A program made the position numbers and the translations under genes. Of a stretch of 64,000 nt of DNA, positions 1-64,000 are shown piece by piece. The stretch spans positions 1-64,000 of the forward strand of contig NZ_CP012334.1 of NCBI RefSeq assembly GCF_001704295.1. Reading direction: 5' to 3'. How positions within the stretch are numbered: position 1 is the stretch's first letter; each line of letters begins with the position of its first letter. This DNA comes from Bordetella sp. H567. Lineage in GTDB: Bacteria > Pseudomonadota > Gammaproteobacteria > Burkholderiales > Burkholderiaceae_B. The notes under the pieces are model-generated. The model saw only the letters and a list, made by a program, of their open reading frames with translations, was not told where the DNA came from and did no database searches.

Positions 1-1464
1 ATGAAAGAATTCTGGCAGACCTGCGTCAGTCGTCTTGAGCAGGAACTCCCCCCTCAACAGATCAGCGCGTGGATCCGTCCACTCGTCCCGCTTGCCTTCG
101 ACGAGGCGCAGGCGGTGCTGCGCATTTCCGCGCCCAACCGCTTCAAGCTGGATTGGGTACGCAAGAACTTTGCCCACCAGATAGAAACGCTGGCCAGCGA
201 GTGGTGGCAGCGGCCCGTCCAGGTGCAGTTCGAGCTTCCCGCGGGCACCGCCGCGCCGCGCATGCCGGTGGCTCCCCGCGCCCCCGTCACGGCGGGCGCC
301 GGCGCCGGCGTTGCCGAAGCCGGTGCGCCGGTGGCCTCGGCGGCGGTGGCCGCCGCTCCCCAGGCGCCCGCGACCACGGCTGCCGCCTCGGCCGCGGTGG
401 CCGCGGCGGTCAACGCCGACGCCGCCAACGTCATCTACGAACGTTCGCGTTTGAACACCGACCTGACGTTCGAAAACTTCGTCACCGGCAAGGCCAACCA
501 GCTTGCCCGCGCGGCGGCGCTGCAGGTCGCGGAAAACCCCGGCGTCTCCTACAACCCGCTGTTCCTGTATGGCGGCGTGGGCCTGGGCAAGACGCACCTG
601 ATCCATGCCATCGGCAACGCCATGGTCGCGGCGGGTACCGGCGTACGCGTGCGCTACGTGCATGCCGACCAGTACGTGTCCGACGTCGTGAAGGCCTACC
701 AGCGCAAGGCCTTCGACGATTTCAAGCGCTACTACCATTCGCTGGACCTGCTGCTGATCGACGATATCCAGTTCTTTTCCGGCAAGAACCGCACGCAGGA
801 AGAATTCTTCTATGCGTTCGAGGCCATGGTGGCCCAGCGCAAGCAGATCATCATCACCAGCGACACCTATCCCAAGGAACTCGCCGGCATCGACAGCCGG
901 CTGATTTCCCGTTTCGACTCCGGCCTGACGGTGGCGATCGAGCCGCCGGAGCTGGAAATGCGCGTGGCCATCCTGCTGCGCAAGGCCGAATCCGAAGGCG
1001 TGCCCATGCCGGAGGAAGTGGCGTTCTTCATCGCCAAGCATTTGCGCAGCAATGTGCGCGAACTCGAAGGCGCGCTGCGCAAGGTGCTGGCCTATGCGCG
1101 CTTCCATGGCCGCGATGTGCTTACCGTCGACGTCTGCAAGGATGCCCTGAAGGACCTGCTGTCCGTGTCCAACGGCCAGATCACGGTCGAGAACATCCAG
1201 AAGACGGTGGCGGACTTCTACAAGATCAAGGTCGCCGACATGTATTCGAAACGGCGGCCCGCCAATATCGCCCTGCCTCGCCAAGTGGCCATGTACCTGG
1301 CCAAGGAGCTCACCCAGAAAAGCCTGCCTGAAATCGGCGACTTGTTCGGTGGACGCGACCACACCACCGTCCTTCATGCCGTGCGCAAGATTTCGGACGC
1401 GCGGGGCAAGCTTGCCGAGCTCAACCATACCCTGCACGTGTTGGAACAAACTCTAAAAGGATGA
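1..1464 (+). CDS. dnaA: Chromosomal replication initiator DnaA
   Basis: ATP-dependent initiator that binds DnaA boxes and opens oriC. The 487-residue protein has an N-terminal domain I (about 1-80), an Ala/Pro/Val-rich linker (about 80-140), and an AAA+ domain with Walker A GGVGLGKT near residue 191 and Walker B LLLIDDIQ near 250. The C-terminal box-recognition helix reads [14 protein letters not shown] near 450. The start is base 1 of the window, so its RBS and any upstream oriC lie outside. The stop overlaps an in-frame ATG of the dnaN reading frame (ATGA at 1461-1464), so the two genes are translationally close and no origin lies between them. Confidence 0.98.
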
Positions 1465-1466
1465 AC

Positions 1467-5119
<3,653 letters not shown>

Positions 5120-5141
5120 TCCTGTCCGGCGACAAAGACGG

Positions 5142-5176
5142 CGGCCCTGCACCGGCTTGGTGTAGGGCCGTTTTCT
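5142..5176 (+). terminator. Intrinsic terminator of gyrB
   Basis: A 12-bp stem (5142-5153 with 5159-5170, one G-U pair) has a 5-nt loop and is followed by TTTTCTTT. It lies 22 bp after the gyrB stop and ends the dnaA-dnaN-gyrB transcription unit. Confidence 0.85.
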
Positions 5177-5400
5177 TTGGCCGCCACGCCCTGAGCGGCG
5201 AGCGAGCACTTCCACGATATGCAGCTGGCGCCCCGCGCGGGGATACCGACGCCTCGCGCCAGCGCGGTGCTGCGTGGGCGATGTTCGTCACAGGCACCTG
5301 TCTCGGGGGGCTGGGAAGACCAGGGCTGCAACTGGTTCAGCGGGCTAGTCGGGGCGCTAATAGTCAGCACATACGAACGCAATAGTCGGCGTCTTGGAAT
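5177..5400. other. Non-coding gap between gyrB and unit A1
   Basis: I see no credible gene, tRNA or regulatory site here. A short GC palindrome (CCCCGCGCGGGG at 5231-5242) is the only structure noted. The last ~20 bases before 5424 (TTCTGGATT and surroundings) resemble the sequence just before unit A2 near 12464, so the shared unit begins around 5400. Confidence 0.5.
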
Positions 5401-5578
5401 AGTTCTGGATTAGTTCTGAAAATGGAAAGATGATTTTCGAATATCCGGGTTTATCCCTAGGTCTTGGCGGCGCAGAATGCGTTTCATCGGGAACAGCAAC
5501 GGACATCGCGAACTTCCCAACGTTAACGAAATCGCGATGCACGGCCCGAACCACTCAACCAGGACTAGGAGTACTGCC

Positions 5579-5884
5579 ATGAAAGCCAAGACCATCGTTT
5601 CCGCTCTGATTCTTTCTTTCGCCGCCATCGGCGCCGCGCAAGCCGCCAATAGCGAACCGAACAACGTGCCCTTCCAAGGCGTCTACGGCCAAGCGGCCAA
5701 CAGCGTGAGCCGCACCCAAGTGCTGGCCGAGCTGCAGCAAGCGCGCACCGCCGGCCTGACGGGCAACGCCGATATCGACAACGCGCCCTTTACCGCCCAG
5801 GTGGACAGCGGCGTGAGCCGCGCGCAGATCGCGCTGGGCTCGGATTTCGGTGACTCGAACAACCAGCCGTTCCAAGGTGCGTAA
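5579..5884 (+). CDS. Small exported protein, family copy A1
   Basis: 101 residues. Signal peptide is residues 1-22 (lysines at 2 and 4, hydrophobic core, AQA before the cut), leaving a mature chain of about 79 residues. The mature chain has three NxPF motifs (near 29, 68 and 95) separated by two SxxQ(V/I) segments. The segment SRTQVLAELQQARTAGL resembles the DUF4148 motif of Burkholderiales exported proteins; this is a resemblance only, and function is unknown. The start is fixed by the GGACTAGGAG ribosome site at 5562-5571 and by frame changes upstream between copies. A1 differs from the majority at A50, V75, R81 and L86; it shares A50 and L86 only with A2. 5' inverted repeat 5504-5539. Confidence 0.85.
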   Translation: MKAKTIVSALILSFAAIGAAQAANSEPNNVPFQGVYGQAANSVSRTQVLAELQQARTAGLTGNADIDNAPFTAQVDSGVSRAQIALGSDFGDSNNQPFQGA

Positions 5885-6062
5885 GCACCCACGGCGATTC
5901 CAGCCACGGGTGGCGTGATCGCGCGATCGGACGCAGAGATCGGGTCCGACAGTATCGCGATCCCGCCACCAGGAAGTCCGGCCGTTCATGCCTGTACGGA
6001 TGAACGGTTTCCCCGGCGAGAGGCGGGGATGCTGTAAGTGGCAGTCCTCTCGGTGCAGTACG

Positions 6063-6092
6063 TCGGCCCTCCTTGCGGGGCCGATTTTTTTT
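6063..6092 (+). terminator. Terminator of unit A1
   Basis: TCGGCCC pairs with GGGCCGA around a short loop and is followed by nine T residues. It is the last part of the 111-nt 3' element that starts with the hairpin at 5982-6007. Confidence 0.85.
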
Positions 6093-6305
6093 TGCCGAGG
6101 CGCCATGATGGCGGCCCGGACGATATGGCCGCGGGCTCCGCGACCCGGATCGCCTCGGCCATTGGATCGGGACTAGGAGGCGGTACGCCCCGAGGACACT
6201 CCACCCGCTTAAGCGTCCCGAAACACGGGCTTAAGCAAATACGACTTCGCGAAAGCGCTCCGCGGGTGCATAGTTCAGGGATACCCACGCGACGGAGACC
6301 CAAGC

Positions 6306-7217
6306 ATGCCGGACGCTGCCGCCCCGCTCGAAGACTGGCTGGACAAGACCGAGACGGTCCAGGACCTGATCACCCCCTTCCCCCTGGCCGCGCTGGCGGC
6401 GACGCTGGAACGTTCGGATCCGGGCGGCGTGGTGCCGCCGCTGTGGCATTGGCTGTATTTCCTGCCGGTCACTCCCATGGGCGACGTCGGGCCGGACGGG
6501 CATGCCAGGCGCGGCGGCTTCCTGCCGCCGGTGCCGCTGCCGCGGCGGATGTGGGCGGGCGGCCGCTTGACCTTTCATGCGCCGCTGCGCGAGGGCGAGC
6601 GCGCGGCGCGCACTTCCACGATCGCGCATATCGAGGACAAGACCGGCCGCAGCGGAAGACTGGTTTTCGTGACCGTGCAGCACCGCTACGCCGTCGACGG
6701 CGAAACCCGCATCGAAGAAGAACACGACATCGTCTACCGCGACGCGCCGCCGCCCTCGGCCCACGCGCGGGAAGATGGGCAGGGCGCGGGGCGCCAAGGC
6801 CTGGCTTCGACAGCGGGGCGGCAGGATGCGGCGGCCGCGCAGCGGCAGGCGCCCGCGCCGCAGGGTGAGGAGTGGTCGCGTACCCTGCATCCCGATCCCG
6901 TGCTGCTGTTCCGCTATTCGGCGCTGACCTTCAACAGCCATCGCATTCATTACGATCATCCCTATGTGACGGGTCAAGAGGGCTATCCCGGACTGATCGT
7001 GCATGGGCCGCTGATCGCCACGCTGCTGCTGGATCTGCTGCATCGCGAACGGCCCGACGCCAGGCTGCGCGCCTTCGCGTTTCGCGCGATGCGGCCCTGC
7101 TTCGCCGGCAACGCGCTGACGGTATGCGGCAAGCCGCAAGCCCATGGCGAGATCGCGCTGTGGAGCAAGGACCACGAAGGCAATCTGGGTATGCAAGCCA
7201 CCGCCACGGTCGCATGA
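6306..7217 (+). CDS. FAS1-like/MaoC-type acyl-CoA hydratase
   Basis: Predicted hot-dog-fold hydratase acting on a CoA thioester, 303 residues. The N-terminal half resembles the FAS1-like dehydratase domain. The C-terminal half carries the hydratase region RYSALTFNSHRIHYDHPY and GYPGLIVHGPL (about 203-238), as in mesaconyl-C4-CoA hydratases and HTD2-like proteins. Residues about 155-190 form a Gln/Ala/Arg-rich low-complexity linker. RBS GGAG at 6294-6297. It is first in a run with an acyl-CoA dehydrogenase, a CoA-transferase and an MmgE/PrpD protein, so its substrate is probably a branched or dicarboxylic acyl-CoA; the exact substrate is not deducible. Confidence 0.8.
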   Translation: MPDAAAPLEDWLDKTETVQDLITPFPLAALAATLERSDPGGVVPPLWHWLYFLPVTPMGDVGPDGHARRGGFLPPVPLPRRMWAGGRLTFHAPLREGERAARTSTIAHIEDKTGRSGRLVFVTVQHRYAVDGETRIEEEHDIVYRDAPPPSAHAREDGQGAGRQGLASTAGRQDAAAAQRQAPAPQGEEWSRTLHPDPVLLFRYSALTFNSHRIHYDHPYVTGQEGYPGLIVHGPLIATLLLDLLHRERPDARLRAFAFRAMRPCFAGNALTVCGKPQAHGEIALWSKDHEGNLGMQATATVA

Positions 7218-7347
7218 CGCCATCCCCGTGGTGCGGCGCGACGCGTGATGTCGCGGCGCCTTCGTGCGGTAACTCGACGCGATAGCCGGACACGCCGGCG
7301 CAGGCCCCGATAAACCGCCAGCGATGGCGCGAGATGAGTGCACGGAC

Positions 7348-8505
7348 ATGAACCCACAGGAATCCTTCCAGGACATCCGCGAAGCCGTACGGGATCTTTG
7401 CGGGCAGTTTCCGCCGGAATATTTCCGCGAGATCGACGAGGCGCGCGGCTATCCCGAGGCCTTTGTCGATGCGCTGACGCGCGCGGGCTGGCTGGCCGCG
7501 CTGATCCCGCAGGAGTACGGCGGCTCCGGCCTGGGCTTGACCGAGGCGTCGGTCATCATGGAAGAGATCAACCGCTCCGGCGGCAATGCCGGCGTGTGCC
7601 ACGGCCAGATGTACAACATGGGCACGCTGCTGCGCCATGGGTCGGAAGAACAGAAACGCGCGTACCTGCCCCGGATCGCCAGCGGCGAGCTGCGCCTGCA
7701 ATCGATGGGCGTGACCGAGCCGACCACCGGTACCGACACCACGCGAATCAAGACCACGGCGGAACGCCGCGGCGACCGCTATGTGGTCAACGGGCAGAAG
7801 GTCTGGATATCGCGCATACAGCATTCCGACCTGATGATCCTGCTGGCGCGCACGACGCCGCTGGCGGATGTGCGCCGCAAGTCCGAAGGCATGTCCATCT
7901 TTTTGGTGGACCTGCGCGAGGCGATCGGCAAGGGGCTGACGGTGCGGCCGATCCGCAATATGGTCAATCACGAGACCAATGAGCTGTTCTTCGAGAACCT
8001 CGAGATCCCCGCGGAAAACCGTATCGGCGAGGAAGGCCAGGGCTTCAGGTACATCCTGGACGGCTTGAACGCCGAGCGCACCCTGATCGCGGCGGAATGC
8101 ATCGGCGACGGGTACTGGTTCGTCGACAAGGTCAGCGCCTATGCGAAGGAGCGCGTGGTGTTCGGCCGGCCCATCGGGCAGAACCAGGGCGTGCAGTTTC
8201 CCATCGCGCGGGCCTATATCAATGTGGAAGCGGCCAGCCTGATGCGCTTTGATGCGGCGCGCCGCTTCGATGCGCACGAGCCGTGCGGCGCCCAGGCCAA
8301 TATGGCCAAGCTGCTGGCGGCGGATGCATCCTGGGAAGCCGCCAATGCCTGCCTGCAGTTTCACGGTGGCTTTGGCTTCGCCAGCGAATACGATGTGGAA
8401 CGCAAGTTCCGCGAGACCCGGCTGTACCAGGTGGCGCCGATATCGACCAACCTGATTCTTGCGTATGTGGCGGAACATGTGTTGGGACTGCCCCGGTCTT
8501 TCTAG
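7348..8505 (+). CDS. Acyl-CoA dehydrogenase
   Basis: FAD-dependent alpha,beta-dehydrogenation of an acyl-CoA, passing electrons to ETF; 385 residues. Motifs include the YGGSG segment near 58, the FAD-binding MGVTEPTTGTDT segment near 124, VNGQKVWIS near 148 and QFHGGFGFASEYDVER near 337. A glutamate sits in the helix-G position (LNAERTLIAAE near 245), as in isovaleryl-CoA dehydrogenase. The C-terminal site that carries the base in short-chain enzymes reads QVAPIST and has no glutamate. An upstream ATG at 7324 is in frame, but 7348 fits family length. The next gene begins 9 bp after the stop. Confidence 0.88.
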   Translation: MNPQESFQDIREAVRDLCGQFPPEYFREIDEARGYPEAFVDALTRAGWLAALIPQEYGGSGLGLTEASVIMEEINRSGGNAGVCHGQMYNMGTLLRHGSEEQKRAYLPRIASGELRLQSMGVTEPTTGTDTTRIKTTAERRGDRYVVNGQKVWISRIQHSDLMILLARTTPLADVRRKSEGMSIFLVDLREAIGKGLTVRPIRNMVNHETNELFFENLEIPAENRIGEEGQGFRYILDGLNAERTLIAAECIGDGYWFVDKVSAYAKERVVFGRPIGQNQGVQFPIARAYINVEAASLMRFDAARRFDAHEPCGAQANMAKLLAADASWEAANACLQFHGGFGFASEYDVERKFRETRLYQVAPISTNLILAYVAEHVLGLPRSF

Positions 8506-8514
8506 GACGCGAAC

Positions 8515-9693
8515 ATGAGACCCTTGGATGGCATTACCGTCATCGCGCTGGAACATGCCATAGCGGCGCCCTTCTGTACGCGCCAGCTGGCCGACCAGGG
8601 CGCGCGCGTCATCAAGATCGAACGGCCCGGCGTGGGTGACTTCGCACGCCGCTACGACGAACGCGTGCATGGCCAGGCGTCGCATTTCGTGTGGACGAAT
8701 CGGTCCAAGGAAAGCCTGACACTGGACCTGAAGCAGCCCCAGGCGCAACGCATCCTGGACGCGCTGGTGGCCGACGCCGATGTGCTCGTGCAGAACCTGG
8801 CGCCGGGCGCGGCCGACCGCATGGGGCTGGGCTACGACGTCTTGTCCGAGACGCATCCGCGCTTGATCGTCTGCGATATCTCCGGCTACGGCGCGGATGG
8901 TCCCTACCGCGACCGCAAGGCCTACGATCTGCTCATACAGAGCGAGTCGGGCTTTCTGTCGGTGACCGGCACACCCGATGAACCCGCCAAGGCCGGCTGC
9001 TCGATCGCGGACATCGCCGCGGGGATGTATGCCTACAGCAATATCCTGAACGCGCTGTTGCTGCGCGGACGCACCGGGCGCGGGTGCCGCATCGATGTGT
9101 CCATGCTGGAAAGCATGGTCGAGTGGATGGGCTACCCGCTGTACTACGCGATGGAAGGCCAGCCCGCGCCGCCGCGCGCGGGCGCCTCGCACGCCACCAT
9201 CTACCCCTATGGTCCGTTTCCCACGGGCGACGGCAAGACGGTCATGCTGGGGTTGCAGAACGAGCGCGAATGGAAGCTGTTCTGCGATAACGTGCTGCGC
9301 CGCCCCGCGCTGGCCGACGACCCGCGCTTCGCCACGAATTCGGCGCGCTCGGCCGCGCGCGACGACCTGCGCGCCGTGATCGTCGCGGCCTTCGCCGAAC
9401 TGACGGCCGCGCAGGTGGTGGAACGGCTGGATGCAGCGGGGATCGCGAATGCGCGCATGAACACCCTGCACGAAGTCTGGGCGCATCCCCAACTGCGCGC
9501 GCGCGATCGCTGGCGGCAGGTGGATGCGCCCGGCGGCACCATCGCGGCGCTGTTGCCGCCCGGCATGCCGCAGGGGGTGTCGGCGCGCATGGATGCGGTG
9601 CCCGTGCTCGGCCAGCATACGGATGCCATATTGGCCGAGCTGCGCCATGATGCCGCCGCGATAGCGGCGCTGCGCGCAGCCGGCGTGGTGTGA
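8515..9693 (+). CDS. CaiB/BaiF (type III) CoA-transferase
   Basis: Predicted to transfer CoA between carboxylic acids through an aspartyl-CoA anhydride; 392 residues. The N-terminal LDGITVIALEHAIAAPFCTRQLADQGARVIKIE is the family opening in pattern, and the nucleophilic Asp is expected in RKAYDLLIQ near residue 141. The segment GRGCRIDVSMLESM near 190 is also typical. AGGA overlaps the preceding stop and acts as the RBS, so the gene is coupled to the dehydrogenase. It would activate the acid used by the hydratase and dehydrogenase of this operon. Confidence 0.9.
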   Translation: MRPLDGITVIALEHAIAAPFCTRQLADQGARVIKIERPGVGDFARRYDERVHGQASHFVWTNRSKESLTLDLKQPQAQRILDALVADADVLVQNLAPGAADRMGLGYDVLSETHPRLIVCDISGYGADGPYRDRKAYDLLIQSESGFLSVTGTPDEPAKAGCSIADIAAGMYAYSNILNALLLRGRTGRGCRIDVSMLESMVEWMGYPLYYAMEGQPAPPRAGASHATIYPYGPFPTGDGKTVMLGLQNEREWKLFCDNVLRRPALADDPRFATNSARSAARDDLRAVIVAAFAELTAAQVVERLDAAGIANARMNTLHEVWAHPQLRARDRWRQVDAPGGTIAALLPPGMPQGVSARMDAVPVLGQHTDAILAELRHDAAAIAALRAAGVV

Positions 9694-9835
9694 CAGGCAA
9701 CACGCAGCGCGTGGGGTGGATGGTGGGCGCGGGTCCGGGTTAGACCGCCGGTGCGAGGCCGCGCAGCCGTGCAGGGCCAAGTGATACGTCGGCGCGGCAG
9801 TACATGGCCACGCTGCTTCTTCCAGGAGAGAGATC

Positions 9836-11281
9836 ATGCATACTGGTCAACGCAGTGCCGCCTATCCGGGGGCGCAGCCCGGCGACGGGCCATCCGTAGA
9901 TGTCCCGTCCGGCCAGAATCATCCCAGCCAGGCGCTGGCCGCCTTCGCCGCCGGCCTACGCTTCGAGATGATCCCCGCGCCGGTGGTCGAGCGCGCCGTC
10001 AATCTGTATGTCGACTGGCTGGGCTCTGCCCTGGCGGGCAAGGGCGCGCGTCCTGTCGAAAGCATCGCCCGCTTTGCGCGCGCATCCGGTGGCCGCGAGG
10101 GACCGGCCGACATCATCGTCGATCGCGGCCGCGGATCGGCCTACTTCGCCGCCATGGTGAACGGCGCCGCCTCGCATTTCGTCGAGCAGGACGACGTGCA
10201 CAACGGCTCTGTCCTGCATCCCGGGACGGTGGTCTTCCCGGTAGTGCTGGCGCTGGCGCAGGAGTCGGGTGCTTCCGGGCGGGACCTGATCACGGCCGCG
10301 GTGGCAGGCTACGAGGTCGGCATCCGCATCGGCGAATACATGGGGCGTTCGCACTACAAGGTCTTCCACACCACGGGCACCGTGGGGACCGTGGCCGCGG
10401 CGGCGGCAGCAGGGCGGCTGCTGGGCCTGGATGCAGAAGGCATGCTGCACGCCTTCGGGTCGGCAGGCACCCAGGCCAGCGGCCTGTGGGAATTTCTGCG
10501 CGACGCGGCCGATTCGAAGCAACTGCATACGGCGATGGCGGCGGCCAACGGGCTGATGGCCGCGCGGCTGGCGGCCGACGGCTTTCGCGGCGCGGCGCGG
10601 ATCCTGGAAGGCGCCCAAGGCATGGCCGCGGGCATGTCCAGCGATGCCGATCCGGCGCGCCTGCTGGACCGCCTGGGCCAGCGCTGGGCCACGATGGAGA
10701 CTTCGTTCAAGTACCACGCGGCCTGCCGCCACACGCATCCCGCGGCCGACGCGCTGCTGTCGGTCATCGTGCAACACCGGTTGCAGCCCGCGGACATCGC
10801 GCGCGTGACCGCCCGTGTGCACCAAGGCGCCATCGACGTGCTGGGCAATGTGGTCGTGCCGCGCAGCGTGCACCAGGCGAAGTTCAACATGGGGACAGTG
10901 CTGGGCATCGTCGCGCACCGGGGCTACGCGGGCGTGGACGAGTTCGAGCAGGGCTACGATGCGCCGGAAGTCGCCGCCTTTCGCGATAAGGTCGCCATGG
11001 TCCTGGACGATGAGGTGGATCGCGCCTACCCCGCGCGCTGGGTAGGCAAGGTCAGTGTCGAAACGGCGGACGGCCGAGTGCTGCATGGCCGTGTCGATGA
11101 ACCCAAGGGCGATCCGGGCAATACCTTGTCGCGCGAGGAAATCTCCACCAAGTTCCTACGCCTGGCCGCGTTTTCCGGTGCGGCCGATCCGGAAGAAGCT
11201 CGAGCGATATTGGACCGCGCCTGGAATATCGCGGCCTTGCCTGCGGTCGGCAGCGTGTTCGCGATCGCGCAGCCGGCATAG
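9836..11281 (+). CDS. MmgE/PrpD family protein
   Basis: Member of the family of 2-methylcitrate dehydratase and cis-aconitate decarboxylase; 481 residues, the usual size. Visible features are the helical N-terminal domain, HFVEQDDVHNGSVLHPGT near 112-129 (active-site loop region), FKYHAACRHTHPAADALL near 286 and VHQAKFNMGTVLG near 345. RBS AGGAG 9824-9828. Preceded by 142 bp without a recognisable promoter. With the CoA-transferase and hydratase it suggests breakdown of a tricarboxylate- or citramalate-like acid. No citramalyl-CoA lyase is present, so a standard itaconate pathway is not complete here. Confidence 0.85.
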   Translation: MHTGQRSAAYPGAQPGDGPSVDVPSGQNHPSQALAAFAAGLRFEMIPAPVVERAVNLYVDWLGSALAGKGARPVESIARFARASGGREGPADIIVDRGRGSAYFAAMVNGAASHFVEQDDVHNGSVLHPGTVVFPVVLALAQESGASGRDLITAAVAGYEVGIRIGEYMGRSHYKVFHTTGTVGTVAAAAAAGRLLGLDAEGMLHAFGSAGTQASGLWEFLRDAADSKQLHTAMAAANGLMAARLAADGFRGAARILEGAQGMAAGMSSDADPARLLDRLGQRWATMETSFKYHAACRHTHPAADALLSVIVQHRLQPADIARVTARVHQGAIDVLGNVVVPRSVHQAKFNMGTVLGIVAHRGYAGVDEFEQGYDAPEVAAFRDKVAMVLDDEVDRAYPARWVGKVSVETADGRVLHGRVDEPKGDPGNTLSREEISTKFLRLAAFSGAADPEEARAILDRAWNIAALPAVGSVFAIAQPA

Positions 11282-11407
11282 GTCGTCGTGCGACACCCCG
11301 GCCCTGCGGTCGGCCGCCGTCCGCGACGGCGCACCGCATCCCGGCATCGATGAGGCCTGGTCCGCTCGGTTACCATGGGACAGTTCCTGTATCCCCAACG
11401 CGCGGAC

Positions 11408-12319
11408 ATGCACTTCGATTTCGTCGACCTGCGCCTACTCGTCCATCTGGCCGATACCCGCAACCTGGCGCGGGCGGCCGAGCGCTCGCACCTGTCGGCG
11501 CCGGCGGCCAGCAATCGTATCCGCAACCTGGAACGCGACCTGGGCTTTCCCTTGCTCTATCGCAGCAGCCAGGGCATGACGCCCACGCCGGCGGGCGAGG
11601 CCTTCGTGCATCATGCGCGGCTGGTGCTCGAACAGGTGCAGCACCTGGCCGGCGATATGCAGGAGTACGGCGAGGGCATCAAGGGCCATGTGCGGATCTG
11701 GGCCAACACCACCGCGATCAGCGAATTCCTGCCCGCCGCGCTCAGCACCTTCCTGCGCGACTATCCCGACGTCAACATCGACCTGCGGGAAGTCCTGAGC
11801 GGCGAGATCGTGAAGGGGGTGGCCGACGGCGCTACCGATATCGGCATCGTCGCGGGCAACGTGCATGCCGGACAGCTGGAACTGCTGCCTTACCTGGACG
11901 ATCGCCTGGTCCTGGTGACCGCGCAGCATCATCGGCTGGCGCGACAGCAGTCTGTGGATTTCGCACAGACACTGGACGACAACTATGTCAGCCTGCCGAC
12001 GTCCAGTGCCATCCATATGTTCATCGACAACGCGGCGCAGGCGCTGGGCGGCCGCATCAAGCTGCGCATCCAGGTGGGCAACTTCGAGTCGGCCTGCCGC
12101 ATGATCGAGGCCGGCGTGGGCATCGGCGTGGTGCCGCAATCCATCGCGCGGCGCCACGCGCGATCCATGTCCATCGCGATCATTCCGCTGAACGACGCGT
12201 GGGCCGAGCGCAAACTGAAGATCTGCGTGCGCGCCCTGGCCGAGCTGCCTCCGTTCGCGCGCACGCTGGTGGAAGGGCTGATGGCGGATGCGGCGGCGGC
12301 ATCGATCCGTCGTCCATGA
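11408..12319 (+). CDS. LysR family transcriptional regulator
   Basis: The N-terminal winged helix-turn-helix (DLRLLVHLADTRNLARAAERSHLSAPAASNRI, about residues 5-40) is followed by a two-lobed effector domain. The upstream ATG at 11375 is possible, but 11408 places DLRLL at the normal distance from the start. No good RBS is seen for either. It lies after and parallel to the acyl-CoA operon, not divergent, so it is the likely but unproven regulator of that operon. The next plus-strand elements are the array units. Confidence 0.88.
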   Translation: MHFDFVDLRLLVHLADTRNLARAAERSHLSAPAASNRIRNLERDLGFPLLYRSSQGMTPTPAGEAFVHHARLVLEQVQHLAGDMQEYGEGIKGHVRIWANTTAISEFLPAALSTFLRDYPDVNIDLREVLSGEIVKGVADGATDIGIVAGNVHAGQLELLPYLDDRLVLVTAQHHRLARQQSVDFAQTLDDNYVSLPTSSAIHMFIDNAAQALGGRIKLRIQVGNFESACRMIEAGVGIGVVPQSIARRHARSMSIAIIPLNDAWAERKLKICVRALAELPPFARTLVEGLMADAAAASIRRP

Positions 12320-12640
12320 GCACATTCAGCTCGGGGTGGGGAGATGATGCCGGCTTCCAGGTATTCCAGTAGCCGCTTGCCGGTGCCGATATAGAGATCT
12401 GTCGCGTGCTGCTGCATGCAGTTCAGCGGTGCGAGTCTTGCCGGCAACGCATCGCCGGCTTCGGTTCTGGATTTGCTCAGAAATTGGAAAGATGATTTGC
12501 GGCTATGCCGGTTTATCCCTAGGTCTTGGCGGCGCAGAATGCGTTTCATCGGGAACAGCAACGGACATCGCGAACTTCCCAACGTTAACGAAATCGCGAT
12601 GCACGGCCCGGACCACTCAACCAGGACTAGGAGTACTGCC

Positions 12641-12946
12641 ATGAAAGCCAAGACCATCGTTTCCGCTCTGATTCTTTCGTTCGCCGCCATCGGCGCCGCG
12701 CAAGCCGCCAACAGCGAACCGAACACCGTGCCCTTCCAAGGCGTGTACGGCCAAGCGGTTGACAGCGTGAGCCGTGTGCAAGTGCTGGCCGAGCTGCAGC
12801 AAGCGCACGTCGCCGGCCTGACCGGCAACGCCGATATCGACAACACGCCCTTTACCGCGCAAGCCGATAGCGGCGTGAGCCACGCGCAGATCGCGCTGGG
12901 CTCGGATTTCGGTGACTCGAACAACCAGCCGTTCCAAGGTGCGTAA
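12641..12946 (+). CDS. Small exported protein, family copy A2
   Basis: 101 residues with the family signal peptide (1-22). It differs from the consensus at V46, A50, H56, V57 and L86; A50 and L86 are shared only with the solitary copy A1, so A1 and A2 form a subgroup. RBS GGACTAGGAG immediately upstream. Its 5' inverted repeat has a 20-nt loop. Function unknown. Confidence 0.85.
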   Translation: MKAKTIVSALILSFAAIGAAQAANSEPNTVPFQGVYGQAVDSVSRVQVLAELQQAHVAGLTGNADIDNTPFTAQADSGVSHAQIALGSDFGDSNNQPFQGA

Positions 12947-13140
12947 GCACCCACGGCGATTCCAGCCACGAGTGGCGTGATCAAGCGATCTAGTGATCGG
13001 ATGATCGGCAAAGAGATTGAGTCCGGCCGCTTCGCTGACCACGCCACCAGGAAGTCCGGCCGTTCATGCCTGTACGGATGAACGGTTTCCCCGGCGAGAG
13101 GCGGGGATGCTGTAAGTGGCAGTCCTCTCAGCGCAGTACC

Positions 13141-13170
13141 TCGGCCCTCCTTGCGAGGGCCGATTTCTTT
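13141..13170 (+). terminator. Terminator of unit A2
   Basis: Nine-base-pair stem TCGGCCCTC/GAGGGCCGA with a 5-nt loop, followed by TTTCTTT. It closes the 3' element 13060-13170. Confidence 0.85.
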
Positions 13171-13380
13171 ACGGCCGCCGAAACGGGTTTTCTCCTGGAA
13201 TAGGCAATGGATTGACTAAAAAAACGGAAAGATGATTTGCGGCTACGCGGGTTTATCCCTCGGTCTTGGCGGCGCAGAATGCGTTTCATCGGGAACAGCA
13301 ACGGACATCGCGAACTTCCCAACGTTAACGAAATCGCGATGCACGGCCCGAACCACTCAACCAGGACTAGGAGTACTGCC

Positions 13381-13686
13381 ATGAAAGCCAAGACCATCGT
13401 TTCCGCGCTGATTCTTTCCTTTGCCGCCATCGGCGCCGCGCAAGCCGCCAACAGCGAACCGAACACCGTACCCTTCCAAGGCGTCTACGGCCAGGCCGCC
13501 GACAGCGCCAGCCGCACCCAAGTGCTGGGCGAGCTGCAACAAGCGCGCACCGCCGGCCTGACGGGCAACGCCGATATCGACAACACGCCCTTTACCGCGC
13601 AAGCCGACAGCGGCGTGAGCCATGCTCAGATCGCCCGGGGCTCGGATTTTGGCGATTCGAACAACCAGCCGTTCCAAGGTGCGTAA
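13381..13686 (+). CDS. Small exported protein, family copy A3
   Basis: 101 residues with the family signal peptide. Distinguishing residues are D41 and A43. It carries G50 and R86, like all copies except A1 and A2. Same RBS and 39-bp distance from the inverted repeat (13306-13341) to the ATG as every other copy. Function unknown. Confidence 0.85.
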   Translation: MKAKTIVSALILSFAAIGAAQAANSEPNTVPFQGVYGQAADSASRTQVLGELQQARTAGLTGNADIDNTPFTAQADSGVSHAQIARGSDFGDSNNQPFQGA

Positions 13687-13864
13687 GCACCCACGGCGAT
13701 TCCAGCCACGGGTGGCGTGATCGCGCGATCGGACGCAGAGATCGGGTCCGACAGTATCGCGATCCCGCCACCAGGAAGTCCGGCCGTTCATGCCTGTAAG
13801 GATGAACGGTTTCCCCGGCGAGAGGCGGGGATGCTGTAAGTGGCAGTCCTCTCGGCGCAGTACC

Positions 13865-13894
13865 TCGGCCCTCCTTGCGAGGGCCGATTTCTTT
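13865..13894 (+). terminator. Terminator of unit A3
   Basis: Same nine-base-pair GC stem and T tract as the other units. It ends the 3' element 13784-13894. Confidence 0.85.
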
Positions 13895-13981
13895 TGCGCG
13901 AATGGAAAAGCGGTTTCTTTCTCCCGTGATGCCGATGAATCTTCCAGCGCCATCACACCGTGTTCACCTTCAATCTAGAAG

Positions 13982-14090
13982 CCCGGGCCTTCCGAAACAT
14001 TCAGGCAATGAGCCGGGGGCTTACGAACGCATCCTGCGACTTGCAAACCCATGACGGGTATCCCCGAGTAGATGGCGGGATTGAGTAAAA
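13982..14090 (+). repeat. Array outer-flank sequence, left copy
   Basis: About 110 bp before unit A4 that is not part of the unit but matches, inverted and with scattered differences, the sequence just outside unit B6 (46557-46659). Shared blocks include GGGCCTTCCGAA, CTTA(C/G)GAACGCATCC and GGATTGAGTAAAA-type ends. It appears to mark an older array edge now lying between A3 and A4. Confidence 0.65.
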
Positions 14091-14249
14091 AAACGGAAAG
14101 ATGATTTGCGGCTATGCCGGTTTATCCCTAGGTCTTGGCGGCGCAGAATGCGTTTCATCGGGAACAGCAACGGACATCGCGAACTTCCCAACGTTAACGA
14201 AATCGCGATGCACGGCCCGGACCACTCAACCAGGACTAGGAGTACTGCC

Positions 14250-14555
14250 ATGAAAGCCAAGACCATCGTTTCCGCTCTGATTCTTTCTTTCGCCGCCATT
14301 GGCGCCGCGCAAGCCGCCAACAGCGAACCGAACAATGTGCCTTTTCAAGGCGTCTACGGCCAAGCGGTCGACAGCGTGAGCCGCACCCAAGTGCTAGGCG
14401 AGCTGCGGCAAGCGCACACCGCCGGCCTGACGGGCAACGCCGATGTCGACAACGCGCCCTTTACCGCCCAAGCCGATAGCGGCGTGAGCCATGCTCAGAT
14501 CGCCCGGGGCTCGGATTTTGGCGATTCGAACAACCAGCCGTTCCAAGGTGCGTAA
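14250..14555 (+). CDS. Small exported protein, family copy A4
   Basis: 101 residues. Distinguishing residues are V40, D41, R53, H56 and V66. Its 3' element carries the compensatory change in the first helix (CCGTTCAC with GTGAACGG at 14660-14685). The unit is preceded by unique flank sequence rather than by an ordinary inter-unit spacer. Function unknown. Confidence 0.85.
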   Translation: MKAKTIVSALILSFAAIGAAQAANSEPNNVPFQGVYGQAVDSVSRTQVLGELRQAHTAGLTGNADVDNAPFTAQADSGVSHAQIARGSDFGDSNNQPFQGA

Positions 14556-14740
14556 GCACCCACGGCGATTCCAGCCACGGGGGGCGTGATCAGGTGATCG
14601 GATGATCGGAAAAGATATCGGATCCGACGGCATCACGATCCCGCCACCAGGAAGTCCGGCCGTTCACGCCTGTACGGGTGAACGGTTTCCCCGGCGAGAG
14701 GCGGGGATGCTGTAAGTGGCAGTCCTCTCAGCGCAGTACC

Positions 14741-14770
14741 TCGGCCCTCCTTGCGAGGGCCGATTTCTTT
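14741..14770 (+). terminator. Terminator of unit A4
   Basis: Nine-base-pair TCGGCCCTC/GAGGGCCGA stem and TTTCTTT tract, ending the 3' element 14660-14770. Confidence 0.85.
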
Positions 14771-14977
14771 GCCACGGCCGGAACGGGTTCTCGCTTGAAA
14801 TAGGTAGGGGATTCACTAAAAAAACGGAAAGATGATTTGCGGCTACGCGGGTTTATCCCCCGGTCTCGGCGGCGCAGAATGTGTTTCATCGGGAACAGCA
14901 ACGGACATCGCGAACTTCCCAACCGACTAATCGCGATGTACGGCCCGAACCACTCAACCAGGACTAGGAGTACTGCC

Positions 14978-15283
14978 ATGAAAGCCAAGACCATCGTTTC
15001 CGCTCTGATTCTTTCCTTCGCCGCCATCGGCGCCGCGCAAGCCGCCAACAGCGAACCGAACACCGTGCCCTTCCAAGGCGTGTACGGCCAGGCCGTCGAC
15101 AGCGTCAGCCGCACCCAAGTGCTGGGCGAGCTGCAGCAAGCGCGCACCGTCGGCCTGACGGGCAACGCCGATATCGACAATGCGCCCTTTACCGCGCAAG
15201 CCGATAGCGGCGTGAGCCATGCTCAGATCGCCCGGGGCTCGGATTTCGGCGATTCGAACAACCAGCCGTTCCAAGGTGCGTAA
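14978..15283 (+). CDS. Small exported protein, family copy A5
   Basis: 101 residues. V40, D41, V58 and A69 distinguish it. Its leader shares the GTGTTTC variant with B2 and its 5' loop is 17 nt. From base 15183 onward the gene lies inside the 626-bp inverted repeat shared with B2/B1. Function unknown. Confidence 0.85.
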   Translation: MKAKTIVSALILSFAAIGAAQAANSEPNTVPFQGVYGQAVDSVSRTQVLGELQQARTVGLTGNADIDNAPFTAQADSGVSHAQIARGSDFGDSNNQPFQGA

Positions 15284-15808
15284 GCACCCACGGCGATTCC
15301 AGCCACGGGTGGCGTGATCGCGCGATCGAGTGATCGGACGCAGAGATCGGGTCCGACAGTATCGCGATCCCGCCACCAGGAAGTCCGGCCGTTCATGCCT
15401 GTACGGATGAACGGTTTCCCCGGCGAGAGGCGGGGATGCTGTAAGTGGCAGTCCTCTCGGTGCAGTACCTCGGCCCTCCTTGCGAGGGCCGATTTCTTTA
15501 CGGCCGCCGAAACGGGTTTTCTCCTGGAATAGGCAGTGGATTGACTAAAAAAACGGAAAGATGATTTTCGGCTACGCCGGTTTATCCCCCCGTCTCGGCG
15601 GCGCAGAATGCGTTTCATCGGGAACAGCAACGGACATCGCGAAACTTCCCAACCAACCAATCGCGATGTACGGCCCGAATCACTCAACCAGGACTAGGAG
15701 TACTGCCATGAAAGCCAAGACCATTGTTTCCGCTCTGATTCTTTCCTTTGCCGCCATCGGCGCTGCGCAAGCCGCCAATAGCGAACCGAACAACGTGCCC
15801 TTCCAAGG
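15183..15808 (+). repeat. 626-bp inverted repeat, left arm
   Basis: By direct reading this stretch (3' third of A5, its 3' region, the A5-A6 spacer, the A6 leader and the first 100 bases of A6) equals the reverse complement of 42671-43296, with two mismatches and no gap. It faces its partner across 26.9 kb. Confidence 0.9.
15470..15499 (+). terminator. Terminator of unit A5
   Basis: Nine-base-pair stem and TTTCTTT tract, ending the 3' element 15389-15499. Confidence 0.85.
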
Positions 15809-16013
15809 CGTCTACGGCCAAGCGGCCAACAGCGTGAGCCGCACCCAAGTGCTGGGCGAACTGCAGCAAGCGCGCACCGTCGGCTTGACTGGCAACGCCG
15901 ATATCGACAACACGCCCTTTACCGCCCAAGCCGACAGCGGCGTGAGCCATGCTCAGATCGCCCGGGGCTCGGATTTCGGTGACTCGAACAACCAGCCGTT
16001 CCAAGGTGCGTAA
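15708..16013 (+). CDS. Small exported protein, family copy A6
   Basis: 101 residues, identical in protein sequence to copy B4 in the opposite array. The leader and first third of the gene instead match B1 exactly. V58 and T69 are characteristic. The 3' element (16118-16228) has the G-U intermediate of the first helix. Last unit of array A. Function unknown. Confidence 0.85.
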   Translation: MKAKTIVSALILSFAAIGAAQAANSEPNNVPFQGVYGQAANSVSRTQVLGELQQARTVGLTGNADIDNTPFTAQADSGVSHAQIARGSDFGDSNNQPFQGA

Positions 16014-16199
16014 GCACCCACGGCGATTCCAGCCACGGGTGGCGTGATCGCGCGATCGGATGATCGGCAAAGATATCGGATCCGACCGCATCGCGATCCC
16101 ACCACCAGGAAGTCCGGCCGTTCATGCCTGCACGGGTGAACGGTTTCCCCGGCGAGAGGCGGGGATGCTGTAAGTGGCAGTCCTCTCTGTGCAGTACCC

Positions 16200-16228
16200 C
16201 GGCCCTCCTTGCGAGGGCCGATTTTTTT
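16200..16228 (+). terminator. Terminator of unit A6
   Basis: CGGCCCTC/GAGGGCCG stem followed by seven T residues, marking the inner edge of array A. Confidence 0.85.
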
Positions 16229-16441
16229 ACAAGGACGCGCATGCCGCGGCGGCCCCGCTTTCACGCGGCGCGCTGGTCCGGGTAACGACCGAAAAGAACC
16301 GTTATTGCGGCCCCGACTTCCCCAAGTAGCACTTATCTTCCAGCACCCGCAGGTCGCGAGCGATCCGGCACGCCCCCAATGCACGATCGTGCGACTCAAC
16401 CAGAATGAGTTGGTGTCCGGCTCTATTGCGCGGCGCCGCGG

Positions 16442-17347
16442 CTATTGCTTCCACTCCGCGTCCTTGAACCAGCGCCGCAGGTGTTCCACGAAGAGCCGCA
16501 CCTTGTACGGCAGGTGTCGCTTGCTTTGCACGATGGCGTAGATGTCCAGCCCTTCCGGGCGATATTCCGGCATCACGACCTGCAAGGCGCCCGCGCGCAG
16601 GGCGCTCTCCACCATGTAGCGTGGGTGCATGGAAATCCCGTGTCCCAGCGTGGCCAGATGCATGATGGATTCGCCCAGGTTGGAGCTGAATGTGCCCGAC
16701 ACATGCACCACCTGCGTGTTGTTGCGCGGATCGGTGAAGGTCCACATATTCGTCGGCGCCTTCAGGCTGTGGACCAGGCAATTGTGCTGTTCCAGGTCCT
16801 TGGGCGTGGCCGGCGTACCGTGCGCCTGCAGGTAGCCGCGCGTGGCGACGATCACCTGTGGCACGACGGTGATCAGGTAGGCGATCTGGTTGGTGTCCTT
16901 CAGGCGAGGCGCGATGCGCACCGACAAGTCCAGGTTCTCCGCGATCAGGTCGCTGCGGCCATCGTCCAGCAAGAGCGATAGCTTGATCGCCGGATAGCGG
17001 CGCAGGAAGTCCTCGATGGCGGGGGCCAGGTGCACGGCCCCGAAAGAAGGGGGCGTGCCCAGGCGGATGCGGCCGGTGGGCGTGCGTACCGGCCCTTGCA
17101 CCAGTTCCTTCAGGTTGCGGGTGGCGAGCGACAGCGTATCGGCGTTTTCCAGTAGAAGCCGGCCGCTTTCCGTCAGGCTGACGTGCTTGGTATTGCGATT
17201 GAAGAGCTGGACGCCGAAATAGCCTTCCAGCCAGGCTATCTTTTTGGTCACGGACGAACGGCTGGATGACCTGCTTTCGGCGGCCTTCGAAAAGCTGAGG
17301 CTCTTGCCCACTTCCTGAAAGACTTCCATGCATTCGATCAGGTCCAT
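16442..17347 (-). CDS. LysR family transcriptional regulator
   Basis: 301 residues. HTH region MEVFQEVGKSLSFSKAAESR and RSSVTKKIAWLEGYFGVQLFNR (about 7-51), then a substrate-binding-like effector domain. It is divergent from the Fe-alcohol dehydrogenase/TfdA-like operon with a 129-bp gap that holds a TTTCC-N5-GGAAA dyad, so it probably controls that operon. It ends 214 bp beyond unit A6; that gap contains nothing recognisable. Confidence 0.9.
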   Translation of the reverse strand: MDLIECMEVFQEVGKSLSFSKAAESRSSSRSSVTKKIAWLEGYFGVQLFNRNTKHVSLTESGRLLLENADTLSLATRNLKELVQGPVRTPTGRIRLGTPPSFGAVHLAPAIEDFLRRYPAIKLSLLLDDGRSDLIAENLDLSVRIAPRLKDTNQIAYLITVVPQVIVATRGYLQAHGTPATPKDLEQHNCLVHSLKAPTNMWTFTDPRNNTQVVHVSGTFSSNLGESIMHLATLGHGISMHPRYMVESALRAGALQVVMPEYRPEGLDIYAIVQSKRHLPYKVRLFVEHLRRWFKDAEWKQ

Positions 17348-17366
17348 GGCCCATTTCCGCTGTCTG

Positions 17367-17381
17367 TTTCCGTTTTGGAAA
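17367..17381. promoter_or_regulatory. Candidate LysR operator
   Basis: Perfect dyad TTTCC-GTTTT-GGAAA, containing the T-N11-A pattern of LysR boxes. It lies 20 bp upstream of the LysR start and about 95 bp upstream of the divergent dehydrogenase. Confidence 0.45.
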
Positions 17382-17476
17382 AAATGATTTCGTGGCGTGG
17401 GCCTTCTGCACGTCCGGCGCGCTCACTACACTGACCGATCGTTTTGGCGAATGCGCCGCGCGCGGCGCGCATCCCG

Positions 17477-18634
17477 ATGATCCCATCCGACTTCGATTAC
17501 CACCTGTACGGCACCCACGTCCGCTTCGGCGAAGGCGTGGCGCGCGCCGTGGGCGATGAGCTGCGGGCGCTGGGGCTGGAACGACCGGTGGTCCTGACGC
17601 AGGACCGCATCGCCGGCACGCCGCGCTACGACGAGCTGCTGCGCTCGCTGGAAGGCATGGCCGTACTGGAGCGCCGCGGCATCCCGCCGCATTCCAGTGT
17701 CAGTTTAATCGAAACAATCGCGCCGGAAGTCGCCGGCTTCGGGGCCGACTGCCTGGTGGCTGTCGGCGGGGGCAGCGTCGCGGATTCGGCCAAGGCGCTG
17801 GCGCTGCTGCTGGCCGAAGGCGGGCGGCTGGCGGATCACGTCACCGTGTTCCGGCCCCCGGCGACCATCGAGATTCCGCGCCGCACCCGGCCCAAGCTGC
17901 CCATCATCGCGGTGCCGACGACGGCGTCGGGCGCGGAGGCCACGTGCTCCTTCGGTGTGCGCGACGTCGACCGGGACAAGCGCATGTTCTGGAACCGCCA
18001 GGTGTCCGCGGCGGCCATCCTGATTGATCCGCTGATGAGCCAGGACGTGCCGCTGCATACCATGCGATATACGGCGATGAACGGCATCGCGCATTGCCTG
18101 GAAGGCCTGTATTCCAAGGGCCGCTCCATCGTGTCCGACGGCATGGCGGTGCAGGCCGTGGCCCTGTTCCGGCAGGCGTTGGCACAGCCCGTGCCGGAAG
18201 AGGCCGCACAGCGCCGGTTGATCCTGGCGGCCGCGCACCTGTCCGGCATGGTGCTGGCCATGGCGCGCAGTTGCCTGCATCACGCGATCTGCCACGTGAT
18301 CGGCGCCCGCCTGGACCTGCCGCACGGCCTGGTAAACACGGTCATCCTGCCGCATGCGTTGCGGTTCAACGAGCCGGTCGCGGCACCGCTGCTGGCGCCC
18401 GCGCTGGAAGAGGTGAATCGATGGTCCACGCGCCGCCAGGACAGCCTGTCGGCCTGGGTGGCCGGAACGGCCGCCGAATTGGGACTGCCGCAGCGCCTGC
18501 GCGATATCGGCGTGCCGGAGGATGTCCTGCCCGATATCGCCGCCCACGTCATGACCGAGCGCGGCTTGGCGCTGAATCCCCGGCCTGTCGCGGCCGCGAG
18601 CGAGGTGCTCGCGATACTGCGCCAGGCGTTCTAG
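17477..18634 (+). CDS. Iron-containing alcohol dehydrogenase / maleylacetate reductase-like
   Basis: NAD(P)-dependent reductase of the Fe-ADH superfamily, 385 residues from ATG 17477 (an in-frame TTG at 17444 would add 11). Nucleotide-binding GGGSVADSAKALAL (about 94-107) and PTTASGAEATCS (about 146-157) are visible. Metal-ligand histidines are expected in NGIAHCLEG, HHAICHVIGARLDLPHG (about 210-285). The block TVILPHALRFN resembles maleylacetate reductases. It leads an operon with a TfdA-like dioxygenase 17 bp downstream. The substrate is uncertain; no ring-cleavage dioxygenase is nearby. Confidence 0.82.
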   Translation: MIPSDFDYHLYGTHVRFGEGVARAVGDELRALGLERPVVLTQDRIAGTPRYDELLRSLEGMAVLERRGIPPHSSVSLIETIAPEVAGFGADCLVAVGGGSVADSAKALALLLAEGGRLADHVTVFRPPATIEIPRRTRPKLPIIAVPTTASGAEATCSFGVRDVDRDKRMFWNRQVSAAAILIDPLMSQDVPLHTMRYTAMNGIAHCLEGLYSKGRSIVSDGMAVQAVALFRQALAQPVPEEAAQRRLILAAAHLSGMVLAMARSCLHHAICHVIGARLDLPHGLVNTVILPHALRFNEPVAAPLLAPALEEVNRWSTRRQDSLSAWVAGTAAELGLPQRLRDIGVPEDVLPDIAAHVMTERGLALNPRPVAAASEVLAILRQAF

Positions 18635-18651
18635 ACACTGCAGGAGACAAC

Positions 18652-19536
18652 ATGAATATCGTAGGCAGCGGCGCCACGCTGGGCGCGCGCATCGAGGGCA
18701 TGGACCTGGCCCAGCCATTGTCGCCCGAGGACTATCGCGCGATCGAGCAGGCGCTGGGTCGCTATGGCGTGGTGTGCTTCCCGCAGCAGCAACTGGACGC
18801 CGCGGCGCTGAAGCGGTTCGCGGAGAACTTCGGCACGCTGGAGGTCAACGTGGCGAACCTGTTCTACGAGCCCGGCATTCCGGAGGTCATGATCCTGTCG
18901 AACATCGTGGAGAACGGCAAGCCGATCGGCTTGAGCGACGCGGGCCAGGATTGGCATACGGATATGTCGTACAGCCGCACCATCGCCTTCAGCAATGTGC
19001 TGTATGGCATACGCATTCCCATGCGCGACGGCAAGTCGCTGGGCAACACCGAGTTCTGCAATATGCATGCGGCCTACGAGGGCCTGCCCCAGGCGCTGAA
19101 GGACGAACTGGACGGCATGACCATCACGCACGACTTCAACAAGTTCTGGGAGATGATGCGCCGCGAAAAAGGCAGCACGCGCCCGCCGTTGACCGAAGAG
19201 CAGCGGCGCCGCAAGCCGCCGGTATCGCACCCGGTGTTCCTGACGCATCCCATCACGGGCCGCAAGGTGCTGTACGCGAATCCCGGCTATTCCATGCGCA
19301 TCAATGAAATGACGGAGGCGCGCAGCGCGGAGGTCCTGGAATTCCTGTTCCAGCACCAGCTGCAGGAAAAGTACCGCTACCGCCACAACTGGGCCGAAGG
19401 CGACGTGCTGATGTGGGACAACATGGGCACGATCCACAACGCGGTAGCCGATTACCGGCCCGATGAGCCGCGCCTGATCAAGCGCTGCCAGGTCATGGCG
19501 GACAAGTACTTCCCCGAGCTGTACCAGGGCCGTTAA
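18652..19536 (+). CDS. TauD/TfdA family Fe(II)/2-oxoglutarate dioxygenase
   Basis: 294 residues. Iron-binding HxD is in WHTDMSY (about 102-108), the distal His in GTIHNAVADY (near 263) and the 2-oxoglutarate arginine in RLIKRC shortly after. The central block NTEFCNMHAAYEGLP resembles TfdA, the 2,4-D/2-oxoglutarate dioxygenase, more than TauD. RBS AGGAG 18642-18646. It likely hydroxylates, and so cleaves, an ether- or sulfonate-like substrate taken up through the following Bug receptor. That role is inferred. Confidence 0.88.
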   Translation: MNIVGSGATLGARIEGMDLAQPLSPEDYRAIEQALGRYGVVCFPQQQLDAAALKRFAENFGTLEVNVANLFYEPGIPEVMILSNIVENGKPIGLSDAGQDWHTDMSYSRTIAFSNVLYGIRIPMRDGKSLGNTEFCNMHAAYEGLPQALKDELDGMTITHDFNKFWEMMRREKGSTRPPLTEEQRRRKPPVSHPVFLTHPITGRKVLYANPGYSMRINEMTEARSAEVLEFLFQHQLQEKYRYRHNWAEGDVLMWDNMGTIHNAVADYRPDEPRLIKRCQVMADKYFPELYQGR

Positions 19537-19676
19537 AGGCCCTGGCCTCGACGGCGCAAGCGCGGGAAGCGCGGCCCGGCGGCGGTTTGCCGGGCGCGAC
19601 GATGCAGGACCGGCAGGCAGCCCGCTCGGGCGCCGGCCAGGATGGCGGCCAAGCCGCCCACAACAAGGAGACAGAC

Positions 19677-20675
19677 ATGAAGACTCGATATCTGGCCAGC
19701 CGGGCACTGGCGCTGGCCCTGGGGAGCGCGCTGGTCATGGCCGCGCCCGCCCGCGCGGACGATTACCCTTCGAGGCCGATACGCATGGTGGTGGGCTATG
19801 CGGCCGGCGGCCCGACCGACGTGGTGGCGCGCGTCATGGCCAAGGAAATGTCGGAAACGCTGGGCGCGTCGGTGGTGGTGGAGAACAAGCCCGGCGCCAG
19901 CGCATCCATCGCCGCCACCGATGTGATGCGCGCGCCGCCCGACGGCTACAAGCTGCTGGTCACGTCGTTGACGTTGAACGTCAACCCCCTGCTGTATCCC
20001 AAGCGCTACGACTACGATCCGGTCAAGGCCTTCGAGCCCATCACCAACTTCGCCAACAACCCGATGTTGCTGGTGACGAACTACAACTCGCCGTACAAGG
20101 ACCTGAAGTCGTTGATTGCCGATGCCAAGGCGCATCCCGGCAAGCTGACCTTCGGTTCATCGGGCGTGGGCGGATCGGCCCACCTGGCCGCCGAAATGCT
20201 GGCCGCCGAGGCCGGCATCAAGATGGTGCACGTGCCCTTCAAGGGCAACGGCCCCGCGCTGCAGGAGATGGTGGCGGGTCGCATCAGCTTCATGTTCTAT
20301 CCCAGCGTGGGTATCGCCAACTACGTCGCCGCCAGGCAGCTGCGCGTGCTGGCGGTCGGCACCGAGCAGCCGGTGAAGGAGTTCCCCGGCGTGCCCACCA
20401 TGGACAGCCTGGGCTTCAAGGGGTTCGAGCAGGGCGCACCCTGGATAGGCATGCTGGCGCCGGCCGGTACGCCCAAGGCCATCGTGGACAAGCTGAACAA
20501 GGCAGCGGTGACCGCGCTGGCGAAGCCTGCGGTGCGCGAGCAGCTGGCCCAGCTGGGCGCGGTGGTGGTGGCCGACAGCCCCGAGCATTTCCGCCAGTTC
20601 CTGATCGAGGACAAGGCGCGCTGGGCCGACGTCATCAAGAAGGGCAATGTGACCGCCGACGACGCCGGTAATTGA
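19677..20675 (+). CDS. Bug/TctC family periplasmic binding receptor
   Basis: Solute receptor of the tripartite tricarboxylate transporter type, 332 residues. Signal peptide is about 1-27 (cut after ARA). Family motifs are YPSRPIRMVVGYAAGGPTD (about 30-48), VENKPGASASIA, PPDGYKLL and the KLTFGSSGVGGSAHLAAE block. RBS AAGGAG 19665-19670. It sits between the dioxygenase and a hydroxyacid oxidase, so it probably binds that pathway's acid. No TctA/TctB membrane genes are in the window. Confidence 0.92.
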   Translation: MKTRYLASRALALALGSALVMAAPARADDYPSRPIRMVVGYAAGGPTDVVARVMAKEMSETLGASVVVENKPGASASIAATDVMRAPPDGYKLLVTSLTLNVNPLLYPKRYDYDPVKAFEPITNFANNPMLLVTNYNSPYKDLKSLIADAKAHPGKLTFGSSGVGGSAHLAAEMLAAEAGIKMVHVPFKGNGPALQEMVAGRISFMFYPSVGIANYVAARQLRVLAVGTEQPVKEFPGVPTMDSLGFKGFEQGAPWIGMLAPAGTPKAIVDKLNKAAVTALAKPAVREQLAQLGAVVVADSPEHFRQFLIEDKARWADVIKKGNVTADDAGN

Positions 20676-20700
20676 GCGGCGCGCGAAGGATGCCCGCACC

Positions 20701-22008
20701 GTGAGACACACCGCCCTGGACGACTGCTATTCCATCGACCGCCTGCGCGCGGCCGCGCGCGCCCGCCTGCCGGCGCCTGTCTTCGATTTCTTCGAAGGCG
20801 GCGCGGAGGACGAGATCACCTTGCGCGACAACGTCGACGCTTTTCGCCGCGTGCGCCTGCTGCCGCGTGTGCTGCGCGATGTATCGCGCGTGGACGCGAG
20901 CGCATCGCTGCTGGACCGCGCCGTCCAACTGCCGCTGGCCATCGGCCCGACCGGCGCGGTCGGTTTCGGCTGGCGCGGCGGCGACGTCGCGCTGGCCCGC
21001 GCGGCCGCCAGCCTGGACCTGCCTTATGCCCTGTCGACCTCGGCGACCGCCTCGATCGAGGAGATCGCCGACCAGGCGCCGGGGCGGCTGTGGTTCCAGG
21101 CCTATATCCTGCAGGACAAGGCCCGCCTGGACGAGTTGATCGGACGCGCGTTGGCGGCAGGCTACGAAGCGCTGATGATTACCGTGGACCTGCCCGTGGG
21201 CGGCAAGCGCGAGCGCGACCTGGCCAACGGCCTGGGTTTTCCCATGAAGATCACCCCGCGCAATTTCTGGCAGTTCGCGCGGCGCCCCGCGTGGTCGCTG
21301 GATATGCTGATCCGCCGGCCCCCGGTCATGCCCAGCCTGGCGGGCATGAAGAAGGTCGAAAGCGACCGCAAGGCCATGCAGTCGGTGGCGGGCCGCAACT
21401 ACGATCCGGCCTTCGACCTGGCGGCGCTTGCGCGGATCCGTGACCGCTGGCCGCGCAAGCTGATCGTCAAGGGCGTCGTGCATCCGGAGGATGTGGCGCC
21501 CATCGTCGCGCTGGGCGCCGATGCGCTGGTGGTCTCGAACCATGGCGGCCGGCAGCTGGACACTGGCGTCGCCACGCTGGACGCCCTGCCCGGCATCGTC
21601 GCGGCGGCGGGCGGCCGCGTGCCGGTGCTGCTGGACGGCGGCGTGCGGCGCGGCAGCGATGTGTTCAAGGCCCTGGCGCTGGGGGCCGCCGGCGTCATGA
21701 CGGGCCGCGCAACCCTGTACGGCGTGCTGGCTGGAGGCTACGACGGTGTGCAGCGCGCGCTGCACATCCTGCGCGATGAATTGACGCGGACCATGCAGTT
21801 GTGCGGCACGCCGACGGTGGCGGAGATCACCGCGGACGTCTTGAGCCTACGCAGCGACGTGACGTGGGCGACGCCCTACGCGCTGCAACGCGCCTGCGTG
21901 GACGAGACGTTCGCCCAGCGCGCGCCTACGCACGAGGCCCCTGCGTTTGACGAACGGAATCCAGGCGCGCCCCACCCGACGCGCCGCCATGAAAAGGAGC
22001 TGCTATGA
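20701..22008 (+). CDS. FMN-dependent alpha-hydroxy-acid oxidase/dehydrogenase
   Basis: Oxidises an L-2-hydroxy acid to a 2-oxo acid (lactate/mandelate/glycolate oxidase family), 435 residues, GTG start. FMN and active-site features are FDFFEGGAEDE near 25, the substrate-side YILQ and TVDLPVGGKRERD near 165, LIVKGVVHPEDV near 257 and the catalytic histidine in SNHGGRQLD near 282. DGGVRRGSDVFKALALGA binds phosphate. The stop overlaps the next gene's ATG (ATGA at 22005-22008), so the two are translationally coupled. Confidence 0.9.
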   Translation: MRHTALDDCYSIDRLRAAARARLPAPVFDFFEGGAEDEITLRDNVDAFRRVRLLPRVLRDVSRVDASASLLDRAVQLPLAIGPTGAVGFGWRGGDVALARAAASLDLPYALSTSATASIEEIADQAPGRLWFQAYILQDKARLDELIGRALAAGYEALMITVDLPVGGKRERDLANGLGFPMKITPRNFWQFARRPAWSLDMLIRRPPVMPSLAGMKKVESDRKAMQSVAGRNYDPAFDLAALARIRDRWPRKLIVKGVVHPEDVAPIVALGADALVVSNHGGRQLDTGVATLDALPGIVAAAGGRVPVLLDGGVRRGSDVFKALALGAAGVMTGRATLYGVLAGGYDGVQRALHILRDELTRTMQLCGTPTVAEITADVLSLRSDVTWATPYALQRACVDETFAQRAPTHEAPAFDERNPGAPHPTRRHEKELL

Positions 22009-22424
22009 ACGACACAATCAGCGTGTGCCGCAATCAGGTCATGGGTTTTTTCCGCGACCTGGACGATAACGCTTATGACAGCCTGGTGAGCCGCATGACG
22101 GCGGACGGCGTCTGGCACCGCCAGGGCAAGGTCCTGAACGGCCGCGGCGCGGTGCTGCAGGCCTTGAGCGTGCGGTCGAAAACCATGCGCATCCATCATT
22201 TGATCAGCAACCTGTTCGCCGACCAGGTGGACGATGACCGCTGCGCCATGCGCGGCTATATGCTGGTGGTGCGCCACGACGCCGGCCGGCCACTGGACGG
22301 CCCCGCACCGCTGTCCGGCATCGAGAACATCCGCACCACGCATGTGGAACTGGCGCGCGTGGACGGCGCCTGGCTGATCGCGCGCATGCGCAATGACGAT
22401 CCCAGCTTCGCCATGAAGACCTAG
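22005..22424 (+). CDS. SnoaL/NTF2-like protein
   Basis: 139-residue alpha+beta-barrel protein. It has an N-terminal helix, FFRDLDDNAYDSLVSRMTADGVWHRQGKVLNGRGAVLQAL (about 15-54) and a C-terminal strand HVELARVDGAWLIARMRNDD, which fit ring-hydroxylating-dioxygenase beta-subunit/SnoaL-like folds. AAGGAG precedes the ATG. Such small proteins act as isomerases, hydratases or accessory subunits; the role here is unknown. Confidence 0.7.
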   Translation: MNDTISVCRNQVMGFFRDLDDNAYDSLVSRMTADGVWHRQGKVLNGRGAVLQALSVRSKTMRIHHLISNLFADQVDDDRCAMRGYMLVVRHDAGRPLDGPAPLSGIENIRTTHVELARVDGAWLIARMRNDDPSFAMKT

Positions 22425-22534
22425 GCGACGGTCGCGGCATGGCGAGAGGGGCTATCGGCATGCGCGGACAGCGGAATGCACGGACAGCCGCATGAAACCG
22501 GAATGACGCCACGGACGGCGATAAGGACGACGCG

Positions 22535-23296
22535 ATGAAATGGATACGCTATACCCAGGCCGGCCGCACCGGCTATGGCATTCTGGAAGGCGACAGGATC
22601 ACCGCCGTGCGCGGCGATCCTTTCCAGGGGTATGAGAAGACAGGCGGCATCGTCGGCCTGGACGAGGTGCGCATCGAAGTGCCGGTGGTGCCGCCCACCT
22701 TCTACTGCGTGGGCCTGAACTACGTGACGCACATCGGCACCGAAGGCCTGAAAATACCGACGCAGCCTGACGTCGGCTATCGCGCCAACAACGCGCTGCT
22801 GGCGCATGGCCAGGACGTGATCATGCCGGCGGACGCGACCAAGGTGCATTACGAAGGCGAGCTGGTGGTCGTGATCGGCAAGAAGGCGCGCAACGTCAGC
22901 GAGGCGGACGCGCGCGCCTGCGTGCTGGGCTACACCATCGGCAACGACGTCAGCGAGCGGGTATGGCAGGCTTCGGACCGCACCTTCTGGCGCGCGAAGA
23001 ACAGCGATACCTTCAAGCCCATGGGGCCGTGGATCGAAACCCAGGCCGACGTGGATGCGATGGAAACCGTGGTGCGGCTGAACGGCAAGGAAAGCACGCG
23101 CTTCCAGACCAACGACATGCTGTTCGGCATCGACCGCTTCATCAGCACCATGAGCCGGTATCTGACGCTATATCCCGGCGACATACTCTGGATGGGCACG
23201 GACGGCCATTCGCCGGACCTGCGGGATGGCGACGTGGTGGACGTTTCCATTACGGGATTGGGGTCGCTGACCAACCGCTTCATGCGCGAACGCTAG
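22535..23296 (+). CDS. Fumarylacetoacetate hydrolase family protein
   Basis: 253 residues, the short FAH form (hydratase, hydrolase or decarboxylase of 2-oxo acids). Divalent-metal ligands are expected in HYEGELVVVIG (ExE, about 105-115) and GNDVSERVWQ (Asp near 139); the substrate loop is YCVGLNYVTH near 56. RBS AAGGA. The gene is in line with the hydroxyacid oxidase, so it may act on an acylpyruvate-like intermediate. Confidence 0.88.
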   Translation: MKWIRYTQAGRTGYGILEGDRITAVRGDPFQGYEKTGGIVGLDEVRIEVPVVPPTFYCVGLNYVTHIGTEGLKIPTQPDVGYRANNALLAHGQDVIMPADATKVHYEGELVVVIGKKARNVSEADARACVLGYTIGNDVSERVWQASDRTFWRAKNSDTFKPMGPWIETQADVDAMETVVRLNGKESTRFQTNDMLFGIDRFISTMSRYLTLYPGDILWMGTDGHSPDLRDGDVVDVSITGLGSLTNRFMRER

Positions 23297-23357
23297 GGCC
23301 CGCTAACGCTAGAATCGGCGCATTCCCCTTCGGCGCCGTGTCCATCAGGAGGCCATC

Positions 23358-24344
23358 ATGCGCGCAGCCCTGTATTCCCGCAACGGACCCGCACGGGACG
23401 TCCTCCAAGTCACCGATCTTCCCACCCCGGAGCCCGGGCCGGGCGAGGTGCGCGTGAAGCTGGCCATGTCAGGCGTGAATCCTTCCGACGTGAAGTCGCG
23501 CGCTGGCAGCCGGCCGGTCACGCAGGGATACGTGGTGCCGCACAGCGACGGCGCGGGCGTGATCGACCGCGTGGGCAGCGGGGTGCCCGGCAGCCGCGTC
23601 GGCGAGCGCGTATGGATCTGGAACGGCCAGTGGCAGCGCCCCATGGGTACCGCCGCGCAATACATCGCGCTGCCCGCCGAGCAGGCTGTGGCGCTGTCGG
23701 ACGACACCAGTTTCGAGGCCGGGGCCTGCATGGGAATCCCGGGGCTGACAGCCATGCAGGGTGTCGTCCTGTTGGGCGATGTCGCCGGCAAGACGGTACT
23801 GGTGACGGGCGGCGCATCGGGCGTGGGCTACTACGCGGCGCAAATGGCGCGGCTGCGCGGGGCACGGGTGATCACGACCGTGGGGTCCGCCGAGAAGTCG
23901 GGGTTCCTGGAACAGGTTGGGGTCACCGACAACATCCTGTACAAGCAGGAGCCTGTCGCGGAACGCCTGCTGGCCATGACGGACGGACGCGGAGTCGATG
24001 CGGTCATCGACATGGATTTCTCCACCACGGCGGGCCTGGTGCCGGCGGGCGCGGTGGCGCCGCATGGCGTGATCGCGGTATATGGATCGAACCAGCGCGG
24101 CGATATTCCCTTGAACTTCGGCGCGTGGCTGCCCCGGTCCCTTAGCTTGCGCTTCTTCCTGGTCTATGACCTGCTCCCGGCCGAACGCCGGTTGGCGGTG
24201 GAGACCCTGAGCACGCTGTTGCGCGACGGCGCCCTGTCCCATCTGATCGCACCGGCGTACGGGCTCGACGACATCGCGGCCGCGCACGAGGCCGTCGAAT
24301 CGGGCCGCGTGGTGGGGAATGTGGTGGTGGCCTTGCCGGCGTAG
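23358..24344 (+). CDS. Zinc-independent MDR-type NADPH:quinone oxidoreductase
   Basis: 328 residues of the medium-chain reductase/quinone oxidoreductase group. It has an N-terminal GroES-like domain (MSGVNPSDVKSRAG near 36), a nucleotide-binding segment VTGGASGVGYYAAQMA near 153 and no zinc-cysteine cluster. Strong RBS AGGAGG at 23348-23353. Last gene of the cluster; probably reduces a quinone or enone intermediate. Convergent with the PAS-LuxR gene. Confidence 0.85.
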   Translation: MRAALYSRNGPARDVLQVTDLPTPEPGPGEVRVKLAMSGVNPSDVKSRAGSRPVTQGYVVPHSDGAGVIDRVGSGVPGSRVGERVWIWNGQWQRPMGTAAQYIALPAEQAVALSDDTSFEAGACMGIPGLTAMQGVVLLGDVAGKTVLVTGGASGVGYYAAQMARLRGARVITTVGSAEKSGFLEQVGVTDNILYKQEPVAERLLAMTDGRGVDAVIDMDFSTTAGLVPAGAVAPHGVIAVYGSNQRGDIPLNFGAWLPRSLSLRFFLVYDLLPAERRLAVETLSTLLRDGALSHLIAPAYGLDDIAAAHEAVESGRVVGNVVVALPA

Positions 24345-24408
24345 CGCCATTCCGTGTTGGGCACAAAGCCGGTGTGCGGCTCTGGTACGCACGCGCGGCG
24401 TCGCCCGT

Positions 24409-24972
24409 TCAATGCTCGCCCGGTCGCATGAGCCGGCCCGCCAGGCCCGACGAGGTGTTCGAGGAGAACTTCGCCATCAGGCGCGACCGGTACATTTCCA
24501 CAGTCCGTGGACTCAGGTTCAGATGCCGCGCGACCATTTTGCTGGTCTTGCCTTCCGCGATCAGCAGCGCGATCTCGCGCTCGCGGTCGCTGAGGGCGGG
24601 GGACACCGGATGCGGCGCGCTCAGGTCTTCGAACGTCCAGATGCAGGATGCCAAGGGCTCGGCGGGTGTGAGGGAGCGCCCGATCAGCCGGCACCAGAAC
24701 AGTTCTCCGTCCAGCCGCTTCATGATCCGTTCGCAGGCGTAGATGCCGCGGGCGTTCAAGGCCGTGGCCGCCCCCTCGGCACCGCGGGCCACGTCGCGCC
24801 CCGTCGGATAGAGGGCGTCGAAGTCGGTGTCGTTCAGCTGGCCGGGGGGATAGCGGAAGATGGACTCCAGCCGCGCATTGGCCTGGGCGATCACCCGCCA
24901 CTGCGATATGCATAGCCCGGCGGGAGCCAGGGTGAAGACCTGCCTGTAGTCGAGCTGCGGCTGCACGTCCAT
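24409..24972 (-). CDS. PAS domain LuxR-type regulator
   Basis: 187 residues. A PAS fold (about 8-115, including ARLESIFRY and RRxxGELFWCR-like strands) is followed by a LuxR/FixJ HTH (LSDREREIALLIAEGKTSKMVARHLNLSPRTVEMYRSRLM in pattern, about 125-165). ATG 24972 has GGGAGG upstream; a GTG at 25005 would add 11 residues. There is no receiver domain, so signal sensing is presumably by the PAS pocket. Its target genes are unclear. Confidence 0.85.
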   Translation of the reverse strand: MDVQPQLDYRQVFTLAPAGLCISQWRVIAQANARLESIFRYPPGQLNDTDFDALYPTGRDVARGAEGAATALNARGIYACERIMKRLDGELFWCRLIGRSLTPAEPLASCIWTFEDLSAPHPVSPALSDREREIALLIAEGKTSKMVARHLNLSPRTVEMYRSRLMAKFSSNTSSGLAGRLMRPGEH

Positions 24973-25025
24973 GCGGCCTCCCGGTATGGCGTCTGGTAAC
25001 GGCACGTAAGCCGAAATCTACGCCA

Positions 25026-26006
25026 CTAGTCGCCCGTCGTGATATGCGCCTTCCGTATGATCTCCCGGGCAGTATCGATCTCGTGGTCAAGGAATTTGGC
25101 GTAGTCGTCCGCACTGCCCCCGGCCACCTCGAACCCCAGGTCGGCGATATGGCGGGCGGCGTCGGGCGCCTTCAGCCGGGCGTCGAAGCCCGCGGCCAGC
25201 GTCCGTACCACGTCGTCCGGCACGCCCTTGGGGGCGATCACGCCGTAGGAAATGACGCCCGCGACGGTCGGCAATCCCGCTTCCGCAAAGGTAGGGACGT
25301 CCGGCACCGAGGCCAGCCGGTGCGGCCCGGTAACCGCCAGGGCGCGCAGGCGCCCCGATTGGATATGCGGCAGCACGGTGGATGGGGCGGAGAAATTGAC
25401 CTGGGTCTCGCCGGCCACCACCGCCATTACCGACGGGGCGCCGCCCCGGTAAGGGACGTGGACGAGGCCCGCCCCGGTCACCATGTTGAACTGCTCCCCG
25501 GCCAGGTGCAGCGCCGTGCCGTTGCCGGCGGAACTGAAATTCAAGCGGCCGGGATGGGCCTTGGCCAGCGCGACGAGATCGGCCACGCTGTGCGCCGGGA
25601 CGTCCTTGTTGACGGACAGCACGATGGGCGAGGTGGCCGCCAGGATCACCGCGCGGAAATCCTGGCGCGTGTCGTAGGGCAGTTTGCTGCCCAGCAGTGT
25701 CGCGTTGATGGGGAAGGCGCTGTCCACCACGCCCAGCGTGTAGCCGTTGGGCTGGGCGGTCGCGACGATGCTGGTGCCCGCGACCGACGCGCCCCCGGCG
25801 CGGTTTTCGACGATGATGCGGTCGCCCAGCCCGCCGCCCGGGGTACTGGCCAGCAGGCGCGCCACCACGTCCGAGGCACCGCCCGGGGCATAGGGCACGA
25901 TGAGGCGTATCGGCTGCGATGGGAAGCGGTCGGCCGCGTGGCCGGCCGGGGCGAGCGCGCAGCACAGCGCCAGGGCGGCGGCGCGCGTCACGGTGAGCGG
26001 GTTCAT
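25026..26006 (-). CDS. Bug/TctC family periplasmic binding receptor
   Basis: 326 residues. Signal peptide is about 1-24 (cut after GHA). Motifs FPSQPIRLIVPYAPGGASD (about 28-46), VENRAGGASVAG and QPNGYTLG are present. RBS GAGGAG. Last gene of a leftward cluster with two enolase-superfamily enzymes and a D-2-hydroxyacid dehydrogenase, so the ligand is probably a sugar or hydroxy acid. It is an orphan receptor here. Confidence 0.92.
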   Translation of the reverse strand: MNPLTVTRAAALALCCALAPAGHAADRFPSQPIRLIVPYAPGGASDVVARLLASTPGGGLGDRIIVENRAGGASVAGTSIVATAQPNGYTLGVVDSAFPINATLLGSKLPYDTRQDFRAVILAATSPIVLSVNKDVPAHSVADLVALAKAHPGRLNFSSAGNGTALHLAGEQFNMVTGAGLVHVPYRGGAPSVMAVVAGETQVNFSAPSTVLPHIQSGRLRALAVTGPHRLASVPDVPTFAEAGLPTVAGVISYGVIAPKGVPDDVVRTLAAGFDARLKAPDAARHIADLGFEVAGGSADDYAKFLDHEIDTAREIIRKAHITTGD

Positions 26007-26115
26007 CGGGTTCTCCTCGGGTTCTCTTGGTGTGGGCGCCGGCGCTTGGCGGCCGGTCGGGATGGGTATCGCGGGGCGGCCATGTGCAGGCCGCGGTCAG
26101 CGTGTTCGCCCGGCG

Positions 26116-27213
26116 TCACCCCTTGGCGGCGTATCTGCGCAGGACCTCGGGATCCGGTTCGAAGCCCAGGCCCGGCACGTCCGGTACGCGCACGATGCCG
26201 TTGCAGGGCAAGGTAGCGCCGCCGGAGAGTTCGACGGGCATCTCGCAATAGAAGCGTTCGAGTATCGGCGCTGTTTCGATGGTGGACAGGACATGCAGGG
26301 TGGCCAGGAGCCCCGGCCCGAAATAGGCGCTGTGCGGCATCAGCTGGATGTGCCGCTGCGCCGCGTCGCGCGCGACCTCCAGCAGCGCCGTGATGCCGCC
26401 GGTCTTGATGACGCTGGGCTGCGCGTAGGCGATGCCGGTGCTGTCCAGGACGCGGCGGAATTCGACGGGATTGCCGACGTTCTCGCCCATCGCCAGGGGC
26501 GTGTCGATGCGGCGGGCCAGTTCGGCCATTGCGTCGAAGTCGTCGACCGGGAACAGCGGTTCCTCCAGCCACATGGGGTCGTAGGGCGCCACGTCGTGCG
26601 CGAACTGCTCCGCCGCGCGCAGGTCGAAAGGGCAGTTCAAGTCCACCATCAGCCCTACGTCCGGCCCGACCGCGGCACGGGATTCGCGTACCGAGGGCAC
26701 GTCGCGTTCATGCAGCTTCACGTAGCGGTAGCCCTGCTCCACGGCGCGGGCGGCGAATCGTGCGGCCAGGGCCGGATCGCGATACGGCAGCAGGCTGGCA
26801 TAGACCGGAACCTCGCGCGTGCGCAGCGGGCCGATCAGGGCGTGGACCGGCAGGCGGGCCGCCTTGGCGGCGATGTCCCACAAGGCGATGTCGATGGCCG
26901 AGACGGCATACTGCAGCGGGCCGGCGCGGCCGAAGTGATAAAGCGTGCGGTTCAGCTTGTCGATGATTGCATCGCGCAGCAACGCGTCTTCCCCGATGCA
27001 CAGTGGCGCGACCAGGCGGTCGATCAGCAAGCGCGTCACCGGCCAGACGCGGACGCCGAAGGCATCGCCCCAGCCGACGATCCCGCTGTCGGTGGTGACC
27101 TTGACCAGCAGGCTTTCCATCTCGGTGCGAGGCTTGCCGCCCAGCGGCAGCGGCGCCGCGCCGCTGTCGTATGGCACGGCGATGGGCAGGGTTTCAATGG
27201 AGACGATTTTCAT
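26116..27213 (-). CDS. Mandelate racemase/muconate lactonizing family enzyme 1
   Basis: 365-residue enolase-superfamily acid-sugar dehydratase or racemase. Mg ligands are expected at VDLN (Asp near 193), LEEP (Glu near 218) and GEN (Glu near 245). The C-terminal histidine lies in MPHSAYFG near 300. The usual KxK base motif reads KLH (YVKLHE near 168), with His at the second lysine position. Starts 9 bp after the dehydrogenase stop upstream of it, so the two are cotranscribed. Substrate not identifiable. Confidence 0.85.
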   Translation of the reverse strand: MKIVSIETLPIAVPYDSGAAPLPLGGKPRTEMESLLVKVTTDSGIVGWGDAFGVRVWPVTRLLIDRLVAPLCIGEDALLRDAIIDKLNRTLYHFGRAGPLQYAVSAIDIALWDIAAKAARLPVHALIGPLRTREVPVYASLLPYRDPALAARFAARAVEQGYRYVKLHERDVPSVRESRAAVGPDVGLMVDLNCPFDLRAAEQFAHDVAPYDPMWLEEPLFPVDDFDAMAELARRIDTPLAMGENVGNPVEFRRVLDSTGIAYAQPSVIKTGGITALLEVARDAAQRHIQLMPHSAYFGPGLLATLHVLSTIETAPILERFYCEMPVELSGGATLPCNGIVRVPDVPGLGFEPDPEVLRRYAAKG

Positions 27214-27222
27214 GATGCGGGC

Positions 27223-28278
27223 TCAGGATCGATCACCGTTATTGCCGGCGCGCACGGCTGGCGTCGCGTCGTTGTCGAAGGGCTCGCCGTTCAGCCAGTG
27301 CATGAAATTGCGCAAGAAAATGTCGGTGAAGCGCCGGTCATTGCCGGGCGAAGCGCCGGCATTGTGCGGCGATATCCAGGTATGCGGCGCGTCCCACAGC
27401 GGCGAATCGGCAGGCAGCGGCTCGGTCGCGAAGACGTCCAGATAGGCCGAGCGCAGGCGGCCTTCGCGCAAGGCGGCCGCCAGCGCGGTCTCGTCCATGA
27501 GTTCGCCGCGGCCGATGTTGACGACGCCGGCGCGCGGCGGCAGCAGACCGATGCGTCGCGCATCCAGAAGGCCGCGCGTTTCCGCCGTCAACGGACAGGC
27601 CAGGACCAGCCAATCGCAGGCCGGCAGCAGTTCGTCCAGCGCATCCGGACGGCAGGTGCGGTCCAGGCCCGGTATCGCGCCGGCCCCGCGCCGCACGCCG
27701 ATCGTCGTCAAGCCCACGGCCTTCAGCAGCCGGCCGATCTCGCGGCCGATGGGGCCCAGGCCGACGATGACCGCCGCTTGTTCATGCAGGTCGCGCGCCA
27801 TCCGCGCGGGCGCCAGCGGCTGCCAGCGCCTGTCGGCCTGCGCGGCCAGCCAATCGGTGAAGCCGCGCGACTGGCACAGGATGGCGCCCACCACGGTCTG
27901 CGCGATGGGGACGGCGTTGCCCCCGGACGATGTCGTCAGGCGCACCGCGCGCGCCAGCGTGGGTCGATACAAGGGATTGTCGATGCCGGCCGAACAGACA
28001 TGCAGCCATTGGGCACGCGGCGCGGCATCGAAGATGTCGAAGAAGGCGCGGCTGGCGCCGCCGGGCGTGTGCTTGCTGCTGCCCTGCATGATGTCGCGAG
28101 AAAAAAAGCCCAGCCGTATCGACGCCTGCTCGTCCGCGGGCAAGGGCTGCCCGCGCTGGCTGGGGGCGACGATGAGGCGCAAGGCATGTCCGGCGGCGCG
28201 CGCCAGCGCCTGCAACTGATCGCCGAGCCGATCGTGCACGGCTTTGGAGACGAGCAGCCCTGTCTGTTCCGTGTTCAT
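27223..28278 (-). CDS. D-2-hydroxyacid dehydrogenase
   Basis: NAD-dependent 2-oxo/2-hydroxyacid interconversion, 351 residues. Rossmann segment VGLGPIGREIGRLLKAVGL (about 165-183), catalytic Arg in NIGRGELMDE, Glu in FATEPLP and His in SPHNAG (near 313). ATG 28278 follows AAAAGGA; the in-frame start at 28341 has no RBS. Sits between the two enolase-superfamily genes, consistent with reducing the 2-oxo product of a dehydratase. Confidence 0.88.
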   Translation of the reverse strand: MNTEQTGLLVSKAVHDRLGDQLQALARAAGHALRLIVAPSQRGQPLPADEQASIRLGFFSRDIMQGSSKHTPGGASRAFFDIFDAAPRAQWLHVCSAGIDNPLYRPTLARAVRLTTSSGGNAVPIAQTVVGAILCQSRGFTDWLAAQADRRWQPLAPARMARDLHEQAAVIVGLGPIGREIGRLLKAVGLTTIGVRRGAGAIPGLDRTCRPDALDELLPACDWLVLACPLTAETRGLLDARRIGLLPPRAGVVNIGRGELMDETALAAALREGRLRSAYLDVFATEPLPADSPLWDAPHTWISPHNAGASPGNDRRFTDIFLRNFMHWLNGEPFDNDATPAVRAGNNGDRS

Positions 28279-28389
28279 GATGTTCCTTTTTGCCATCGTT
28301 GATCGGTGGTGCGCTGCGGAGATTGGATCCTGGAAAGCCACCCCGCGGTGCCGGCGCCGCGGTGGTACGCGCGGGAGGACATGTCCGGT

Positions 28390-29553
28390 TCATGATGTCA
28401 CGGCGACATGGCGCCGCAGATACGCACGCAATGCGTGCGGATCCGCATCGATGCCGATGCCCGGCGCACCCGACAGCACGATGCTGCCGTCCGTCGGCGT
28501 GGGGAATGCCGGCGCGCCCAGCGTGCGGAGGGGGTTGGGATTGGCGTCCAGTTCCAGTACGCCATCGCCGCCCGCCGCGCACAGCACGTGCGCGGCCAGG
28601 GCGGCGCCGATGTGCGAGCCGAACGCGTGGGGGCAATAACGCTTGCCGCGCGCCAGGGCCTCTCGCGCCAGCGGCAGGACCTTGCTGACGCCACCCCATT
28701 TGCCCAGGTCCGGCTGCACTACGTCCAGCCACTCGAAGGCGGCGCGGAAAGCGTCCAGCGCCAGCAGGTTCTCGCCGGCCGCCAAGCGGTGTCCGGAGGC
28801 GCGCAGCGCCTGCCATTCCGCGGCCGGCCGCTCGGGCCCGATCGGCTCTTCCACCCACTGCAGCGGCAGCGCGCGGATGTGGTCCAGCGCCTGTCGGGCG
28901 CTGTCCACGTCCCAGCCGCAGTTGGCGTCTATCATCGCGCTTTCGCCATCCGCCAGCCCGGCCACGGTGCGCGCCAGTTGGTCCAGCGCGCGGGCGTCCT
29001 GGAAGCCGGCCTTGAACTTGAAGGCGCGGAAACCCTGGTCGCGCAGCGCGTCCAGCTCGCGTGGCGCGATCGACGGCGATACGCCGCTGGCATAGACCGG
29101 CAGGCGGCGCGCCTGGCCGCCCAGCAGGCGGAACAGCGGCAGGCCTTGCGTACGGGCGGCCATGTCCCACAGCGCGCAGTCCAGGCCGGCCAGCACGTGG
29201 GCGATGGGGCCGGGCTCGCCGGCCAGCCGCAGCATGGGAAGCATGGCCGATTCGAGTTCGTCCAGGAACGCCGGAATCGCCGCTATCGTCCTGCCCACCG
29301 CGCGCGGCGCCACCAGCTGTTCCAGGATGCAGGCCCGGTGGTAGGCACCGAAAGGCGGATGGCCGCTCCAGATCTCCCCCCAACCGTGGTGCCCGGCGCC
29401 GTCCTCCACGTTGACCAGGGCCGAGGTGCGCTGGGTCGATGTGCCGAAGGAGGATTTCACCGCGGGCGGTGCGTCGTCCTGGAAGACGTAGACGTGGATG
29501 CGCGCGATGTGTACGGCGGTCGGCGGCATGGCGGCGGATGTTGCGGGAGGCAT
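28390..29553 (-). CDS. Mandelate racemase/muconate lactonizing family enzyme 2
   Basis: 387 residues with a full MR-type active site: KFK (FKFKAG, the KxK base, near 180), metal ligands in DANCGW, VEEP and GEN (Asp/Glu near 210, 236, 264), QPD near 285 and His in CPHAFG near 310. ATG 29553 has AGGA seven bases upstream; an alternative start at 29529 lacks one. The N-terminal HVYVFQDD is typical of a capping domain. It is one of two divergent paralogues in the cluster, so two related acid substrates or successive steps are likely. Confidence 0.87.
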   Translation of the reverse strand: MPPATSAAMPPTAVHIARIHVYVFQDDAPPAVKSSFGTSTQRTSALVNVEDGAGHHGWGEIWSGHPPFGAYHRACILEQLVAPRAVGRTIAAIPAFLDELESAMLPMLRLAGEPGPIAHVLAGLDCALWDMAARTQGLPLFRLLGGQARRLPVYASGVSPSIAPRELDALRDQGFRAFKFKAGFQDARALDQLARTVAGLADGESAMIDANCGWDVDSARQALDHIRALPLQWVEEPIGPERPAAEWQALRASGHRLAAGENLLALDAFRAAFEWLDVVQPDLGKWGGVSKVLPLAREALARGKRYCPHAFGSHIGAALAAHVLCAAGGDGVLELDANPNPLRTLGAPAFPTPTDGSIVLSGAPGIGIDADPHALRAYLRRHVAVTS

Positions 29554-29666
29554 CTGGGATCCTGCGGTTCTATCGCGGCAAGCGGCGGTTCTATGCAAAG
29601 GTTCAGGCTTCAAGGCCGGGACTCGTAGCAAAGGTGCCCAGCTTCAAGGGCCTTCAATCCGGCGGC

Positions 29667-30635
29667 TCAGTGGTTGGTCAGGCCCGGCGAGCGGGCGACC
29701 ACGTCGGCCCAGAGCTTCGATTGGGCCTGCCATTCCTGCTGGAAGTCGGCGCTGGAACCGCCGCCGGGTTCCAGTCCGCCGCCGCGCAGCACGGCCTGGA
29801 TGTCTGGCGCGGCCAGGGCGCGGTTCAGGGCGGCGTTCAGCCGGTCCACGCGATCGGCCGGCACGCCGGTCCGCGCGAACATGCCCGCCCACGACGAAAT
29901 CTCCATGCCCGGCACGCCCGCTTCGGCCATCGTCGGCACGTCGGGGAAAGCCGCCGACCGCGCGTGGCCCGTGGTGGCAAGGCGCCTGACGCGCCCAGAG
30001 GCCACGAAGGGCTGCGTTACGGCCTGGGTTTCGATCAGCATGTCGGCGTTGCCGGACGCCACGCCCAAGGCGGCCGCGGGACTGCCGTTGAAGGGCACCT
30101 GGTAGATATCGGCGCCGGTGCGTTGTTTCAGGACCTCCGTGGCCAACTGGGCCGCACTGCCAGGCCCGCTGTTGGCGGCGACCAGGGCGCCGGGCTTCTG
30201 CCGCGCGCGGGCGATGAGCGCCGCCATCGAATCGATGCCGCTGTCGCCGCGCACGACCAGGAAGAAGTCGGTCGAATAGAGCTTGCCGACCGCTTTCAAA
30301 TCCTTCAGCACGTCGACGGCCTGGCGCGGATAGACATGCGGATTGATGGCCATGGTGCTGCCGGCGGCCACCAGCACCGTGTAGCCATCGGCGGGGTTTT
30401 TCAAAACCTCTTGCGCGGCGATCTGGCCGTTGGCCCCGGGACGGTTTTCCACGACGACGGGCTGCCCTAGCGCCTGCGCCATGGCGGGCGCGATCGCGCG
30501 CATGCCGGTATCCGGGGTGGAGCCGGCCGGCGAGGCGATGATGAGCGTGACGGGGTGCGCCGGGAAGCCGGTACCGGCCGCGTGGGCGGTGGCGCATGCC
30601 GACAGGCATGCCAGGATCGAGAGCAAGCGGCGCAT
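29667..30635 (-). CDS. Bug/TctC family periplasmic binding receptor
   Basis: 322 residues. Signal peptide is about 1-19 (CATAHA before the cut). Motifs FPAHPVTLIIASPAGSTPD and VENRPGANGQIA are present. The usual PYxPGG stretch is altered to ASPAGST, which may change ligand preference. RBS AAGGAG. First gene of the leftward cluster, divergent from a LysR regulator with a candidate operator between. Confidence 0.9.
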   Translation of the reverse strand: MRRLLSILACLSACATAHAAGTGFPAHPVTLIIASPAGSTPDTGMRAIAPAMAQALGQPVVVENRPGANGQIAAQEVLKNPADGYTVLVAAGSTMAINPHVYPRQAVDVLKDLKAVGKLYSTDFFLVVRGDSGIDSMAALIARARQKPGALVAANSGPGSAAQLATEVLKQRTGADIYQVPFNGSPAAALGVASGNADMLIETQAVTQPFVASGRVRRLATTGHARSAAFPDVPTMAEAGVPGMEISSWAGMFARTGVPADRVDRLNAALNRALAAPDIQAVLRGGGLEPGGGSSADFQQEWQAQSKLWADVVARSPGLTNH

Positions 30636-30728
30636 GGTTGTCTCCTTGCCGGGACGTCGCGTGCTCAGGGAAATGGGCGCGTCGCGTTCCGGTCGACGAT
30701 GACCGGATGGTAGGCAGATCGCCGGCGA

Positions 30729-30741
30729 TGGTCTAATACCA
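30729..30741. promoter_or_regulatory. Candidate LysR operator
   Basis: TGGT-N5-ACCA dyad with T-N11-A form, and ATGGTC repeated 16 bp further on. It lies in the 188-bp gap between the Bug receptor and LysR genes. Confidence 0.45.
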
Positions 30742-30823
30742 AAATGGTCCTGCGCGATACGCGGTGCGTTTCACCGCGCGCGGCACGGCATCACAACCGG
30801 ATCACGGACGGCCCGAACTCGCC

Positions 30824-31741
30824 ATGTCGATACGCGCATCCAACCTGGACCTGCGCATGGTCCAACAATTCTTGGCGGTGGCCGAAACGCTAAGCTTTCG
30901 CAAGGCGGCCGAACAGATGCACATGGCGCAACCACCGCTTAGCCAGGCCATCATGCGCCTGGAAGCCCTGGTGCAAGCCAGGCTTTTCGAGCGATCGCCG
31001 CGCGGCGTGCGGCTGACGCCGGCTGGCGAGGTTTTTAAGCTGGAGGCCGTGCGGCTGTTGAACCAGGCGAGCCGGGCGCTGGAACGCACGCAGCGCGCCG
31101 GGCGCGGGGAATTGGGTACGGTCCACGTTGGCTTCATCGGTCCCGCCATGATCGGGTTGCTACCCAAGGTGATCCTGGCCTTTCGCGAGCGCTTCGCGGG
31201 GGTGGAGCTGGCGCTGCATGAAGGCAGCTCCATGCAGGTCGCGGGCATGATCCATTCCGATACCGTGGATATCGGCTTCCTGGTGACGCCGGCGGAGCTG
31301 CAGCCGGACGTGTCGACCGAGGTCATCGTGGTCGATACGCTGGTGGCCGCGTTGCCCGCGGGACATCGGCTGAGCGGCGAGCCGCGCATACGCCTGGAAG
31401 AGCTGGCCGACGATGCGTTCGTGCTGTTCTCCGCCCAGGGCGTGCCGACGCTCTCCTCGCGTATCGCGGTCTTGTGCCGGCAGGCTGGATTCGAGGCGCG
31501 CATCGCGCAGGAAGCGGTGCAGATATCGACGGTGCTAGGGCTGGTGGCGGGAGGCTTGGGGGTTTCTGTCCTGCCGGGATCCATCGTTGCGTTGGCGACT
31601 GGCGCGGTGGTGTGCAAACCCATCGTCGCGGATGCCGAGCTGTTGCGGGTGAAGATCTGTGCGGCGTATCGGCGTGATCGGCTCAGCGACGCGGCCCAGG
31701 CGTTTTTGATGACGGCCAGGTTGCATGCGAATGGGGGGTAG
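30824..31741 (+). CDS. LysR family transcriptional regulator
   Basis: 305 residues. HTH FLAVAETLSFRKAAEQMHMAQPPLSQAIMRLE in pattern (about 15-47) resembles the BenM/CatM-like group, followed by an effector domain. ATG 30824 is preferred over 30764 for normal spacing to the HTH. Divergent from the Bug/enolase cluster, its probable target. Confidence 0.9.
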   Translation: MSIRASNLDLRMVQQFLAVAETLSFRKAAEQMHMAQPPLSQAIMRLEALVQARLFERSPRGVRLTPAGEVFKLEAVRLLNQASRALERTQRAGRGELGTVHVGFIGPAMIGLLPKVILAFRERFAGVELALHEGSSMQVAGMIHSDTVDIGFLVTPAELQPDVSTEVIVVDTLVAALPAGHRLSGEPRIRLEELADDAFVLFSAQGVPTLSSRIAVLCRQAGFEARIAQEAVQISTVLGLVAGGLGVSVLPGSIVALATGAVVCKPIVADAELLRVKICAAYRRDRLSDAAQAFLMTARLHANGG

Positions 31742-31780
31742 GTTCCCCCAGCCCTACATGCGCGATATGCCCCGCAGGCC

Positions 31781-32800
31781 TCAATACCGGCCGAAGAGCG
31801 CCCGCAGTACCTCGAGATCCGAGGTTTGCGACAACGCCAGCGCCAACAGAATGCGCGCCTTCTGAGGACTGAGCGAATTCCCCGCGATCCAGCCGTTTTC
31901 CCGCAAGGCACGGCGGTTGGCGACGCGGCCGCTGGCGGCGCGGGTGCATTGGACCAGTGCCACCCCATCGCGGCGCGCGCGCTCGTACGCATCGCGTTCG
32001 GCCTTGGCCGGCATCCCCGGCGCCAGACCCGCGCAGACGATGCCGCGCGCGCCCGCGGCCACGCAGGCTTGCACCAGCGTGCCATCCGCACCGATGTAGG
32101 AATAGAGGATGTCCACGCGCGGCAATACGGCATCATCCGGCACCGCGGTGAACGCGGGCAGCGTGGGATCCACCTCGCGCGCTTCATTGCGGCGGTAGTA
32201 GAAGACGCCATCCGGGTCCACCACGCCCAGCGGCCCGAAGTCGGCGGAGCGGAACGTCTGTACGCGCAGCGTGTGCGTCTTCACGACATCGCGCGCCGAC
32301 GAAATTTCGTCGTTCAGCACCACCAGCACGCCGCGCCCGCGCGATTGCGGCGCCGCCGCCGTGCGCAGGGCCGCGATCACGTTCATGGGGGCGTCCGACC
32401 CGACGGCGCTGAGGGGGCGTTGCGCACCCACCAGCACGACCGGCTGTTCCAGCGACAAGGTCAGGTCCAGGAAGAAAGCGGTTTCCTCCAGCGTGGCGGT
32501 GCCGTGCAGGATCACAAAGCCGGCCAGGTCTGGCTGTTCCGCCGCCATGCGGCGTATCGTCGTACGCAGCGCGAACCAGTCCTGCATGGTGATCGCCGAA
32601 CTGCTGACCTCGCGGAAAGGAACCAATACCGCGCGGGCTACGCTGGCGGTCTCGGGGATCGCCCGAAGCACATCCTCCACGCTCAGCTTGGCGCCGAACT
32701 CCGGATAGTCCATGGTATCCAGGGGCCCCGTGCCACGCGATGTGATGGTGCCGCCGCAACCGATGATGGCCACGCGAGGAAGGGAAGTGCTGTCGGTCAT
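31781..32800 (-). CDS. Asparaginase-family amidohydrolase with altered active site
   Basis: 339 residues, no signal peptide, so cytoplasmic. The first catalytic threonine is in GCGGTITS (near 18), and the distal lysine in the ARDVVKTHT block is retained. The second signature, normally HGTDTxEET, reads HGTATLEET (near 98), so the Asp that normally contacts the substrate amino group is Ala. The enzyme may therefore act on a different amide, or be impaired. RBS AGGAG. Flanked by two LysR genes, convergent with the first and 32 bp downstream of the second. Confidence 0.82.
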   Translation of the reverse strand: MTDSTSLPRVAIIGCGGTITSRGTGPLDTMDYPEFGAKLSVEDVLRAIPETASVARAVLVPFREVSSSAITMQDWFALRTTIRRMAAEQPDLAGFVILHGTATLEETAFFLDLTLSLEQPVVLVGAQRPLSAVGSDAPMNVIAALRTAAAPQSRGRGVLVVLNDEISSARDVVKTHTLRVQTFRSADFGPLGVVDPDGVFYYRRNEAREVDPTLPAFTAVPDDAVLPRVDILYSYIGADGTLVQACVAAGARGIVCAGLAPGMPAKAERDAYERARRDGVALVQCTRAASGRVANRRALRENGWIAGNSLSPQKARILLALALSQTSDLEVLRALFGRY

Positions 32801-32832
32801 GAGAACGCTCCTATGGGTCGACGGGCGACACA

Positions 32833-33720
32833 CTAGCCCTGTTGGAGAATTCGCGCAAACGCCTGCGCCGTGGGATTCAGGTTGTCGGGCCTGCGGGCGC
32901 AGTACAGGTCCACGTCGAAGGCGTTGGGCAAGCCGGACAGCGGCCGGTACACCACCGAATTGCGCAAGCCGGCGGCGGATTCCGGGACCAGCGCCATGCC
33001 CATGCCGCCCTCGACCAGCGCCAGCAGCGTGGGCAGCACGCTTTCGTAGACGATGCGCGGCCGCACGTTATGGTCGCGGAACAGCCGGGTCTGCACGGCA
33101 TTGAAGTACGAGGAGCCCTCGCGCTGGAAGCCCACCATGGCCTGGCCGTCCAGCCGGGCCATGGGCACCTGGTCCAGGTCGCGGTAGGGATGGTCGGCCG
33201 GCATCGCCAGCACCATTTTTTCTCGATGCACGCGCTCGAAGATCAGGTCGTGCTCGATCGCGCGGGGCAGGCGGCGGAAGATGGCGATGTCTATGGTGCC
33301 GGACATCAGCCGGTCGGTGATTACGCCGGTCAGCTCTTCGAACAGCACCAGTTCGACGTCGGGATAGGCGGCGCGGTAGCGGGCGATCGCCCCGGGCAGT
33401 ACGCGATAGGCCGCGGTGCTGACGAAGCCCACGGCCAGGCGGCCCGCATCGCCGCTGCCGGCGCGGCGCACCGCGCGCAGGGTCGAATCGTTGTCGTCGA
33501 TCAGGCGCCGCGCCCGGTGCAGCAGCACTACGCCCGCTTGCGTCAGCCGCACCGAGCGTGTCGAACGCACGAACAGCTCTGTGCCCACTTCCGCTTCGAA
33601 CTGGCGGATGAGCTGGCTGAGCGGCGGCTGGCTGATGTTCAGCCGGATCGCTGCCCGGCCAAAATGCAGCTCCTCCGCCACGACGACGAAGGCGCGCAGG
33701 GCGCGCGACAGGAGAGGCAT
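32833..33720 (-). CDS. LysR family transcriptional regulator
   Basis: 295 residues. HTH FVVVAEELHFGRAAIRLNISQPPLSQLIRQFE in pattern (about 10-43), then an effector domain. Divergent from the amidase/ABC transporter operon with a 138-bp AT-rich gap. The asparaginase-family gene follows in the same direction, so it may regulate both amide-related loci. Confidence 0.9.
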   Translation of the reverse strand: MPLLSRALRAFVVVAEELHFGRAAIRLNISQPPLSQLIRQFEAEVGTELFVRSTRSVRLTQAGVVLLHRARRLIDDNDSTLRAVRRAGSGDAGRLAVGFVSTAAYRVLPGAIARYRAAYPDVELVLFEELTGVITDRLMSGTIDIAIFRRLPRAIEHDLIFERVHREKMVLAMPADHPYRDLDQVPMARLDGQAMVGFQREGSSYFNAVQTRLFRDHNVRPRIVYESVLPTLLALVEGGMGMALVPESAAGLRNSVVYRPLSGLPNAFDVDLYCARRPDNLNPTAQAFARILQQG

Positions 33721-33767
33721 CGTTTTCCCGGATGATTGAGTCAGAATCCATCTTAATTTTTCGGTTA

Positions 33768-33789
33768 GATTGTATTAGACATATCAATC
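33768..33789. promoter_or_regulatory. Candidate LysR operator
   Basis: GATTG...CAATC inverted repeat (33768-33772/33785-33789) surrounds a TGT-N5-ACA core in an AT-rich tract between the LysR and amidase genes. Weak evidence. Confidence 0.3.
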
Positions 33790-33858
33790 CACGCTCCATA
33801 AAGTAGTCAGGCTGGAGGGCGGCCCGGCTCGCCATGAATACATCCATGGGACGTTGAA

Positions 33859-35151
33859 GTGAAACCTTTGAACCAGTTGACCGCATGGGAAGCCGCCGCC
33901 GCCATCGAGCGCGGCGAGACCACGCCTACCGCCGTCGTCCAGGCCTGCCTGGATCGCATCGCCGAACGCAACGACCAGATCCGGGCCTTCGTGGCCTGTG
34001 ACCCGCAGCGTGCCCTGGCCGGGGCCAAGCAGGCCGAAGCCATGGCCGCCGGGCCGCTGCGCGGGGTGCCTTTCGCCGCCAAGGACATTTTCGATACCGC
34101 GGACTATCCCACCGAGTACGGTTCGCCCATCTACCGGGGACACCGCCCGGTCACCGACGCGGGCTGCGTGGCGATGGCCAAGCATCGCGGCGCGGTGCTG
34201 ATCGGCAAGGTCGCGACGGGCGAATTCGCGACGCAGACGCCGAGCAAGGCGGTGAACCCGCTGCGCGTCACCCATACGCCGGGGGGATCGTCCAGCGGAT
34301 CGGGGGCGGCGGTCGGCGACTGCATGGTGCAGGTGGCCTTCGGCACGCAGACCACCGGTTCCATCGTGCGGCCGGCGATCTACTGCGGCGCGGTGGGATA
34401 CAAGCCCAGCTTCGGTCTCATCGCCACGGCCGGCATGAAGGCCCTGAGCCCATCGCAGGACACCATCGGTGTGATCACGCGCGACGTCGCCGACGCCGCG
34501 TTCTTCACGATGGGTCTGCATGGCGCGCGCGACGTCATGTCGGGCAGCATCCTGCGGCCGCGCATCGGCCTGTGCCTGTCGCGGCAATGGGACTATGCCC
34601 ATCCGTCCACCATCGCCGCCATCGAGCGGGCCGCGGACCGCCTGCAAAAAGCCGGCGCCCAGGTGACGCGCTTCTGGCTGCCGGCCGAGCTCGAAGCGCT
34701 GGAGGCCACCCAGCTGCGGGTATTCGCTTTCGAAGCGCGCCAGACGCTGGCGCAGGAAAGACTGAACAGCGAAAGCCTGCTCAGCCCGCGGTTGCAGGCG
34801 CGCCTGCAGAGCGGCGCCGAGATCGGCCTGGACGAATACACGGGGATGCTGCAGCACGTCGCGCAGATGCGCGCCCGCGCCCGCGCGCTGTTCGACGACT
34901 ACGATGTATTGCTCTATCCGGCCGCGGACGGCGAAGCGGAAGCCGGCCACGACTATGCGGGATCCCCGCGCTACGGCGCGATCTGGACATTGCTGCACAT
35001 GCCCTGCGTGTCCTTCCCGCTGGAAATCGGTCCCGGCGGCCTGCCGCTGGGGGCCCAACTGATCGGCGCCTACGGCCAGGACACCCGCTTGCTGGCCGCG
35101 GCGCGCTTCGCCACCTCGGTACTGGGCCCCGTGCCCCGGCCGACTGCCTGA
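33859..35151 (+). CDS. Amidase signature family amidase
   Basis: 430 residues. The Ser-cisSer-Lys triad is visible: Lys in AAKDIFDT (near 75), cis-Ser in GGSSSGSGAAVG (near 143) and the nucleophile in QTTGSIVRPA (near 172). No signal peptide. Immediately upstream of a substrate-binding protein and four ABC transporter genes, so the imported compound is probably an amide or is hydrolysed to an amine and acid. Confidence 0.92.
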   Translation: MKPLNQLTAWEAAAAIERGETTPTAVVQACLDRIAERNDQIRAFVACDPQRALAGAKQAEAMAAGPLRGVPFAAKDIFDTADYPTEYGSPIYRGHRPVTDAGCVAMAKHRGAVLIGKVATGEFATQTPSKAVNPLRVTHTPGGSSSGSGAAVGDCMVQVAFGTQTTGSIVRPAIYCGAVGYKPSFGLIATAGMKALSPSQDTIGVITRDVADAAFFTMGLHGARDVMSGSILRPRIGLCLSRQWDYAHPSTIAAIERAADRLQKAGAQVTRFWLPAELEALEATQLRVFAFEARQTLAQERLNSESLLSPRLQARLQSGAEIGLDEYTGMLQHVAQMRARARALFDDYDVLLYPAADGEAEAGHDYAGSPRYGAIWTLLHMPCVSFPLEIGPGGLPLGAQLIGAYGQDTRLLAAARFATSVLGPVPRPTA

Positions 35152-35193
35152 CCACCTTCAACCGCACCGTAGCCAAAACAAGGGGAATACCTT

Positions 35194-36372
35194 ATGCACG
35201 CGAAGAAACTGCTGGGAAGCTTGATACTGACCGCGCTGGGCGCGGGCGTGGCCCTGTCCGCGCAAGCCCAGGAAACGCTGAAGATCGGCGGCATCGGGCC
35301 GCTGTCGGGCGGCGGCACTGCCTGGGGCCTGGCCGTGCAGCGCGGCGTGCAGATGGCCATCGACGAGGCCAACGCCCAGGGCGGCCTGAAGATCGGCGGC
35401 AAGACCTACAAGCCCGAACTGGTGATGTACGACGACAAGTACACCGCTACGGGCGGCCGGACCGCCGCCGAGCGCCTGGTCAACTACGACAAGGTCAACT
35501 TCATCATCGGTCCGATCGGCACGCCGTCGGCCATGGCTGTCGTGCCCATCACGAACCAGGCCAAGGCCATCGTGCTGTCGGACGGCTACGCGCCCGACAT
35601 CCTGAAACAGGGCGGCCAGAACGGGTACAACTTCCGCTCGATGAACAGCAACGTCGAGTTCGGCCCTGCCATGGTGAAGTGGCTGAAGGACACGCATCCC
35701 AAGGTGAAGAAGGTCGCGCTGATCGTCCCCAACGACGCGACCGGCCAGGTGGTGATGCCCACTCTGGGCCAGACCTACAAGGACAACGGCTACACCGTGT
35801 GGTCGGAAAGCTATGAGCGCGGCTCGAAGGAATTCACGCCGCTGCTGACGCGCATGATGGCGCAGGGCGTGGACCTCCTGGACCTGAACCTGAACGCGCC
35901 GGGCGAAGCGGGACTGCTGGTCAAGCAGGCGCGCCAGATCGGCTACAAGGGCTTGATCTGGCAGGTCGGCGGGCCCGGCATCGACGAGATCAACGATATC
36001 GCCGGCCCCAATGCCGAAGGCTTCATGTCCTATGACGTGTTCGACTTCCGCGAACCGGGCGCGCAGAAATTCGTCGATGCGTACAAGAAGCGCTGGAGCG
36101 GCGTGATCAACGCGCAAACGCCGGGCTGGTACAACTCGGCCAGGATCCTTTTCAAGGCGCTGGAGAACGCCGGCACCGTCACCGATACGGACAAGGTGCG
36201 CACCGCCCTGGAGAACCTGGGCGGCTACGACGCCGGCATTTACGGCCCGGTGGTGTGGGGCGGCCAGAAGGCCTATGGCGTGAACCGCCAGCTGCTGAAC
36301 AAGTTCTGGATCACCCAGATCAAGGACGGCAAGCCGCAGACGATCACGACCCTGACGCCCGTCAAGGAATAA
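35194..36372 (+). CDS. Branched-chain amino acid-type ABC substrate-binding protein
   Basis: 392 residues. Signal peptide is about 1-25 (SAQAQ before the cut). Periplasmic-binding-protein type I fold: IGGIGPLSGGGTAWGLAVQRGVQMAIDEAN (pattern near 29-57) and GPIGTPSAMAVVPITNQAK near 108. It captures the ligand for the LivHMGF-type transporter downstream. The ligand is unknown but likely an amide or amino-acid-like compound given the amidase. A perfect hairpin after the stop probably stabilises its message. Confidence 0.9.
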   Translation: MHAKKLLGSLILTALGAGVALSAQAQETLKIGGIGPLSGGGTAWGLAVQRGVQMAIDEANAQGGLKIGGKTYKPELVMYDDKYTATGGRTAAERLVNYDKVNFIIGPIGTPSAMAVVPITNQAKAIVLSDGYAPDILKQGGQNGYNFRSMNSNVEFGPAMVKWLKDTHPKVKKVALIVPNDATGQVVMPTLGQTYKDNGYTVWSESYERGSKEFTPLLTRMMAQGVDLLDLNLNAPGEAGLLVKQARQIGYKGLIWQVGGPGIDEINDIAGPNAEGFMSYDVFDFREPGAQKFVDAYKKRWSGVINAQTPGWYNSARILFKALENAGTVTDTDKVRTALENLGGYDAGIYGPVVWGGQKAYGVNRQLLNKFWITQIKDGKPQTITTLTPVKE

Positions 36373-36380
36373 GCCTTATC

Positions 36381-36409
36381 CGTCCGGCGCGGGCTCACCG
36401 CGCCGGACG
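36381..36409 (+). other. Intercistronic hairpin after the binding-protein gene
   Basis: Perfect 11-bp inverted repeat (36381-36391 and 36399-36409) with a 7-nt loop and no T tract, between the receptor and permease genes. Such stems commonly protect or partially terminate the receptor mRNA, giving more receptor than permease; that role is inferred. Confidence 0.6.
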
Positions 36410-36430
36410 TTCCGCCATCAAGGGGATTGC

Positions 36431-37300
36431 ATGTTTTCCGCACCGGTCCTGACCCAGGTGCTGATCAACGGCCTGAGCCTCAGCGCGATCTACGTCCTGA
36501 TCGCGCTGGGGTTCACGTTGTTGTTCGGCATCATGAAGGTGGTCAACTTCGCCCACGGCAGTTTCGCCATGCTGGGCGGCTATGCGCTGCACTATTATTT
36601 CGGCGAATTCAAGCTGCCCTATGTGGTGGCGATCCTGCTGGCGGGACTGACGGTCGCCGCCGCCAGCATGGTGCTGGAATGGCTGGTGTTCCGCCGCTTT
36701 TACCAGAAGATGTTCCAGAGCATGATCGGCCTGCTGGGACTGGACATCGCCATCGTCTACAGCAGCGTGCTGGTGTGGGACGTCTATGAGCGTTCCATCC
36801 CGGCGGCGGTGGACGCCATGGTGCCGATCGGCGCGGTCTCGATACCGGCCGACAAGCTGATGATCATCGGCATCGCCATCGTGGTGCTGCTGGCGTTCTG
36901 GGCCTTCATGAGCCTGAGCCGCTACGGCCTGGCGGTGCGCGCCGCATCCGAAGATATCGAGATCGCCGAGGCGCAGGGCGTGAATACCCGGCGCATTTAC
37001 CAACTGGCGTTTTTCCTGGCGGTGTTCATGACCGCCATCGCCGGCGCGATCTATGCGCAGACCTACGCGTTGTCGCCGTTCATGGGCGACCGGCCGCTGA
37101 TGGTGGCCTTCATCGTGGTGATCCTGGGCGGCATGGGCAGCATCCCCGGCGCGGCGCTGGGCGGCGTGCTGTTCGGCTTCGGCGAAAGCTTCCTGTCGAC
37201 CTTCTACGGATCGGCCACGTCCACCTTCGTTTCCTTCGGCGTGGTCATCGCGCTGCTGGTGGTGCGCCCCTGGGGCCTGCTTGGAAAACCGGAACGCTGA
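36431..37300 (+). CDS. livH: LivH-type ABC permease
   Basis: 289-residue inner-membrane permease with about eight hydrophobic segments. Begins with LINGLSLSAIYVLIALGFTLLFGIMKVVNFAHG-like family sequence. The cytoplasmic coupling loop includes AASEDIEIAEAQGVNTRRIY (EAA-like, about 177-197). RBS AAGGGG. Pairs with the next gene as the transmembrane heterodimer; 7 bp separate the two. Symbol is by family; substrate not proven. Confidence 0.9.
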   Translation: MFSAPVLTQVLINGLSLSAIYVLIALGFTLLFGIMKVVNFAHGSFAMLGGYALHYYFGEFKLPYVVAILLAGLTVAAASMVLEWLVFRRFYQKMFQSMIGLLGLDIAIVYSSVLVWDVYERSIPAAVDAMVPIGAVSIPADKLMIIGIAIVVLLAFWAFMSLSRYGLAVRAASEDIEIAEAQGVNTRRIYQLAFFLAVFMTAIAGAIYAQTYALSPFMGDRPLMVAFIVVILGGMGSIPGAALGGVLFGFGESFLSTFYGSATSTFVSFGVVIALLVVRPWGLLGKPER

Positions 37301-37307
37301 GGCCGCC

Positions 37308-38305
37308 ATGTCGAACATTTCCTCGAACACACTGGCCGCGCGGCGGCCTCGCACCGGCGTCACGCGCGGGATGACAGTGCTCTGCGTGGGCATCCTGGCC
37401 ACCGTGATATTGGCCGTGCTGCCGCATGTGGCGGACAACCCCTTCATCCTGGCCATCGGCGCCTTGATCCTGCTGAACGTCATCGGCGCGCTCAGCCTGC
37501 ACCTGATCATACGCACCGGCCATATCTCGCTGTCGCATGCCGGATTCATGGGCGTCGGCGCCTACGCCTGCGCGCTGTCCGTGCTGAAGCTGGGCGTCTC
37601 CCCCTTCGTGGGCCTGGCGATCGGCGCCGCGGCCTCCGGCCTGCTGGCGCTGCTGGTCGGGCCTATCCTGCTGCGGCTGACGGGCAAGTATTTCGTGCTG
37701 GTCACCTTCCTGCTGGGCGAGATCATCCGCCTGGTGCTGGTGGAGTGGGAAAGCCTGACGGGCGGCTCCAACGGCCTGTCCAACCTGCCGGACCTGCACG
37801 CGGGGTGGAATTCGCCGCTGGCGCAGTACTACATCGCCCTGGTCGCCGCCGTGCTGGTCGCCGCCCTGTGCATCCGCCTGCTGATGTCGGAAACGGGCCG
37901 CGCCATCGATGCGGTGCGCGAGGCGCAACGGCTGACCGAATGCGCGGGCGTGCCGGTGCTGCGGTTGAAGGTCGGCGTCTTCGTGCTGGGCTGCGCGCTG
38001 GTTGGCCTGCAGGGCGGGCTGCTGGCTTTCTTCATGCACTACATCGACCCCACCACCTTCGGCATGACGGATTCGCTGAACCTGGTCGTAATGAACGTGC
38101 TGGGCGGCATGTATCACGTCGTGGGGCCCATCATCGGCGCCGTATTCCTGGTGGCACTGCCGGAGCTGCTGCGCGGCTACGTGGAGGTCCAGCGGATCCT
38201 CTTCGGTGTCGCGCTGATCGTGGTCATGGCTTCTTTCCCCACCGGCATGGCGGGATTGGCGGCCATGCTGCGCGGCATGCGCCGCGAACGCAAGGAGGCG
38301 CGCGC

Positions 38306-38309
<4 letters not shown>
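37308..38309 (+). CDS. livM: LivM-type ABC permease
   Basis: 333-residue inner-membrane permease. Family marks are LSLHLIIRTGHISLSHAGFMGVGAY-like sequence (near 60) and the coupling loop AIDAVREAQRLTECAGV (near 200). The ATG at 37308 is chosen rather than the in-frame start inside livH. Its stop overlaps the ATPase start as ATGA at 38306-38309. Confidence 0.9.
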
Positions 38310-39065
<756 letters not shown>

Positions 39066-39088
<23 letters not shown>

Positions 39089-39776
39089 CCTGGACGTGCG
39101 CTACGGCCGCGTCGCGGGCACGCGGTCGCTGAGTTTGAGCATCGGCGAAGCCGAGACCGTGGCGCTGATCGGCTCGAACGGCGCGGGAAAGAGCAGCACG
39201 CTCAAGGCCATCACGGGATTGGTGAACGGCTACGGCGGCGACGTCCTGTGGCAAGGCAAAAGCATCAAGGGCATGGCGGCATCGGAAGTCGTCAAGCTGG
39301 GCATCGGTTTTTCGCCGGAAGGCCGGCGCGTCTTTCCGTCGCTGACCGTGCAGGAGAACCTGAAGATGGGTGCCTTCGGCCGCGGCGGCGACCGCCTGGC
39401 CGAACGCATGGAACAGATGTTCGGCTATTTCCCGCGCCTGAAGGAAAGGGCGCGCCAGGCCGCCGGCAGCTTGTCCGGCGGCGAACAGCAGATGCTGGCC
39501 ATCGGCAGGGCCTTGATGAGCGGCCCCAAGCTGTTCCTGCTGGACGAACCTTCGCTCGGGCTGGCGCCCATTATCGTGGAGCGCATCGGCGACATCCTGC
39601 TGGAGATCCAGCAACGCGAAGGCCTGGCCTTCGTGCTGGCGGAACAGAACGCCAATTGGGCGATGCGCGTGGCCCGGCGCACGGCCATCCTGCAATTGGG
39701 CGAAAAGGTGTTCGACGATGCTTCCGCGGCGCTGCTCGAAGACCCGAAGGTGCAGACCGCTTTCCTGGGCGTGTAA
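39066..39776 (+). CDS. livF: LivF-type ABC ATPase
   Basis: 236 residues. Walker A GSNGAGKS (near 37), signature LSGGEQQMLAIGRAL (near 137), Walker B LFLLDEPSLGLAP (near 157) and the conserved EQNA switch region (near 197). Second nucleotide-binding subunit of the transporter. ATG 39066 lies within the livG end, preceded by GAGGA. The operon apparently continues to the deacetylase gene 93 bp further on. Confidence 0.9.
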
Positions 39777-39869
39777 CCGTGGACACTGGCTTTTCTACCC
39801 TGACGTTGCGACCCTCGCATTCCGGCTATCCGGGTTACTGACGTCGATTTCCATCATCGGATTGATCCC

Positions 39870-40769
39870 ATGCTACTTCCCTATCACGATCGGTATCCGT
39901 ACAGCGCCATCACGCGGCGTCCCGACTACAGCTGGCCCGAAGGCAAACGCCTGGCGGTCTACCTGGGCCTGAACATCGAGCACTTCGCCTTCGGCACCGG
40001 CAAAGGGCACCACCTGGGCACCGAACTGCCCCAGCCCGATGCGCGCGGCTTCGCGTGGCGCGACTACGGCAACCGGGTCGGCGTGTGGCGCCTGCTGGAG
40101 TTGTTCGACGAACTGGGCCTGCCGGCCTCGCATCTGATGAACACGGTGCTGTTCGAATACTGCCCGGAGGTCCTGGAGCCCATCCTGAAGCGCGGCGACG
40201 AGATCATCGGCCACGGCCGCACCAATGCCGAGGCGCAGGGCCACCTGTGGGCCGCCGACGAGGCGCGCCTGCTGACCGAAGTACGCGAGGCCATCAAGAA
40301 GCACACCGGCCAGGACGTGCGCGGCTGGATGGGCCCGTGGATGTCGCAAAGCGCGCAGACCCCGGAACTGCTGGTCGACACCGGCTACAAGTTCGTGATG
40401 GATTGGCCGGCCGATGACCAGCCGGTGTGGATGAAGACGGGGTCGGGCCCGCTGATGTCCGTACCTTATCCGCTGGAGATCAACGACTCGCCGCAGATGC
40501 TGGTGCGCCGCCATACCGCGCAGGACTTCGAACAGATGATCATCGAACAGTTCGAGGAAATGCTGCAGCAGTCGGAAAAGCAGCCGCTGGTGTGCGGCAT
40601 TGCCTTGCATACGATGATCGTCGGCCAGCCTTATCGCCTGCGCGCGCTGCGCCGGGCGCTGAAGTACATCGTGGAACATCCGCAGCGGGACAAGGTCTGG
40701 TTCACGCGCCCGGGCGCGATCTACGACCACTGCGCAGGCCTGAAGGACGGAGTGATGGTGCGCCCTTGA
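39870..40769 (+). CDS. PuuE-like polysaccharide deacetylase family protein
   Basis: 299 residues, NodB-fold, no signal peptide. The usual first metal Asp region reads LNIEHF, and the HxxxH position reads GHGRTNAE, so the metal site of true deacetylases is incomplete, as in the metal-independent PuuE allantoinases. GWMGPWMSQSAQTPELL and CGIALHTMIVGQPYR are typical of this cytoplasmic group. It probably hydrolyses a cyclic amide or ureide, fitting the amidase and transporter upstream. Confidence 0.75.
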   Translation: MLLPYHDRYPYSAITRRPDYSWPEGKRLAVYLGLNIEHFAFGTGKGHHLGTELPQPDARGFAWRDYGNRVGVWRLLELFDELGLPASHLMNTVLFEYCPEVLEPILKRGDEIIGHGRTNAEAQGHLWAADEARLLTEVREAIKKHTGQDVRGWMGPWMSQSAQTPELLVDTGYKFVMDWPADDQPVWMKTGSGPLMSVPYPLEINDSPQMLVRRHTAQDFEQMIIEQFEEMLQQSEKQPLVCGIALHTMIVGQPYRLRALRRALKYIVEHPQRDKVWFTRPGAIYDHCAGLKDGVMVRP

Positions 40770-40796
40770 CCGCCGACTGATGCAGCGGGAGGGATG

Positions 40797-40830
40797 CCGT
40801 GCCTGCGGTGCGTGGGCACGGTTTTTTTTT
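40797..40830 (+). terminator. Intrinsic terminator of the amidase/ABC operon
   Basis: CCGTGCC (40797-40803) pairs with GGCACGG (40815-40821) and is followed by nine T residues, 27 bp after the deacetylase stop. Confidence 0.85.
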
Positions 40831-40831
40831 G

Positions 40832-40958
40832 CCGCCGGGCCGCCCCAAGGCAAAAAGCCCCCTTGGGGGGCAGCAAGCCGATTTATCGGCGCGGCGTGGG
40901 GGTTCTTCTTTCCGCCGGGCCGCCCCAAGGCAAAAAGCCCCCTTGCGGGGCAGCAAGC
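40832..40958. repeat. Two 47-bp direct repeats (REP-like palindromes)
   Basis: Copies at 40832-40878 and 40912-40958 differ at one base. Each contains GCCCCAAGG...CTTGGGG-type dyad arms around CAAAAAG, so each can fold. They lie between convergent genes and look like an intergenic REP element, possibly a bidirectional terminator. Confidence 0.7.
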
Positions 40959-40976
40959 AGGCGTGCCCGCGCGGAG

Positions 40977-41969
40977 CTAGGAGCCTTCGCGCGATGCCGT
41001 GGAGGGGTTCGGCGTACACGCCGCCGCGCCGCCCAGGGTATTGCGCACCCACACCAGCTCGGCGGCGATCGCCACCGCAATCTCCGCCGGCGTGCGGCTG
41101 GCGATGCGCAATCCCACCGGGCCGTGCAGGCGGCCGATCTCCTCATCGGATAGATCGAACATCCGCAGGCGTTCGCGCCGCTTGGCCTGGTTGGGCGCGG
41201 AGCCCAGCGCCCCGACGTAGAACGCCGGGGACTTCAGCGCTTCCAGCAGCGCCATGTCGTCCAGCTTGGGATCGTGGGTGACCGCGACAATGGCCGTCCG
41301 CTCGTCGGTGCCGATGTCCGTTACCGTATCGTCCGGCATGGACGTCAGCAAGGTGACGTTCGGCATGTTCCAGTCGGCAAAGAATTCTTCGCGCGGATCG
41401 CACACCATCACATGGAAATCCAGTGCCGTGGCGATTTCGCTGAGCACCCGCGCGGTCTGGTTGGCTCCGATGATCAGCAGCCGCCAGTGCGGGCCGTAGA
41501 CGGAACGGAAGGTGCGCCCGTCGAAGTCGGGGCCATCGATGGGGCTCGCCGGAGCCAGCGTCCAGGTTCCGGTCTGCAGATCGACAGTCCGCATGATGAG
41601 GCGATGCGCACGCACGTCCTGCAACACCGGATCCAGCCACAAGGTGTCGTGCAGCGGCTCTACCACCAGCCGCAGCGTACCGCCGCAGGGCAGGCCAAAG
41701 CGTGCCGCTTCCTCGCTGGTGATCCCGTAGGTGACCCGGTCGGCCATGTCCGGCAACGTACCGGCCACGGCGCGCGCGATCAGGTCGTCTTCCACGCACC
41801 CGCCGGACACGGATCCCACCAGCCTGCCGTCGCCGCGTAATGCCGCCAGCGCTCCCGCCTGCCGGGGCGCCGAACCCCAGGTTTGCACGACGGTGATCAA
41901 GTGCACGCGATGGCCCTCGGCGACCCAGTCGCGCGCGTGCTGCAGTACATCGATATCCAGAGAATTCAT
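40977..41969 (-). CDS. XdhC/CoxI family protein
   Basis: 330 residues. N-terminal XdhC domain (VQTWGSAPRQAGALAAL near 29, GSVSGGCVEDD near 55) and a C-terminal Rossmann XdhC domain (LLIIGANQTARVL near 164; FYVGALGS near 250). Such proteins sulfurate and insert molybdenum cofactor into xanthine-dehydrogenase-type enzymes. No molybdenum hydroxylase subunits are nearby, so the client must be elsewhere. ATG 41969 is preferred to 42008. Confidence 0.85.
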   Translation of the reverse strand: MNSLDIDVLQHARDWVAEGHRVHLITVVQTWGSAPRQAGALAALRGDGRLVGSVSGGCVEDDLIARAVAGTLPDMADRVTYGITSEEAARFGLPCGGTLRLVVEPLHDTLWLDPVLQDVRAHRLIMRTVDLQTGTWTLAPASPIDGPDFDGRTFRSVYGPHWRLLIIGANQTARVLSEIATALDFHVMVCDPREEFFADWNMPNVTLLTSMPDDTVTDIGTDERTAIVAVTHDPKLDDMALLEALKSPAFYVGALGSAPNQAKRRERLRMFDLSDEEIGRLHGPVGLRIASRTPAEIAVAIAAELVWVRNTLGGAAACTPNPSTASREGS

Positions 41970-42256
41970 CAGCCGCCCTTCCTGTAAGGCCCCGGCACGG
42001 GCCTTCAAACCGTCCGCACCGTGTACCGGCCGGAGCAGGACATATGGTGGACGCCGCCCGCCGGAAGGCGAGACGTGCGCTACAAACGGCGGGCACGGGA
42101 GCGATGCGGCTTGTCATGCCCACCGCCTCCTGTCCGGCGCCATGGGCGCAGTGTGCAATAGTTTTTGGACTTTTCCAACTTCCCGTTTGGCAGGCGAAGC
42201 TGTTTGACTGGCGTCCGGCCGACGACGGACGCAGCGGCCGGGATCCGGTCCCGGCG
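41970..42256. other. Non-coding gap between xdhC-like gene and array B
   Basis: 287 bp in which I see no gene. It presumably contains the promoter of the XdhC gene. It shows no similarity to the sequence beyond the inner edge of array A. Confidence 0.4.
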
Positions 42257-42286
42257 AAAAAAATCGGCCCTCGCAAGGAGGGCCGA
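42257..42286 (-). terminator. Terminator of unit B1
   Basis: Nine-base-pair stem TCGGCCCTC/GAGGGCCGA and seven U in the minus-strand transcript; inner edge of array B. Confidence 0.85.
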
Positions 42287-42465
42287 GGTACTGCACCGAG
42301 AGGACTGCCACTTACAGCATCCCCGCCTCTCGCCGGGGAAACCGTTCATCCGTACAGGCATGAACGGCCGGACTTCCTGGTGGCGGGATCGCGGTCGGAT
42401 CCGATATCTTTGCGATCATCCGATCGCGCAATCACGCCACCCGTGGCTGGAATCGCCGTGGGTGC

Positions 42466-42771
42466 TTACGCACCTTGGAACGGCTGGTTGTTCGAATCGC
42501 CAAAATCCGAGCCCCGGGCGATCTGAGCATGGCTCACGCCGCTGTCGGCTTGCGCGGTAAAGGGCGTGTTGTCGATATCGGCATTGCCCGTCAGGCCGGC
42601 GCTGCGCGCCTGCAGCAGTTGGTCCAGCACGTAGGTGCGGTTCACGTTGCTGGCCGCTTGGCCGTACACACCTTGGAAGGGCACGTTGTTCGGTTCGCTA
42701 TTGGCGGCTTGCGCAGCGCCGATGGCGGCAAAGGAAAGAATCAGAGCGGAAACAATGGTCTTGGCTTTCAT
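42466..42771 (-). CDS. Small exported protein, family copy B1 (divergent centre)
   Basis: 101 residues. The signal peptide and N-terminus are identical at DNA level to A6 for the first 100 bases. Then eight residues differ within 41-57 (S41, N42, N44, Y47, D50, Q51, L53, S57), after which the consensus resumes. This mosaic suggests recombination with a paralogue not present in the window. Same RBS and leader as the others. Function unknown. Confidence 0.85.
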   Translation of the reverse strand: MKAKTIVSALILSFAAIGAAQAANSEPNNVPFQGVYGQAASNVNRTYVLDQLLQARSAGLTGNADIDNTPFTAQADSGVSHAQIARGSDFGDSNNQPFQGA

Positions 42772-43296
42772 GGCAGTACTCCTAGTCCTGGTTGAGTGAT
42801 TCGGGCCGTACATCGCGATTGGTTGGTTGGGAAGTTTCGCGATGTCCGTTGCTGTTCCCGATGAAACGCATTCTGCGCCGCCGAGACGGGGGGATAAACC
42901 GGCGTAGCCGAAAATCATCTTTCCGTTTTTTTAGTCAATCCACTGCCTATTCCAGGAGAAAACCCGTTTCGGCGGCCGTAAAGAAATCGGCCCTCGCAAG
43001 GAGGGCCGACGTACTGCACCGAGAGGACTGCCACTTACAGCATCCCCGCCTCTCGCCGGGGAAACCGTTCATCCGTACAGGCATGAACGGCCGGACTTCC
43101 TGGTGGCGGGATCGCGATACTGTCGGACCCGATCTCTGCGTCCGATCACTCGATTGCGCGATCACGCCACCCGTGGCTGGAATCGCCGTGGGTGCTTACG
43201 CACCTTGGAACGGCTGGTTGTTCGAATCGCCGAAATCCGAGCCCCGGGCGATCTGAGCATGGCTCACGCCGCTATCGGCTTGCGCGGTAAAGGGCG
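42671..43296 (-). repeat. 626-bp inverted repeat, right arm
   Basis: Reverse complement of 15183-15808 with two mismatches (one in the variable spacer of B2, one beside the terminator stem). Covers the start of B1, its leader, the B2-B1 spacer and the 3' third of B2. Confidence 0.9.
42980..43009 (-). terminator. Terminator of unit B2
   Basis: Same nine-base-pair stem with a TTTCTTT tract on the minus strand. Confidence 0.85.
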
Positions 43297-43501
43297 TGTT
43301 GTCGATATCGGCGTTGCCCGTCAGGCCGGCGGTGCGCGCTTGGTGCAGCTCGCCCAGCACTTGGGTGCGGCTGACGCTATCGACGGCCTGGCCGTAGACG
43401 CCTTGGAAGGGCACGGTGTTCGGTTCGCTGTTGGCGGCTTGCGCGGCGCCAATCGCGGCGAAAGAAAGAATCAGAGCGGAAACGATGGTCTTGGCTTTCA
43501 T
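43196..43501 (-). CDS. Small exported protein, family copy B2
   Basis: 101 residues. V40, D41 and H53 distinguish it. It has the shortest 5' loop (15 nt) of the family, with the stem intact. The leader shares a GTGTTTC variant with A5, its positional counterpart. Function unknown. Confidence 0.85.
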   Translation of the reverse strand: MKAKTIVSALILSFAAIGAAQAANSEPNTVPFQGVYGQAVDSVSRTQVLGELHQARTAGLTGNADIDNTPFTAQADSGVSHAQIARGSDFGDSNNQPFQGA

Positions 43502-43706
43502 GGCAGTACTCCTAGTCCTGGTTGAGTGATTCGGGCCGTGCATCGCGATCTGGTTGGGAAGTTTCGCGATGTCCGTTGCTGTTCCCGATGAAACACATTC
43601 TGCGCCGCCGAGACCGGGGGATAAACCCGCGTAGCCGCAAATCATCTTTCCGTTTTTTTAGTGAATCCCCTACCTATTTCAAGCGAGAACCCGTTCCGGC
43701 CGTGGC

Positions 43707-43736
43707 AAAGAAATCGGCCCTCGCAAGGAGGGCCGA
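43707..43736 (-). terminator. Terminator of unit B3
   Basis: Same nine-base-pair stem with a TTTCTTT tract on the minus strand. Confidence 0.85.
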
Positions 43737-43914
43737 GGTACTGCGCTGAGAGGACTGCCACTTACAGCATCCCCGCCTCTCGCCGGGGAAACCGTTCATC
43801 CTTACAGGCATGAACGGCCGGACTTCCTGGTGGCGGGATCGCGATACTGTCGGACCCGATCTCTGCGTCCCATCGCGCGATCACGCCACCCGTGGCTGGA
43901 ATCGCCGTGGGTGC

Positions 43915-44220
43915 TTACGCACCTTGGAACGGCTGGTTGTTCGAATCGCCGAAATCCGAGCCCCGGGCGATCTGCGCGTGGCTGATGCCGCTGTCGGCTT
44001 GCGCGGTATAGGGCGCGTTGTCGATGTCGGCGTTGCCCGTCAGGCCGGCGGTGCGCGCTTGCTGCAGCTCGCCCAGCACTTGGGTGCGGCTGACGCTGTC
44101 GACGGCCTGGCCGTACACGCCTTGGAAGGGCACGGTGTTCGGTTCGCTGTTGGCGGCTTGCGCGGCGCCGATGGCGGCGAAGGAAAGAATCAGAGCGGAA
44201 ACGATGGTCTTGGCTTTCAT
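43915..44220 (-). CDS. Small exported protein, family copy B3
   Basis: 101 residues. V40, D41, A69, Y71 (PYT rather than PFT) and I79 distinguish it. Y71 is the only change of the middle PF motif in the family and keeps an aromatic residue. Function unknown. Confidence 0.85.
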   Translation of the reverse strand: MKAKTIVSALILSFAAIGAAQAANSEPNTVPFQGVYGQAVDSVSRTQVLGELQQARTAGLTGNADIDNAPYTAQADSGISHAQIARGSDFGDSNNQPFQGA

Positions 44221-44427
44221 GGCAGTACTCCTAGTCCTGGTTGAGTGGTTCGGGCCGTACATCGCGATTGGTCGGTTGGGAAGTTCGCGATGTCCGTTGC
44301 TGTTCCCGATGAGATGCATTCTGCGCCGCCAAGGCCGGGGGATAAACCCGCGTAGCCGCAAATCATCTTTCCGTTTTTTTAGTCAATCCATTGCCTATTC
44401 CAGGAGAAAACCCGTTTCGGCGGCCGT

Positions 44428-44457
44428 AAAGAAATCGGCCCTCGCAAGGAGGGCCGA
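44428..44457 (-). terminator. Terminator of unit B4
   Basis: Same nine-base-pair stem with a TTTCTTT tract on the minus strand. Confidence 0.85.
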
Positions 44458-44642
44458 GGTACTGCGCTGAGAGGACTGCCACTTACAGCATCCCCGCCTC
44501 TCGCCGGGGAAACCGTTCATCCGTGCAGGCATGAACGGCCGGACTTCCTAATGGCGGGATCGCGATGCTGTCGGACCCGATATCTTTGCCGGTCATCCGA
44601 TCGGGCGATCACGCCACCCGTGGCTGAAATTGCCGTGGGTGC

Positions 44643-44948
44643 TTACGCACCTTGGAACGGTTGGTTGTTCGAGTCGCCGAAATCCGAGCCCCGGGCGATC
44701 TGAGCATGGCTCACGCCGCTGTCGGCCTGGGCGGTAAAGGGCGTGTTGTCGATATCGGCGTTGCCCGTCAGGCCGACGGTGCGCGCTTGCTGCAGTTCGC
44801 CCAGCACTTGGGTGCGGCTCACGCTGTTGGCCGCTTGGCCGTAGACGCCTTGGAAGGGCACGTTGTTCGGTTCGCTGTTGGCGGCTTGCGCGGCGCCGAT
44901 GGCGGCAAAGGAAAGAATCAGAGCGGAAACGATGGTCTTGGCTTTCAT
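44643..44948 (-). CDS. Small exported protein, family copy B4
   Basis: 101 residues, identical to A6 in protein although the leader differs (GATTGGTCGGTTGG-type loop). The protein identity across arrays fits recent gene conversion. Function unknown. Confidence 0.85.
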   Translation of the reverse strand: MKAKTIVSALILSFAAIGAAQAANSEPNNVPFQGVYGQAANSVSRTQVLGELQQARTVGLTGNADIDNTPFTAQADSGVSHAQIARGSDFGDSNNQPFQGA

Positions 44949-45144
44949 GGCAGTACTCCTAGTCCTGGTTGAGTGGTTCGGGCCGTGCATCGCGATTGGT
45001 CGGTTGGGAAGTTTCGCGATGTCCGTTGCTGTTCCCGATGAGATGAATTCTGCGCCGCCAGGACCGAGGGATAAACCGCCGTAGCCGCAAATCATCTTTC
45101 CGTTTTTTTGGTCAATCGACTGCCTATCCCAATTCGACCGTGGC

Positions 45145-45174
45145 AAAAAAACCGGCCCCCGCAAGGAGGGCCGA
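45145..45174 (-). terminator. Terminator of unit B5
   Basis: Slightly altered stem (CGGCCC/GGGCCG core) followed by seven U on the minus strand. Confidence 0.8.
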
Positions 45175-45368
45175 GGTACTGCGCCGAGAGGACTGCCACT
45201 TACAGCATCCCCGCCTCTCGCCGGGGAAACCGTTCATCCGTACAGGCATGAACGGCAGGACTTCCTGGTGGCGTGGTCCGCGATGCGGTCGAACTCAATC
45301 TCTTTGCCGATCATCCGATCAGTCGATCGCTTGATCGCGCCACCCGTGGCTGGAATCGCCGTCGGTGC

Positions 45369-45674
45369 TTACGCACCTTGGAACGGCTGGTTGTTCGAAT
45401 CGCCGAAATCCGAGCCGCGGGCGATCTGCGCGTGGCGCACGCCGCTGTCGGCTTGGGCGGTAAAGGGCGTGTTGTCGATATCGGCGTTGCCCGTCAGGCC
45501 GGCGGTGCGCGCTTGTTGCAGCTCGCCCAGCACTTGGGTGCGGCTCACGCTGTTGCTGGCTTGACCGTAGACGCCTTGGAAGGGCACGTTGTTCGGTTCG
45601 CTGTTGGCGGCTTGCGCGGCGCCGATGGCGGCAAAGGAAAGAATCAGCGCGGAAACGATGGTCTTGGCTTTCAT
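45369..45674 (-). CDS. Small exported protein, family copy B5
   Basis: 101 residues. S40 and R80 distinguish it; close to B6, with which it also shares the spacer type. Function unknown. Confidence 0.85.
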   Translation of the reverse strand: MKAKTIVSALILSFAAIGAAQAANSEPNNVPFQGVYGQASNSVSRTQVLGELQQARTAGLTGNADIDNTPFTAQADSGVRHAQIARGSDFGDSNNQPFQGA

Positions 45675-45872
45675 GGCAGTACTCCTAGTCCTGGTTGAGT
45701 GATTCGGGCCGTGCATCGCGATTTCGTTAACGTTGGGAAGTTCGCGATGTCCGTTGCTGTTCCCGATGAAACGCATTCTGCGCCGCCGAGACCGGGCGAT
45801 AAACCGCCGTAGCCGCAAATCATCTTTCCGTTTTTTTGGTCAATCGACTGCCTATCCCAAATCGACGGTGGC

Positions 45873-45902
45873 AAAAAAATCGGCCCCCGCAAGGAGGGCC
45901 GA
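45873..45902 (-). terminator. Terminator of unit B6
   Basis: TCGGCCC/GGGCCGA stem with seven U on the minus strand. Confidence 0.82.
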
Positions 45903-46087
45903 TGTACTGCGCCGAGAGGACTGCCACTTACAGCATCCCCGCCTCTCGCCGGGGAAACCGTTCATCCGTACAGGCATGAACGGCAGGACTTCCTGGTGGC
46001 GGGATCGCGATACTGTCGGACCCGATACCTTTCTCGATCACCCGATCGCTTGATAACGCCACCCGTGGTTGTAATCGCCGCAGGTGC

Positions 46088-46393
46088 TTAGGCACCTTGG
46101 AACGGCTGGTTGTTCGAATCGCCGAAATCCGAGCCCCGGGCGATCTGAGCATGGTTCACGCCGCTATCGGCTTGGGCGGTAAAGGGCGTGTTGTCGATAT
46201 CGGCGTTGCCCGTCAGGCCGGCGGTGCGCGCTTGTTGCAGCTCGCCCAGCACTTGGGTGCGGCTCACGCTGTTGCTGGCTTGACCGTAGACGCCTTGGAA
46301 GGGCACGTTGTTCGGTTCGCTGTTGGCGGCTTGCGCGGCGCCGATGGCGGCAAAGGAAAGAATCAGAGCGGAAACAATGGTCTTGGCTTTCAT
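46088..46393 (-). CDS. Small exported protein, family copy B6
   Basis: 101 residues. S40 and N80 distinguish it. Its final alanine codon is GCC where the other copies have GCG. It is the first unit of array B in transcription order and is preceded by the outer-flank sequence also found before A4. Function unknown. Confidence 0.85.
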   Translation of the reverse strand: MKAKTIVSALILSFAAIGAAQAANSEPNNVPFQGVYGQASNSVSRTQVLGELQQARTAGLTGNADIDNTPFTAQADSGVNHAQIARGSDFGDSNNQPFQGA

Positions 46394-46556
46394 GGCAGTA
46401 CTCCTAGTCCTGGTTGAGTGGTTCGGGCCGTGCATCGCGATTTCGTTAACGTTGGGAAGTTCGCGATGTCCGTTGCTGTTCCCGATGAAACGCATTCTGC
46501 GCCGCCAAGACCTAGGGATAAACCGCCGTAGCCGCAAATCATCTTTCCGTTTTTTT

Positions 46557-46659
46557 ACTCAATCCACCACCTATTCCGGGATAGCCCATCATGGGTTCGT
46601 AAGTCGGGGATGCGTTCCTAAGCCCCTGGCTTATGGCCTGGACGTTCGGAAGGCCCGGG
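46557..46659 (-). repeat. Array outer-flank sequence, right copy
   Basis: Inverted, imperfect copy of 13982-14090 (shared GGGCCTTCCGAA and GGATTGAGT blocks). It reaches to within 20 bp of the GntR gene stop, which may be the ancestral neighbourhood of the array. Confidence 0.65.
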
Positions 46660-46675
46660 AGCGCTCTATCTCGTC

Positions 46676-47353
46676 TCAGGTCGCCCCTTGATAGATGCTT
46701 GCGGTGCGCCGATAGTGCTCGGCAAGCAAACGCTGCGCATCGCCCAGCCGGTCTTCCATCACCGCATCGAACACCGCGCGGTGTTCGTCCATTTCCTTGC
46801 GCTGCTTGTATGACTTGCGCGCGGCCAGTTGGCGATAGCGATAGGCCTGGTCGTAGAGCTGTTCGCAAAAGCCTAGCAGCAGGGGCGACCCGCAGCCCGC
46901 CAGCAGGGCCAGGTGGAACGCGCGGTGCAGGCGCTCCCATTCCGGGTTCTCTTCATAGCTGTCCTGGCCGACGGAGCGCGGCGTGCGCGTCATGCGGTGA
47001 AACGCCAGAACCAGCTTTTCTTCCCATTCCGGCGTCCGGCGCGCGAAGGCCTGCGCCAATGCGAGCGATTCGATGGATATCCGCGTGGCCACCAGGTCGT
47101 CCAGCTGCGCCTGGCTGGCCTGCGCGACGCTGAAGCCGCGCTGGTCGTTGTGCACCACCCATTGTTCGCTGGCCAGCCGGTTCAGCGCTTCCCGCAAGGG
47201 GCTGGCCCCTACCTGATAGCGCTCGCGCAGCTCGTGCATCAGCAGCTTGCGGCCCGGTTGCCACAGGCCGCCCAGCACATCCGCGCGCAGCCGATCGTAG
47301 GTCATGCGCGCCAGGGTAGGGGTACCGGCGTCCAGCGGCTCGATGTCTTCCAT
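46676..47353 (-). CDS. GntR family (FCD-type) transcriptional regulator
   Basis: 225 residues. N-terminal winged HTH (RADVLGGLWQPGRKLLMHELRERYQVGASPLREALNRL in pattern, about 23-60) and an all-helical FCD effector domain with His/Asp metal-type positions (DDLVATR near 85, HRAFHLALL near 141, EHRAVFDAV near 190). ATG 47353 is chosen; 47368 is also possible. Divergent from the FAH/deacetylase/Bug operon with an 82-bp gap holding TTGTCGATA half-sites, so it is very likely the repressor or activator of that operon. Confidence 0.9.
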   Translation of the reverse strand: MEDIEPLDAGTPTLARMTYDRLRADVLGGLWQPGRKLLMHELRERYQVGASPLREALNRLASEQWVVHNDQRGFSVAQASQAQLDDLVATRISIESLALAQAFARRTPEWEEKLVLAFHRMTRTPRSVGQDSYEENPEWERLHRAFHLALLAGCGSPLLLGFCEQLYDQAYRYRQLAARKSYKQRKEMDEHRAVFDAVMEDRLGDAQRLLAEHYRRTASIYQGAT

Positions 47354-47367
47354 AGGGCTAACCCGCA

Positions 47368-47434
47368 TTGTCGATAAAGTCGGCCAACGGTATTTTTTAT
47401 CGACAAAATCGTTCTGAAAAGGATTTGTCGATAT
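47368..47434. promoter_or_regulatory. Candidate GntR operator cluster
   Basis: TTGTCGATAAA (47368-47378) and TTTATCGACAA (47396-47406) form a perfect 11-bp inverted repeat with 17 bp between. A third half-site TTGTCGATA (47425-47433) touches the start of the downstream gene. TTGT/ACAA ends are common in FCD-GntR sites. Confidence 0.55.
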
Positions 47435-47435
47435 T

Positions 47436-48296
47436 ATGGCAAAACTGGCGCGTATCGCGACCCAGCCCGGCGGCCCGGCGCAATGGGCGGTTCAACAGGG
47501 GCAGGATCTTCTGGGCCTGGGCGACAGCGTCCCGGCCGGCGAGCACGACACCGCCTGGCTGCGGCTCGCGGCCGAAGGCGTCCCCGCGGCCATGCTGCAA
47601 CGGGCAGCGCGCCTGGACATGGACAAGGTCGAATGGCGCATGCCCGTGGCGCGTCCAGGCAAGATCATCTGCCTGGGACTCAACTACGCCGCCCATGCCG
47701 CCGAAGGCGGCAACGCCAAACCGGAATACCCCAGCTTCTTCATGCGCGGCGCCACCTCGCTGATTGCGCATGAGGCGCCCCTGGTGCGGCCCAAGGTCTC
47801 GGACAAACTCGACTTCGAGGCGGAACTGGCCGTGATCATCGGCCAGCGCGCCCGCCACCTGGACGAATCCAATGCGCTGCGCGCGGTGGCCGGCTATGCC
47901 TGCTTCAACGACGGCACGCTGCGCGACTACCAGCGCCGCACGTCCCAATGGACCATAGGCAAGAATTTCGACGGTACCGGCGCCTTCGGCCCGTGGCTGG
48001 TGCCCGCGGCCGACCTGCCGCCCGGCGCCCAGGGCCTGAAGATCCAGTCGCGCCTGAACGGCCAGGTCATGCAAAGCGACGACACCGGCCACATGATCGT
48101 GACGGTGGCCCATGCCCTGACCCTGTTGACGGAAGTGCTGACGCTGGAACCCGGCGACGTCATCGCCATGGGCACGCCGGCGGGCGTCGGCTATGCCCGC
48201 ACGCCGCCGGCATGGATGCAGCCCGGCGACCGCATTGAAATCGACATCGAGAACGTCGGGCTACTGTCCAACCCCATCGTCCAGGAGGACGTCTGA
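47436..48296 (+). CDS. Fumarylacetoacetate hydrolase family protein
   Basis: 286 residues. Metal ligands are expected in FEAELAVIIG (ExE near 128) and FNDGTLRDYQ (Asp near 156). The ICLGLNYAAHAAEGG loop (near 78) and QWTIGKNFDGTGAFGPW (near 168) are typical of the YcgM/FAHD group, which act on acylpyruvates, oxaloacetate-type or 2-oxo-4-ene acids. AAAAGGA lies 12 bp before the ATG. First gene of a three-gene operon; the next starts 1 bp after its stop. Confidence 0.9.
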   Translation: MAKLARIATQPGGPAQWAVQQGQDLLGLGDSVPAGEHDTAWLRLAAEGVPAAMLQRAARLDMDKVEWRMPVARPGKIICLGLNYAAHAAEGGNAKPEYPSFFMRGATSLIAHEAPLVRPKVSDKLDFEAELAVIIGQRARHLDESNALRAVAGYACFNDGTLRDYQRRTSQWTIGKNFDGTGAFGPWLVPAADLPPGAQGLKIQSRLNGQVMQSDDTGHMIVTVAHALTLLTEVLTLEPGDVIAMGTPAGVGYARTPPAWMQPGDRIEIDIENVGLLSNPIVQEDV

Positions 48297-48297
48297 T

Positions 48298-49146
48298 ATG
48301 GAGCCGGTCATCACCAGACTGCCCGACGATTTCCGCTGGCCCGGCGGCCACAGGGTGGCCGTCATCTTCAACATCGCCTACGAAGCCTGGTCGGACGGCC
48401 AGGCGCCCGGCATCGGGCCCATGGGCAATGTCCTGAAGCCTGGGTACTTCGACACCAATGCGCATTCCTGGGCCAGCTTCGGCCTGGTCCGCGGCATACA
48501 TCGCTTGCTGGCGATCGCCGAGCGGCAAGGCGTGAAGACCAGCGTGATGGTCAACGGCGTGATCTGCGAGCGCGATCCCGCGACGGTGAAGCGGCTGGCT
48601 GGACTCGGCCACGAGATCGTCAATCATTCCTGGGGCATGGACGTCATCCCCGTTTACCTGGACGAGGCCGGCGAGCGCGCGAACCTGGCGCGCAATCATG
48701 CGCTGCTTGCCGGCACCGCCGGGGTCGCGCCCGTGGGCTGGATCAGTCCGCGGGGCACCGGCAGCGCCATCACTTCACGCCTGCTTGCCGAGGCCGGCTA
48801 CCTGCATCACGGCGATGTCAACGACGACGACCGGCCCTATGTGATGGACTTCGGCGGCAAGCGCATCGTCGGCATTCCCCTGACCATGGACGTCAACGAT
48901 TTGCCGACCTGCGTGCGCTACGGACAGGGGCCGCGCCATATGCTGGACACCTTCAACGACGCCTTCGCCGCCCTGCGCGCGGAGCCGGTCCCACTGATGA
49001 TGGACGTAACGGCGCATACGCATGTGATGGGCCGGGCGTCCGGTGCCTGGGTTTACGAGGAAATCATCCGCCGCGTGAAAGCCTCCGGAGATGTGTGGAT
49101 CTGCACGCGCGAGCAGATGGCGCGCCATGTGTTGAACGCGCTGTAA
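48298..49146 (+). CDS. Polysaccharide deacetylase (NodB-fold) family protein
   Basis: 282 residues, cytoplasmic. The first motif reads FNIAYEAW, and NHSWGMDV (near 102) replaces the standard HxxxH, so it resembles the PuuE-like and related hydrolase group rather than chitin/peptidoglycan deacetylases. GWISPRGTGSAITSRLL (near 142) and DVTAHTHVMGR (near 238) are further motifs. RBS CAGGAGGA. Context with FAH and Bug genes suggests hydrolysis of a small amide or ureide. Confidence 0.8.
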   Translation: MEPVITRLPDDFRWPGGHRVAVIFNIAYEAWSDGQAPGIGPMGNVLKPGYFDTNAHSWASFGLVRGIHRLLAIAERQGVKTSVMVNGVICERDPATVKRLAGLGHEIVNHSWGMDVIPVYLDEAGERANLARNHALLAGTAGVAPVGWISPRGTGSAITSRLLAEAGYLHHGDVNDDDRPYVMDFGGKRIVGIPLTMDVNDLPTCVRYGQGPRHMLDTFNDAFAALRAEPVPLMMDVTAHTHVMGRASGAWVYEEIIRRVKASGDVWICTREQMARHVLNAL

Positions 49147-49226
49147 CGGCCGCGCCTGGCGCACGGCCACGCATCGCAAGGACCGGCACGCAGAGGCCGG
49201 CGGATGCGACCACCAGGAGACAGGAC

Positions 49227-50198
49227 ATGACCCGCCGTTCCATGCGGTCCGCGCTCGCGTGCGCGGCGCTGACGCTGCTTCCCATGCTGGGCTACGCGCA
49301 GGACAGCTGGCCCACGGGCCCCATCCGCTTTGTCGTGGCCTTCGCCCCCGGCGGCCCTGCCGATATCATCGGGCGCCTGCTCGCCCAGCAGCTGACGCCG
49401 GCGCTGGGGCAGAATGTGGTGGTGGAAAACCGCCCTGGCGCCGCGGGTAGCGTCGCGGCGGCCATGGTGGCGCGGGCCAGGCCCGACGGCTATACCTTCC
49501 TGATCGACACCAGCGCGTACGCGGTGAACCCGGCCATGCAGCGCGACCTGCAATTCGATTCCGAAAAGGACCTGACGCCCGCCGCGCTGGTGGCCTCGAC
49601 GCCCAACCTCCTCGTCATCGCGCCGACGCTCAAACCCCGCACGCTGAAGGAAGTCATGGCCGCGGCGCGCGATGGCAGCTACAACTATGGGACGGCCGGC
49701 GCCGGCACCACGCCGCACCTGACGGCCGAATACCTGTTCAAGGTCCTGGGCAAGGTGCCCATTACCCACGTGCCCTTCCAGGGCGCCGGCCCGGCGCTGA
49801 ACGCCGCCATGAGTTCGCAGGTGCAATTGGCCAGCGTGGCCCTGCCGCCAGCCGTGGAGCTGGTGAAGTCGGGCCGCGTGCGCGCGCTGGTGGTGACGAG
49901 CAATCGCCGGTCCGCGGCCTTGCCCGACGTGCCCACCGTGGCGGAATCGGGCTTTCCCGGCTTCGAGGACGTGACCTGGGTGGCCGTATTCGCGCCGGCG
50001 GGCACGCCGCAACCCATCCTGGAAAAATTCAACCAGGCGGTGACGCGATTGCAGAAGGATCCGGCGTTCCTGGCCCGGCTGACCGCCATCGGCTTCGAGC
50101 CGCAGGGCGGCAGTCTGCCCCAGGTCCGCGATTACGTGCACGGCGAATTCGCCAAATGGGTGCGCGTGGTGAATACGACGGGCGCCAAGGTGAACTGA
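49227..50198 (+). CDS. Bug/TctC family periplasmic binding receptor
   Basis: 323 residues. Signal peptide is about 1-25 (GYAQ near the cut). Motifs WPTGPIRFVVAFAPGGPAD (about 28-46), VENRPGAAGSVA and RPDGYTFL are present. RBS AGGAG. Third gene of the GntR-controlled operon. No cognate membrane subunits nearby. Confidence 0.92.
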   Translation: MTRRSMRSALACAALTLLPMLGYAQDSWPTGPIRFVVAFAPGGPADIIGRLLAQQLTPALGQNVVVENRPGAAGSVAAAMVARARPDGYTFLIDTSAYAVNPAMQRDLQFDSEKDLTPAALVASTPNLLVIAPTLKPRTLKEVMAAARDGSYNYGTAGAGTTPHLTAEYLFKVLGKVPITHVPFQGAGPALNAAMSSQVQLASVALPPAVELVKSGRVRALVVTSNRRSAALPDVPTVAESGFPGFEDVTWVAVFAPAGTPQPILEKFNQAVTRLQKDPAFLARLTAIGFEPQGGSLPQVRDYVHGEFAKWVRVVNTTGAKVN

Positions 50199-50291
50199 CC
50201 CGGTGGCGACAGCCCGGCAAATCCGCGCCATGGGCATGCTTGCCGTTGCGCAACGGCCCAAGGGCCACTCCGCATGCCCCGGTGGCGCGGT

Positions 50292-51224
50292 TCACCGTTT
50301 AGCCCCCCTTCCGCTCATCGCGTTTGCGAACAGGCGGGCGCCGTTCGTACGGAACAGGTTCAGGACGCGCTCCGCGGCGGGCGATAGATAGCCCGCTTTC
50401 CGGTAGGTCGCGCCGAGCGAGCGGGTCAAGGTGGTCTGGGCCAGCGGGATCTCGCGCAGCATCCTGCCGTGATGCAGCGCCAGGGTATGGTGCGAAACGA
50501 AGCTCAATAGCTCGGTCTGCGCGATCATGCGCGGCAGCAGCGGCAGCGAACTGGTCTCGATCTGCGCCGTTGGCCGGGACAGTCCGCTGGCCACGAATAC
50601 CGAATCCAGCCATTGTCGGCTGGGCACCGTGGGTCCCGGTAGCGCCCAGGGGAACTCCAGCAAATCTTCCAGCGCAACGTTCTTGCGGCGGAAGATGACG
50701 TGGCCGCGCCTTGCGGCGACCACCACGACATCCTGCACGATAGGCACCGTCACCATGTCGGGATCGCCTTCGGCGGTCAGCCCTATCAGAATGTCGATGC
50801 TCCCCTCTTTCAGCTGGCTGCGTAGCGCCGAGGTCGGCCCGATCGCGATTTCTATGGTGATATCCGGACACTCCGCCAAGGCCAGCCGGCATAGTTCCGG
50901 CAATAGATGGTCCGCGGCGATGGGGCCGCTCGCCAGGCGCACGTGCCCGGAACGGCCGCTGGCGAAATCGCTGACTTCGCGCATTACCTCGTCGGCGTTG
51001 TCGCGCAGCATGCGCGCGCGGGATCGCAGGACCTGGCCGACGCGGGTCAGGCGGATACCCCGTCCGGTGCGCTCGAACAGCGGGCTGCCGATGACGTCCT
51101 CCAGGCGATGTATGCACTTGGTCAGGGCCGGCTGGCTGCGGGCCAGCCGTTCGGCCGCGCGGCCAAGGTGCTCCAGGTCCGCCAGCACCTCGAAATAGCG
51201 CAGGTCCCGTAGATTGATCTCCAT
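50292..51224 (-). CDS. LysR family transcriptional regulator
   Basis: 310 residues. HTH FEVLADLEHLGRAAERLARSQPALTKCIHRLE in pattern (about 11-43), effector domain after. Divergent from the D-2-hydroxyacid dehydrogenase/RraA/Bug cluster, its likely target. The 110-bp gap is AT-rich for this genome and holds an ACTC-N8-GAGT dyad at 51245-51260. Confidence 0.9.
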   Translation of the reverse strand: MEINLRDLRYFEVLADLEHLGRAAERLARSQPALTKCIHRLEDVIGSPLFERTGRGIRLTRVGQVLRSRARMLRDNADEVMREVSDFASGRSGHVRLASGPIAADHLLPELCRLALAECPDITIEIAIGPTSALRSQLKEGSIDILIGLTAEGDPDMVTVPIVQDVVVVAARRGHVIFRRKNVALEDLLEFPWALPGPTVPSRQWLDSVFVASGLSRPTAQIETSSLPLLPRMIAQTELLSFVSHHTLALHHGRMLREIPLAQTTLTRSLGATYRKAGYLSPAAERVLNLFRTNGARLFANAMSGRGAKR

Positions 51225-51334
51225 GGCGTCGCGTCCCTTCCATAACTCAAAGTAAAGAGTAGATCATCATTATCGAATAGACCGTTGCCGATCGCCTGAC
51301 CATAATGCCGGCTTCCCCGATGGAGCCCTCTCCC

Positions 51335-52312
51335 ATGTCCCCTACCGTACTCGTGACGGCGTCGAAGCTGCATCCGGCCGGCGTCGAGCTGCTGCAGCAA
51401 CACGGCGCCCGCATCCGGTATCTGACACGCGCCGACGCGGCGACGGAGGTGGAAGAAATCCTGGCTTCCGAGCCGGTCGATGCCGTCATATCGCGCACCG
51501 TCGCGCTTTCCGGCGACGCCATCCGGGCCTGCCCCACGCTGAAGGCGATATCCAAGCACGGCGTCGGCGTAAGCAATATCGATGTGACGGCCGCCAGCGA
51601 ACGCGGGATTCCGGTCTATGTCACCCCGGGCGCCAATGCGGCCTCGGTGGCGGAACTGACCATCGGGCTGATGATTGCCGCCGCGCGCCGCGTTCCCGCG
51701 ATGGACCGGGCGCTACGAGCGGGACGTTGGGAACGGATGCAGGACGGCCGGCAACTGGACGGCCTCACCCTCGGATTGGTCGGCTATGGCCAGGTGGGCC
51801 AACGCGTCGCCCGCGTCGCATTGGCGCTGGGTATGCGGGTCATTGCGTTCGATCCCGCTTACACCGGCGACAGCCCCGTGCCCGGCGTCGAGCGCGCGGC
51901 AAGCCTGGATATGCTGCTTCCGCAGGCCGAGGTGCTGAGCCTGCACGTGCCGCTGAATGCGCACACGCGCGGCCTGTTGGGCGAGGCCCAGCTGGCCCGT
52001 CTGCCCGCGGGCGCGATTCTGGTCAATACCGCGCGCGGCGAGGTGGTGGACGAAAACGCGCTGGTCGCGGCCTTGCGTCGCGGCCATCTGCATTCCGCAG
52101 GATTGGACACCATGGCGGTGGAGCCTCTTCCCGCGGATAGCGCGCTGCTGGCCTTGGATAGCGTGGTGTTGACGCCGCATGTCGGCGGATCCACCCCTTC
52201 CGCGCTGGCCCTCATGGCCACGGGCGCGGCCGCCAATGTGCTGGCCGTGCTGGCGGGCCAGCCGCCCGACCCGTCGCGTTGCGTCAACCCGCAGGTCCTG
52301 GCGCGGCGCTGA
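51335..52312 (+). CDS. D-2-hydroxyacid dehydrogenase (phosphoglycerate dehydrogenase-like)
   Basis: 325 residues, lacking the regulatory ACT domain of SerA. Rossmann motif VGYGQVGQRVARVALALGM (near 142), catalytic Arg in NTARGEVVDE (near 225), Glu in AVEPLP and His in TPHVGGST (near 276). GGAG ten bases before ATG 51335; two earlier in-frame ATGs are less likely. First gene of a five-gene operon. Confidence 0.88.
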   Translation: MSPTVLVTASKLHPAGVELLQQHGARIRYLTRADAATEVEEILASEPVDAVISRTVALSGDAIRACPTLKAISKHGVGVSNIDVTAASERGIPVYVTPGANAASVAELTIGLMIAAARRVPAMDRALRAGRWERMQDGRQLDGLTLGLVGYGQVGQRVARVALALGMRVIAFDPAYTGDSPVPGVERAASLDMLLPQAEVLSLHVPLNAHTRGLLGEAQLARLPAGAILVNTARGEVVDENALVAALRRGHLHSAGLDTMAVEPLPADSALLALDSVVLTPHVGGSTPSALALMATGAAANVLAVLAGQPPDPSRCVNPQVLARR

Positions 52313-52386
52313 CGATGGCGCGGGGCCGACCAGCCCGGCAAAACAGCGGATAACCGCCACACAGGAATTTTGATCAAGGAGATCCC

Positions 52387-53100
52387 ATGAGCAGCACCGC
52401 ATCCGCGTCCCCGCTTGCCGCCGGCTGGCCTGCCGGCTATCGCATCAATCCCAGTGCGCCGCGCTTGCCCGCCGCGCTGGTGGACGCCTTTCGAACGCTG
52501 CCGGTCGCGGCCATCGGCGACGCCATGAGCCGCAACATCGGCACCATCGGCCTGCGTCAGTACCATGCGCGCCTGGAGACGACCATGGTGGGTCAGGCGC
52601 TGACCGTGCGCGTGCGGCCGGGCGACAATCTGATGATTCACAAGGCCTTGCTGATGGCGCAGCCCGGCGACGTGCTGGTCGTCGATGGCGGGGGCGATAT
52701 CACCCAGGCGCTGGTCGGAGGCCTGATGCGCACCACCTGCGTGGCGCGGCAGCTCGCCGGCTTGGTGATCGACGGCGCCGTCCGCGATCTGTGCGAGTGG
52801 GCCGAGGACGGCATGCCGGTCTTCGCCAGGGGGCATACCCACCGCGGGCCGAGCAAGGACGGACCGGGCGAGATCAACGTCCCCATCGCGGTGGCCAGCC
52901 TGGCCGTCATGCCGGGGGATCTGGTCGTGGGCGATGCCGACGGGGTGATCGCCATCCCGGCCGAAGAAGCCGAAACGGTACTCGAGAAGACACAGGCTCA
53001 TCTGCGCAAGGAAGCGCAGATCCGCGAATCCAACCGCAGCGGCACGGCGGACCCGGAACGTTTCAACGCCATACTGCGCGCGAAGGGCCTGCCGGTCTGA
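52387..53100 (+). CDS. RraA-like / HMG-CHA aldolase family protein
   Basis: 237 residues. Contains GDAMSRN (near 47), MIHKALLMAQPGDVLVVDGGGD (near 80) and the signature Gly-x4-Arg-Asp (DGAVRDL near 133), which in class II pyruvate aldolases binds metal and pyruvate. Members cleave 4-hydroxy-4-methyl-2-oxoglutarate or 4-carboxy-4-hydroxy-2-oxoadipate; RNase-E-inhibitor RraA is a relative. Strong RBS AAGGAG. The neighbouring amidohydrolase and dehydrogenases favour an aldolase role. Confidence 0.85.
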   Translation: MSSTASASPLAAGWPAGYRINPSAPRLPAALVDAFRTLPVAAIGDAMSRNIGTIGLRQYHARLETTMVGQALTVRVRPGDNLMIHKALLMAQPGDVLVVDGGGDITQALVGGLMRTTCVARQLAGLVIDGAVRDLCEWAEDGMPVFARGHTHRGPSKDGPGEINVPIAVASLAVMPGDLVVGDADGVIAIPAEEAETVLEKTQAHLRKEAQIRESNRSGTADPERFNAILRAKGLPV

Positions 53101-53156
53101 CCCTGCGCCGGCGGCCGCGCCGCCGGACGCACAGAACATCATAGAGGAGACAACCC

Positions 53157-54149
53157 ATGCGCCCGCTTTCCCGCCGTGCGTTCCTGCAGTCATCGGCGTG
53201 CGCGCTCGCCGCCGGCCCCGCGCGCGTGTTCGCCGCCGACGGCCAGCCCTGGCCGACGCGGCCTATCAACATGATCGTCGCCTTCGCACCGGGCGGATTC
53301 ACGGACGTCGCCGCCCGCCTGATCGCCAACCAGCTGACGAATGAGCTGGGCCAGCCCATCATCGTGGAGAACCGCTCGGGCGCCGCGGGCTTGATCGGCA
53401 CCCAGGCCGCCGCGCGCGCCGCGCCGGACGGCTATACCTTGCTGCTGGGGACGATCAGCACCCATGCCATCAACGTCGGACTCTACAAGTCCCTGCCCTA
53501 CGACCCCGCCAAGGATTTCGTGGCCGTGTCCGGAGTGGCCAGCGGGCCGCTCGTCCTGGTCGTCAATCCGTCGATGGGTGTAAAGACGGTCGCGGAGCTG
53601 ATAGACAAGGCGCGCGCCGCGCCCGGCAAGTACACGTACGGATCGGGGGGCCCAGGGACCACCAGCCATCTGGCGGCCGAAATGTTCAAGTCGATGGCGA
53701 AGGTCGACCTGCTCCATGTGCCCTATCGCAGCCCCGCCCTGGCCACATCGGGCCTGTTGGGCGGCCAGATCGACCTGATGTTCGACACCGTACCCGCCAC
53801 GATCAATAACGTAAAAGCCGGCAAGATTCTCGCATTGGGCATCAGCGGCGCGCCCGGGGCCGGCAAGATCGTCGACCTCAACATACCGGATATCGGCGCC
53901 ACGCTGCCCGGCTTCGACGCCAACACCTGGGTCGGCATGTTCGCGCCGGCCGGCACGCCCACCGCCATCGTGGCGCGCCTGGACGCGTCGATACGCAAAT
54001 CGCTGGCGGACCCGGTGCTGGTCAAGCGACTGGCCGAAATCGGCATGCTACCGTTCGTCGCCTCGTCCGCGGATTTCTCCGCGTACATCAAGGCCGATAC
54101 GCAGCGCTGGACAGAACTGATCCGCAAGAACGGCATTTCGATGGATTGA
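53157..54149 (+). CDS. Bug/TctC family periplasmic binding receptor
   Basis: 330 residues. The N-terminus SRRAFLQSSA (5-14) looks like a twin-arginine signal, with cleavage after VFAA about residue 27; this is less common for the family. Motifs WPTRPINMIVAFAPGGFTD, VENRSGAAGLIG and APDGYTLL are present. RBS AGGAG. Inside the dehydrogenase/aldolase/amidohydrolase operon. The next gene starts 5 bp after the stop. Confidence 0.9.
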   Translation: MRPLSRRAFLQSSACALAAGPARVFAADGQPWPTRPINMIVAFAPGGFTDVAARLIANQLTNELGQPIIVENRSGAAGLIGTQAAARAAPDGYTLLLGTISTHAINVGLYKSLPYDPAKDFVAVSGVASGPLVLVVNPSMGVKTVAELIDKARAAPGKYTYGSGGPGTTSHLAAEMFKSMAKVDLLHVPYRSPALATSGLLGGQIDLMFDTVPATINNVKAGKILALGISGAPGAGKIVDLNIPDIGATLPGFDANTWVGMFAPAGTPTAIVARLDASIRKSLADPVLVKRLAEIGMLPFVASSADFSAYIKADTQRWTELIRKNGISMD

Positions 54150-54154
54150 CCGCC

Positions 54155-55189
54155 ATGAGCCGACTCAAGGTATTCCTGACCTACACCGACGACGAGTTCG
54201 CCGGCTATTACAGCGCGAGCGGCCTGGCTGCGTTGCAGACCCATGCCGATGTCGTGCGCAACACCACCGGCCGAGTGCTGGCCGGGCGCGAGCTGGCGGA
54301 GGCCAGCGCCGGCTGCCAGGCCATCATCGCGCACCGCTCGGTCGCGGGTAGCCGCGAAACCTTCGCCCATGCACCGGACCTGCTGGCTTTTTTGCGGGCG
54401 GCGGTGGACATCAGCACCGTCGATGTGGCGGCGGCCTCCGAACTGGGCATCCTCGTGACCCGGGCCAGCGCCGGTTTCGCCACGGCGGTCGCCGAACTTG
54501 CGCTTGCCATGATCCTGGACCTGGCGCGCGGCATCTCCAGGGCCCGGCACGATTACGCCCATGGCCGTGCACCGGTCGTGGCGAAAGCCAGGCAGCTTGC
54601 CGGAACGCGCGTGGGCATCGTCGGCTACGGCCGCATCGGCCGCCAATTGGCCTCCCACGCGGCAGCGCTGGGCATGCGGGTGCGCGCATACGATCCGGCG
54701 ATTCCCGCGGACGAGCTGGGCGCGATCGGCGCGCCCTTCGAAACGGTGCTCGGTGATTCCGACTATGTCGTCTGCCTGGCCGCGTCGACGCCAGAAACGG
54801 AAAACCTGATGGATGCCGCTGCCTTCGCGCGCATGCCGCGGGACGCCTGCTTCCTGAATCTGGCGCGCGGCGAACTGGTGGACGAAGACGCCTTGCTGGC
54901 GGCCCTGGACGCCGGGCGACTGCGTGGTGCCGCGCTGGATGTCGGCCGCGCGCCCGACCAGAAGCCGTCCGCCCGCTTCGAAAACCGGCCCGACGTGGTC
55001 CTGATGCCGCATGTCGGCGGCATGACGGCGGAGGCCCGCGAACACCAAACCATGGATACGGTGCGCCAGATCGCGGCCCTGGCCGCGGGCCGGATGCCCG
55101 ACGGCGCCGTGAACGCCACGCAGGCGTTTCGCGTGAGGCCGCTGCTGGCCCGCGAAGACACGCCCGGCGCCGCGCCGCAACGCCCCTAG
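54155..55189 (+). CDS. D-2-hydroxyacid dehydrogenase
   Basis: 344 residues. NAD motif VGYGRIGRQLASHAAALGM (near 152), catalytic Arg in NLARGELVDE (near 235), acid segment in DVGRAPD (Glu not obvious at the usual EPLP position) and His in MPHVGGMT (near 287). Second such enzyme in the same operon as 51335-52312, with low mutual similarity, so the two probably use different 2-oxo acids. Confidence 0.85.
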   Translation: MSRLKVFLTYTDDEFAGYYSASGLAALQTHADVVRNTTGRVLAGRELAEASAGCQAIIAHRSVAGSRETFAHAPDLLAFLRAAVDISTVDVAAASELGILVTRASAGFATAVAELALAMILDLARGISRARHDYAHGRAPVVAKARQLAGTRVGIVGYGRIGRQLASHAAALGMRVRAYDPAIPADELGAIGAPFETVLGDSDYVVCLAASTPETENLMDAAAFARMPRDACFLNLARGELVDEDALLAALDAGRLRGAALDVGRAPDQKPSARFENRPDVVLMPHVGGMTAEAREHQTMDTVRQIAALAAGRMPDGAVNATQAFRVRPLLAREDTPGAAPQRP

Positions 55190-55203
55190 CCGCACGGATC
55201 ATC

Positions 55204-56100
55204 ATGACGACAGCCCCGTGGTCCGCCGGTACCGAACCGGCCCGCGCTACGCTGCCCGAGGGCAGCGTGGATTGCCATCACCATATCTATGACACGCGTT
55301 TCGCCTACCATCCCGAGGCGGATTACCGCCCGCCGGATGCGACGGTCGCGCACTATCGCCAATTGCGGGCGCGGCTGGGCACGGCGCGCAGCGTCATCGT
55401 CCAGCCATCCAGCTACGGCGTCGACAATGCCTGCCTGTGCGATGCCTTGGCGTCGATGGGCGACAGCGCGCGCGGCGTGGCGGTCATCGACGCCGGCACG
55501 TCGCGCGAAACGCTGCGCGCGCTGGACGCGTCCGGCGTGCGTGGCATCCGCTTCAACCTGGCGCGGCCTGCCGGCGCGGGCGTGGAGCAATTGGAGCTGC
55601 TGGCGGGGCGCGTGGCCGACCTTGGGTGGCATGTGCAAGTGCATGCGCTGGGGCGCGACTATCCCGCCCTGGAGACCCGGCTGGCCGGCCTGCCCACGCC
55701 GTTGGTCATCGACCACCTTGGACGGATTCCGCAGCCGGACGCCCGCGCGCATCCGGCGTGGGCCGCGCTGCGCCGGCTCGTGGACAAGGGGCGGACATGG
55801 ATCAAGCTATCCGGCGTCGACCACGATAGCGTGGACGGCGCGCCGACCTATGTCGATGGCGGCGACCTGGTGCGCGGCTGGATAGGCGCGGCGCCGCAGC
55901 GCGTCGTGTGGGGTACCGACTGGCCTCACGTGTCGGCCATCATGAATCCCGATAAATCGTTGCCGGACGATGCATCGATCCTGGATCTCTTCCACGGCTG
56001 GATGGCCACGCCGGAACAGCGGCAAGCCATCTTCGTGGACAATCCCTGCGAGCTTTATGGGTTCGAACCGCCGGCGCAATCCCGGGCGGGCGCCGGCTAG
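55204..56100 (+). CDS. Amidohydrolase 2 family protein (PDC hydrolase/lactonase-like)
   Basis: 298 residues, TIM-barrel. Metal-binding DCHHHIYD (near 23), His in VIDHLGRIP (near 167) and Asp in WGTDWPHV (near 240). The group includes 2-pyrone-4,6-dicarboxylate hydrolase and sugar lactonases. Together with an RraA-type aldolase it recalls the late steps of protocatechuate 4,5-cleavage, but no ring-cleavage enzyme is here. Last gene of the operon; convergent with the IclR gene. Confidence 0.85.
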   Translation: MTTAPWSAGTEPARATLPEGSVDCHHHIYDTRFAYHPEADYRPPDATVAHYRQLRARLGTARSVIVQPSSYGVDNACLCDALASMGDSARGVAVIDAGTSRETLRALDASGVRGIRFNLARPAGAGVEQLELLAGRVADLGWHVQVHALGRDYPALETRLAGLPTPLVIDHLGRIPQPDARAHPAWAALRRLVDKGRTWIKLSGVDHDSVDGAPTYVDGGDLVRGWIGAAPQRVVWGTDWPHVSAIMNPDKSLPDDASILDLFHGWMATPEQRQAIFVDNPCELYGFEPPAQSRAGAG

Positions 56101-56115
56101 ACCCGGGCGAACCCA

Positions 56116-56874
56116 TCAGCCGGCGCTGCCGGCCTCGAAGGCCACGGCGATATCCGCGGCGAATTTGCGCAGCACGGGGACATTGCCGACCATCTGCTCG
56201 TGGTCCATGCGCGCCGTCGGCGCGGAGACGCATAGGCCGATAAAGGCATTGCTGCGCAGCGGAATGCGCACACCCACGCCCACCACGCCCGCGTTCCACT
56301 CCTCGTTGCACGAGGCCCAGCCCTGGGCCCGGATCTCGTTGAAGTGGGCGCGCAGCCGGGTTTCGCTGGTGAGCGTGCTGCCGGTGAACTTGCGCCGAGT
56401 GGAGGAACGCAGCCATTGCGACAACGCCTCTTCCGGCATGTGGGCCAGGTGCAGCTTGCCGATGGACGTGCAATGCAGCGGCCCCTTATTGCCCTGTTCC
56501 AGGTGCAGGCCGCCCGGCCGCCGCACCGCGGCGGCGTCCACGCACACCAGCTCGCCGTCCACCACCATGCTGATTTGCGCGAATTCGCCCAAGGAGATCG
56601 CCAGCGACTTCAGCAAGGCGTGCGGCTGATCGGCGTTCAGCGAGGTCTGCACGGCGTCGATCCCCAACCTGGTAAGGCGGGCCCCCGGCATTACGCGCTT
56701 GGACGACAGGTGCCGGCTGAGCACGTTGCGGTCGATCAGTTGCACGACCAGCCGGTGCGCCGTCGGCATCGCCAACCCCGTCAAGTCCGAAATCTCGGTG
56801 ACGGAAAGCGGGCGGCGCGAGGCCGCCACGGCTTCCATGATGGCCAGTGTCTTGTCGATGGGGGCGTCATCCAT
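56116..56874 (-). CDS. IclR family transcriptional regulator
   Basis: 252 residues. Winged HTH (LSVTEISDLTGLAMPTAHRLVVQL in pattern, about 24-47) and an IclR effector domain with GKLHLAHMP (near 137) and the conserved CNEEWNAGVVGVGVRIP segment (near 190). ATG 56874 is chosen over upstream in-frame codons because it gives the standard start-to-HTH distance. Divergent from the MFS-allA-puuE operon with a palindromic site between. Confidence 0.9.
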   Translation of the reverse strand: MDDAPIDKTLAIMEAVAASRRPLSVTEISDLTGLAMPTAHRLVVQLIDRNVLSRHLSSKRVMPGARLTRLGIDAVQTSLNADQPHALLKSLAISLGEFAQISMVVDGELVCVDAAAVRRPGGLHLEQGNKGPLHCTSIGKLHLAHMPEEALSQWLRSSTRRKFTGSTLTSETRLRAHFNEIRAQGWASCNEEWNAGVVGVGVRIPLRSNAFIGLCVSAPTARMDHEQMVGNVPVLRKFAADIAVAFEAGSAG

Positions 56875-56882
56875 GGCGCGAT

Positions 56883-56931
56883 CCGGATTCCTAAATTTGA
56901 GAACAAAAATTCCGGATTCCGGGAAATCCGG
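56883..56931. promoter_or_regulatory. Candidate IclR operator
   Basis: Perfect inverted repeat CCGGATT-N6-AATCCGG at 56912-56931 with an extra half-site CCGGATT at 56883-56889 (part of a 10-bp direct repeat TCCGGATTCC). It sits between the divergent IclR and MFS genes. Confidence 0.55.
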
Positions 56932-57012
56932 CTTGTTGCGGGTAGGGGTCGAGCATAGCATCGACCCGACGCCGGACAGATCGGCGCATCCATATACAAG
57001 GGGTTTTTCATC

Positions 57013-58389
57013 ATGGCTCACATCGGCAGCACTCCCGCGGGCGGCCACGCCGTCCCGCACGACGACAAGGCGCTCATCGCGAAGGCCGCGCGGCGCCTCA
57101 TTCCGCTGATCATGGTCCTGTACGTCTGCGCCTACCTGGATCGCGTGAATATTTCCTTCGCCGCCCTGCAGATGAATGCCGACCTCGGGCTGTCGAACGC
57201 CGTCTATGGCTTCGGCGCGAGCATGTTCTTCGTCAGCTATTTCCTCTTTGAAGTGCCCAGCAACCTGATCCTGGACAAGGTCGGTCCGCGCCGCTGGATC
57301 GCGCGCATCATGATCACCTGGGGCATCGTTTCGGCGTGCATGGCTTTCGTGCAGGGAGAGAAAAGCTTCTATGTCCTGCGCTTCCTGCTTGGCGTGGCCG
57401 AGGCGGGCTTTTTTCCGGGCATCGTCATGTACATCAGCTACTGGTTCCCGAAGTCGTACCGGGCACGCTTTACCAGTATTTTCATGATGTCGATTCCCAT
57501 ATCGGGGTTAATAGGCAGCCCGATCTCGGGCTATGTGCTGGACGGCATGAATGGCGTCGGCGGCTTGCCGGGCTGGAAGTGGATGTTCATCATCGAAGCC
57601 CTCCCGGCCGTGGTGCTCGGTGTCGCCTGCCTCTGGCTGCTGACCGACCGTCCTTCCAAGGCGGGCTGGCTGTCGCCCGCCGAGCGCGAGCGCCTGGAAG
57701 GAATACTCGATGAAGAGCGGCGCGGCCTGGAGGCCGTGCGCAAGTACAAGCTGTCCGAGGCGTTCACGTCCCCCGGCGTGCTGTTGCTCGCCGGCATTCT
57801 TTTCTGCATTGTTTTCGGCGTCACGGGCATCGCCTTCTTCCTGCCGCAGATCATCAAGAGCTTCGGCTTTTCCAATACCGCCGTGGGCCTGCTCAGCGTG
57901 TTGCCCTTCCTGGCCGGCGTGTGCGCCATGTATCTGTGGGCACGCCATTCCGACATCAAGGGAGAGAAGATCCGCCACCTTGGCGTGGCGCTGGTCCTGG
58001 CGGCGGTGGGCTTCGTATTCACGACCTTCATGCTCGGCAACCACGCCGCCGCGCTGGCCGGACTGATCGTCGCCGCCGCGGGGGTATATGCCGCCAACAC
58101 CATGCTCTGGACGCTGCCTACCTCGGTGTTGACCGGGACGGCGGCCGCCGCGGCGGTGGCGCTGATCAATTCGCTGGCCAATCTGAGCGGCATCCTGGCG
58201 CCGCCGCTGCTGGGCTGGAGCCGCGACGTGACCGGTGGCTTCGCCGCGACCGGCGCGATCTTCGCGGGTTTCGTTATATTGGGCGCGCTGTTGACCTGGG
58301 CCTTCTCGCATAGCGAGCTGGCCAAGGCCGAGCGCATGAATCAGGAGAATAAGCCTCATGCCCTTGCAGCACATCGCCGTTCGGCCTGA
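57013..58389 (+). CDS. MFS transporter, anion:cation symporter type
   Basis: 458 residues with about 12 membrane segments. ACS-family marks: YLDRVNISFAALQMNADLGLS (pattern near 37-57), GVAEAGFFPGIVMYISYWFPKSYRAR (near 125) and a central loop with LTDRPSKAGWLSPAERE. The family imports organic anions such as tartrate, galactonate, phthalate or allantoate. Its end overlaps allA by 32 bp, so the substrate is probably a ureide or an allantoin-pathway acid (inference). Confidence 0.9.
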   Translation: MAHIGSTPAGGHAVPHDDKALIAKAARRLIPLIMVLYVCAYLDRVNISFAALQMNADLGLSNAVYGFGASMFFVSYFLFEVPSNLILDKVGPRRWIARIMITWGIVSACMAFVQGEKSFYVLRFLLGVAEAGFFPGIVMYISYWFPKSYRARFTSIFMMSIPISGLIGSPISGYVLDGMNGVGGLPGWKWMFIIEALPAVVLGVACLWLLTDRPSKAGWLSPAERERLEGILDEERRGLEAVRKYKLSEAFTSPGVLLLAGILFCIVFGVTGIAFFLPQIIKSFGFSNTAVGLLSVLPFLAGVCAMYLWARHSDIKGEKIRHLGVALVLAAVGFVFTTFMLGNHAAALAGLIVAAAGVYAANTMLWTLPTSVLTGTAAAAAVALINSLANLSGILAPPLLGWSRDVTGGFAATGAIFAGFVILGALLTWAFSHSELAKAERMNQENKPHALAAHRRSA

Positions 58390-58852
58390 CGGGGATGCCC
58401 GCCTGGCGCCCTACGGCCTGGTCTTTCCGGTCACGCCGGGCGACGAACGCATCCCTATCCCCCTGGACGCCATCGGGGCCGAAGCGCGCGGCGCATTCAC
58501 GGCCACGGTGATCCGCGCGCGCTCCAGCCGGGCGGCGGGGCCGCTCGGCATCCTGGAACGGCATCCGTATTCGGTGCAGGCCTTCGTTCCGCTGGGCGCG
58601 TATCGGCTGGTGGCCGTGGCGGCGCCGCGCGGACAGCCGCCGACGCGGCTCGGTCAATTGACCGCCATCCATATTCCCGCGGGCTGGGGTTTCGCCTGGC
58701 ACCCCGGCGTCTGGCACACTGGAATGATGGGCGACGGCATGGACGCCGCGCTTGTCTCCATGGTGCGCCGCATGCCGGACGGCGCCGACACCGAAACCAC
58801 CGCCCTCCCGTTTTCCATCGACCCCGCGGAGCCTCACACCGATGTCCAATAG
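58358..58852 (+). CDS. allA: Ureidoglycolate lyase
   Basis: 164 residues. Cleaves (S)-ureidoglycolate to glyoxylate and urea, the last step of allantoin breakdown. Family signatures are LERHPYSVQAFVP (near 67) and AGWGFAWHPGVWHTG (near 110), which supply substrate- and metal-binding His residues. It overlaps the MFS gene upstream and puuE downstream (11 bp), so the three are one coupled operon. Confidence 0.88.
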   Translation: MPLQHIAVRPDGDARLAPYGLVFPVTPGDERIPIPLDAIGAEARGAFTATVIRARSSRAAGPLGILERHPYSVQAFVPLGAYRLVAVAAPRGQPPTRLGQLTAIHIPAGWGFAWHPGVWHTGMMGDGMDAALVSMVRRMPDGADTETTALPFSIDPAEPHTDVQ

Positions 58853-59771
58853 CAATCATCCGGTGCGCGACCTGGCCGGATACGGCAGGACGACGCCCGA
58901 TCCTCAATGGCCCGCGCAGGCGCGCGTCGCCGTCAATATCGTGATCAATGTCGAGGAAGGCTCCGAGCCCTCGGTGCCCGACGGCGACGCCGACAGCGAG
59001 GTCGGCCTGATCGAGACAGGCGGGCGGGCATTCGCCGGCCGCGACCTGGGCGCGGAATCGATGTTCGAGTACGGCAGCCGTGCCGGCTTCTGGCGCTTGT
59101 GGAAAATCCTGCAGCGCCACGGGGCGCCCGCGACCTTTTTCGCCTGTTCCCTCGCGCTGGAACGCAATCCCGCCATCGCCGCGGCCATACGCGAGGGCGT
59201 CGCGGCCGGAACCTATGACGTGTGCGGCCATGGACTGCGATGGGAACGCCACCAGACGCTCAGCGCCGAGGCCGAAGCCCGCGCCATCCATGCCGCCTAT
59301 GATCAGATCGCCGCGCTGACCGGCGCGGCGCCGGCCGGCTGGTATTGCCGCTATGCGCCCACTGTGCATACGCGCGAGATCGTGGCCGCGCATGGCGGCT
59401 TCCTGTACGACAGCGACGCCTATAACGATGACCTGCCTTACTGGACCACGGCCGGCGGCCGCCCCCATCTGGTGGTGCCTTACACCCAGGTCATGAACGA
59501 CGCGAAATTCCTGCGCGGCGGACTGAACACCGGGGGCGATTTCTTCGAGGTGCTGCGCGAACAATTCGATGCGCTGTGGGATGAAGGCGCGACCGAGCCG
59601 AAGATGATGTCGATCGGCCTGCATTGCCGCGTGGCCGGCCATCCTTTCCGCGCGACCGCCTTGTCCCGGTTCCTGGAATACATCGCCCAGCGCCCGAATG
59701 TGTGGCTGTGCCGCCGCGCGGACATCGCGCGCCACTGGATGAAGCACCACCCTTACCAGCCGCCCCGGTGA
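58842..59771 (+). CDS. puuE: Allantoinase, PuuE type
   Basis: 309 residues. NodB-fold, metal-independent enzyme opening allantoin to allantoate. Strong resemblance to Pseudomonas PuuE along its length: DLAGYGRTTPDPQWP at the start, NVEEGSE (near 30), ESMFEYGSRAGFWRLWKI (near 70), GFLYDSDAYNDDLPYW (near 190) and MSIGLHCRVAGHP (near 258). ATG 58842 lies inside allA. It has no allantoicase partner in the window, so intermediate steps are encoded elsewhere. Confidence 0.9.
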   Translation: MSNSNHPVRDLAGYGRTTPDPQWPAQARVAVNIVINVEEGSEPSVPDGDADSEVGLIETGGRAFAGRDLGAESMFEYGSRAGFWRLWKILQRHGAPATFFACSLALERNPAIAAAIREGVAAGTYDVCGHGLRWERHQTLSAEAEARAIHAAYDQIAALTGAAPAGWYCRYAPTVHTREIVAAHGGFLYDSDAYNDDLPYWTTAGGRPHLVVPYTQVMNDAKFLRGGLNTGGDFFEVLREQFDALWDEGATEPKMMSIGLHCRVAGHPFRATALSRFLEYIAQRPNVWLCRRADIARHWMKHHPYQPPR

Positions 59772-59819
59772 CATCGCTCGTGGTGTAAACCACGATTCAC
59801 CGCGGCCTGGCCGCCGCGG

Positions 59820-60359
59820 CTACTGCTGCTTCTGCTGCTGGTTCAGCGCCTGCGCCATTTCCAGATGGTGGCGCAGTGCCGGCAGCAGGCCTTGCGCGAA
59901 GGCGCGGATATCGGCGTCGTTGGCCCCGCTGGCGGCGGTCTCGAACTGCTTGATGGTCGCCTCATGCGCGGCAATGCCGATGCGGTCCACATAAGCCTTG
60001 TCGAAGGCATTGCCGGAGAACAGGTTCAAGCCCTTCAGCTCGGTGGCCTGCATCATGGACGGCGCGGTGGGCGGGTTGTAGCCCTTGCGCGTCGCCAGCG
60101 CGACCAGCTTCTCGTTGGCGGCCGTATGGTCCTTGATCATCGTTTGCGCGAAGGCACGCACTTCGGAACTGCTGCTCTTGTCGAGCGCCATCTTGCTGCC
60201 CTGGATCTCCGCCTGATTGCCTTGCGCGGCATTTTCCAGGAAGGTTTGGTCACTGCCGGACAACATGGGCCCGCGACCGCCGTTGTCGCGGCTGGCACAG
60301 CCGGCAAGGCCGACGAACGCGGCAATGGAACACAGCAAAGCAGCACGGTAGAGTTTCAT
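59820..60359 (-). CDS. DUF4142 lipoprotein
   Basis: 179 residues. Lipoprotein signal with lipobox LAGC (Cys 21). The remainder is a helical DUF4142 (ferritin-like-looking) domain: FLENAAQGNQAEIQGSKMAL, EVRAFAQTMIKDHTAANEKL and a second HEATIKQFE helix. DUF4142 proteins are periplasmic and of unknown function, often stress-linked. RBS GAAGGA. Ends in a QQQKQQ tail. Confidence 0.85.
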   Translation of the reverse strand: MKLYRAALLCSIAAFVGLAGCASRDNGGRGPMLSGSDQTFLENAAQGNQAEIQGSKMALDKSSSSEVRAFAQTMIKDHTAANEKLVALATRKGYNPPTAPSMMQATELKGLNLFSGNAFDKAYVDRIGIAAHEATIKQFETAASGANDADIRAFAQGLLPALRHHLEMAQALNQQQKQQ

Positions 60360-60419
60360 AGTCTATCCTTCAGGATCTTGGGTTGGAGCGCGCGAACAGC
60401 ACGGGCCATGCCCGCATGC

Positions 60420-61481
60420 TCACGAACCGCCATCCCTGACCGCGTCCTCGCGCTGTTGGCGCGCGCGGTTGCCGCCCTCCACGCCGGTATCGGCCGGTGA
60501 AGGCCGATACAGCGCACCGTCGGTCGACCCTGCCGGCGGCGCATCTTCCATCTGCTTCTTGTGCTGCATATCGGCGGCGATGGATTCCGTCATGCCCGGC
60601 AGCAAATGGTGCATGACGTACACGCCGCGCGCCTTCCAACCCACCGGCAGCGTGTCCTGGGGATGCACGGACACCCATACGATCGCGTCCACCACCGTCT
60701 GGGGGTCGTCCATGGACACCATGCGCGGGGTGCGGCCACTGTAGTTGGCCGCGTGCTGCAGCACCGGCGTATCGGCCGCCCAGGGCAGGACGGTGGCCAC
60801 GCTGATGTCCCGCTGCCCGCTCAGGCGTATCTCCTGGTCCAGCGCCCGCCCCAGGCTCAGCACTGCCGCCTTGCTGGCCGAATACGACGCGTGATAGGCC
60901 AGGGGCACGACGCTTTCCGCCGAACCGACGTTCACCAGCGTCCCGTGGCCTTGCGCGCGAAACAGGCGCATGGCGGCATGGCTGCCGTAGATGACGCCCA
61001 TCACATTGGTCTGCACGAGGCGCGCATGGTCTTCGACGGGAATGTCCTCGAAGCGGCCGATGGCCACCACGCCCGCGTTGTTGATCCACACATCCACGGC
61101 GCCGAAGCGGGCGACCGCGGCCTCGGCCAGATGGCTGACGTCCTGCGCCTTGCCGACGTCGGTCTCCACCACCAGCGGGACGCCGCCACGGCCGCGCACC
61201 TCGTCGGCCACCTCCTGCAGCACCGTCGCCCGCCGCGCTGCCAGCACCACGTTGGCGCCCTGGCCGGCCAACTCCAGCGCCACGCCGCGCCCGAATCCGC
61301 TGGAGGCGCCGGTCACCACGAAGGTCTTGCCGGCGATACGCGGCCGGTCGTCCGGCCCGATGCGCGGCGATATGGCGCAACCGCCCAGCATGAGCGCAAT
61401 CAGCAGGGCAACGAACACGCGCACACGGGGGAGGAGGATTCCGATAGGGACAGGCGGGCGCATTTCGCTCTTCGGCTCCAT
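60420..61481 (-). CDS. Short-chain dehydrogenase/reductase with a lipoprotein-like leader
   Basis: 353 residues. The first ~35 form a membrane leader ending in a lipobox-like MLGGC. An ordinary SDR follows: cofactor TGASSGFG (near 57), NNAGV (near 134), catalytic Ser in NVGSAES and YSASK (near 203). The C-terminal 40 residues are polar and Arg/Asp-rich. A soluble NAD(P)-dependent enzyme placed behind an export-type leader is unusual. If the leader is real it would be membrane-tethered; the side is uncertain. Start 61481, alternative 61463. Confidence 0.8.
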   Translation of the reverse strand: MEPKSEMRPPVPIGILLPRVRVFVALLIALMLGGCAISPRIGPDDRPRIAGKTFVVTGASSGFGRGVALELAGQGANVVLAARRATVLQEVADEVRGRGGVPLVVETDVGKAQDVSHLAEAAVARFGAVDVWINNAGVVAIGRFEDIPVEDHARLVQTNVMGVIYGSHAAMRLFRAQGHGTLVNVGSAESVVPLAYHASYSASKAAVLSLGRALDQEIRLSGQRDISVATVLPWAADTPVLQHAANYSGRTPRMVSMDDPQTVVDAIVWVSVHPQDTLPVGWKARGVYVMHHLLPGMTESIAADMQHKKQMEDAPPAGSTDGALYRPSPADTGVEGGNRARQQREDAVRDGGS

Positions 61482-61649
61482 AACAGGGGGCGGCACGCGC
61501 AACCGCCATGCCGGGCACGGGCGGCGCGTTGGCGGCAGGCGCGCCGCTTCCGCGTGGACGTGATCATGATCGTACGCGTACGATGGCATCAATGGCGCGG
61601 CTGAACCTTGAACGCCGGTGGCGGACCCGCACGGCGGCGGAGACCTAGC

Positions 61650-63413
61650 ATGGCACGATTACTGTCGGTCAACGTCGGCTTGCCGCGCGACGTCGAATGG
61701 AAGGGGCGCACCGTCCGCACCGGGATCTGGAAGTACCCCGTTGCCGGCCGCTGCCACGCCGGGCGCCTGAACCTGGACGGCGACGGCCAGGGCGATCTCG
61801 CCGGCCACGGCGGCGAACAGCGGGCCGTCCTGGTCTACCAGGTCGAGGCGTATCGCCACTGGGAAACGACGCTGGGCAGGAAGGACTTCGTCCTTGGCCA
61901 ATTCGGCGAGAATTTCACCGTCGAAGGGCTGGCCGACGCCGAGGTCCGCATCGGCGACCGCTACCAGATCGGCACCGCCCTGTTCGAGGTCACGCAGCCG
62001 CGCGTCACCTGTTATCGCGTCGGCATCCGGACCAACGAGCCCAGGATGCCGGCCCTGCTGACCTCCAGCGGACTGCCGGGTTTTTACTTGCGCGTCCTGC
62101 GTGAAGGCGAGGTGGGCGCCGGCGACGAGATCACGAAGGTCGGCGAAGCACAGGACGCGTTGACCGTGGCGGAAACCAACGCGCTGCTCTATTCGCCGGC
62201 GCATCCGCGCGAACAGCTGGAACGCGCGCTTCGCATCCAGGCGCTTTCGCCGGGATGGCGCGCGTCGTTCGAGGCGCTGCTGAAACAGCCGGCGAATTCC
62301 CCGGCGGGCGGCAATGCCGGGCTCGCGCCCACGGCGGCGGGGCATCCGGCCGCGCCGGGGTTCCGGCGGCTTGCGGTGGCGGCCGTGCGGGCCGAATCGG
62401 CCGACGTGCTGTCGCTGACGCTGCAGGGCACCGATGGCCAGCCGCTGCCCGCGGCGCTGCCCGGGCAGTATGTCGTCCTGCGCCTCCCACTCGCCCCGGA
62501 TGGCCCGCCCATCTTCCGCAGCTATTCCCTTTCCAGCGCCGACGCCGCGCAAGGGTACCGGATCAGCGTAAAAGTCGAACCCAACGGCAAGGCCGGCAAC
62601 TACCTGCGCGAGCATGTGCGGGTGGGCGACGTCCTGGACGTCAGCGCGCCGCGCGGCAGCTTCACGCTGCAGCCCGGCGACGGGCCGGTGGTGCTCCTGA
62701 GCGCGGGGATCGGCGCGACGCCGGTGCGGGCAATGCTGCACGCCCTGTCGGAGGCACGCTCCACGCGGCGGGTGCTGTGGCTGCACGCGGCGCGCGATGG
62801 ACAACACCACCCCTTCGCCGCGGAAGCGCGCGGCCTGGTGCAATCGCTGGCCCATGGCAGCAGCCGGGTCTGCTATAGCCGACCCGGCCCGCTGGACCAC
62901 GCGGGCCGGGACTTCGATGCCCTGGGACATTTGTCGCCGGAGACCCTGAAGGCATTGGACGTGTTGCCCGCCGCGGATGTCTACCTTTGCGGACCGCCCG
63001 CATTCATGGCGGATATGAAAGCGGCGCTTGCGTCCCTGCACGTCGCGCCGGAGCGCATCCATGCCGAGATCTTCACTGGCGGCGAATCGCTGACCCCGGG
63101 CATCGCGCCCGCTCCCGCGCGGCCACCGCATCCCCCGAAGGACGAGGCGGACGCGGGGCCCCTGATATCGTTCGCGCGCAGCGGCATCGCGGCACACTGG
63201 AACGCCGCCACCTATCAAAGCATCCTGGAACTGGCCGAGGCCTGCGACGTACCCGTGCGGTGGTCATGCCGCGCGGGCGTGTGCCATAACTGCGAAAGCG
63301 GATTGGTCTCCGGCACCGTCGTGTACCAGCCCGATCCGCTCGATGCGCCGGCCGCCGGCAATGTCCTGATCTGCTGCGCGCGGCCGCGGGGCGATGTGGT
63401 GGTGGATATCTAG
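61650..63413 (+). CDS. MOSC-flavin reductase-[2Fe-2S] ferredoxin fusion
   Basis: 587 residues in three parts. A YiiM-like MOSC domain (about 1-215; GQFGENFTVEG near 85, QPRVTCYRVG near 118) is followed by a ferredoxin-NADP-reductase-type FAD/NAD domain (about 245-480; FRSYSLSS near 289, AGIGATPVRAML near 352). Last is a plant-type 2Fe-2S domain with SCRAGVCHNC (near 540) and a final Cys in LICCARP. This is a self-contained electron chain to a molybdopterin-binding-type MOSC domain, plausibly reducing N-hydroxylated compounds. RBS GGAG. Confidence 0.9.
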   Translation: MARLLSVNVGLPRDVEWKGRTVRTGIWKYPVAGRCHAGRLNLDGDGQGDLAGHGGEQRAVLVYQVEAYRHWETTLGRKDFVLGQFGENFTVEGLADAEVRIGDRYQIGTALFEVTQPRVTCYRVGIRTNEPRMPALLTSSGLPGFYLRVLREGEVGAGDEITKVGEAQDALTVAETNALLYSPAHPREQLERALRIQALSPGWRASFEALLKQPANSPAGGNAGLAPTAAGHPAAPGFRRLAVAAVRAESADVLSLTLQGTDGQPLPAALPGQYVVLRLPLAPDGPPIFRSYSLSSADAAQGYRISVKVEPNGKAGNYLREHVRVGDVLDVSAPRGSFTLQPGDGPVVLLSAGIGATPVRAMLHALSEARSTRRVLWLHAARDGQHHPFAAEARGLVQSLAHGSSRVCYSRPGPLDHAGRDFDALGHLSPETLKALDVLPAADVYLCGPPAFMADMKAALASLHVAPERIHAEIFTGGESLTPGIAPAPARPPHPPKDEADAGPLISFARSGIAAHWNAATYQSILELAEACDVPVRWSCRAGVCHNCESGLVSGTVVYQPDPLDAPAAGNVLICCARPRGDVVVDI

Positions 63414-63496
63414 AGCCTGTTGACGCTACTGGCATTGCCGTACAAGCCATGCGGCCGGATCGACGTCACGGCTCCTTGGCCGGTGGCGGACGACCT

Positions 63497-63607
63497 TCAC
63501 CCTGGCGTCGCGTATACGTCGGGCTTGTAGATTTCCATGAAGATATGGGGCGACTTCAGCGGCGTCCACCCCAGCTTGGCATACAGCCATGGCCGTCTCC
63601 TTCGCAT
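63497..63607 (-). pseudogene. Possible C-terminal remnant of a GNAT acetyltransferase
   Basis: A 36-codon reading frame contains WLYAKLGWTPLKSPHIF followed by MEIYKPDVYATPG and a stop. The LYxKLGW pattern matches the end of GNAT acetyltransferases. Upstream sequence has no matching N-terminal part, so only a 3' fragment seems to remain in this 304-bp gap. A short unrelated peptide cannot be excluded. Confidence 0.45.
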
Positions 63608-63717
63608 GGTGGGGCGATGATAAAGCCGTTATGCTAACGCGCTGTCGAGGGACGCTCCGCTGCCGGGAGCGGCACCGTTTGCCTGGACTCCGGACAGTAC
63701 CCACCTGGAAAGGCGCC

Positions 63718-64000
63718 ATGCCCGCTCTTCAACGTATCGTTTCCGGCCGTGCCGTACTGGCCGCGGAAACCGTCGGTACCGGCCATCCCGTTGTCTTCCT
63801 GCACGCCGTCGTCGGCGATCGGCGCATGTGGTCGGCGCAACTCGATGCCACCGGCCGCCAGTGCCAGGCCATCGCCTACGATCGGCGCGGCTTCGGCGAA
63901 ACAAGCGCGCAGGAAGAAGATGCCTCGGCCGTGGCGGATCTGATGGCGGTCATCGACGGCGTGGCGGGCGGCGCGCCCGCCATCCTGGTCGGATGTTCGC
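63718..64000 (+). CDS. Alpha/beta hydrolase (truncated by window end)
   Basis: 94 codons of the N-terminus are visible; no stop before the window ends. Features are VVFLHAVVGDRRMW (oxyanion region, about 25-38), AYDRRGFGET (about 53-62) and VGCS at the very end, the start of the nucleophile elbow with Ser as expected nucleophile. The oxyanion HG is HA, a small departure. RBS GGAAAGG before ATG 63718. Confidence 0.8.
   Translation, partial: MPALQRIVSGRAVLAAETVGTGHPVVFLHAVVGDRRMWSAQLDATGRQCQAIAYDRRGFGETSAQEEDASAVADLMAVIDGVAGGAPAILVGCS

Follow-up and report, generated by a model that had tools for sequence, protein, structure and literature searches.

The closest described relatives of the proteins studied here are other members of the DUF4148 family, found mainly in the Burkholderiales and without known biochemical activity (PMC7549894, PMC8770471). 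The family is multicopy in Burkholderia, and its member BPSS1996, whose gene adjoins a two-component system (IrlR2-IrlS2-BPSS1996), is reported to be exposed on the cell surface and recognized by antisera (PMC7549894). Virulence is reduced when one member is lost, and growth is slowed when another is knocked down (PMC7549894, PMC8770471). An Achromobacter responds to As(III)/Sb(III) by inducing a DUF4148 operon (PMC11719878).

The genes that we analyzed in Bordetella sp. H567 resemble the Burkholderia pseudomallei set in that the proteins are small (90 to 113 aa there), carry their signal peptide within the domain, and are encoded by several genes per genome, one of them beside a two-component system (PMC7549894). 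In contrast to that set, 16 near-identical copies are arrayed here, each in a cassette of promoter, leader, and predicted 3' pseudoknot. Furthermore, whereas all eight DUF4148 genes of B. pseudomallei K96243 lie on chromosome 2 (PMC7549894), the arrays of H567 lie near dnaA. The arrangement of BPSS1996 is shared by a paralog at 231,739, which adjoins a response regulator and histidine kinase pair located at 232-235 kb; no such pair directly precedes any of the 12 copies in the window (the whole 64,000-nucleotide stretch analyzed) or the array at 237 kb.

All 12 copies of a gene for a 101-aa, putatively exported protein that a preliminary description had reported (A1; A2 to A6 on the plus strand; B6 to B1 on the minus strand) were found where it had placed them, with A1 at 5579 and A2 to A6 at 12641, 13381, 14250, 14978, and 15708 on the plus strand and array B at 42466, 43196, 43915, 44643, 45369, and 46088 on the minus strand. 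Elsewhere in the genome, a single 5.53-Mb contig, lie four more near-identical copies at 237,156 to 239,786, giving a total of 16, none of which is more than 240 kb from dnaA. Repeat pairs between units span 402 to 1,137 nt at 90 to 97% identity, so the likeness of the copies is not due to chance. All 16 open reading frames are intact, and all 16 units keep the promoter block and the 3' element; as read from the DNA, each unit is a complete monocistronic cassette. The features of the window are as follows.

5424..5578, plus strand: A1 promoter block and structured leader with RBS (pattern match, leader fold)
5579..5884, plus strand: A1 CDS, DUF4148, 101 aa (ORF, Pfam)
5972..6092, plus strand: A1 predicted 3' pseudoknot element (5972-6061) and terminator (element model; terminator by eye)
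12486..12640, plus strand: A2 promoter block and leader (pattern match)
12641..12946, plus strand: A2 CDS (ORF)
13050..13172, plus strand: A2 predicted 3' pseudoknot element and terminator (element model, terminator scan)
13226..13380, plus strand: A3 promoter block and leader (pattern match)
13381..13686, plus strand: A3 CDS (ORF)
13774..13896, plus strand: A3 predicted 3' pseudoknot element and terminator (element model, terminator scan)
14095..14249, plus strand: A4 promoter block and leader (pattern match)
14250..14555, plus strand: A4 CDS (ORF)
14650..14772, plus strand: A4 predicted 3' pseudoknot element and terminator (element model, terminator scan)
14826..14977, plus strand: A5 promoter block and leader (pattern match)
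14978..15283, plus strand: A5 CDS (ORF)
15379..15501, plus strand: A5 predicted 3' pseudoknot element and terminator (element model, terminator scan)
15555..15707, plus strand: A6 promoter block and leader (pattern match)
15708..16013, plus strand: A6 CDS (ORF)
16108..16229, plus strand: A6 predicted 3' pseudoknot element and terminator (element model, terminator scan)
42256..42377, minus strand: B1 predicted 3' pseudoknot element and terminator (element model, terminator scan)
42466..42771, minus strand: B1 CDS, the longest branch of the 12 window copies in the tree (ORF, tree)
42772..42924, minus strand: B1 promoter block and leader (pattern match)
42978..43100, minus strand: B2 predicted 3' pseudoknot element and terminator (element model, terminator scan)
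43196..43501, minus strand: B2 CDS (ORF)
43502..43651, minus strand: B2 promoter block and leader (pattern match)
43706..43827, minus strand: B3 predicted 3' pseudoknot element and terminator (element model, terminator scan)
43915..44220, minus strand: B3 CDS (ORF)
44221..44372, minus strand: B3 promoter block and leader (pattern match)
44427..44548, minus strand: B4 predicted 3' pseudoknot element and terminator (element model, terminator scan)
44643..44948, minus strand: B4 CDS (ORF)
44949..45101, minus strand: B4 promoter block and leader (pattern match)
45143..45265, minus strand: B5 predicted 3' pseudoknot element and terminator (element model, terminator scan)
45369..45674, minus strand: B5 CDS (ORF)
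45675..45829, minus strand: B5 promoter block and leader (pattern match)
45871..45993, minus strand: B6 predicted 3' pseudoknot element and terminator (element model, terminator scan)
46088..46393, minus strand: B6 CDS (ORF)
46394..46548, minus strand: B6 promoter block and leader (pattern match)

The 12 window genes encode 11 distinct proteins of 101 aa. Their first 28 and last 15 residues are invariant, in agreement with the identical signal peptide and last 15 residues claimed earlier, and the variable residues are confined to positions 29 to 86, mostly 40 to 58 and 79 to 86. The protein belongs to a known family: a typed consensus-like query matched Pfam DUF4148 (PF13663) over residues 1 to 63 with 35 bits (cutoff, 27; E = 1.9e-8), and 15 of the 16 real copies pass that cutoff, B1 falling below it at 24.9 bits. 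The signal peptide, MKAKTIVSALILSFAAIGAAQA, read by eye, lies inside the N-terminal DUF4148 domain and suggests that the protein is exported. AlphaFold2 gave a mean pLDDT of 61.4 and a pTM of 0.25, with 16 residues at 70 to 90 and the highest-confidence blocks in residues 41 to 60, around a helix at 45 to 57; this low confidence may reflect a poor model instead of disorder. The mature A6 protein lacks Cys, Met, Lys, and Trp and has a single His; we see no obvious classical site for metal binding or redox scavenging and rejected scavenging of this kind by side chains. The sole NCBIfam match, PraB, was far under its cutoff and was likewise discarded.

The pattern of the promoter block has 53 matches in the six genomes of the genus (reversed-pattern control, 0) and is nearly private to DUF4148 genes, 51 of the matches lying upstream of one: 49 by coordinates and 2 at contig ends that cut off all but the opening codons of a DUF4148 gene. 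The block carries GGAA..TTTCC and GGTTTATC. In H567 itself, this holds for 19 of 19 matches. The spacing between the hexamers is 17 in all 55 promoters collected, with a pattern that permitted 15 to 19. A consensus sigma-70 scan found no promoters in arrays A2 to A6 and B; it is the conservation of the block that marks it as a promoter. The leader combines a conserved anchor with a stem of at least 6 bp in 31 of 50 leaders, compared with a mean of 9.3 and a maximum of 17 among 200 shuffles that preserve base composition only, the leaders being mutually related. A leader, an RBS, and a terminator of its own had been claimed for every copy, and our data bear this out: the promoter block is present in 12 of 12, and terminator-like hairpins with T-runs follow all five copies of A2 to A6 and all six of array B, that of A1 being seen by eye. 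The array A scan found 5 terminators against 5.5 in shuffles, its informative part being their position and sameness.

The 3'UTR element is predicted to form an H-type pseudoknot, and hairpin, pseudoknot, and terminator together span about 120 nt. Its geometry comprises a 5-bp stem, a 1-nt loop, a 7-bp second stem, 0 nt between the stems, and a third loop of 12 to 17 nt. The underlying alignment holds 24 of the 34 distinct elements, with 10 near-identical variants from H567 omitted; as its sequences were chosen with one pseudoknot position required to pair, a count based on it is circular at that position. Covariation was thus recounted over all 41 elements (43 rows, two of them duplicates; 34 distinct) found by a model that has no pseudoknot pairs, yet was built from that alignment. 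Standard pairs fill 97.8% of the pair cells in the 34 distinct elements (slid controls, 50 to 58%). Both sides have changed in 14 pair cells, whereas shuffles average 2.3, none of 500 being as high. Each of the two crossing helices contains pairs changed on both sides, compensatory changes that argue for the predicted fold. All 34 rows have a standard pair (A-U, G-C, or C-G) at 50:81; pairing fails in 7 of 34 rows at 48:83 and in 2 at 42:59.

H-type pseudoknots and 3'UTR stability elements occur in mRNAs generally; here, the candidate pseudoknot lies in a bacterial 3'UTR, behind one exported-protein family, in 18 copies in the genome. Rfam gave no match in the window at the gathering score. 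The element aligns weakly over the full length of RF02837 anti-hemB (Burkholderia RNA 7), with which it shares a G+C hairpin, a second stem, and a terminator, but at 13.6 bits (E = 1.5) it scores far under the gathering score of 49.5. The one anti-hemB match listed for this genome lies elsewhere, at 519,795 (30.1 bits, also under gathering), and we rejected this identity. The S17 sRNA of Bordetella pertussis is likewise a betaproteobacterial RNA with a terminal terminator, but it is an intergenic sRNA between BP3151 and coq7 that has a fully conserved region, without a link to DUF4148 in the part of the text consulted (PMC11722255). We found no description of the element in the openly accessible literature searched on DUF4148 and on Bordetella or Achromobacter sRNAs.

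All six genus genomes carry the element (41 matches), compared with 0 of the 145 other genomes of the taxonomic family, and it lies behind a DUF4148 gene in 40 of 41 cases. It is absent also from own_870k and G005_3838k, the closest relatives of the 16 copies, which have the promoter block; as many of the 145 genomes have DUF4148 genes, the pseudoknot is dispensable for general DUF4148 function. A scan of genome contigs with an alignment as query gave 38 loci. The copy count across relatives proposed in the preliminary description yielded 24 DUF4148 domain matches in H567 and up to 23 in the others of 151 family genomes. Its view of an unusual, dosage-amplified family holds in part: by sequence, the genes are multicopy and monocistronic, with a signal peptide and near the chromosome start, but DUF4148 multiplicity is common (92 of 151 genomes). 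What sets these genes apart is how alike the 16 copies are, their arrangement in arrays, and the RNA/promoter cassette, which the preliminary description had not recognized. None of our results speaks for the decoy or adhesive role that it had raised.

A tree of 40 rows places the 16 copies in a single clade (100/99), with own_870k as its sister and G005_3838k next. Their least variable stretches are the leader anchor, the RBS, both ends of the CDS, and the 3' element. With a dN of 0.034 and a dS of 0.21, the ratio of 0.16 (118 of 120 pairs; 2 without synonymous change omitted) indicates that the protein is under purifying selection. Mosaic pairs (e.g., A1-C1 and B6-C2) and 12 adjacent incompatible sites, against 33.6 at random (0 of 2,000 as low), point to recombination. 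By these signs, the 16 near-identical cassettes arose in this lineage and were exchanged between arrays by recombination. No transposase or integrase was found among 45 window proteins scanned with Pfam (44 of the 47 likely non-DUF4148 ORFs picked by GC3, 3 being unscanned, plus that at 37745-39085), as had been claimed, and searches of plasmid and phage proteins gave no match to the copy protein; a transposon or integron cassette array was rejected on these grounds. The sole name related to mobile elements in the Pfam scan was IstB, cross-matched by DnaA.

We lean toward a dose-amplified, co-regulated envelope protein with a stabilized mRNA. The DUF4148 promoters would be switched on together by a single dedicated transcription factor, for which the two-component regulator beside a paralog is a candidate, and the structured leader and 3' pseudoknot would shield the transcript from nucleases. 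The combined effect of gene dosage, closeness to the origin, and a stable mRNA would be a very abundant protein at the surface or in the periplasm. Small, slightly acidic, and probably disordered for the most part, it would act in bulk, by cushioning the envelope or binding ligands under stress, and not as an enzyme. We entertain only tentatively a genus-specific new class of structured RNA (hairpin, H-type pseudoknot, terminator) with its own 3'UTR-derived regulatory or protective role, amplified to 18 copies by riding a protein-coding cassette and protein-free in one relative. It seems rather unlikely that the cassette has a dual function, its 3'UTR being released or persisting as a regulatory RNA so that the 16 copies amplify RNA as much as protein. 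The low variability of the element, its conserved structure throughout the genus, and the intrinsic terminators behind the array elements would fit, as would the ORF-less locus L205 (G003:C15:102463), which retains promoter, short leader, element, and terminator, with 71 nt from the promoter's GGTTTATC to the element. However, that locus could be a recent deletion relic, all other elements lie behind an ORF, no exposed conserved seed is evident, and the predicted pseudoknot engages the 7-nt CU-rich strand, which covaries with its partner at one position. Predicted pairing of the element with the RBS of its own gene is strong in a few relatives (L116 and one L123 copy, z < -4) and weak in L052 and L129; over 26 genes, matched partners (-20.5) do no better than mismatched ones (-20.1), and autoregulation by such pairing is not supported.

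Neutral amplification, in which unequal crossing-over and gene conversion multiply the unit although a higher dose brings no advantage, would account for the mosaic and the array-to-array copying, and also for the close relative G005, whose first 70 kb have no array at the corresponding places and single copies at 16 and 40 kb. We consider it improbable, as the dN/dS ratio and the absence of any broken ORF, lost promoter block, or lost element among the 16 copies speak against it. The clustering of variable residues between fixed ends, the frequent exchange between copies, and the surface exposure and antiserum recognition of BPSS1996 (PMC7549894) could suggest a reservoir of copies from which a surface protein draws antigenic or receptor-escape variants; this is very improbable, since a promoter block and a start are present at each copy and none looks like a silent cassette, selection is purifying overall, and protein differences are few. 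Repeats of 0.7 kb are difficult to assemble, two contigs of G001 end within DUF4148 genes of this kind, and B5 and C3 are identical across the CDS and both flanks, but we give hardly any credence to a copy number inflated by assembly: the 12 window units are mutually distinct and lie in differing flanks, on both strands, in a single contig.

That the DUF4148 family is multicopy in the Burkholderiales was already known; the cassette around the gene, consisting of a promoter block, a leader with a conserved anchor and a stem, and a predicted 3' pseudoknot element, is new. The promoter block common to the 16 copies makes a regulon testable by a single motif. A covariation-supported pseudoknot at the 3' end of one mRNA family would be a clean system for setting mRNA stabilization against the release of a regulatory RNA, and 16 copies homogenized over about 230 kb, with no transposase seen, make a good case of bacterial concerted evolution.

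The window opens with dnaA, dnaN and gyrB, and the 12 copies of a 101-codon gene claimed in the preliminary description were all recovered at the places it had given. The 12 encode 11 distinct proteins, none of which differs in residues 1 to 28 or in the final 15. The Bordetella sp. H567 genome is assembled as a single 5,532,470-bp contig, in which four extra near-identical copies, C1 to C3 among them, bring the genome total to 16 (hereafter, the 16), in addition to diverged loci of the same family, DUF4148:

After gyrB, plus strand: A1, a single copy
12.6-16.0 kb, plus strand: A2 to A6
46.4-42.5 kb, minus strand: B6 to B1
237,156-239,786: the four extra copies
Near 231.7, 870, 1,209.6, 1,210, 3,414, 4,736 and 4,831 kb: diverged DUF4148 loci

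At window positions 40820-40974, a 75-nt G+C-rich stretch is present as two direct copies with 84% identity.

The protein family is already known. With a typed query protein, Pfam assigned DUF4148 at 35 bits against a cut-off of 27; in the genome search this cut-off was passed by 15 of the 16, B1 scoring slightly below it (24.9 bits). Of 151 genomes sampled from the taxonomic family, 92 carry DUF4148. Counted as domains rather than genes, H567 has the most matches (24), and since other genomes have 23, 22, 21 and 20, multiplicity alone is ordinary. In mature A6, Ala, Gln, Gly, Asn and Ser are abundant and acidic residues (7) outnumber basic ones (3), a composition that suits a bulk role over a catalytic one. 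The structure prediction gave a low-confidence model, which may reflect disorder.

More unusual are the near-identity and array form of the 16 and the cassette around each gene. A strict promoter pattern occurs at 18 sites in H567, all at DUF4148 genes. The looser pattern GGAA-N17..23-GGTTTAT-N16..20-SASAAT yielded 53 sites across six genus genomes and none in the reversed control. The relatives, from the same genus group and paired by coordinates, included Bordetella sp. LUAb4 (G004), Achromobacter sp. HZ34 (G003) and Achromobacter aloeverae AVA-1 (G001). By coordinates, 49 of the 53 sites precede DUF4148 genes; for another two, a G001 contig end leaves only the first 11 codons visible (MKTIATSLIVS), so that 51 are assigned to such genes, including 19/19 in H567. 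Of the remaining two, the site at G003:C18:257789 is alike in the fixed letters only and has no DUF4148 reading frame downstream; the other, at G004:C13:589152 (L213), is a DUF4148-like promoter block ahead of an unrelated small ORF. The hexamer spacing is 17 in 55/55 promoters from H567 and its relatives, even though the collecting pattern admitted 15-19, which supports a fixed spacing. The same block precedes DUF4148 genes in B. hinzii, B. petrii, B. ansorpii and others. The two G001 contig ends, the start of C7 (L214) and the end of C9 (L212), fall just within DUF4148-like signal-peptide codons; draft assemblies may therefore undercount such copies.

From the start region onward, a conserved CAUCGGGAA(A)CA-type anchor is present in 50 of 55 leaders, followed by a stem whose letters vary by group. 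The best perfect stem reaches at least 6 bp in 31 of the 50 anchored leaders, compared with a mean of 9.3 and a maximum of 17 when the stem region was shuffled 200 times, a count that is no probability because the leaders are related to one another. Among 36 leaders with stems of at least 5 bp, 14 different stems occur.

Downstream of the stop codon, 18 DUF4148 genes of H567 carry an element of about 90 nt, consisting of a hairpin, a 5-bp stem with an 8-nt loop and a GCAGUAC-like tail, followed in the window by the terminator. The 8-nt loop is predicted to form 7 bp with a strand lying 12-17 nt downstream, an arrangement characteristic of H-type pseudoknots. As an earlier pairing count was partly circular through sequence selection, we counted pairs in 34 distinct elements found by a model without the pseudoknot pairs. 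Standard pairs fill 97.8% of 408 cells, falling to 50-58% when the partner strand is slid by 1-3 columns; two-sided changes occur in 14 cells (shuffle mean, 2.3; 0/500 that high), and pair 50:81 holds in 34/34 rows, using three pair types. Evidence to the contrary is that the outer pair 48:83 is unpaired in 7/34 rows, that 5 of 7 pairs in the second helix are invariant, and that pairs changed on both sides number 3, a value reached in 115/500 shuffles. No Rfam family matched the window at gathering, and the element is possibly a new RNA class within the cassette. In relatives (L029, L038, L044, L115, L116, L133 and L142), the 3'UTR often contains numerous GCAGUA(C)/GUAGUACC-type repeats, some of them flanked by small hairpins.

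All six genus genomes contain matches to the element model, 41 in total, and the 145 other genomes searched in the family have none; the filters used were the stricter ones, which may miss weak matches. A DUF4148 gene lies directly upstream of 40 of the 41. The sole exception, G003:C15:102463 (L205), retains the promoter, the intact element and a terminator together with a shortened leader, and has no DUF4148 ORF; the 71 nt between GGTTTATC and the element hold no reading frame.

A tree of 40 rows, covering part of the genus's copies, supports the 16 as one clade (100/99), with the diverged H567 gene own_870k as sister (99/89) and G005_3838k next. Both of these nearest relatives have the promoter block and lack the element. 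Either the 16 retained the element where both relatives lost it, or they regained the 3' part from another paralog; this weakens the link of the element to the copy family. Mean pairwise identity among the 16 is 92.0% in the 160 nt before, 93.3% in the CDS and 92.1% in the 215 nt after, and the dN/dS of means is 0.16 (118/120 pairs). All four combinations occur at 1363 of 3240 informative-site pairs, and adjacent incompatible sites number 12 versus 33.6 at random (0/2000 as low), which argues for exchange in tracts among copies. Identities before, within and after the CDS are 100/99.7/92.2% for A1 and C1, 88/100/100% for B6 and C2, and 100% throughout for B5 and C3. In the relative G005, the homologue of window position 16,451 comes about 1.1 kb past the gyrB end, and A1-A6 with their intervening genes are missing from that place. 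By eye, long segments recur inverted in the G005 stretch that corresponds to A1-A6 (G005:C1:5212-6312, L175). At the level of sequence, then, our data demonstrate the cassette anatomy, a near-exclusive promoter block, conservation of RNA structure, exchange between copies and purifying selection.

In the available portions of the DUF4148 and Bordetella/Achromobacter sRNA literature (including PMC7549894, PMC11719878, PMC8770471, PMC13037405 and PMC11722255), we found no description of near-identical 16-copy arrays or of a promoter/leader/pseudoknot cassette. The 231.7-kb paralog (L045:4272-8691), which shares the promoter block of the 16, lies downstream of a response regulator and a histidine kinase; farther along is a molybdopterin oxidoreductase. 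Its neighborhood resembles that of B. pseudomallei IrlRS2 in this regulator-kinase pair, BPSS1996 being reported directly 3' of IrlR2-IrlS2 (PMC7549894). By analogy with BPSS1996 (PMC7549894), the protein would be exported and located at the surface, and a report on an Achromobacter (PMC11719878) suggests that stress or metals may induce it. Because the 231.7-kb paralog follows such a pair, as BPSS1996 does, and shares the promoter block, our most likely reading is that the copies would be driven by a two-component regulator of this type, and that gene dose, proximity to the origin and the RNA end structures would together yield a bulk envelope protein.
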